23,634 nucleotides of DNA. Source: a virus. The number at the start of each line of letters is the position of its first letter. Within the stretch, counting starts at the first letter, position 1. This document shows positions 1 to 23,634 of this stretch, piece by piece. Below the pieces are notes generated by a model. It saw only the letters and a program-made list of their open reading frames with translations, was not told the DNA's origin and did not search any database. Location: positions 1 to 23,634 of the IMG/VR virus record IMGVR_UViG_3300043775_003376; one strand, given 5' to 3'. The position numbers and the translations under genes were made by a program.

Positions 1-1512
1 CTCAGTATCATTCCAAGCCATTTGTCCTTGTAATAGTGTTGGTTCTATATTGGTATTAAAATATAAAACATCTAAATTGCCAGTATTAGCAACAAGATTT
101 CCGCTAATAGCTAATAGAGAACCATTAAACGTAAGATTGGTTTCGGCATTAACGCCAGTTGTGGTTCCATCACTAGTTAATATCCTATTATCTGCATAAT
201 TAGTTATAGACGGAATGCCTCCTTGTATACCTTGAACTCCTTGACTTCCTTGTATGCCATCTAAGCCCTGACTGCCAATAGTTCCTTGTATACCCTGGAT
301 TCCTTGAGTTCCTTGCAGACCCTGGGTTCCTTGAGAACCAATCTGTCCTTGTGCTCCTATAGTTCCTTGTACTCCTTGTGTTCCTTGAGCACCTTGACTG
401 CCTTGGATACCTGTCTGTCCCTGAATGCCTTGCTCTCCTTGTATTCCCTGTGTTCCTTGAGAGCCTTGAGATCCAACACTCCCTTGGCTTCCCACAGATC
501 CCTGAGAGCCAGTGGTGCCTTGGATTCCCTGAGTACCCTGATTGCCTACGCTACCTTGAGTTCCTTGACTTCCTTGGCTTCCAATTGTTCCTTGAGTACC
601 TTGACTACCCTGTAATCCTTGAGAGCCTTGACTACCAGTGTTTCCTTGGCTTCCAGTAACACCCTGGATCCCCTGAGTTCCTTGGGTACCTTGAGTACCT
701 TGTGTACCATTAGATCCTTGGGCGCCAGTGTTGCCCTGTATGCCTTGAGTACCCTGAGTTCCTTGAACACCTTGTATACCCTGATTTCCCTGTATGCCTA
801 ATAAGCCCTGAGTGCCTTGATTGCCTTGAACGCCTTGAACGCCTTGTGTTCCTTGAATTCCAACAGATCCTTGAGTACCAGTATTGCCCTGAATTCCTTG
901 AGCTCCTTGGATTCCTTGTGTTCCTTGGTTACCAACTAACCCTTGTATGCCTGTAGTTCCTTGATTTCCTTGAACACCTTGTATTCCCTGGATACCTTGT
1001 ATGCCAAGAGAGCCTTGTACACCTTGAGTACCTTGTGTTCCTTGGTTTCCTTGTACTCCTTGAGTTCCTTGGACCCCTTGAATTCCTTGAATTCCTTGAG
1101 TTCCTTGAGTCCCCTGGATTCCCTGAGTCCCTTGACGACCTTGAACTCCTTGAGTTCCTTGAATACCATAAAATCCTTGTATTCCAGTTGTTCCTTGAGG
1201 ACCCTGTATGCCTTGTATGCCTTGAGCGCCCGCTCCAGGAGGACCTTGTTGTCCTTCGTTAATTGTTACTACAGAATTAGATATTTCCGTAGTAGCAACA
1301 GATATTGTTGATGATTCTGTTGGTTGTATAGTAACAACATTAATTTCAGCATCATCTAATGATATATTTTGGCTTTCAGAGCCAAGTTCAGAAACAGACA
1401 CATTATTAGTTGATCCAACACCTTCTGTGACCTCAAGATTATTTGAGTTCGGTTGATCAACATTTATGGTGTATGTTTCACCATTAAGCGTTACTATCGT
1501 AATAGTGCTCAT
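1..1512 (-). CDS. Collagen-like tail fibre/appendage protein (3' end outside window)
   Basis: Open without a stop from ATG at 1512 to the window edge (504 codons). The first about 85 residues are a Thr/Ser/Val-rich beta-type N-terminus. Then comes roughly 115 uninterrupted Gly-X-Y triplets (about 1255 to 208), mostly of the type GIQGTQGVQG, i.e. a collagen-like triple helix. After it comes a C-terminal part with the text NRILTSDGTTTGVNAE and LLQGQMAWNDTE, as found in phage tail-fibre C-terminal regions. The start overlaps the stop of the upstream structural gene by one base (TAATG), so it is translationally coupled. Collagen stalks in phages usually form fibres or side tails that end in a receptor-binding domain; that domain would lie left of the window. 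Tail fibre is inference from repeat type and context. Confidence 0.85.
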   Translation of the reverse strand, partial: MSTITIVTLNGETYTINVDQPNSNNLEVTEGVGSTNNVSVSELGSESQNISLDDAEINVVTIQPTESSTISVATTEISNSVVTINEGQQGPPGAGAQGIQGIQGPQGTTGIQGFYGIQGTQGVQGRQGTQGIQGTQGTQGIQGIQGVQGTQGVQGNQGTQGTQGVQGSLGIQGIQGIQGVQGNQGTTGIQGLVGNQGTQGIQGAQGIQGNTGTQGSVGIQGTQGVQGVQGNQGTQGLLGIQGNQGIQGVQGTQGTQGIQGNTGAQGSNGTQGTQGTQGTQGIQGVTGSQGNTGSQGSQGLQGSQGTQGTIGSQGSQGTQGSVGNQGTQGIQGTTGSQGSVGSQGSVGSQGSQGTQGIQGEQGIQGQTGIQGSQGAQGTQGVQGTIGAQGQIGSQGTQGLQGTQGIQGIQGTIGSQGLDGIQGSQGVQGIQGGIPSITNYADNRILTSDGTTTGVNAETNLTFNGSLLAISGNLVANTGNLDVLYFNTNIEPTLLQGQMAWNDTE

Positions 1513-1916
1513 TAAACACCAGCACAGCTAATTTTCGTAATCTCAGGTTCTACAGTAATTGTGCCTTGTAATAATCTTATAACTTGCGGACCTCCGCCAC
1601 TATAAAATACAGCATAAGATTCTAATTCCATATCATAATTAGCCGATGTGAAGTCGTATCCTGCTGTGATACTAGCTGGTAATTTAAAATTAATAATACC
1701 ACTACTTAATGGTGATCCAAATTCAAATAAATATAAACCACTATTTGTATTAGTAGTAGTAAATTGATATGTATTATTATTATTTGCGTTCCACTGCATT
1801 CTAGCACACTGGAATCCGGATAGATTTATTGGCACTCCACTAGAATCCGCATATGTTAAGCTAAGACCAAAAGAGGCCCCTTGTTCTATAGTAAAATTAT
1901 AAGTTCCTGCTGGCAT
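1512..1916 (-). CDS. Small beta-rich phage structural protein
   Basis: 134 aa. The N-terminal pattern (a Thr/Phe-rich strand, EQGASFGLSLTY, then GVPINLSGF.CARMQ) and the C-terminal LLQGTITVEPEITK resemble small Ig-like or BppU N-terminal-like proteins that sit beside collagen-type tail fibres in many phages. No catalytic motif is visible. It lies 16 bp downstream of the previous structural gene and its stop overlaps the fibre start. Likely role: virion or tail-appendage assembly. This is inferred from composition and position, not from a firm family match. Confidence 0.8.
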   Translation of the reverse strand: MPAGTYNFTIEQGASFGLSLTYADSSGVPINLSGFQCARMQWNANNNNTYQFTTTNTNSGLYLFEFGSPLSSGIINFKLPASITAGYDFTSANYDMELESYAVFYSGGGPQVIRLLQGTITVEPEITKISCAGV

Positions 1917-1932
1917 AGTTTATACCTCTAGT

Positions 1933-2454
1933 TTACGGATAAAAGCCACTACGATCACTGTTTTTGCTTCTCTCATGTTGAAATTCTGGATCAAATTTAT
2001 TACCACTAAATGGTCCAAGAATAGCAGCAATAGCACTAGCATTAGAAACATCCCAATATTCTGCTAGATCTCTATAAAGCTTGCATGGACCGTGTTTTAA
2101 AATCATCTCCCAACCAGCAGCGGCTCCACCAACACTTAAACTAGCAGGCCCTAGAGCAGCCCTAACTCCTTCTGTGGCGGCTTTTGATCTTAAAGTTCCC
2201 TGGTCCACTAAGCAAGAAGCTTTTAGAGATAATAATATTATAAAAAATTGATCATTAATTTGAGTAGGGTCGGGCGACATGGTAAGATTTGTAACATCTA
2301 TTGTATATTGATTATCAAAATCAACATCAAATTGTATGTATTTACCAGCGACTAATATTGTTTGTACTATTCTATTATCACTAAATTGATATGGTTTTGT
2401 GGCATCGTTAATTAAAGTTCTGACCATTGCGGTCAACTCTGTTTGCCATGACAT
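1933..2454 (-). CDS. Putative head-tail connector/neck structural protein
   Basis: 173 aa, first gene after the capsid terminator. It begins with an amphipathic helix (MSWQTELTAMVRTLINDAT) followed by a mixed domain, and ends with a disordered polar tail. A helix-rich protein of this size between the capsid gene and the tail-fibre genes fits a head-completion or adaptor protein. I do not recognise a specific family, so the role is inferred from position. The ribosome binding site is GAGG (complement of cctc at 2462-2465), 7 bp before ATG 2454. Confidence 0.75.
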   Translation of the reverse strand: MSWQTELTAMVRTLINDATKPYQFSDNRIVQTILVAGKYIQFDVDFDNQYTIDVTNLTMSPDPTQINDQFFIILLSLKASCLVDQGTLRSKAATEGVRAALGPASLSVGGAAAGWEMILKHGPCKLYRDLAEYWDVSNASAIAAILGPFSGNKFDPEFQHERSKNSDRSGFYP

Positions 2455-2503
2455 ATTATATCCTCAGATTTTGTTGTATATAAACACTATACACCTAATA
2501 AAC

Positions 2504-2530
2504 AAAAAAGCCGCCCAGTAAAGAGCGGCT
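2504..2530 (-). terminator. Rho-independent terminator after capsid gene
   Basis: On the minus strand AGCCGC, a 10-nt loop and GCGGCT form a 6-bp GC-rich hairpin (2509-2530), followed directly by six T (2509-2504). It lies 37 bp past the stop of the major capsid gene and before the next gene. It probably sets capsid mRNA apart from tail-gene mRNA. Confidence 0.85.
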
Positions 2531-2566
2531 TAATTGTTTGATATTTAAGTTATTAACTTATAGTAA

Positions 2567-3568
2567 TCAGAGAGAGCCTAGTAGGACACGTCTGTTATCA
2601 AGAACAGCAAAGCCCTGTTCTGCCCAGCCATAGAAACCAGCTCTCTTTTGACGATGTAGAGTATCGTCTTCGAAAATCTGAACTTCTTGACGAACTGGCA
2701 TTATGAAACTATCTCTCTTGCGCATATCAAGGCCAACAACTAATTCAACGTCACTAGCGGCTAATGTGCCATTAAGAACATTGGTATAGAATAGTTGATA
2801 TTCTTGACTTTCGCCAAGTTCATCAAGATCATGAAGATTCACGCCGAAAACTCTATTAAGTGTGCCATCAGCAGCAACATAGATTTCTCTACGAGTTACT
2901 TCATCAACTTGATCAACACCCCAATTACGAATGTCTTCCATAGCTTCTGGAGAGACATAAAGATCAGTTAACATACCACGATTATTACTGGCACTGTTAC
3001 CGCCGCCATTTCTACGCATAACAGTCTTCATTAGACTTACTAGGCGTTTTGTAAATTGACCAGCAGCAGCATCGCTATCGAATACTACGATATTACGATC
3101 AACACCAGCAGCGAGAAGTGTATGCCAGCCATCGTCATTCATCTTCTTGACGAATTGGGCTTCCATAACTTCCATAGCACGACCAACAACGTCCCAGCGA
3201 GCATCACGAGCATACTTTAAGAGGTAGTCGATTGAAGCGCCGATGTCATAGGTTGGAACCATGACATAATCGCCTTCAACGTGACGCTCTGGAATATAAC
3301 CGTGATTAGGAATTGTGTAAGCCACAAAGTCCTTTTCAGTACCTGGAGCAAGGAAATCTAGTGGGAATTCTGGAGTAGCACTTTGGGCAAGTGTGATTGG
3401 CTCAAAGATGCCGTCTAGAATATCGCCATTTAGAATGCCTTGACGAAGTGGAAGTTCTAGAGCTTTTGCAAATTCTGCATTAGCACCTAGTGCCTCTTCT
3501 TTATTTAATGAGCCAGAACGAACTAGAAGATCGGTAAGTTCTGGTGTTGGTTCAAAAGCCTTAGTCAT
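2567..3568 (-). CDS. Major capsid protein (HK97-fold type)
   Basis: 333 aa, a typical length for an HK97-like capsid subunit without a long scaffold domain. The middle and C-terminal parts carry recognisable text: RRNGGGNSASNNRGMLTDLYVSPEAM, a Gly/Asn-rich flexible stretch followed by the central domain, and GFAVLDNRRVLLGSL at the very end. Order portal, protease/scaffold, decoration, capsid is the classic head module. RBS is AAGGGAGA upstream of ATG 3568. The compositional bias (richer GC than flanking genes, regular codons) is usual for a highly expressed structural gene. A terminator follows. Confidence 0.9.
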   Translation of the reverse strand: MTKAFEPTPELTDLLVRSGSLNKEEALGANAEFAKALELPLRQGILNGDILDGIFEPITLAQSATPEFPLDFLAPGTEKDFVAYTIPNHGYIPERHVEGDYVMVPTYDIGASIDYLLKYARDARWDVVGRAMEVMEAQFVKKMNDDGWHTLLAAGVDRNIVVFDSDAAAGQFTKRLVSLMKTVMRRNGGGNSASNNRGMLTDLYVSPEAMEDIRNWGVDQVDEVTRREIYVAADGTLNRVFGVNLHDLDELGESQEYQLFYTNVLNGTLAASDVELVVGLDMRKRDSFIMPVRQEVQIFEDDTLHRQKRAGFYGWAEQGFAVLDNRRVLLGSL

Positions 3569-3586
3569 ATTTTTTTTCTCCCTTAA

Positions 3587-4042
3587 TTAAGCGATGTTTA
3601 CGGATACTTTGGCATAACCATCGGTGTCCTTACTACTTAAGAACGAACCGATCTGAACAGCATTTGTACTACTTGTACCAATTAGACCACTAGCACCAAC
3701 ATATGCTGGAGTACCCGCTGTTGGAGTAATGCCAGATACGAGACGGTTTGTTGTTACCTGACCATTGCGTAATAGTGTTACTTTACCACCAACTTGCACT
3801 TCATCTTTGTGCCAGTTAATGTGTTGTCTTGTAAGATCAAGATTAACAACATCATTTAGTAAAACGCCTAATGGTTTAGCGCCAGAAGCAGCAGCAGCAT
3901 AAGCTACTACAGCACTAGCGTCGTCCATTGAAACGCCTGAACCACTTGTTACTGCACTAACAACACCGCCTCTTTCAGCAGTTGTTGTCATGAAGAAAGA
4001 GATATCAGTTAAAAGTTCGATACGATCTGATTTAAGAGCCAT
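3587..4042 (-). CDS. Head decoration/stabilisation-like protein
   Basis: 151 aa, 19 bp upstream of the capsid gene and 5 bp after the scaffold gene. It is rich in Ala, Gly, Val and Thr with short beta segments (GVLLNDVVNLDL, GGKVTLLRNGQVTT), like small trimeric capsid decoration proteins that are encoded beside the capsid gene. No enzyme motif is visible. RBS AAGGGAGA before ATG 4042, almost the same leader as the capsid gene, which suggests similarly strong translation. Decoration function is inferred from size, composition and position. Confidence 0.75.
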   Translation of the reverse strand: MALKSDRIELLTDISFFMTTTAERGGVVSAVTSGSGVSMDDASAVVAYAAAASGAKPLGVLLNDVVNLDLTRQHINWHKDEVQVGGKVTLLRNGQVTTNRLVSGITPTAGTPAYVGASGLIGTSSTNAVQIGSFLSSKDTDGYAKVSVNIA

Positions 4043-4046
4043 ATTA

Positions 4047-4718
4047 TTATTCTCCCTTATTAAGTTTTTTACCTAGTCTAGCGCATACAAAATCAACTAA
4101 TGCAGCACGGGTGGTGTTAACACTTTCTTGGGTGTCGCTACCAGCACTGAGATCAAGATCATCATTTGGTTCTACGTTATCAAGAATTTCCTCAACTTCT
4201 GTTTCAGAAGCTTTTGGTTTTTTGACTTCTGGCATTTTAACCTTTTTAGCCGCATTACTGACTAGTTCTACCATAGCATCAAAAGCAACGTCTTCTAAGG
4301 ATTCAAATTGATCAACGGCTGACGAAGCAACTTCTTGATCTAGACCTTTTTCGAGTAAAGAAGCCATTCTTTTCATTTTCTTTTCTTTCTTCATCATCTC
4401 TTCTTCTTTACCCTTGTAAGCAGCAATCGCCTCTAGAGCAGAATCGAGTTCCGATTTGGCCTTCTTCATTTCTTCTTCTTTTTTCATCATTTCTTCTTCG
4501 CTCATCTTTTTAGCGGCTTCTGTTTGAGCAACTAATTCGTCGATTGAAGATTTTGTATTTACTAACTCAGTGGACTTGGTTTCAAGTTCTGATTGTAAAG
4601 AAGCTACTGTTTCTTTTAGCTCAATAATTTGAGCATAAGCTTCCTTGGTAGCTGAGGCGCAGTCTGTCATGGCCTCTACCTTTTCTTTTAATTCTGCTAC
4701 TTCTTTTTCTAAACTCAT
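4047..4718 (-). CDS. Scaffold protein from an internal in-frame start
   Basis: Within the protease-scaffold gene, codon 273 is ATG (4718-4716) and is preceded by a perfect GGAGG (4731-4727) at 8 bp. The preceding text is MEANN. Translation from here gives about 223 aa consisting only of the coiled-coil and acidic tail, i.e. a free scaffold. Nested scaffold genes of this kind are known (lambda Nu3 within C). Seen: the strong internal ribosome binding site exactly at the domain border. Inferred: that it is used. Confidence 0.55.
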   Translation of the reverse strand: MSLEKEVAELKEKVEAMTDCASATKEAYAQIIELKETVASLQSELETKSTELVNTKSSIDELVAQTEAAKKMSEEEMMKKEEEMKKAKSELDSALEAIAAYKGKEEEMMKKEKKMKRMASLLEKGLDQEVASSAVDQFESLEDVAFDAMVELVSNAAKKVKMPEVKKPKASETEVEEILDNVEPNDDLDLSAGSDTQESVNTTRAALVDFVCARLGKKLNKGE

Positions 4719-5534
4719 ATTATTAGCCTCCATAGGATTTGTACTCTTTTCTGATACACCCGAAAAACTTTTTTCGCTATTTTTTGTTGTTGATAAACTG
4801 GTAAAATTTTCCTTGTTAAATATTATACTATCCGGATTGGCTGGTTTGTCAACATAGCCTTTACCAGAAAAAGTAATATTTCTCAATACTCTACCTATAT
4901 TATGGTTTTCATATTTACCACTTCCACCATATGCTCTAAGATGTTTTGTTAAAAATGATGTCTCATCAGATCTAGATAATATCTTATATTCTCCAGTAGC
5001 CTCATTAATTAATCCATAATCAAAACCCTTAAACATACATTCCATACTAACATATTTTGTTCCGTTTTCAATTTCAGCTATTAATTTAGCTGTTCTATTT
5101 TTTAATTCTGGATTTGTATATGCTTTGTAAATTACTGAGCCTGTGACAATATGAAATCGATCTGGTAAATTATCCACATCGGTATTATTGTCTATAAGTA
5201 TTCCGTCATCTGTAATTGACCAATTAGAAACAATATGGCCTATAATAGTGTTTTCATCATGTTCTAAATTTGTTGGTTTGTCCTCTGGAGTATCTTTAGC
5301 TGCCCAAACTTCTTCTTTGGGAAAAATATCGTCATTTTTATTCCAAGAAGATGTAACTAAAATAGATTGAACATAATAAAGATCTTCATCATTATAAGAA
5401 GCTAATGCTTTAATGTTTTTATTAAATATTTTTTTATTATCTGCTGGCTCAACTATAGATGCTATACTAATTAGTGGAGTGGCCAAAATTAGGTCTTCTA
5501 GATCGTCTTGTTTTTCTTGAGCGTATATAATCAT
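4047..5534 (-). CDS. Prohead maturation protease fused to scaffold domain
   Basis: 495 aa. Residues 1-240 look like a phage prohead protease: a histidine in LEHDENTIIGH (about His92) and a serine in KYVSMEC (about Ser163), spaced as in the His/Ser prohead protease fold. Residues about 268-400 are a long charged coiled coil rich in Lys/Glu/Met, and the C-terminal 90 residues are acidic. This is the arrangement of a scaffold (compare lambda C/Nu3). The protease would cut scaffold and capsid during head maturation. An internal start at 4718 probably yields free scaffold. The assigned catalytic residues are my reading and need an alignment. Confidence 0.8.
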   Translation of the reverse strand: MIIYAQEKQDDLEDLILATPLISIASIVEPADNKKIFNKNIKALASYNDEDLYYVQSILVTSSWNKNDDIFPKEEVWAAKDTPEDKPTNLEHDENTIIGHIVSNWSITDDGILIDNNTDVDNLPDRFHIVTGSVIYKAYTNPELKNRTAKLIAEIENGTKYVSMECMFKGFDYGLINEATGEYKILSRSDETSFLTKHLRAYGGSGKYENHNIGRVLRNITFSGKGYVDKPANPDSIIFNKENFTSLSTTKNSEKSFSGVSEKSTNPMEANNMSLEKEVAELKEKVEAMTDCASATKEAYAQIIELKETVASLQSELETKSTELVNTKSSIDELVAQTEAAKKMSEEEMMKKEEEMKKAKSELDSALEAIAAYKGKEEEMMKKEKKMKRMASLLEKGLDQEVASSAVDQFESLEDVAFDAMVELVSNAAKKVKMPEVKKPKASETEVEEILDNVEPNDDLDLSAGSDTQESVNTTRAALVDFVCARLGKKLNKGE

Positions 5535-5546
5535 ATTTTTGTCTCT

Positions 5547-7748
5547 TTAGTTGTGTAGATTTTCATACACCATAGAATAGAAATAAGATTTAACCTGTTT
5601 TAGTTCGTTAACAGTCAATTCTCTGGCAAAAGACTTTTTAATATTGGTAAGAAAATAAGAATATTGATCAAAAATTTTATTGACATTATTATTGTTAATA
5701 GTCGCAAAACTTTTTTGTATAAAGTCTTGATCTATCTTATCGAAAGGTGATGCAGAAAAGAGGATTTTAGATCGTGTTTCTTCGGCCTCTAAATATTGAA
5801 TGCTAGATAAACTTCTCATATTTTTCTTTTTATAAAAATCTAATAGAATTGGATTTATAATTTCAGAAATGTTATCTTGTGCGCTATCTGCCCATAACTG
5901 AAGTGTGGCTCCGGTTTGTGGGGAAAATTTCTTTTCTTTTCTCTTTGAAGAATCTTTTAAGTTTTTGGGCCTTCCTTGTCCTGGCACTCCTTTTAAAGAT
6001 TCTGGCGAATCTTTAACGCTAGTTGGTTGGCCAAAGGGAGCGGCTGGTATTTTCATTTCCAAAACAGTTTTTTCTCCAGATTTTTTCTTTTCCAACTCAA
6101 GACCAACTTGACTCGGAGTAGCAAGACCTATTTGCAAAGCAATTTTTTTCATTGCTTCTTCAAACATAGGATCATACCAAGGACCGGCTTTGGGAACCAT
6201 CCTATTTGTATCTCTTTCTCTATTTTCTCTATTAAGTCTAATTTTTTCCATTTCAGAATCAAATCCAAATCTGGATTGAATAAGTTCATCACTAATAATA
6301 TTACGATCTGCTAATTGAATTAATAGTGCTTTTTCTGCATCTTCGTTACTTAGATCCATTCTATCAAACTCTAATCTAGCTGAGTATTTAAAACCCATAG
6401 CTTTTTGTACTAACTCAAATTCTTTCTCCCAAAAAGAGATCAAAGTATCTCTGCCATACTGAAGTCTTTGAGTAAGTGTTTTCAGGCTTATGAAATTATT
6501 TGTTGTGCCAGCAGCACCGAATGTTCCTGTTAAGGTTGGAGGAATGCCAAGACCAGCATAAACACTATTCATATGCGGAATGTATTTATTTTCCCCTAAA
6601 AATTGATGTACGTTAGTTTGGGATTCTAAAAGCTCGATATCTGGACCCCAAACAAGATCTAAAGTTCCTCCACCAACATTATTTTGTAAAATATTTGATA
6701 GTTTACTTGCTGCTGCTTTTGTTGGAGCAATTTTATGTTCGAGATTACCAAGTTTAAAAATTCTAATATTTGATATTGCTCCGTCTAGCGCGGCCATATC
6801 TGCTAATTTAAGCTTTTCTATAACTGTAATATCATCCATAATGCTATAGATCATAGGAAATGCCCAACTCTGCCAATCATCTTTTTTATAATGAAATACA
6901 AGAGTTTTTTGTGGGTCTAAAGGATACGGTTTTTTAGTTTTTGCTGCTTCTACAATTTGTGATGGTAATCCAGCAATTATAGCTTTTTCATTATCTGTTT
7001 TTGGTGATGTTATAATTTTTCTTAATCCAACTGGGATAGAAAGCTCGTATCTTTTTTGACCAACAAAAGATGCTAAAGGACCAGCAGCCACATTAACATA
7101 AACTGGATCTATAAAAGTATATCTCCAAGGTATCTCTCTTTTCTCTACGTCTACATTGAGAGAGTCTTGTTCTGTAGTATCTGCTGCCGCTGTTGCTCTA
7201 AAGAATTCATCAGCAGTTTTTAAACTAATTTTTGCTGTTTGTCTATTAATTACTACGTTTGCTACTCTATAAATATTATTTAAGAATCTTTCGCTTCTCT
7301 CTTTACCATTAATTTTCTTAAACCATTTTCTATAAAATCTTTCTATTCTTTTATTTTTATGAACTGGTTTAATACCCTGAACAGCAAAGTCTGCCATAAG
7401 ATCAATAACATTCTTTACAAGACCAACCCTTTGATAAACATCATCTGCTCTACGAATAATCTGTTTTATTTCTGTTGGAACAGCTTCGTCTGGACGAAAA
7501 TAATCATATCCTCGTCTAGTTAATCCTGGTTTACCGCTTATATCTCCGGGTAAAAGATTAGAATAATCATTGCTACGATAGTTAAATCCAGCGTTAGCTT
7601 TGAAAAGACCGTATTCATCTAAGCATCCTGCTGTTTGTTTGAGAGCGTCTTGTTTGCTTTTTAAGTCATCCCCCCAAGTAACATATGCTTCAGAATCGGC
7701 TAAAACAGCATCTTGAATAGCTTCGCTTTTTGGATATTTTTTGGCCAT
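5547..7748 (-). CDS. Portal protein
   Basis: 733 aa, longer than many portals (450-600 aa). The core has portal-type features: a helical N-terminal clip region, Asp-Pro-x-x-Val strand text (FIDPVYVNVAAGP), GIPPTLTGTFGAAGTTNNFISLKTLTQRLQYGRDTL for the long stem helix region, then REN and acidic helices. The last 170 residues are Lys/Asn-rich and helical, perhaps an internal core or barrel extension. It sits directly downstream of the large terminase, as expected for the packaging motor pair. The 47-bp gap before ATG 7748 contains AT-rich sequence with TATAAT-like words that could hold a promoter. Confidence 0.9.
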   Translation of the reverse strand: MAKKYPKSEAIQDAVLADSEAYVTWGDDLKSKQDALKQTAGCLDEYGLFKANAGFNYRSNDYSNLLPGDISGKPGLTRRGYDYFRPDEAVPTEIKQIIRRADDVYQRVGLVKNVIDLMADFAVQGIKPVHKNKRIERFYRKWFKKINGKERSERFLNNIYRVANVVINRQTAKISLKTADEFFRATAAADTTEQDSLNVDVEKREIPWRYTFIDPVYVNVAAGPLASFVGQKRYELSIPVGLRKIITSPKTDNEKAIIAGLPSQIVEAAKTKKPYPLDPQKTLVFHYKKDDWQSWAFPMIYSIMDDITVIEKLKLADMAALDGAISNIRIFKLGNLEHKIAPTKAAASKLSNILQNNVGGGTLDLVWGPDIELLESQTNVHQFLGENKYIPHMNSVYAGLGIPPTLTGTFGAAGTTNNFISLKTLTQRLQYGRDTLISFWEKEFELVQKAMGFKYSARLEFDRMDLSNEDAEKALLIQLADRNIISDELIQSRFGFDSEMEKIRLNRENRERDTNRMVPKAGPWYDPMFEEAMKKIALQIGLATPSQVGLELEKKKSGEKTVLEMKIPAAPFGQPTSVKDSPESLKGVPGQGRPKNLKDSSKRKEKKFSPQTGATLQLWADSAQDNISEIINPILLDFYKKKNMRSLSSIQYLEAEETRSKILFSASPFDKIDQDFIQKSFATINNNNVNKIFDQYSYFLTNIKKSFARELTVNELKQVKSYFYSMVYENLHN

Positions 7749-7795
7749 ATTTTTTCTATTAGTATTGTAATAGGATTATAATTGTATTATACACA

Positions 7796-9799
7796 CTACT
7801 TCCGTATTCCTATATAAATATCCTCATTTGCTGCTTCTGTAAACCAAGTAGGACCTTTATACATTTGACCATTATTTTTAACTGATTTGGAAGCGTCTGT
7901 TCCTATTATATCATAAGTTACTGGTTGTAATGCTCTATTTATTTGTCTAGCTAACATATTTGCTATTAATAATGCGCTATATCTATCTTTTCGTAGTTTT
8001 CCTTTTTTACCATTTGGCATTTTAATATCAGGAGTATCCCATCTATCTCTGGCTCCGGATGATCCACTGGTTTGGCTCATTACTATAGTTGTCAGTTCAT
8101 TTTTTAGTTCTTCTATTTCTAGTACGCATTCACTAGTTGTATCATAAAGAGGAGTTAGATCTGCTGTTTCTATATTTCTATTTTCTTGATCTAAAGCTAA
8201 AACTAAACTTAGTTCGTCAAATCTTGGGAACAATAAAACTTTATCTTCAAGATCTTTTCTTAAACCATGATTAGATTGTGCTGTCCAGTCTGCCTTGGCA
8301 AATTGAACCAATTCTAAAATATGCAAGCCTACTTGATCATCAGTATCTTTACTTTTTTCTTCTATAACTGGCCATATTAGATTTTCTCCTTCTTCTAATT
8401 TTGCTGGATCATGTAGAGCTTCTTCTATTGCGATACCTCCGCCCTGAGCATCCATGCCTATGCGTTCGCATGGAAATACTTTCATTAAATTACGTATTTT
8501 TCTTGCACAAAACGCATAGAAGTCGTGATCTGATATTAGACCAGCCTTTTGTCTTTCTTTAAAATTTGTTCTATTTGTTGTCCAACAATAAACTATTCGA
8601 CTATGAGAAGGATGTAATTCTAAAACAACTATACTAAAATTATCTTTTTCACTAGCAGGATCCACACCGTAAATATATTTTAATTTTGGATCTCCGACTA
8701 TCTTAGCATCAAATACGATATTTTCATTGCCAATAATAATTGGACTATTATCTTTTGTTACACAACTTTCTATTAACGACCTTCTGAAGAACCCGTCGCT
8801 ATCTTCTGTAAAACATGCTGCGTATTCCATGTTGTATATGCCAGTATGAATGGTAGCTTTTGCTCGCGCTACTTGTTTGTCATCCATAAATCCTTTGGGT
8901 ATTAATTCATATGGTATTCTAAGAATACTATAGTCTTTCCAGTTAAAATTATCTGGTACTTCTCCTTTAAAAATTTCTTCTAGTTTATATTTTTCTCCTC
9001 TACTTTCTATAATAGATTTATATCGTTTCCAATAACTAGCAAAATGTTTAAAAGCATAATCAGCGGTTCCAGCAATTAGTGCTTGATTACCCATGCTTTG
9101 GCTTAGTGTTTCAAGATCTTCGTTCCATATTCCTGCGTCTTTCATTGCTTGTTTTTTTGCTTCTTTCTTTACGTTTTGTATTGGTGTGGCACTAACAGCA
9201 GCGAAGCCAGAAACAACCGTTTCATAAATATCCGGACTAATAGAAGCAAATTCGTCCGCGATAATAATGTGAGCGCGCAAACCTCTGATCTTTTCACCTG
9301 TTCCTAATGGAATAGCAATGGCCCAACTTGTTCCTAGTCTCATAGTGCATCTGTCAACATCGCGTCGTGGACCATCTTCATTGCCACTAAAAATACTACG
9401 AATAATAGCACTGTTTCTCCATAATGTTTCCATATATTCAAATATAACTTTACTCTGTCGGAAAGCGGCGCCCACAATAACAATTTTAGTGCCCGGAACA
9501 AATATGCATTTCAAAAAAGCATATAATGCTAAAATAAAAGACTTGCCGAAACCACGACTAGCAACGAACATGGGAAATGGTCTTGTCCAAAACTCTTGTA
9601 ATATTGCCACCTGTATAGGATGAAGCTCTATATCAAACAGGAGTTTACAGGTTGCTCCAAAGTATTCAGGATCTTTAAGTAGCTTGATTAAATGTCGATC
9701 AGGGTTTTCTATATCTTTTTTATTCCGACGAATCATAGGGTTCGTTGGTATAACGATTTTATCTAGTTCGCCTAATCCCAACCAAGCATCATCATACAT
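7796..9799 (-). CDS. terL: Terminase large subunit (ATPase + nuclease)
   Basis: 667 aa. The N-terminal ATPase has Walker A SRGFGKS at residues 81-87 and Walker B HIIIADE with Asp182-Glu183, followed by SIS as coupling motif. The C-terminal RNase H-like nuclease shows the first acidic strand YIYGVDPASEKDN (Asp380), the second RIGMDAQGGG (Asp450) and a late acidic RDRWDTPD region. The enzyme packages DNA into proheads and cuts concatemers. It starts 8 bp inside the ERCC4-type nuclease gene. All hallmark motifs appear intact. Confidence 0.95.
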   Translation of the reverse strand: MYDDAWLGLGELDKIVIPTNPMIRRNKKDIENPDRHLIKLLKDPEYFGATCKLLFDIELHPIQVAILQEFWTRPFPMFVASRGFGKSFILALYAFLKCIFVPGTKIVIVGAAFRQSKVIFEYMETLWRNSAIIRSIFSGNEDGPRRDVDRCTMRLGTSWAIAIPLGTGEKIRGLRAHIIIADEFASISPDIYETVVSGFAAVSATPIQNVKKEAKKQAMKDAGIWNEDLETLSQSMGNQALIAGTADYAFKHFASYWKRYKSIIESRGEKYKLEEIFKGEVPDNFNWKDYSILRIPYELIPKGFMDDKQVARAKATIHTGIYNMEYAACFTEDSDGFFRRSLIESCVTKDNSPIIIGNENIVFDAKIVGDPKLKYIYGVDPASEKDNFSIVVLELHPSHSRIVYCWTTNRTNFKERQKAGLISDHDFYAFCARKIRNLMKVFPCERIGMDAQGGGIAIEEALHDPAKLEEGENLIWPVIEEKSKDTDDQVGLHILELVQFAKADWTAQSNHGLRKDLEDKVLLFPRFDELSLVLALDQENRNIETADLTPLYDTTSECVLEIEELKNELTTIVMSQTSGSSGARDRWDTPDIKMPNGKKGKLRKDRYSALLIANMLARQINRALQPVTYDIIGTDASKSVKNNGQMYKGPTWFTEAANEDIYIGIRK

Positions 9800-10262
9800 C
9801 TTTGATATTTTCTTTCTTGTATATTTTTCTCATTAAAGACAAAGCTATTTTTTCAGCATTTGAGCTGTCGCCACAGAAAATAATTTTAATATTGTGTTCA
9901 ACTTGCAGATCCACAATATGTTTAATAATAAAGGCCGGACTAATTCTAATTTTGTTCCATAGTCGTTTTGGTATATTGCTTCCAATGGGATAATTCATTA
10001 CATCTTTCATGTCGAACTCGAAAAGAATAAATGAGTATTTAGTTTTGCTTAATCTATCAACAACATCAGTAAAACGACTTTCTGTTATATTATTGGCGAA
10101 TTCTGATATGTTCCTTTTGCGTTCTATAGCGAGAATGCTTTCTAGTCCTTGTATACTATAGTCTCCAGTATCTAACTTATGGTTAGCAGTAGCGTGATTA
10201 GAAAACTCCCAGGGTTTTTGTTCGCGCGTATCTATTATAATAGTAAATTCATTATCTATCAT
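9792..10262 (-). CDS. ERCC4/XPF-type nuclease
   Basis: 156 aa. It has the ERCC4 signature in order: DTRE at residues 11-14, GDY at 33-35 and ERK at 47-49 (AIERKRNISEFA), which form the metal-dependent V/IERKx3D-type active site; the usual final Asp of ERKxxxD is replaced here by Glu or shifted (ERKRNISEF). No helix-hairpin-helix domain follows, so it is a stand-alone catalytic domain. Such phage enzymes act on branched or flap DNA. Its ATG overlaps the HNH gene stop by 4 bp, and it overlaps terL at the other end. A role in resolving DNA before packaging is inferred from position. Confidence 0.85.
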   Translation of the reverse strand: MIDNEFTIIIDTREQKPWEFSNHATANHKLDTGDYSIQGLESILAIERKRNISEFANNITESRFTDVVDRLSKTKYSFILFEFDMKDVMNYPIGSNIPKRLWNKIRISPAFIIKHIVDLQVEHNIKIIFCGDSSNAEKIALSLMRKIYKKENIKDV

Positions 10263-10525
10263 TTTTTACTCGCTAAAATTTTACTAAATACTGGAGCATA
10301 TATTTCTTCCTGGTTTTTAATCATATCATGATGAATTTTGCAGAGAGAAATTCCATTATCTATTACGAATCTTAGAGCGGGGAAATCGGCCCATTTGTAA
10401 ATATGGTGGGCGTGTAATTTTTTCTTGAAGGTGCAATTTGGCCATTGGCATTGATAGTGATCTCTTTTGTAAACATTTTTTCGCCACTGTTTATAAACAG
10501 GATCGTTGTAGTTTCTATTGTTCAT
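10259..10525 (-). CDS. HNH endonuclease
   Basis: 88 aa. A clear HNH/zinc fold: Cys26-x4-Cys31, His40-His41 (HAHHI), Asn57 (DNGISL), then Cys62 and His65/His66. Free-standing HNH proteins beside phage terminase genes are common and often needed for terminase cleavage (known for HK97 gp74-type proteins). It overlaps both neighbours, which argues for a resident packaging function rather than an inserted homing gene. Confidence 0.9.
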   Translation of the reverse strand: MNNRNYNDPVYKQWRKNVYKRDHYQCQWPNCTFKKKLHAHHIYKWADFPALRFVIDNGISLCKIHHDMIKNQEEIYAPVFSKILASKK

Positions 10526-11339
10526 GTTTCATTACTGATTCTGGAGTTAAAAATGGGGTATCTAATTTGCCGTCTTGATATTGGTGATAACTCATAAGGT
10601 TGTCTTTGGCTTTGTTTGTCGCCAAGCGAATAATTTCCATTTCGCGTCCCTCTTTTTCTCTAACATCTTCGTCTTCTAGCATTCTTATTAAACCAACCCA
10701 ACTACTTTTACCATCTTCGATTCTTTTGATACGTTGTTCTCGTGTGGCTTTTAAATCTTTACTAATTTTTTGTTGTTCGCCAAGTAATTTAGTATATTCA
10801 TTTGTATAATTTGCTATACTATTTCGTGCGAAACTTAATTGGGTTTCTAAATTTGCTAATCGTGGAACATCTCTTTGATCATCGGGCTTGTCGTATTCTG
10901 CATCTACCAGACGTTGTAATTTTTCGGTTTCGCTAATATGACGCTTACGCTCTTTCATACTTCTATTGATAAGAATATCTATAGTGATAAATTGTTTGAT
11001 CTGTAATTCTTCAGCAGGAAGAACGTCCTCTCTGAACTGCTTCAATAAATTAATCCAAACATTCTCAAAGTATTCTAGTTCACCACTCTCTTCGTCAAAT
11101 TGCTTTTTAATTTCGTGCCAGAATGTTTTTCCGTATAGTTTTTGTTTGAGCAGATCATCTTCTGCTGCTTGGTCTCCTGATAAGAGATTCTTAGTTTCGC
11201 TAATATATCTTTTAATGGGGGCAACATTGCGATTTAATTGTTCGGCAATAGTTTCTACTGTTAAAGTTTGTAGATTATCTCGTATGAATTTTTCTTCTTC
11301 GAGACTAAGTTGGCCACGTTTTTTAGGAATCGATGTCAT
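10515..11339 (-). CDS. Candidate terminase small subunit
   Basis: 274 aa, all helical. Residues 8-50 look like a helix-turn-helix (EEEKFIRDNLQTLTVETIAEQLNRNVAPIKRYI), followed by long helices and a coiled coil between about 130 and 220 (charged heptads). A DNA-binding N-terminus and helical oligomerisation region upstream of terL are what a small terminase needs. No firm sequence signature exists for this family, so the call rests on architecture and order. It overlaps the sigma-like gene by 17 bp and the HNH gene by 11 bp. Confidence 0.65.
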   Translation of the reverse strand: MTSIPKKRGQLSLEEEKFIRDNLQTLTVETIAEQLNRNVAPIKRYISETKNLLSGDQAAEDDLLKQKLYGKTFWHEIKKQFDEESGELEYFENVWINLLKQFREDVLPAEELQIKQFITIDILINRSMKERKRHISETEKLQRLVDAEYDKPDDQRDVPRLANLETQLSFARNSIANYTNEYTKLLGEQQKISKDLKATREQRIKRIEDGKSSWVGLIRMLEDEDVREKEGREMEIIRLATNKAKDNLMSYHQYQDGKLDTPFLTPESVMKHEQ

Positions 11340-11961
11340 GATCTTTTAATATTTGTTTAATCTCTTTAATAAGTTTATTTATTTCGGTTTTGGGGACTTT
11401 GCTGTTTCCTAATAGTTTGAGAAATATGGGGCGATTTTTAACACTAATATTTTCATCTATTATTTTGATGATTTCCTTATTGCTAATATTTTTGAGCAGA
11501 TTGTCATTCGTTATCTCTTTGCTATTTTCACTTATGTTATCTATGGTCACGGGCTTCATAATATTCTTTTTGCTTTCGTTTCTTTTGGTCCAAGAAGAAT
11601 ATAAAGAACATTCAGCTTTGTCTGTGAATTCGGAACATTGGCTAGAGCAAGACGAGTCCTTTCCCTTAAAAAAGGGGCAAGTTAAGCAAGGTTTATCGGG
11701 CCTTTGATAGTTATCTCTTTTATAATTAAAAAGTCTATTACGAACGTGGGTCCAAAGGAAATTTTCTAGGGGGCGACTTTTATCGTAATTTTTAAGTCCT
11801 TCCAATGCGAATATTGCGGCTTGTTGCTTCATATCTTCGTGACTGTGATATCCAAACTTAAATTTATAACCAAGTTTTTTACTAATTTTTTCCCAAACAG
11901 CAACAAATTCAGCTTCTTTCACTGTTGGGTGAAACTGGCTTTTCTTGGTTTTCTTTGTCAT
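11323..11961 (-). CDS. Phage sigma-factor-like protein with Cys cluster
   Basis: 212 aa. Residues 41-85 read like sigma70 region 2: HEDMKQQAAIFALEGLKNYD then LENFLWTHVRNRLFNYKRDN, the core-binding and -10 recognition helices. Directly after comes a cysteine cluster (Cys92, 95, 105, 109, 118) that could bind zinc. The C-terminus is Lys/Asn/Ile-rich with a possible helix-turn-helix (LLGNSKVPKTEINKLIKEI). It resembles reduced late sigma factors such as T4 gp55 in layout, though it is not a clear homologue by eye. Being at the head of the packaging operon, it may drive late transcription. Confidence 0.65.
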   Translation of the reverse strand: MTKKTKKSQFHPTVKEAEFVAVWEKISKKLGYKFKFGYHSHEDMKQQAAIFALEGLKNYDKSRPLENFLWTHVRNRLFNYKRDNYQRPDKPCLTCPFFKGKDSSCSSQCSEFTDKAECSLYSSWTKRNESKKNIMKPVTIDNISENSKEITNDNLLKNISNKEIIKIIDENISVKNRPIFLKLLGNSKVPKTEINKLIKEIKQILKDHDIDS

Positions 11962-12082
11962 TTAATATTTCCTTTAGTGGTTTATCTTCGGCGTTAGCGA
12001 TTTCTTCTTCGGTAACAAGGTTTTCGCTAGCCACAGTTTTTAAAGTTGATGATATTGTGTGTATGTGTTTAGAATTTTTCAT
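11909..12082 (-). CDS. 57-aa protein at head of late operon
   Basis: Begins MKNSKHIHTISSTLKTVASE and ends NSERS; acidic middle (EEEIANAEDK), no known motif. It has a good RBS (AAGGAT, 6 bp before ATG 12082) and overlaps the sigma-like gene by 53 bp, so the two are coupled. It is the first gene after the divergent control region. Function unknown; a small regulator or sigma partner is only a guess. Confidence 0.6.
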   Translation of the reverse strand: MKNSKHIHTISSTLKTVASENLVTEEEIANAEDKPLKEILNDKENQEKPVSPNSERS

Positions 12083-12166
12083 TATTTATCCTTGACCAGA
12101 TTTTTGTTCTATTTATAGTATAATAGATGTTTGATACACAAAAGGCAAATTTAGCAGGAGAATAAA
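12083..12166. promoter_or_regulatory. Divergent control region between late (-) and early (+) genes
   Basis: Plus strand: TATAAT at 12119-12124 with no good -35 at normal spacing (TTGACC at 12092 is 21 bp away), and RBS GCAGGAG before ATG 12167. Minus strand: TATAAATA (12117-12110), an exact match to the T4-type late -10 box, 28 bp before the late operon start; also a sigma70-like TTGCCT-17-TATTAT. The two -10 boxes are almost on top of each other, so use in one direction should hinder the other. Confidence 0.55.
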
Positions 12167-12385
12167 ATGTCAAAAACATACAAAAAGTGGACTAAAGAAG
12201 AGATGGATTTTGTGGCCAATAACAGTAAAAACATGAAGGACGAAGAAATTGCTACCTATTTGAACAAGATTGATGGGTCAAGAGTTATTACTGTGGGCAT
12301 GGTAAGACGTCAAAGGCGTAAGATGAGTATCTCGAAGCCAAGGGGTCGTAGGCCATCTGTTGCTAAGATTGAAAACGCAACCTGA
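12167..12385 (+). CDS. Small helix-turn-helix DNA-binding protein
   Basis: 72 aa, basic. KWTKEEMDFVANNSKNMKDEEIATYLNK resembles a SANT/Myb or resolvase-like helical DNA-binding unit, followed by TVGMVRRQRRKM and a KPRGRRPS tail like an AT-hook. Its RBS is GCAGGAG, 7 bp from ATG. It is the only early gene on the plus side with its own terminator and lies at the divergent switch, so it is a good candidate regulator of the phage programme, perhaps of the repeated promoter cassettes downstream. Binding site unknown. Confidence 0.8.
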   Translation: MSKTYKKWTKEEMDFVANNSKNMKDEEIATYLNKIDGSRVITVGMVRRQRRKMSISKPRGRRPSVAKIENAT

Positions 12386-12414
12386 ATCTGCGAAATATAA
12401 CTAGGAATAAATCG

Positions 12415-12441
12415 GGCGATGTTAAGAGCATCGCCTTTTTT
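12415..12441 (+). terminator. Rho-independent terminator
   Basis: GGCGATG, loop of 7, CATCGCC (12415-12435), followed by TTTTTT. It lies 29 bp after the stop of the small DNA-binding protein gene and isolates it from the cassette region. Confidence 0.9.
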
Positions 12442-12897
12442 ATTTAATGTGGGGATTAAGGCTATTAAACTGGCTAATTAGATATGGGTTGCTTACTATG
12501 TTTATACCACCGCCGGGTTTTGGGGGTTCAACCCCCCATTGGAGGGAAAACAGAAAAACCCCCCTATTGGGGAATAGGCTACATACCCCCCAACGGTAGG
12601 GTAACCTCGAGCAAATCCCATGCCAAACCGATAGAGCGACGAAACTTTCACCAACCCCACCAACGGGGGAGATATTGAATCGGCCAGATTCGATTTTGCC
12701 AAGGTGTCCATTGGGCGTAACTCCAATACTGGTAAGGGTTTAGGGAAAATCTGAAAATCGGATTTGACCGTTTCGCATAAAATGGAACGTCGAAAGAAAG
12801 AATCTAAAAACTCACAAGATTCTAACTTGCGACTGCCGAAGATAGAGAGTAGACTTCGGGCATGATGATGGAAACCCAAACCCAAAAGGCTAATAAG
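12442..12897 (+). other. Long non-coding stretch with C/G-tract hairpins
   Basis: No convincing gene. It holds several short strong hairpins made of C and G tracts: GGGGG-TTCAA-CCCCC (12522-12536), CCCC-TATT-GGGG (12561-12572), CCCCCC..AGGG (12585-12601) and CCACC..GGGGG (about 12656-12670). A partial copy of the cassette tail, GCAAATCCCATGCCA, is at 12611-12625 and is followed by ACCGATA. I see no clear sigma70 promoter for the next gene. It may be an untranslated leader or a recombination remnant. Confidence 0.6.
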
Positions 12898-13137
12898 ATG
12901 CAAACCGCATACGCTCCCGTTCACACCGGCCACTACATTTTCGCCACCCGCAAGGATGGCCGCGATTTTGTGGGCCATATTCAATCCGTCAAGGCTCTTG
13001 CCAAGGGTACGTTCGTTGTCGTGAGGATTGCGGATGACGTAGACGGGCCGGTTTACAAGTCCTTTTATCTGGAAAGCCTCAACTCGTGGGCGACCCATGA
13101 GGACTATAGCGTTCTCGCCCACGACTATAACCTGTGA
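12898..13137 (+). CDS. Small protein of a two-member family (A1)
   Basis: 79 aa from ATG 12898. This start is chosen because AAAAGG lies 8 bp upstream and because the length to the conserved block then matches the paralogue at 13728. Upstream ATGs at 12862-12868 lack a ribosome binding site. Shared block: [KD]xGxxxxGxIxxVxAxAxGTxVxxRxxD...DxxxYKS.YLE...W. The pattern of short strands suggests a small beta barrel. Function unknown. The stop codon TGA lies in the loop of a small hairpin (AACC/GGTT). Confidence 0.75.
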   Translation: MQTAYAPVHTGHYIFATRKDGRDFVGHIQSVKALAKGTFVVVRIADDVDGPVYKSFYLESLNSWATHEDYSVLAHDYNL

Positions 13138-13190
13138 GGGTTGTAGACCGGCGTTTATAGGGGTATATTGAATCCAACCGAAAGGAAATC

Positions 13191-13346
13191 ATGAGCGATT
13201 TTGAGCGTATCATTGCCGATAGTATGATCGACGAGGATGGTCGCGAGTGGATTGTTGAGGATGCTACGGGTTGGGATGATGACGAATGGATTGACGTTGA
13301 CGATTATTACCCCGAAGATTTTCAAGGTGAGGAGGAGTTCGCATGA
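13191..13346 (+). CDS. Very acidic 51-aa protein
   Basis: 21 of 51 residues are Asp or Glu, with 2 Arg and no Lys (for example GWDDDEWIDVDDYYPEDF). RBS AAAGGA is 5 bp before ATG 13191. Its stop overlaps the next start (ATGA). Such small acidic phage proteins can mimic DNA and block host DNA-binding proteins (known for T7 Ocr and others), but no homology is visible; this is a composition-based idea. Confidence 0.75.
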   Translation: MSDFERIIADSMIDEDGREWIVEDATGWDDDEWIDVDDYYPEDFQGEEEFA

Positions 13347-13483
13347 CGATTCTGGAAAGCGATTGCTGCTACGCTCCGGTGGTGCTGGAGGACATTTGTT
13401 CACGATGCAAGGAACATTGTGAGCCTATATGGGTGGAAACCGAGGAGGATAACGGACAGCCCGGATTCCTTCCGGGAACCTAA
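13343..13483 (+). CDS. Small zinc-ribbon protein (paralogue 1)
   Basis: 46 aa. Two cysteine knuckles: SDCCYAP and ICSRCKEHCEP, giving CC-x(11)-C-x2-C-x3-C, a likely zinc site. Clearly related to the product of 16418-16567 (SDCCY...ICSRCGEHC). Start overlaps the acidic gene by 4 bp, with GAGGAG just upstream. Many phages carry such stand-alone zinc ribbons; targets are unknown. Its end contains a CCCGGA/TCCGGG hairpin. Confidence 0.8.
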   Translation: MTILESDCCYAPVVLEDICSRCKEHCEPIWVETEEDNGQPGFLPGT

Positions 13484-13514
13484 CCCCCTCTATGGTAGGG
13501 AAACAACGAACTCT

Positions 13515-13528
13515 CCCCCGTAAGGGGG
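13515..13528 (+). terminator. GC hairpin with GTAA tetraloop
   Basis: CCCCC-GTAA-GGGGG, a 5-bp all-GC stem closed by a GNRA-type loop, just 5 bp before cassette element 1. No T run follows at once, so it may protect the mRNA 3' end or work together with the element. Confidence 0.5.
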
Positions 13529-13533
13529 GTTGA

Positions 13534-13577
13534 CTGCCAAAATGGCAGAAATCCCGCGGTTTCTGCCAAAATGGCAG
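13534..13577 (+). repeat. Cassette element copy 1
   Basis: Two perfect arms CTGCCAAAATGGCAG (13534 and 13563) around the 14-bp centre AAATCCCGCGGTTT. Core orientation B-like. It is followed by a long form tail GGCAC..GCAAATCC..GTGCCAAAC; promoter 89 bp further on. Confidence 0.95.
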
Positions 13578-13582
13578 GCACT

Positions 13583-13597
13583 GCAAATCCTGTGCCA
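13583..13597 (-). promoter_or_regulatory. Sigma54-like -24/-12 motif (minus strand), copy b
   Basis: Minus strand reads TGGCACAGGATTTGC, i.e. GG-N10-GC as in sigma54 promoters. It may instead be only the stem of the GGCAC/GTGCC hairpin. No leftward gene follows. Confidence 0.3.
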
Positions 13598-13666
13598 AAC
13601 TCTATAAAAAATATTTGGCATGATATTTGCTCTCACAAAAAAACTTTTTCCTAACACAATCCTAAC

Positions 13667-13694
13667 TTGAATCCTAAAGTTCGATCTGTATAAT
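13667..13694 (+). promoter_or_regulatory. Promoter TTGAAT-16-TATAAT
   Basis: -35 TTGAAT (13667-13672), 16-bp spacer, -10 TATAAT (13689-13694), then GTCGATATA at the start point. It drives 13728 and 14039. Confidence 0.8.
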
Positions 13695-13727
13695 GTCGAT
13701 ATAAGAAGTAACCCAGGAGAACAGAAG

Positions 13728-13973
13728 ATGACCAAGTTCGGAAGCGTCAAGGTTGGATACGGTTTCGAGTGTGAGAAGAATAACGGCAAGACGTATGCGG
13801 GTGAGATCGTCAAGGTTGCCGCATACGCTCGCGGTACACTGGTCACGATTCGATACCCTGATCGTCTCGAAAATGATCGTATGTATAGTGTGGGTGAGAT
13901 GTCGATGATCCACAAGAGCATCTACCTTGAAGATTGCAAGGTTTGGTTCACCGAGGAGCCATCCCTCGTGTGA
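13728..13973 (+). CDS. Small protein of a two-member family (A2)
   Basis: 81 aa; RBS AGGAGA 7 bp before ATG. Paralogue of the 12898 product over GYGFECEKNNGKTYAGEIVKVAAYARGTLV...SIYLEDCKVWF, a likely small beta-barrel fold. Function unknown. The stop codon is built into a CCCTC-GTGT-GAGGG hairpin followed by GGTTG. Codons are GC-rich compared with the structural genes, which supports a separate origin. Confidence 0.8.
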   Translation: MTKFGSVKVGYGFECEKNNGKTYAGEIVKVAAYARGTLVTIRYPDRLENDRMYSVGEMSMIHKSIYLEDCKVWFTEEPSLV

Positions 13974-14038
13974 GGGGGTTGTGCAGCATAGAAAAGTTTG
14001 GTACATTCCGTTTTTCACTTCACCATAGGAAAAGAATC

Positions 14039-14359
14039 ATGAGTTTCCCGATCATCGAAAATGCCAAGCGTCAAGCCTACCTGTGCTTCGTGGGATTGGC
14101 GATCCCTTGCGACAAGCGTACCGTAGACGGCGGAACGATTCGCAGTGAGAAGGTTCTGAAGTTCAATCGGTCTGCTATGCGGGATAGCGTCAACGTCAAG
14201 GCCGAAAAGGTTGACCCCCGCATGGGTAGGGGTGAGGATACGATGATCGTCAAGGTTGGCAAGCCCGGTAGTCGGGAGAGGGTGGAGGCTTTGCGGTCGC
14301 AGTACGAGGCTACCCTCACTATGGGGGAGGAGATTAGCCCCTTCGCTTGGGAGGGGTGA
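14039..14359 (+). CDS. Unrecognised 106-aa early protein
   Basis: Starts MSFPIIENAKRQAYLCFVGL, chosen for the RBS ATAGGAAAAG before ATG 14039. Mixed alpha/beta, basic middle (DKRTVDGGTIRSEKVLKFNRSAMRD) and a helical C-terminus (ERVEALRSQYEATLTMGEE). No known motif. Cotranscribed with 13728, 65 bp upstream. GC-rich codons. Confidence 0.75.
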   Translation: MSFPIIENAKRQAYLCFVGLAIPCDKRTVDGGTIRSEKVLKFNRSAMRDSVNVKAEKVDPRMGRGEDTMIVKVGKPGSRERVEALRSQYEATLTMGEEISPFAWEG

Positions 14360-14399
14360 CCCACCCACAAGAGGGGATCTGTCAAGTTGGCAGCCTCGA

Positions 14400-14443
14400 C
14401 TGCCAAAATGGCAGAAACCGCGGCCTTTCTGCCAAAATGGCAG
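14400..14443 (+). repeat. Cassette element copy 2
   Basis: Perfect arms at 14400 and 14429; centre AAACCGCGGCCTTT (core CCGCGGCC, orientation A). Long-form tail GGCAC..GCAAATACC..GTGCC follows. Confidence 0.95.
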
Positions 14444-14449
14444 GCACAA

Positions 14450-14464
14450 GCAAATACCGTGCCA
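14450..14464 (-). promoter_or_regulatory. Sigma54-like -24/-12 motif (minus strand), copy c
   Basis: Minus strand TGGCACGGTATTTGC, the closest of the four to the sigma54 consensus (TGGCACG-N4-TTGC). Orientation is leftward, antisense to the early genes. Confidence 0.35.
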
Positions 14465-14497
14465 AACAACAAAATATTATTTTTGGTATTTTTATGG

Positions 14498-14525
14498 TTG
14501 ACATTCAAGGTATGGCTGGTAGAAT
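14498..14525 (+). promoter_or_regulatory. Promoter TTGACA-16-TAGAAT
   Basis: -35 at 14498-14503, -10 at 14520-14525, followed by ACCGATATA covering the expected start. It drives 14556. Confidence 0.85.
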
Positions 14526-14555
14526 ACCGATATACCTAGCAGAGAGGAAAAGAAA

Positions 14556-14771
14556 ATGATCGACAACAAAATCAAAGATGCGTTGGTTCAGATTTGGGGA
14601 AGCGAAAGCCATAACGTCCAGTTTATCGGTTTGGCCGATGGTAAACTTTACGCCGAGTGTGCAGAAACTCTCCAGTGTAAGCGTCTTACCGATCTCAACT
14701 ATCGGAACGTGCTGAACGATATGTTCTACGATTACTGCGTGGAAAAGGCCGCTTGGATGGGGATTTCGTAG
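14556..14771 (+). CDS. Unrecognised 71-aa early protein
   Basis: MIDNKIKDALVQIWGSES...LADGKLYAECAETLQCKRLTDLNYRNVLNDMFYDYCVEKAAW. Helix, three strands, helix. RBS AGAGAGGAAA. Three Cys, no clear zinc pair. Single-gene cassette with its own promoter and a CCCCC/GGGGG hairpin directly after the stop. Confidence 0.75.
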   Translation: MIDNKIKDALVQIWGSESHNVQFIGLADGKLYAECAETLQCKRLTDLNYRNVLNDMFYDYCVEKAAWMGIS

Positions 14772-14772
14772 T

Positions 14773-14788
14773 CCCCCTGTTGTGGGGG
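14773..14788 (+). terminator. Hairpin directly after stop codon
   Basis: CCCCC-TGTTGT-GGGGG followed by TTGATTTGTCTT, starting one base after TAG. T content is only moderate, so it is either a weak terminator or an mRNA 3'-end stabiliser. Confidence 0.55.
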
Positions 14789-14799
14789 TTGATTTGTCT

Positions 14800-14845
14800 T
14801 ATCCGATCCTATCGGATTGGCAAGGTGGGCTATAGTCAGCGAAAG
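14800..14845 (+). repeat. Second repeat family (R), copy 1
   Basis: Perfect hairpin ATCCGAT-CCT-ATCGGAT (14801-14817), then TTGGC..GTGGGCTATAGTCAGCGAAA. The stem differs from the other two copies but pairing is kept. Confidence 0.8.
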
Positions 14846-14854
14846 TGAGGGAAC

Positions 14855-14941
14855 ATGGAAATCCTTATTAGTTTGGTATTGACAGGATGGATTGCTGGTA
14901 GTATGATTCTTAGTATGATTTGGTTGCTTTCACTGGAGTAG
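14855..14941 (+). CDS. 28-aa single-span membrane peptide
   Basis: Product starts MEILISLVLTGWIAGSM and continues with ILSMIWLLSLE: almost entirely hydrophobic, one transmembrane helix. RBS GTGAGGGA before ATG. Its end supplies the RBS (TGGAG) of the next gene. A promoter-like TTGACA-17-TATGAT lies inside it, so it may be non-coding leader instead. Confidence 0.5.
   Translation: MEILISLVLTGWIAGSMILSMIWLLSLE
14879..14907 (+). promoter_or_regulatory. Promoter TTGACA-17-TATGAT
   Basis: -35 at 14879-14884, -10 at 14902-14907. No GCCGATA block. It is 39 bp before the gene at 14946. Confidence 0.5.
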
Positions 14942-14945
14942 AAAA

Positions 14946-15161
14946 ATGGATTACCAGAAAACCTATAAGTTTGATAATGGTTACGGGGCTAGTGTGGTTT
15001 GTAACTTTGGAACCTATGGGGCCAAAGATGGTCTTTTCGAGGTTGCTGTGCTTGACAGTAACGGAGAGATTGCATACAATACGCCCATCACTAATGATGT
15101 TATTGGTTGGCTTGACTTTGCGGACGTTGCGGATATTCTGAATAAGATTAAGGCTCTGTAA
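14946..15161 (+). CDS. Unrecognised 71-aa protein
   Basis: MDYQKTYKFDNGYGASVVCNFGTYG...FEVAVLDSNGEIAYNTPITNDVIGWLDFADVADILNKIKAL. Five predicted strands and a C-terminal helix with the phage-typical ending 'DFADVADILNKI'. Many phages carry small proteins of this layout; function unknown. It is 4 bp after the membrane peptide and followed by 15177. Confidence 0.8.
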   Translation: MDYQKTYKFDNGYGASVVCNFGTYGAKDGLFEVAVLDSNGEIAYNTPITNDVIGWLDFADVADILNKIKAL

Positions 15162-15176
15162 TCTAAGGAAAATAAA

Positions 15177-15479
15177 ATGAACTACGCCGAAGCGGTATCT
15201 ATGGTGCATGGGAAGACCAATCGTAAAGAACGGAAGATTGGTAATAATACATACGCCGAAATCGGATATGATGATAGCGTTTCCATTCGGTTGCATGGTA
15301 CAGCGGTTGTAAGGTTTTATCCTAACGGGCTGGTGAAGTTGAATAGTGGCGGATGGCGAACCAGTACCACAAAGGATAGGATTAACAAGTATTCTCCTGT
15401 TAAAGTTTACCAGCGAAAGTATGAATGGTATTTGCAGGATGGTACAGAGTTTGAAGATAATATTCTGGTTAACTCTTAA
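15177..15479 (+). CDS. Conserved phage protein (GWRTxTTKDRIN family)
   Basis: 100 aa. Contains SVSIRLHGTAVVRFYPNGLVKLNSGGWRTSTTKDRINKYSP followed by VYQRKYEWYL, a signature seen in small conserved proteins of many unrelated phages. All-beta N-terminal half, so probably a small barrel. No known activity. RBS AAGGAAA. Part of a five-gene run (14855-15669). Confidence 0.85.
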   Translation: MNYAEAVSMVHGKTNRKERKIGNNTYAEIGYDDSVSIRLHGTAVVRFYPNGLVKLNSGGWRTSTTKDRINKYSPVKVYQRKYEWYLQDGTEFEDNILVNS

Positions 15480-15494
15480 AGAAAGGGGCTAGGG

Positions 15495-15602
15495 ATGGCC
15501 GATTTAAACTGGGTACAGATTGGTGTGGGATTTCTTTGCGGTGTTATTGCTAGTTACTTTGTTTGTGATCTTGTTTTTCCAATAAGGAAGCATGATGAAT
15601 AA
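15495..15602 (+). CDS. 35-aa membrane peptide
   Basis: MADLNWVQIGVGFLCGVIAS then YFVCDLVFPIRKHDE. One transmembrane helix (about residues 7-27) with a short charged tail. RBS AGGGG 8 bp upstream. Its end overlaps the next tiny gene. Possible host-membrane modifier; function unknown. Confidence 0.6.
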   Translation: MADLNWVQIGVGFLCGVIASYFVCDLVFPIRKHDE

Positions 15603-15669
15603 AAGTGATTATATTATTTTGACCGGATCTTTTATCCTGGGTTGCCTCACAGTTTACCTAATCCACTAA
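15592..15669 (+). CDS. 25-aa membrane peptide
   Basis: MMNKSDYIILTGSFILGCLT then VYLIH. One hydrophobic helix. Overlaps the previous gene by 11 bp; RBS AAGG about 9 bp upstream (in AATAAGGAAGC). Third micro-membrane peptide in this cassette. Confidence 0.5.
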   Translation: MMNKSDYIILTGSFILGCLTVYLIH

Positions 15670-15679
15670 ATCTAACGGG

Positions 15680-15723
15680 CTGCCAAAACGGCAGTTTCCG
15701 CGGCCGATCTGCCAAAATGGCAG
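15680..15723 (+). repeat. Cassette element copy 3
   Basis: Left arm CTGCCAAAACGGCAG (15680), right arm perfect (15709); centre TTTCCGCGGCCGAT (orientation A). Degenerate long-form tail follows. Confidence 0.95.
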
Positions 15724-15727
15724 GCTA

Positions 15728-15742
15728 GCAAACGGTGTGCCA
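15728..15742 (-). promoter_or_regulatory. Sigma54-like -24/-12 motif (minus strand), copy d
   Basis: Minus strand TGGCACACCGTTTGC, GG-N10-GC spacing. Confidence 0.3.
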
Positions 15743-15774
15743 CAAAAATCTTTTTTTGACTACATTTTCTTTGC

Positions 15775-15802
15775 TTGACAAGCCGATATCTAACTGTAGA
15801 AT
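15775..15802 (+). promoter_or_regulatory. Promoter TTGACA-16-TAGAAT with GCCGATA
   Basis: -35 15775-15780, AGCCGATA directly after it, -10 15797-15802. It drives 15832 and 16018. Confidence 0.9.
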
Positions 15803-15831
15803 CAACGCATCACCCCAACGGAGATTGAAAA

Positions 15832-15996
15832 ATGATTCTCGAAGATACGGATACCATCAACGCGATTCTGAATCAACTTGTTGACGAGCGTATGGTCGAG
15901 CCGATTGATGATCCTCAAAACCTGACCGACTTCTGGGATTGGGCCGAAGTGGTCGGCATTGTTGACGAGTTTGCTCCCCTTGACGAACGGTTTTGA
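15832..15996 (+). CDS. Acidic 54-aa protein
   Basis: MILEDTDTINAILNQLVDER then MVEPIDDPQNLTDFWDWAEV and VGIVDEFAPLDERF. About a quarter of residues are acidic, no Lys. Helical. Upstream GGAG (15820-15823) is 8 bp before ATG. Function unknown; pairs with the still more acidic next gene in one operon. Confidence 0.75.
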   Translation: MILEDTDTINAILNQLVDERMVEPIDDPQNLTDFWDWAEVVGIVDEFAPLDERF

Positions 15997-16017
15997 TTAG
16001 TGTAGAAAGGATAAGTC

Positions 16018-16293
16018 ATGAGTCACCCCGATCCCCTTCACGACGAGGAGAACACGATGAGCCAGGATTCTTTTGACCGTTTCGACGAGATGGCCGAGCG
16101 TACGATTTGGCCGTGGATTGATGATGAGTCGCACGAAGCCGACGATATCAACTATGATGATTTCAACGACTTCACCGATGAGGACGAGTACGATGATAGC
16201 ATGGACGGCGACCACGAGAGCGGCCTCGCCAGTGCTGGCTGGGGAACCGATGAGGACTACGGTTTCTACGGCGATTATAACGAGGATTACTGA
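16018..16293 (+). CDS. Extremely acidic 91-aa protein
   Basis: 33 of 91 residues are Asp/Glu, two Arg and no Lys, with Tyr/Trp spaced among the acids (EDEYDDSMDGDHES, TDEDYGFYGDYNEDY). AAAGGA is 6 bp before ATG 16018; a second start at 16057 with GAGGAGA is possible. The charge pattern is that of DNA mimics or of histone-/polymerase-binding tails. DNA mimicry is inference. Confidence 0.8.
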   Translation: MSHPDPLHDEENTMSQDSFDRFDEMAERTIWPWIDDESHEADDINYDDFNDFTDEDEYDDSMDGDHESGLASAGWGTDEDYGFYGDYNEDY

Positions 16294-16306
16294 AAACAAC
16301 CCCGAT

Positions 16307-16350
16307 CTGCCAAAATGGCAGCGGGGCCGCGATTTCTGCCAAAATGACAG
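16307..16350 (+). repeat. Cassette element copy 4
   Basis: Left arm perfect (16307), right arm CTGCCAAAATGACAG (16336); centre CGGGGCCGCGATTT (orientation B). Followed at once by ATATTTTTTT, i.e. terminator-like, and by the next -35 only 12 bp away. Confidence 0.95.
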
Positions 16351-16362
16351 ATATTTTTTTAG

Positions 16363-16390
16363 TTGACATTCAAGATTCCTCCTGTAAAAT
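16363..16390 (+). promoter_or_regulatory. Promoter TTGACA-16-TAAAAT
   Basis: -35 16363-16368, -10 16385-16390, then ACCGATATA at the start point. It drives 16418. Confidence 0.85.
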
Positions 16391-16417
16391 ACCGATATAA
16401 AGGTAAAGGAGAATAAA

Positions 16418-16567
16418 ATGTTCGTGAGCGACTGCTGTTATGTTGAGAGTGATGTGGATCATGAGATTTGCTCTAGGTGTGGTGAACATTGCTCCATCAT
16501 TGTAGATGATAGTCTACATAGTCAAATGATGAATGAGTTTATCGGGGTTGAGGACTGTCCTTCCTAA
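16418..16567 (+). CDS. Small zinc-ribbon protein (paralogue 2)
   Basis: 49 aa. SDCCYVESDVDHEICSRCGE then HC: the same cysteine arrangement as the 13343 product. RBS AAGGAG 7 bp upstream. Single-gene cassette. Its stop lies in the second repeat family (CCTAATCC), so gene end and repeat are joined. Confidence 0.8.
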   Translation: MFVSDCCYVESDVDHEICSRCGEHCSIIVDDSLHSQMMNEFIGVEDCPS

Positions 16568-16606
16568 TCCTACGGATTTGGCTAGATGGGCTGTAGTCAG
16601 CGAAAA
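16563..16606 (+). repeat. Second repeat family (R), copy 2
   Basis: CCTAATCC-TAC-GGATTTGGC then TAG..GGGCTGTAGTCAGCGAAA. Hairpins AATCC/GGATT and GCTG-TAGT-CAGC. It is followed 14 bp on by the promoter at 16620. Confidence 0.85.
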
Positions 16607-16619
16607 CTATTTTCTTTAG

Positions 16620-16648
16620 TTGACAAACACAATCTCTAAACGTATACT
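16620..16648 (+). promoter_or_regulatory. Promoter TTGACA-17-TATACT
   Basis: -35 16620-16625, -10 16643-16648; no GCCGATA block. It drives 16674. Confidence 0.8.
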
Positions 16649-16673
16649 CTATTCATCAACAGGAGAAAAAAAG

Positions 16674-16931
16674 ATGAACGGATACGAACTGATGGCCGAG
16701 TTTGAGCGACTGATCAAGGATGTGATTGTTGTTCCTAACGATTGGCTGCCGGAAGATTTTCGTGACAATCGCACCGATGGTGTTTCGCTGGCCGATCTGG
16801 AACGGAAGTGTGACTCACGCGACAGCGTAGAAACCGATCATCAGATCGAGAAGATGGCGAAGGATAAGCGTATCGCTATTTATGCCGCTATGATCGAAAA
16901 CGGTCAGGAAATAGCCTATCTGCCAAAATGA
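16674..16931 (+). CDS. 85-aa early protein ending inside the cassette element
   Basis: Starts MNGYELMAEFERLIKDVIVV (RBS AGGAG, 8 bp). Contains NDWLPEDF and a helix EIAYLPK at the end. Mostly helical; function unknown. The last codons CTG CCA AAA TGA are the first arm of cassette element 5, so the repeat provides the stop codon. The G-to-A change in that arm (TGACAG instead of TGGCAG) is what creates the stop. Confidence 0.8.
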   Translation: MNGYELMAEFERLIKDVIVVPNDWLPEDFRDNRTDGVSLADLERKCDSRDSVETDHQIEKMAKDKRIAIYAAMIENGQEIAYLPK

Positions 16932-16963
16932 CAGGTGGGCCGCGATTTCTGCCAAAATGGCAT
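16920..16963 (+). repeat. Cassette element copy 5
   Basis: Left arm CTGCCAAAATGACAG (16920), right arm CTGCCAAAATGGCAT (16949); centre GTGGGCCGCGATTT (orientation B). T-rich spacer, next -35 24 bp on. Confidence 0.95.
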
Positions 16964-16987
16964 GCAAAGATTTTCTCATTTTTTTTC

Positions 16988-17015
16988 TTGACAGTGCCGA
17001 TCTATGTGGTATGCT
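16988..17015 (+). promoter_or_regulatory. Promoter TTGACA-16-TATGCT with GCCGATC
   Basis: -35 16988-16993, GCCGATC 16996-17002, -10 17010-17015. It drives 17057. Confidence 0.85.
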
Positions 17016-17056
17016 AGTTTTATTGAGTGAAGGATTTCTAAACGAAAGGGTTTGAT

Positions 17057-17464
17057 ATGAACGATACGATTTTGTTTGCTACGATTGCTTGCGGTGTTGT
17101 TGCTGGTCTTCTGGCTTTTGGTGTTTTCCATCTTTATCGTGGAATGCGTGATAGCCTGACCAATGCTAGGATTGGTGGAGTTTATAACTTTGAATATGTT
17201 CAGCCTGTTACGGGTTTGCCTGAGCGATTCATGGCAAAGGTGTTGGAAGTGCATCGTTTTTCTGACGATTACATTTCTCGCCTGAATAGCACCAGCCGTT
17301 ATCGTAGGGATGATCCTAACTTTGAGCGTAGCCGTCATCTTGTGACTGCCCAAACGCCCGATGGTAAGATTCGCAACTTCTACGCGGAGCGTACACGCAA
17401 TGTGCGTCGGCCCCTCTTGGGTGGGGTTGCTTTCAAGACCGGCTTGGCCAGCCTCCTCTTTTGA
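17057..17464 (+). CDS. Membrane-anchored small protein
   Basis: 135 aa. Residues about 4-27 form one membrane helix (TILFATIACGVVAGLLAFGV), then a cytoplasmic or external domain with strands: GGVYNFEYVQPVTGLPERFM, a linker rich in Arg/Ser, and HLVTAQTPDGKIRNFYAERT. The domain text GVYNFEY...F.AKVLEV resembles a small SH3-like barrel. RBS AAAGGG. The stop is embedded in a 7-bp hairpin (CCTCCTC-TTTT-GAGGGGG). Function unknown. Confidence 0.8.
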   Translation: MNDTILFATIACGVVAGLLAFGVFHLYRGMRDSLTNARIGGVYNFEYVQPVTGLPERFMAKVLEVHRFSDDYISRLNSTSRYRRDDPNFERSRHLVTAQTPDGKIRNFYAERTRNVRRPLLGGVAFKTGLASLLF

Positions 17465-17469
17465 GGGGG
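17452..17469 (+). terminator. Hairpin over the stop codon
   Basis: CCTCCTC-TTTT-GAGGGGG, 7 pairs with one G-U, contains TGA. Followed by GTTGTGC, not a T run. Confidence 0.45.
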
Positions 17470-17482
17470 TTGTGCTAAGGCT

Positions 17483-17526
17483 CTGCCAAAATGGCAGGCC
17501 GGCCGCGGTTTCTGCCAAAATGACAG
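17483..17526 (+). repeat. Cassette element copy 6
   Basis: Left arm perfect (17483), right CTGCCAAAATGACAG (17512); centre GCCGGCCGCGGTTT (core GGCCGCGG, orientation B). T-rich 23-bp spacer. Confidence 0.95.
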
Positions 17527-17549
17527 TTATTTTTTGTGGATTTTTTCAC

Positions 17550-17577
17550 TTGACAACCGCACCAATGCCGATACAAT
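17550..17577 (+). promoter_or_regulatory. Promoter TTGACA-16-TACAAT, leaderless
   Basis: -35 17550-17555, GCCGATA 17567-17573 overlapping the -10 (17572-17577). The predicted start base is the A of ATG 17584, so the mRNA would be leaderless. Confidence 0.8.
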
Positions 17578-17583
17578 AAGCGT

Positions 17584-17730
17584 ATGATTACATCAAACTG
17601 CTACTCTTGGAAAGTTTTTCGTTTTAGCCATACATTTGTTGGTTATGTTATGGCTAGTTCTCAATATGAAGCCAATATTCTTGCAAAAGAAAAGTATGGC
17701 GATTTCGTTTGGATTGAACGAGTTCGCTAG
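17584..17730 (+). CDS. 48-aa protein, probably leaderless mRNA
   Basis: MITSNCYSWKVFRFSHTFVG, then YVMASSQYEANILAKEKYGD and a WIERVR end. A short strand-strand-helix-strand protein of the type '...A.s..eA...AkekyG.fv.ieRv', common in phages as small unannotated proteins. No RBS exists because ATG is 7 bp after the -10 box. The stop is 3 bp before tRNA-Glu. Confidence 0.7.
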   Translation: MITSNCYSWKVFRFSHTFVGYVMASSQYEANILAKEKYGDFVWIERVR

Positions 17731-17733
17731 TCT

Positions 17734-17805
17734 GGCCCCGTAGTATAGTGGTTAGTACACTGGGCTTTCATCCCAGAGACTGGAGTTCGATTCTCCACGG
17801 GGCTA
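17734..17805 (+). tRNA. tRNA-Glu (anticodon UUC)
   Basis: 72 nt. Acceptor GGCCCCG/CGGGGCT (first pair G-U), D stem GTAT/GTAC, anticodon stem CTGGG/CCCAG with loop CTTTCAT (TTC at 17767-17769), T stem TGGAG/CTCCA with loop TTCGATT, discriminator A. CCA is not encoded. It is cotranscribed with 17584 and the nuclease gene. Confidence 0.95.
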
Positions 17806-17845
17806 CTGTTTTTTTTTGGATAGACCATTGGCACAGGACTATATC

Positions 17846-18370
17846 ATGCTTACGCTCAAAGATTTGGATAAGGCTAAACGGTTCTTGAAAAAGAGTTATG
17901 CACTAGGTCACTATAGTCCTGCTAGGGATAAGTTGGCTTATGAGTTGTGTGCCATGAATCATGTGCAACGTAGCGACACTATTGAGGCTATGGTTTTTGG
18001 TCTTTATAAAAAGTACGGATATAATACTTATAGGGAAGGTGGCCTAAAGAAAACTTATGATCTTTGGGCGAATGACGAAAAAATCGAAATCAAAAGCAGT
18101 CTTGCTAAAAAGTGTGTGGCTAGAAAAGGGAGTGTATATTACACCTATACTTTTTCTGGTATCAAACCTGAGCATTTTGATAGACTGGTTTTGGCCTATG
18201 TGACGCCCTATGGTGTGAATCTGAATATCTTGACAAAGCGAGCAGTATATGCTAGAATCCGTAATGGATGCTTTACAAGAGGTTCACAGGGGTATGCTAT
18301 TCGGCAAGGTAAGGGTGACAAGATGATCGGTCAACAGTTTTCTAACTTTTTAGAGTTGACAAGCCGATAA
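17846..18370 (+). CDS. Putative PD-(D/E)XK endonuclease
   Basis: 174 aa from ATG 17846 (AGGA 7 bp upstream; a TTG 30 bp earlier is possible). KKTYDLWANDEKIEIKSSLA gives Asp72-x8-Glu81-Ile-Lys83, the catalytic D-(E/D)xK hairpin, preceded by a helix with Glu47. The rest (YYTYTFSGIKPEHFDRLVLA, then NILTKRAV and RNGCF) fits a restriction-type core where the C-terminal part holds specificity. It could be a restriction-like or homing nuclease. Its last codons TTG ACA AGC CGA TAA are the -35 plus GCCGATA of the next promoter. Confidence 0.75.
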   Translation: MLTLKDLDKAKRFLKKSYALGHYSPARDKLAYELCAMNHVQRSDTIEAMVFGLYKKYGYNTYREGGLKKTYDLWANDEKIEIKSSLAKKCVARKGSVYYTYTFSGIKPEHFDRLVLAYVTPYGVNLNILTKRAVYARIRNGCFTRGSQGYAIRQGKGDKMIGQQFSNFLELTSR

Positions 18371-18384
18371 CATTAGTGTACGAT
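18356..18384 (+). promoter_or_regulatory. Promoter TTGACA-17-TACGAT with GCCGATA
   Basis: -35 18356-18361 and AGCCGATA lie inside the end of the nuclease gene; -10 18379-18384. It drives 18404. Confidence 0.8.
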
Positions 18385-18403
18385 TGACACAAAGGAGACA
18401 ACA

Positions 18404-18886
18404 ATGCCTAACTGGTGCTTGAATAATCTGACCGTTGAACACACCGATCCCGCTATGGTTGACCGTTTTGAGAGAGCCTATAACGCTGGTAAGACTTGTA
18501 GTGAGTTTATTCCCGTGCCAGAAGATATTGGTGATGGTTGGTGGGATTTTTGTGTGAATAACTGGGGAACCAAGTGGGATATTGGGGCTGATATTGGTAC
18601 AGATAAGGTGGAGTATTATGGCTTGAAGGCTACGCGAGTTGGTAATCAGGTTAGTGGTACATTTGACTCTGCTTGGTCGCCCCCTATTGGATTGTATGAA
18701 AAACTGGTAGAGTTGGGATATAATGTAAAGGCAAGTTATTTTGAGCCGGGTATGGCTTTCTGTGGTATTTATGATAATGGTTTTGATAACTATATCGAAT
18801 ATACTAATAAGGATATGATTCCTATTGCTATTTGGAATGATTTTGATTTGGAGAACTTTTTTGCTGATGATGAAATAGAAGCCTAA
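18404..18886 (+). CDS. Api92/YubB-like ferredoxin-fold protein
   Basis: 160 aa. Opens MPNWCLNNLTVEH and has FIPVPEDIGDGWWDFCVNNW then GTKWDI, the signature of the Api92-like/YubB ferredoxin-fold family found in phages and plasmids. A cysteine next to Trp at the N-terminus and the NWGTKWD motif are intact; the later FDSAWSPPIGLYEKL also fits. Biochemical role of the family is unknown. RBS AAGGAG, 8 bp. Single-gene cassette. Confidence 0.9.
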   Translation: MPNWCLNNLTVEHTDPAMVDRFERAYNAGKTCSEFIPVPEDIGDGWWDFCVNNWGTKWDIGADIGTDKVEYYGLKATRVGNQVSGTFDSAWSPPIGLYEKLVELGYNVKASYFEPGMAFCGIYDNGFDNYIEYTNKDMIPIAIWNDFDLENFFADDEIEA

Positions 18887-18898
18887 CAGAAACTCCGC

Positions 18899-18942
18899 CT
18901 GCCGAAATGGCAGCGGGGCCGCGAAATCTGCCAAAATGACAG
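18899..18942 (+). repeat. Cassette element copy 7
   Basis: Left arm CTGCCGAAATGGCAG (18899), right CTGCCAAAATGACAG (18928); centre CGGGGCCGCGAAAT (orientation B). Next -35 24 bp on after TATTTTGTGGATTTTTT. Confidence 0.95.
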
Positions 18943-18966
18943 GAAATATTTTGTGGATTTTTTCTC

Positions 18967-18994
18967 TTGACAAGCCGATACTACATTGTAGAAT
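18967..18994 (+). promoter_or_regulatory. Promoter TTGACA-16-TAGAAT with GCCGATA
   Basis: -35 18967-18972, GCCGATA 18974-18980, -10 18989-18994. Start expected near 19001. It is followed by a structured region, not by a gene with an RBS. Confidence 0.9.
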
Positions 18995-19000
18995 GATTGA

Positions 19001-19430
19001 AGAACAAGCAAAAACTTGTTGGCTATGTCGGGCCGAGTAGCCGGTAAAAACGGTAGTTGATGTCCTAGGAAACGTCTTCTACAATCGGTCCTAACAATAC
19101 AAACATCCGTGGGTCAAGCCAGACTAGATTGGGATAACCACTTCGATTATAGATATACATACCGTGTTGATCACTGGTCAAAAACTGTATATCGTTGCCT
19201 GTTGGGGTTATACAACGGGCTAGAAGTCCAATCTATGAGGGATAGCGTCCTCACCACGGCCAATACAACCAGTAACCGTTCCCAAGAGCCAGACCAGAGC
19301 GGGTCTTATGTGCTAGCAATGCCCGCTTTGCAGGGAGGATTTCCGTGGACGGTTTCCACCAGTTTTTACCTTGCTCCAAGGGTTCATAATATCGGAGTAT
19401 TGGTGGGTTATAGAATCGGGGCGTAAACGA
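19001..19430 (+). ncRNA. Large structured RNA, unknown class
   Basis: Starts at the predicted start base of a strong promoter. Helices seen: AACAAG/CTTGTT (19003-19020), GGCTA/TAGCC (19021-19042), GTAG-TT-GATGT/ACGTC-TT-CTAC (19053-19082), TAGATTGG/CCAATCTA (19125-19132 with 19228-19235) enclosing ATAACC/GGTTAT and GATATAC/GTATATC, TGAGG/CCTCA (19236-19253), a 9-bp CAGAGCGGG/CCCGCTTTG (19295-19330), GTGGA/TCCAC (19345-19359) and CCTTG/CAAGG (19369-19381). An open frame exists (19109-19426) but without a ribosome binding site. It recalls the large ornate phage RNAs (GOLLD, ROOL) that lie near phage tRNAs, though I cannot assign it to either. Confidence 0.6.
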
Positions 19431-19438
19431 TTCGCTGG

Positions 19439-19466
19439 TTGACAAAATAAAAACACAGTGTAGAAT
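19439..19466 (+). promoter_or_regulatory. Promoter TTGACA-16-TAGAAT (no GCCGATA)
   Basis: -35 19439-19444, -10 19461-19466, spacer without the conserved block. It drives the tRNA-like RNA starting at 19482. Confidence 0.85.
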
Positions 19467-19481
19467 ACGAGAGTAAGACAT

Positions 19482-19582
19482 GGCGAATGTAGCGTAATGG
19501 TAGCGCGTGGGAAGTCCGAGACACTGACCAGTGGAGTAGGCAAGCAAATGCCCATGAGGTGGTTCGATTCCACCCTTCGTCC
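19482..19582 (+). tRNA. tRNA-like RNA with enlarged anticodon region
   Basis: D arm GCGT-AATGGTA-GCGC and T arm GGTGG-TTCGATT-CCACC are canonical, and the T loop is identical to both other tRNAs. The acceptor GGCGAA pairs with TTCG(T)CC with a bulge or G-U. The anticodon stem would be GTGGG/CCCAT (19507-19511 with 19551-19555), but 39 nt lie between its strands instead of 7, including CACT-GACC-AGTG and GGC..GCC hairpins. It is therefore an intron-like insertion, a decayed tRNA or a tRNA mimic. No amino acid can be assigned. Confidence 0.55.
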
Positions 19583-19585
19583 CTA

Positions 19586-19723
19586 GTCACCAACGAAACT
19601 CCGATTCATTCGGTGTGCTACCCTCCATAATGAGATCATAGCCTATATTGGTGACACAATACAACTCTGCTGATAGTTTCCTTAGAAATAAGGTTGAATA
19701 AATATAGTGCCGAGTGCTTATTC
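19586..19723 (+). ncRNA. Tandem hairpin RNA after the tRNA-like gene
   Basis: GTCACCAA/TTGGTGAC (19586-19593 with 19648-19655), CCTTA-GAAA-TAAGG (19680-19693, GNRA loop) and GAATAA/TTATTC (19696-19701 with 19718-19723). No gene. It may be the 3' part of the tRNA-like transcript or a separate RNA. Confidence 0.45.
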
Positions 19724-19741
19724 GTAAAACTATAAGTGTGT

Positions 19742-19785
19742 CGGCCAAAATGACAGGCCGAGCGGCCGATCTGCCAAAATGACAG
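19742..19785 (+). repeat. Cassette element copy 8 (most diverged)
   Basis: Left arm CGGCCAAAATGACAG (19742), right CTGCCAAAATGACAG (19771), spacing still 29; centre GCCGAGCGGCCGAT (orientation A with one change). Next -35 23 bp on. Confidence 0.9.
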
Positions 19786-19808
19786 ATATTTTTTGTGGAC
19801 TTTGCGTA

Positions 19809-19836
19809 TTGACAAGCCGATAATAGATAGTAGAAT
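19809..19836 (+). promoter_or_regulatory. Promoter TTGACA-16-TAGAAT with GCCGATA
   Basis: -35 19809-19814, GCCGATA 19816-19822, -10 19831-19836. It drives the five-gene run 19858-20970. Confidence 0.9.
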
Positions 19837-19857
19837 AGCAGCACAAGGAGAAAAAAG

Positions 19858-20124
19858 ATGCTTGGAACACGATTTGCTTTTTCTGACAGGGTTACTCGTA
19901 GCGTTAGTGCTGACGGACAAGATGTTACTTTCTCTGGAGGGTGTCTGTTCGATAATCATCCGTTCAGTATCACTACCAAACTGAGCGATGCTAATCGCTG
20001 GATTAACGGTGAGAGTATCCAAAACTGTTTTCCGCATCTTAGTGCGGATGATCGTGAGATTCTGTTGTCTGGTATTAGCCCTAATCATTGGAATACACTG
20101 TTTCCGCCGGAGGATGAAGAATGA
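19858..20124 (+). CDS. Conserved phage protein (FPHLSADDREILxSGISP family)
   Basis: 88 aa. GGCLFDNHPFSITTKLSDA then RWINGESIQNCFPHLSADDR and EILLSGISPNHWNTLF is a well-conserved text in small proteins of many phages. N-terminal strands and a C-terminal helical segment. Function unknown. RBS AAGGAG, 8 bp. Stop overlaps the next ATG (ATGA). Confidence 0.85.
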   Translation: MLGTRFAFSDRVTRSVSADGQDVTFSGGCLFDNHPFSITTKLSDANRWINGESIQNCFPHLSADDREILLSGISPNHWNTLFPPEDEE

Positions 20125-20291
20125 GTGATCCATATTGGACATTCCCACAGTTTCCTGAGAATAATACTTGGGAGATTCGCTATTTGTGTTGGCGAGCGTG
20201 TGGCGAAACCAGAGAACACAGCACACGACTCGCTAATGAGGGACGTATGCCTGCTAACTGGTGGATGCTTTACAGAGATGATGGAAGGTAA
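20121..20291 (+). CDS. 56-aa Trp-rich protein
   Basis: MSDPYWTFPQFPENNTWEIR, then YLCWRACGETREHSTRLANE and GRMPANWWMLYRDDGR. Six Trp and two Cys; helix-turn-helix-like middle. Start ATG overlaps the previous stop; GGAGGATGAAGA upstream is a good RBS. Function unknown. Confidence 0.75.
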   Translation: MSDPYWTFPQFPENNTWEIRYLCWRACGETREHSTRLANEGRMPANWWMLYRDDGR

Positions 20292-20292
20292 A

Positions 20293-20493
20293 ATGAGAAT
20301 AAGTAAAAAACAAATATCAGATGCTCTTAGTATTGATAGTGACGATCTATCGTCAAAGGATATGGCTATTGCATTAATGAACATTGAGAGTATACTTGAT
20401 AGCGTTGCTGAAAACCTTGATGATGATTTTGAATCTGCGGCTTTGGGCGATGCTTCTAATCTAATACAAATGATAAGAGAAGGATTGAAGTAA
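20293..20493 (+). CDS. 66-aa helical acidic protein
   Basis: MRISKKQISDALSIDSDDLS then SKDMAIALMNIESILDSVAE. All helical, with an initial KKQISDALSID segment resembling a small helix-turn-helix. RBS GGAAGG 5 bp before ATG. Stop TAA overlaps the next start by one base. Function unknown. Confidence 0.75.
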   Translation: MRISKKQISDALSIDSDDLSSKDMAIALMNIESILDSVAENLDDDFESAALGDASNLIQMIREGLK

Positions 20494-20804
20494 TGGAATG
20501 GAATAACTCTCATAAGAATCCACCAGAGGTTGGACAGAAGGTTTATTACTTTGGCCCCAATATAGGAATAGGGATTGGTCACTATTCTTATGAGGAACGT
20601 AAAGTGAAAACTCACGGATACGATGAGAACAACGAAAAGTTCTACGGTAAAGAAATGGAACTGTGTCCACACGTATTCTATAATAGCAACTGGGGTGTTG
20701 TGGACGCTTGTGATGCCCCATTCTGGTATCCATATGATAGAGAGAGAGCAGAAGGTTGGTGTCCAATCATTCCAGAAGAATATACTAAGGGGTTATATGA
20801 TTGA
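20493..20804 (+). CDS. DUF551-like phage protein
   Basis: 103 aa. Trp near the start, then PPEVGQKVYYFGPN and near the middle WGVVDACDAPFWYPYDRERA, the pattern of DUF551-like proteins (small Trp/Pro beta domains of phages). No activity known. Coupled by TAATG to the previous gene. Confidence 0.75.
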   Translation: MEWNNSHKNPPEVGQKVYYFGPNIGIGIGHYSYEERKVKTHGYDENNEKFYGKEMELCPHVFYNSNWGVVDACDAPFWYPYDRERAEGWCPIIPEEYTKGLYD

Positions 20805-20970
20805 AGATCGTGAAAAAGCTATGATTTATATTATCAACTTTTTTAACTCTCGTATGAATGCTATGAATAAAGCGTCCCTTAATAAGGTAAAGGAGTTGAC
20901 TACTAATCATGAGATTACAGTAAGTGAATTAGTTAACAAATATGTTGATCTAGTGCATAAAAACTCCTAG
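20797..20970 (+). CDS. 57-aa helical protein
   Basis: MIEDREKAMIYIINFFNSRM then NAMNKASLNKVKELTTNHEI and TVSELVNKYVDLVHKNS. Two helices with a possible helix-turn-helix. RBS AAGGGG; overlaps the DUF551-like gene by 8 bp. The stop TAG is directly followed by cassette element 9, with no spacer. Confidence 0.7.
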   Translation: MIEDREKAMIYIINFFNSRMNAMNKASLNKVKELTTNHEITVSELVNKYVDLVHKNS

Positions 20971-21014
20971 CTGCCAAAACGGCAGGAGCCGCGGCCAAAC
21001 TGCCAGAATGGCAG
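20971..21014 (+). repeat. Cassette element copy 9
   Basis: Left CTGCCAAAACGGCAG (20971), right CTGCCAGAATGGCAG (21000); centre GAGCCGCGGCCAAA (orientation A). Next -35 23 bp on. Confidence 0.95.
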
Positions 21015-21037
21015 AATATTTTTCTTATAGATTGGTA

Positions 21038-21065
21038 TTGACAGTGCCGATACTAATGGTATACT
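21038..21065 (+). promoter_or_regulatory. Promoter TTGACA-16-TATACT with GCCGATA
   Basis: -35 21038-21043, GCCGATA 21046-21052, -10 21060-21065. Start expected at about 21072, the first base of a compact RNA fold. Confidence 0.9.
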
Positions 21066-21070
21066 TAGGG

Positions 21071-21155
21071 AAACAATGGGCGGGGACAACCACAATGATA
21101 TCAAAGAAGGTTGTCTGAAATGTCCGTCGAGTATGGCCCAAGCCGACATTGTTTT
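21071..21155 (+). ncRNA. Three-way-junction small RNA
   Basis: Closing stem AAACAATG/CATTGTTT (21071-21078 with 21147-21154), inner hairpin GACAACC/GGTTGTC (21085-21091 with 21109-21115) and a third hairpin GGC-CCAA-GCC (21135-21144) or GTCG/CGAC. The fold begins at the predicted start base and ends in a T run (21151-21155). No ribosome binding site for the 51-codon frame through it. An 84-nt regulatory or decoy RNA is likely; class unknown. Confidence 0.65.
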
Positions 21156-21156
21156 T

Positions 21157-21200
21157 CCTAATCCTCCGGATTTGGCTAGTGTGGCTGTAGTCAGCGAAAG
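21157..21200 (+). repeat. Second repeat family (R), copy 3
   Basis: CCTAATCC-TCC-GGATTTGGC then TAG..GTGGCTGTAGTCAGCGAAA. It directly follows the T run of the small RNA and lies 11 bp before the next -35. Confidence 0.85.
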
Positions 21201-21210
21201 TTTAAAGGTC

Positions 21211-21239
21211 TTGACAACGATTGGTCGATAAGGTATAGT
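21211..21239 (+). promoter_or_regulatory. Promoter TTGACA-17-TATAGT, leaderless
   Basis: -35 21211-21216, -10 21234-21239; GTCGATA in the spacer. Start predicted at the A of ATG 21246. Confidence 0.8.
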
Positions 21240-21245
21240 ATAAGC

Positions 21246-21671
21246 ATGAAACAGAAACCACTACATGGCGAAGTTCGTTTTCACCTTTCTAACGGTGAGC
21301 ATTATATGCACTGGCAAGTGAAAGTGAAGCAGGGTGGGAAAACTGTTGATGTGTATTATTATGACCCCAAAGAATATCAGTTAGAGATGCGGGGTTGTAA
21401 GTTGTGGAACCGACCGAATAAGGCTAAACAGGTGTTTGAGGCTGGTGTGCATGATGTGAGTGGATGGGTGCGATGTGAAGAAGTTATGTTGAGGAAGGAT
21501 TTTCATCCCACTCTGCCTATTGACAATCTTGAGAAGTTGTTTTATAATCCACTTCGTGATCCACACTGGCGACGAGAAAGCGACAATAACGAGTTCGTTT
21601 GGGACGGTAGCGAGTACGCTACTCTACTAACTAACGGCAAACAAGTCTATATTTTGGAAGAAAGGGTTTGA
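21246..21671 (+). CDS. Unrecognised 141-aa protein, probably leaderless
   Basis: MKQKPLHGEVRFHLSNGEHY then MHWQVKVKQGGKTVDVYYYD. N-terminal beta domain, middle WNRPNKAKQVFEAGVHDVSG then WVRCEEV, a helix-rich part, and C-terminal strands FVWDGSEYATLLTNGKQVYI. No RBS: ATG lies 7 bp after the -10 box. Mixed alpha/beta; function unknown. The next gene follows with 2 bp between stop and ATG. Confidence 0.8.
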   Translation: MKQKPLHGEVRFHLSNGEHYMHWQVKVKQGGKTVDVYYYDPKEYQLEMRGCKLWNRPNKAKQVFEAGVHDVSGWVRCEEVMLRKDFHPTLPIDNLEKLFYNPLRDPHWRRESDNNEFVWDGSEYATLLTNGKQVYILEERV

Positions 21672-21673
21672 AC

Positions 21674-22042
21674 ATGATTAATCTGCAACTGACTGTTCGT
21701 GAGGCTATGGAACTTGCTTTCTACGCTAGGGAGGACATGAGAGAGCGTATCACGCAGGCTTTTGAGATTGCATTGGGTGTGAACCAGAAGCGTATGGTTA
21801 CGATCACCAAGGGTATGGATTTGGACAATCGTATCTCTTGCATCAAGGCTGTTCGACAGCACACCGGCTGGGGACTCAAGGAAGCGAAGGATTGGACCGA
21901 TGGTATGGTGGGTCGGTGGGACGCGAGCGGCTTCTTTCGTGGTGGTGGTAATCCCATCACTCTCACCGCTAAGACTCCCGACGCGGCCGAAGCGTTGCTG
22001 CGTGACCTGACCACTTTGGGTTGTGAGGGTTATCTCTCATGA
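21674..22042 (+). CDS. Ribosomal L7/L12 C-terminal-like domain protein
   Basis: 122 aa (RBS AAAGGG). Residues 52-122 read CIKAVRQHTGWGLKEAKDWT...TAKTPDAAEALLRDLTTLG..GYL, which follows the L7/L12 C-terminal domain pattern (IKxVRxxTGLGLKEAKxLVDxxP...xxxxxEAexxkxxLexxGaxvxL). An insertion GMVGRWDASGFFRGGGN sits in the usual VEGAP loop. The N-terminal 50 residues are helical and differ from L12. L12 recruits translation factors; the phage protein might bind them or the ribosome stalk (inference). Confidence 0.75.
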   Translation: MINLQLTVREAMELAFYAREDMRERITQAFEIALGVNQKRMVTITKGMDLDNRISCIKAVRQHTGWGLKEAKDWTDGMVGRWDASGFFRGGGNPITLTAKTPDAAEALLRDLTTLGCEGYLS

Positions 22043-22086
22043 CTGCCAAAGCGGCAGGCGCCGCGGCCGATCTGCCAAAATGGCAC
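22043..22086 (+). repeat. Cassette element copy 10
   Basis: Left CTGCCAAAGCGGCAG (22043, one base after the L12-like stop), right CTGCCAAAATGGCAC (22072); centre GCGCCGCGGCCGAT (orientation A). Next -35 24 bp on. Confidence 0.95.
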
Positions 22087-22110
22087 CCAAAAAATATTCA
22101 CGAACCGCTG

Positions 22111-22138
22111 TTGACTTGCCGATACTCTATGGTAGAAT
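22111..22138 (+). promoter_or_regulatory. Promoter TTGACT-16-TAGAAT with GCCGATA
   Basis: -35 22111-22116, GCCGATA 22118-22124, -10 22133-22138. Long 126-bp leader to 22271, containing a CCAA.CCGA/TCGG.TTGG hairpin. Confidence 0.85.
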
Positions 22139-22198
22139 GATAGCATCACACGACAAGACGCCAACCGATCACGACAACACAAAAGTTCGGATTGGCTC

Positions 22199-22227
22199 TT
22201 GACAAGTGATGATTGGGATGATAAGAT
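22199..22227 (+). promoter_or_regulatory. Second promoter TTGACA-17-TAAGAT
   Basis: -35 22199-22204, -10 22222-22227, within the leader of 22271. The -35 abuts the 3' arm of the leader hairpin. Confidence 0.6.
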
Positions 22228-22270
22228 ACGTTTGTTCGGTTTGATTAACACTAACTTGGAGAGATTTACC

Positions 22271-22525
22271 ATGAAGAAGTTTTCGTTTATTGTTGATATT
22301 GTTGCTACTGATCTTGACCGTGAGGTTGTGGTTGATTCGATTGGTGATTGTCTGCGTGATGCTCTGCCGTCCGATGTTCATGCTAACGTCAAGGCCGGTG
22401 AGGTCAAGGCTTTTAGCGAGCAGGGTTATAAGGTTTGGCGGGCTAGGGTTACTGGCGTGACTGCCAAGGCTGCTGGCGATGCTCACAATAGCAAGGTCGA
22501 GCAGGAAGTCGAGGCTGTTGCCTGA
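22271..22525 (+). CDS. Unrecognised 84-aa protein
   Basis: MKKFSFIVDIVATDLDREVV VDSIGD, then NVKAGEVKAFSEQGYKVWRA. Ferredoxin-like beta-alpha-beta pattern and an Ala/Val-rich tail. RBS TTGGAGAG, 7 bp. GC-rich codons (AAGGTC, GAGGTC) unlike the AT-rich neighbour at 21246. Function unknown. Confidence 0.75.
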   Translation: MKKFSFIVDIVATDLDREVVVDSIGDCLRDALPSDVHANVKAGEVKAFSEQGYKVWRARVTGVTAKAAGDAHNSKVEQEVEAVA

Positions 22526-22540
22526 GCCTAGCATATCTAC

Positions 22541-22546
22541 TATAAT
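22541..22546 (+). promoter_or_regulatory. Possible promoter (-10 TATAAT)
   Basis: TTGCCT (22518-22523) with 17-bp spacer to TATAAT (22541-22546), then ATCCGATAG as after other -10 boxes here. It would start just inside the following hairpin. Confidence 0.4.
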
Positions 22547-22548
22547 AT

Positions 22549-22589
22549 CCGATAGACCGCTAGTGGCGAACTGGCGGCTATCGGTTTTT
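22549..22589 (+). terminator. Strong terminator before tRNA-Arg
   Basis: CCGATAG/CTATCGG (7 bp) enclosing CCGC/GCGG, then TTTTT. It ends the mRNA of 22271, or a very short RNA from the TATAAT just upstream. Confidence 0.85.
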
Positions 22590-22591
22590 AT

Positions 22592-22663
22592 GGCCCCATA
22601 GTTAAATGGATATAACAACTGCCTTCTAAGCAGTTATTGGAGGTTCGATTCCTCCTGGGGCTA
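22592..22663 (+). tRNA. tRNA-Arg (anticodon UCU)
   Basis: 72 nt. Acceptor GGCCCCA/TGGGGCT (first pair G-U), D stem GTTA/TAAC, anticodon stem ACTGC/GCAGT with loop CTTCTAA (TCT at 22625-22627), T stem GGAGG/CCTCC with loop TTCGATT, discriminator A; no CCA. It reads AGA, a codon frequent in the AT-rich late genes and often rare in hosts. Confidence 0.95.
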
Positions 22664-22668
22664 TTATC

Positions 22669-22712
22669 CTGCCAAAACGGCAGGCTCCGCGGCCGATCTG
22701 CCAAAATGGCAG
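22669..22712 (+). repeat. Cassette element copy 11
   Basis: Left CTGCCAAAACGGCAG (22669), right perfect (22698); centre GCTCCGCGGCCGAT (orientation A). T-rich 24-bp spacer to the -35. Confidence 0.95.
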
Positions 22713-22736
22713 CTATTTTTCTTCAAGTTTTTTTGC

Positions 22737-22764
22737 TTGACAAGCCGATATTCTATTGTAGAAT
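22737..22764 (+). promoter_or_regulatory. Promoter TTGACA-16-TAGAAT with GCCGATA
   Basis: -35 22737-22742, GCCGATA 22744-22750, -10 22759-22764. It drives 22786. Confidence 0.9.
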
Positions 22765-22785
22765 CAGTAGCACAGGAGACATAAA

Positions 22786-23490
22786 ATGAAAACAGCAGAC
22801 GGTAACGATAAGTTGGGCAAGGGTTGCATTGTGGTTTCGCGTCCGGTTGGCGATACTTGCCCAAGCGACTGCGATTATCTAAATAATGGTTGCTATGCTG
22901 AGGCTACGGAAAATCAGTATAAAAATGCTCGTACTGCCGGGTTTGCTAATCTAGTCACGGAAAAGCATAAAATCCGTGCTATGATTCTTGACGCTAAGAA
23001 GCGTAAAAAGTCTATTCGCTGGCACGAACGTGGCGACTGGTTTCTCAATGGCGAACTTGACCTAGACTATGTTGCTAATGTAACGTGGGCGTGTGAGAGT
23101 ATTCTTACCGATGGCGATAGTCTGCCCGATATGTGGTTTTATACCCATATTTATGATAGTCGGCTTGTTAGTCTGGAAAAGTATATGAATGTATACGCTA
23201 GTGTTCACGATGATAATGACATGGGCGAAGCACTGGCACAAGGTTTCAAACTGTTCGCGTGGTGTGATAGTGATATGAAAATCGCCCCGAAGCGTCCAAA
23301 GAGTAAAGTCAAGGCGGAAGCATGGAGGAAAGCGTTGCCCAAACTTGTTGTGCTGAATGGTAGCAAGTTTGTAACGTGTCCGGAAATCCGTCGTGGTCGG
23401 TCAGAAATCACTTGCACTGGCACGAAAGATAGTATATCATGCGACTTGTGCGTTCGCGGTTTGGCTAATGTTCTATTCCCTGCCCATTGA
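22786..23490 (+). CDS. GP88-like cysteine-rich phage protein
   Basis: 234 aa. NDKLGKGCIVVSRPVGDTCP, then SDCDYLNNGCYAE places Cys25, 29 and 36 early; the end has VTCPEIRRGRSEITCTGT then CDLCVRG. This order (N-terminal TCP..C..CYA and C-terminal C..C..CxxC pair) matches the gene 88-like family of phage proteins, which look as if they bind a metal or iron-sulfur cluster. W/H-rich middle (SIRWHERGDWF). Biochemistry of the family is not known to me. RBS AGGAG, 8 bp. Confidence 0.75.
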   Translation: MKTADGNDKLGKGCIVVSRPVGDTCPSDCDYLNNGCYAEATENQYKNARTAGFANLVTEKHKIRAMILDAKKRKKSIRWHERGDWFLNGELDLDYVANVTWACESILTDGDSLPDMWFYTHIYDSRLVSLEKYMNVYASVHDDNDMGEALAQGFKLFAWCDSDMKIAPKRPKSKVKAEAWRKALPKLVVLNGSKFVTCPEIRRGRSEITCTGTKDSISCDLCVRGLANVLFPAH

Positions 23491-23497
23491 GGATAAT

Positions 23498-23634
23498 ATG
23501 AAAAGTTATGCTTGGGAATATCTCGATCTACGAGAAGTTTGTGATTATAACGAGTTAGATTATGGTAATGTAATAGAGGCTATTTCTAACAGTGATGTTA
23601 GTTTTGGTACTAATACTGATACTCTTATTAGTCA
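23498..23634 (+). CDS. Start of next gene (truncated by window)
   Basis: MKSYAWEYLDLREVCDYNEL then DYGNVIEAISNSDVSFGTNT, open to the window end. RBS GAGGA 5 bp before ATG, 7 bp after the previous stop, so in the same operon. No family recognised from this fragment. Confidence 0.7.
   Translation, partial: MKSYAWEYLDLREVCDYNELDYGNVIEAISNSDVSFGTNTDTLIS

Follow-up and report, generated by a model that had tools for sequence, protein, structure and literature searches.

Cluster K mycobacteriophages carry start-associated sequences, a repeated element that occurs at early gene units as single sites beside start codons. T4-type phages carry promoter/stem-loop cassettes, or PeSLs (Arbiol 2010; Comeau 2014, both as cited in PMC4503421). 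The stoperators of cluster A mycobacteriophages are many oriented sites for one trans-acting protein, with a specificity that differs among related phages; they are asymmetric, single, distributed genome-wide and tied to lysogeny (PMC6550527). REPINs (literature: PMC3116915) consist of two palindromes with a fixed spacer, lie between genes and fall into several families. Here, we analysed a stretch of viral DNA of 23,634 nucleotides (the window; IMG/VR record IMGVR_UViG_3300043775_003376), in which early gene cassettes are separated by a double palindrome. The geometry of this element, its constraint at the DNA level, its distance to the promoter, the in-place exchange of its type, the exclusivity of types per contig and its bacterial counterpart can be read from the sequences. 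In our best reading, which we consider reasonably probable, the element is an operator or enhancer in two parts, recognised by a putative trans-acting protein of switchable specificity.

A search of the window with CTGCCA-N3-TGGCAG, allowing up to 3 mismatches, gave 28 matches, compared with 5.9 expected and a maximum of 12 in 100 shuffles. The double pattern (15 + 14 + 15 bp, 44 bp in all) returned exactly the 11 copies listed in an earlier note on this DNA (Table 1), with arm starts 29 bp apart in all of them; its reversed-pattern control gave no match. The centre, which that note had called GC-rich, holds 7 to 12 G/C among its 14 bp in a window of 40% GC. A weak additional single arm was seen at 20992. 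The earlier note in fact understated the observation. In viral_contigs, a search with a variable gap of 0 to 30 bp found 109 stretches, and across related viral contigs 259 distinct arm pairs are spaced at 29 bp and at most 17 at any other spacing, counting arm pairs with up to 3 mismatches in total. Variable spacing or random placement inside genes, either of which had been expected to speak against a functional element of fixed geometry, was not seen. In 212 of 228 non-redundant copies, a sense ORF stops within the interval that runs from 300 bp before the element to 44 bp into it, and 18 of the 228 fall within a sense ORF call of at least 100 aa. The arms are nearly invariant across the family, the centre drifts, and type-1 elements, as we call this form, are confined to the early region; in a 159-kb contig matching the window, the only one mapped, all 14 copies lie inside 13.5 kb. 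The carriers are uncultured, apparently lake-dwelling phages of 100 to 230 kb, and the family is one of large lake phages, probably lytic. Isolate phages yielded neither a close match to the window nor one that covers most of the 44-bp element.

Table 1. Positions of the type-1 elements, promoters and sigma54-consensus-like motifs in the window.
Feature	Position	Strand	Remarks
Type-1 element copy 1	13534..13577	+	Reverse-complement sigma54-like motif next (13583-13597), then the promoter (13667)
Extra single arm CTGTCAAGTTGGCAG	14379..14393	+	21 bp upstream of copy 2
Type-1 element copy 2	14400..14443	+	-35 54 bp downstream, sigma54-like motif between
Type-1 element copy 3	15680..15723	+	-35 51 bp downstream, sigma54-like motif between
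Type-1 element copy 4	16307..16350	+	-35 12 bp downstream
Type-1 element copy 5	16920..16963	+	-35 24 bp downstream; RNA fold z +0.30 vs shuffles
Type-1 element copy 6	17483..17526	+	-35 23 bp downstream; corresponding G025 junction is type 2
Type-1 element copy 7	18899..18942	+	-35 24 bp downstream
Type-1 element copy 8	19742..19785	+	-35 23 bp downstream; corresponding G025 junction is type 2, downstream gene start conserved
Type-1 element copy 9	20971..21014	+	-35 23 bp downstream; corresponding G025 junction is type 2
Type-1 element copy 10	22043..22086	+	-35 (TTGACT) 24 bp downstream; 82-bp type 2 in place in G025, both flanks conserved
Type-1 element copy 11	22669..22712	+	Directly after tRNA-Arg; -35 24 bp downstream; corresponding G025 junction is type 2
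Sigma70-type promoter TTGAAT-N16-TATAAT	13667..13694	+	Copy 1 cassette
Sigma70-type promoter TTGACA-N16-TAGAAT	14498..14525	+	
Sigma70-type promoter TTGACA-N16-TAGAAT	15775..15802	+	
Sigma70-type promoter TTGACA-N16-TAAAAT	16363..16390	+	
Sigma70-type promoter TTGACA-N16-TATGCT	16988..17015	+	
Sigma70-type promoter TTGACA-N16-TACAAT	17550..17577	+	
Sigma70-type promoter TTGACA-N16-TAGAAT	18967..18994	+	
Sigma70-type promoter TTGACA-N16-TAGAAT	19809..19836	+	
Sigma70-type promoter TTGACA-N16-TATACT	21038..21065	+	
Sigma70-type promoter TTGACT-N16-TAGAAT	22111..22138	+	
Sigma70-type promoter TTGACA-N16-TAGAAT	22737..22764	+	
Sigma54-consensus-like motif TGGCACAGGATTTGC	13583..13597	-	5 bp after copy 1; N5 spacing rigid family-wide
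Sigma54-consensus-like motif TGGCACGGTATTTGC	14450..14464	-	
Sigma54-consensus-like motif TGGCACACCGTTTGC	15728..15742	-	
Sigma54-consensus-like motif TGGCATGATATTTGC	13616..13630	+	Sense orientation
Sigma54-consensus-like motif TGGCATGGGATTTGC	12611..12625	-	Between early and late gene blocks

Close relatives carry at the same junctions another rigid pair (type 2), made of 29-bp palindromes 53 bp apart with a GC core; this spacing was found in 34 of 36 arm pairs lying within 60 bp, and the instances number 95, one of them a weak chance match. Among nine large contigs, five have type 1 only (12 to 19 copies, no type 2) and four have type 2 only (7 to 17 copies, no type 1), and no locus or contig among those studied combines the two. 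The exchange takes place in situ, with an 82-bp type-2 element standing where a relative has the 44-bp type-1 element between conserved flanks, and the terminase tree requires at least four changes of type. That close relatives have swapped every copy for an entirely different pair at the same place suggests that a protein lands there which is not the same in all phage lineages.

A predicted sigma70-type promoter lies downstream of all 11 copies in the window, each of which also follows a cassette, as the earlier note had described, one of them coming after a tRNA. The -35 hexamer starts 23 to 24 bp past the second arm in 7 of the 11; in the wider set, among copies lacking an intervening motif, 80 of 138 have it 23 to 25 bp beyond arm 2, a figure that becomes 39 of 94 once redundancy is removed. 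For type 2, the distance peaks at 27 to 31 bp (28/53). Promoter matches around the elements are overwhelmingly downstream and in sense (218, with 8 antisense and 1 upstream), and the fixed distance may in part be a legacy of a single ancestral cassette. Signs of helical phasing among the minor promoter distances are suggestive only (type 1), and some early promoters, read by eye (e.g., ∼16619, 18356, and 21210), have no element. A sigma54-like GG-N10-GC motif near the phage elements lies mostly on the other strand or is absent. This motif first seemed always to point toward the late genes, as a simple late promoter would, but type-2 phages carry it in alternating triple arrays and G025 in sense orientation, which speaks against that assignment.

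Judged from how the copies vary, the type-1 element is a DNA-level site, neither an RNA hairpin nor a terminator. Across the 228 non-redundant copies there is no compensatory change in the arms (z about 0) or in the centre (z down to -6.1), and substitutions are asymmetric between half-sites. Predicted RNA folds of the window copies range from -25.2 to -9.7 kcal/mol, and Rfam returned for the window only tRNA-type matches (E up to 1), plus one sub-threshold match on the strand opposite a tRNA. It is thus unlikely, in our view, that the element forms, in the manner of a PeSL, a terminator or insulator hairpin followed by the next promoter, at which the transcript of the cassette before it would fold and end. 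The elements do sit just past gene ends, folding prediction gives the nested 44-nt hairpin as the minimum-energy structure for 203 of the 228 copies, and a T-rich stretch comes about 6 to 12 nt later; however, covariation is absent, folding is variable, the copy at 16920 folding no better than shuffled sequence, and the U-tract does not follow directly, with at least 5 T among the first 8 nt after the element in only 13.6% of copies. Moreover, canonical hairpin-plus-U-tract terminators can be read elsewhere in the window (∼12402-12441 and 22546-22590), and termination of RNA needs neither a rigid 29-bp spacing nor a single type per genome. The argument that a plain terminator would not need fixed geometry agrees with this, and the rigid spacing, conserved arms and drifting centre seen family-wide support the claim that the geometry is functional.

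We give little credence to a miniature mobile, REPIN-like repeat that a transposase would copy and whose lineage-specific families would take one another's place. Two palindromes with a fixed spacer, intergenic position and several families would fit, and in L375 and L376, two genomes from a search of Planctomycetota, type-2-like palindromes lie within longer inverted repeats, but a Y1/RAYT transposase (PF01797) was found in none of 22 contigs, the copies are confined to the early region, orientation and promoter distance are kept, and both types use the same junctions instead of random gaps. A further reading makes the elements operators through which the repressor of a temperate phage confers superinfection immunity; the many oriented copies, the single type per genome and the specificity varying among relatives would fit it, as reported for stoperators (PMC6550527). 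This reading is very improbable as well, since the sites are symmetric, paired, promoter-linked and restricted to the early region, no repressor candidate tracks element type, and a search of 15 related contigs, which may be incomplete, for canonical tyrosine and serine recombinases gave no resolvase (PF00239) and no integrase (PF00589) above cut-off, the one integrase-like match below it being in G014 only. Least probable of all is that the element serves specifically as a recombination site for swapping cassettes: breakpoints at the elements, which the earlier note had suggested looking for, are enriched (19% of alignment ends fall no more than 10 bp from an element, compared to 6.5% at random) and include a precise 896-bp cassette gain or loss with a 43-bp overlap on the element (L014 vs L105), but clean events are few (7 insertions, with the junction in the element in 4), conserved repeats give such ends through homologous recombination alone, the fixed promoter distance is left unexplained and, given the recombinase search above, ordinary homologous recombination suffices. 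The alternatives once offered for the fixed geometry, a protein dimer pair or a recombination site, have fared differently: the dimer pair is the better half, and the recombination site is weakly supported.

Returning to the bipartite operator or enhancer, a lead on its regulator comes from bacteria. In Gemmatimonadota, the identical 15-bp type-1 palindrome precedes genes for HSP70, ClpB, Lon and HSP20, in enhancer-like arrays of up to four arms for which we found no publication. As in the phages, the palindromes are in tandem and oriented alike relative to the gene, with AAA on its coding strand, but their spacings are near 21, 31 and 42 bp instead of 29 bp, a non-integer number of helical turns, and a subset has a sigma54-like promoter sequence downstream instead of a sigma70-like one; as a rule, the phage elements lack a downstream sigma54-type promoter in the same orientation. 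The association with heat-shock genes makes a host-type stress regulator the leading candidate, and the factor would be such a host regulator or a copy of one. Our gene-content comparison revealed no obvious phage DNA-binding protein that tracks element type, and enhancer-binding proteins (PF00158) are absent from 21 phage contigs, so that the host would need to supply any such protein. The product of 12167-12385, earlier put forward as a binder, finds no support as the sole one: phages of either type conserve the basic segment at its C terminus, and the product alone thus cannot set the type.

Beyond what the sequences display, we infer protein binding, activation, and the identity and origin of the protein. 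Protein would bind the 44-bp element as a bipartite site in double-stranded DNA, with each palindromic 15-bp half-element probably taking one protein dimer and the GC-rich, presumably length-constrained spacer keeping the half-elements 29 bp apart. It would act in cis on the next sigma70-type early promoter. With the -35 at 23 to 24 bp past arm 2, the arm centres fall near -66 and -95, where one would typically expect an upstream activator or looping regulator and not a promoter-covering repressor. One trans-acting protein may run all early accessory cassettes as a single regulon, its specificity differing by phage lineage so that a type-1 or a type-2 pair would occupy the same junctions. More tentatively, and with a good deal of reserve, we suggest that the double palindromes could be an interchangeable address system, in which all early cassettes share an address read by one regulator, perhaps the host stress regulator, and in which a change of regulator or host would lead to all addresses being rewritten in place, in unrelated sequence and length, with the cassettes kept. 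If the operator reading is true, these phages offer a natural case in which the recognition sequence of an entire regulon has changed in concert on several occasions, among close relatives that kept their gene order, and the joint change of specificity in a regulator and its many target sites, a long-standing question, becomes directly testable. It would also give a handle on early gene control in such uncultured phages, and the connection to heat-shock genes might lead to their hosts.

The type-2 element, the mutual exclusivity, the fixed promoter distance and the bacterial heat-shock counterpart are, as sequence observations, new beyond the earlier note, which had named PeSLs and the cluster K start-associated repeats as the nearest analogies. 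The PeSL analogy stands for promoter adjacency, in that both are intergenic palindromic DNA with an early promoter beside it amid small early genes in an apparently shuffling-prone region, but not for the terminator stem-loop, of which neither the maintained RNA stem nor the U-tract is found, nor for the T4-type carrier, broad terminase matches to isolates reaching only ∼26% identity (Microcystis phage MaeS, Bacillus phages); rigid two-palindrome geometry, DNA-level constraint and two mutually exclusive sequence types further set our elements apart. An intrinsic terminator would have its hairpin followed directly by a U-tract, which few copies show, and site-specific recombination would call for a matching tyrosine or serine recombinase encoded by the phage, of which the search of 15 contigs for the canonical kinds gave only the integrase-like match below cut-off in G014. 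With stoperators, the elements share a lineage-specific recognition sequence of one kind per genome, but they are symmetric, paired, promoter-linked and gathered in one region instead of being asymmetric single repressor sites, and temperate functions were not found in the 15 contigs, possibly incomplete, that gave no resolvase and no integrase above cut-off. With REPINs, they have in common two palindromes at conserved spacing, an intergenic location and a family that varies by lineage, and differ in lacking the RAYT transposase (Y1, of IS200-like type) and in their non-random position and orientation. Finally, the start-associated sequences of cluster K are single and lie by start codons, whereas the elements described here are paired palindromes upstream of promoters.

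The double palindrome that separates the early cassettes of the window is best explained, and fairly probably so, as a bipartite site at the DNA level, an operator or enhancer that a trans-acting protein would read, an interpretation that we favour because of the element's rigid geometry, its distance to the promoter and its genome-wide exchange for another element; binding by a protein, activation and the identity of that protein are what we infer. The eleven copies listed in an earlier note were recovered in a pattern search of the window, at a frequency far beyond chance. Each 44-bp copy (type 1) is built of two like palindromes of 15 bp, CTGCCA-N3-TGGCAG, on either side of a 14-bp centre; the middle triplet of the arms reads AAA on the coding strand of the genes that follow. 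The window is only a 23.6-kb fragment; in the near-identical 159-kb viral contig G001, all 14 copies fall within 137.5-151.0 kb, immediately past the point where the leftward late genes diverge, with none elsewhere. A search of viral contigs that permitted inter-arm gaps of 0 to 30 bp returned 109 stretches; counting all arm pairs with at most three mismatches in total, we found 259 distinct instances of a 29-bp start-to-start distance and at most 17 of any other. Across 262 copies, the arms hardly vary, and the centre is variable in sequence but constant in length, with a GC-rich core and CG at its midpoint; in the lineage of the related contig G003, the centre is largely different while arms and spacing are unchanged.

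Promoter-like matches are overwhelmingly downstream in sense (218), with 8 antisense and 1 upstream. Seven of the window copies are followed by a -35 hexamer that starts 23-24 bp past the second arm; in the others the distance is 12 bp (one copy), 51-54 bp (two copies, both with a further motif intervening) or 89 bp (one copy). Family-wide, the distance is 23-25 bp in 80 of the 138 copies without an intervening motif, and in 39 of 94 once redundancy is removed; given a 16-bp spacer, standard promoter numbering places the arm centres at about -66 and -95. Helical steps among the minor distances of type 1 are only suggestive.

Judged by its substitution patterns, the type-1 element functions as DNA, not as RNA. 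Among 228 non-redundant copies, the arms contain no compensatory change, substitutions are concentrated in the right half-site, and complementarity within the centre is mostly at or below expectation (three pairs at z -3.6 to -6.1), the exception being the central CG pair, which cannot form in an RNA hairpin. Substitutions that would break the stem in the sense transcript outnumber those of the opposite class, which would keep it, by 102 to 30. Predicted folding energies of four window copies range from -25.2 to -9.7 kcal/mol, the weakest being at shuffle level, and the T-rich stretch begins ~6 nt past the element, with at least five T within the first eight nucleotides in 13.6%. Ordinary hairpin-plus-T terminators occur elsewhere in the window (see table).

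Terminase relatives that lack the CTGCCA element carry a different rigid pair (type 2, 82 bp) at equivalent positions. Its 29-bp palindromes, CNTAAGTCNTT-N7-AAGNACTTANG in form, enclose a 24-bp centre whose core is GC; of 36 close pairs, 34 have a spacing of 53 bp. The variable inner pairs show no compensatory pattern, with the outer pair 2-28 a mild exception, and deviations in the two half-sites avoid each other, as would be expected if binding to the site required a threshold affinity. Of nine large contigs, five hold only type-1 elements (12-19 each) and four only type-2 elements (7-17 each); no locus carrying both was found among those compared, the sole apparent co-occurrence (locus L285) being one weak chance match that vanishes at a stricter threshold.

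The terminase tree needs six changes of type, at least four of them forced by well-supported branches, yet it is not decisive alone because the early region could move as one block. We regard as decisive the alignment of the window with the related contig G025, which has a 92% identical terminase and matches the window at 78.5% nucleotide identity across 8.7 kb: the order of the early cassettes is broadly shared, and where junctions correspond, the window's 44-bp type-1 element gives way to an 82-bp type-2 element. At junction 22043, the gene end and the promoter-proximal sequence are both conserved right to the exchange point; junctions 17483, 19742, 20971 and 22669 show a like exchange with less conserved flanks. 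Many independent replacements per genome, all to one type, are what a trans-acting reader would enforce; gene conversion, that is, copying among repeats inside one genome, could contribute.

A recombination site had been one suggestion of the earlier note. Alignment ends lie within 10 bp of an element in 19% of cases against 6.5% at random, partly because the elements are conserved, and in seven insertion events the junction falls inside the element in four and is exact in one (locus L014 versus L105, an 896-bp cassette with a 43-bp overlap). Such cassette gain and loss fits homologous recombination between repeats, making a dedicated system unnecessary.

Features of the window, with positions and strand
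Feature	Position	Strand
Type-1 element, starts of the 11 copies	13534, 14400, 15680, 16307, 16920, 17483, 18899, 19742, 20971, 22043, 22669	
Sigma54-like motif	12611-12625	-
Sigma54-like motif	13583-13597	-
Sigma54-like motif	13616-13630	+
Sigma54-like motif	14450-14464	-
Sigma54-like motif	15728-15742	-
GGCT(A/G)TAGTCAGCGAAA element	14795-14848	
GGCT(A/G)TAGTCAGCGAAA element	16558-16606	
GGCT(A/G)TAGTCAGCGAAA element	21157-21200	
CCCC-N4-GGGG short hairpins (by reading)	12520-12600	
CCCC-N4-GGGG short hairpins (by reading)	13480-13530	
Hairpin-plus-T terminator (by reading)	about 12402-12441	
Hairpin-plus-T terminator (by reading)	about 22546-22590	
D5-like regulator gene (PHROG 323)	10515-11339	-
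D5-like regulator gene (PHROG 323)	12167-12385	+
tRNA-like Rfam match, ~28 extra bases, not called by ARAGORN; possibly an insert-bearing or decayed tRNA	19483-19581	
Early protein, partial match to ribosomal protein L7/L12 C-terminal domain	21674-22042	
Long collagen-like G-x-Q repeat protein, end of late gene block	1-1512	-

The window holds other repeats too. The motif TTTGGCA(C/T)-N5-TTTGCT, present also in many relatives, matches the sigma54 -24/-12 sequence exactly and is rigidly spaced (219 matches versus 0-5 for other spacings); in type-2 phages, it forms triple arrays of alternating copies at distances of 23 and 20 bp (loci L148, L152 and L182), an arrangement closer to that of an operator than to that of a promoter. 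Close to these motifs lie the CCCC-N4-GGGG hairpins, found in both orientations and in relatives. A second intergenic element shared with relatives, a small hairpin followed by GGCT(A/G)TAGTCAGCGAAA, has no Rfam match at E up to 1, and its predicted fold is at shuffle level.

As to the reader, the contigs searched contained no gene for an enhancer-binding protein, RAYT transposase or resolvase, and a single integrase-like match below the cut-off. The plus-strand D5-like product, proposed earlier as the binder, and its neighbours do not set the type, since they are present with either element and its C-terminal basic segment is unchanged between types; gene-content comparison gave no clear type-specific regulator. 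The two D5-like genes lie on either side of a gene resembling that of a sigma factor, where early and late genes diverge, and both are conserved whichever element type is present.

Palindromes resembling those of both elements occur in bacterial genomes. Type-2-like single palindromes are present in 9 of 392 genomes belonging to the same phylum as a Planctomycetota MAG and in 4 of 395 belonging to that of a Gemmatimonadota MAG, above rough chance expectation in each and with no coherent gene context in either search. Two loci from the former search, which was centred on the Planctomycetota MAG G043, hold type-2-like double palindromes (L375 and L376); these sit within longer inverted repeats and look like miniature mobile elements. 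The type-1 pair is found chiefly in Gemmatimonadota, upstream of dnaK, clpB, hsp20 and lon (five confirmed by Pfam), and at about a quarter of the bacterial sites, a proportion far above background, a promoter sequence of sigma54-like form follows downstream in the same orientation. These loci (L194-L273) look like an undescribed heat-shock regulon, and palindromes at such genes make a host-type stress regulator the leading candidate for the protein that would read the phage element. The Gemmatimonadota arrays differ from it, however, in that their tandem palindromes are spaced near 21, 31 and 42 bp, as against 29 bp in the phages.
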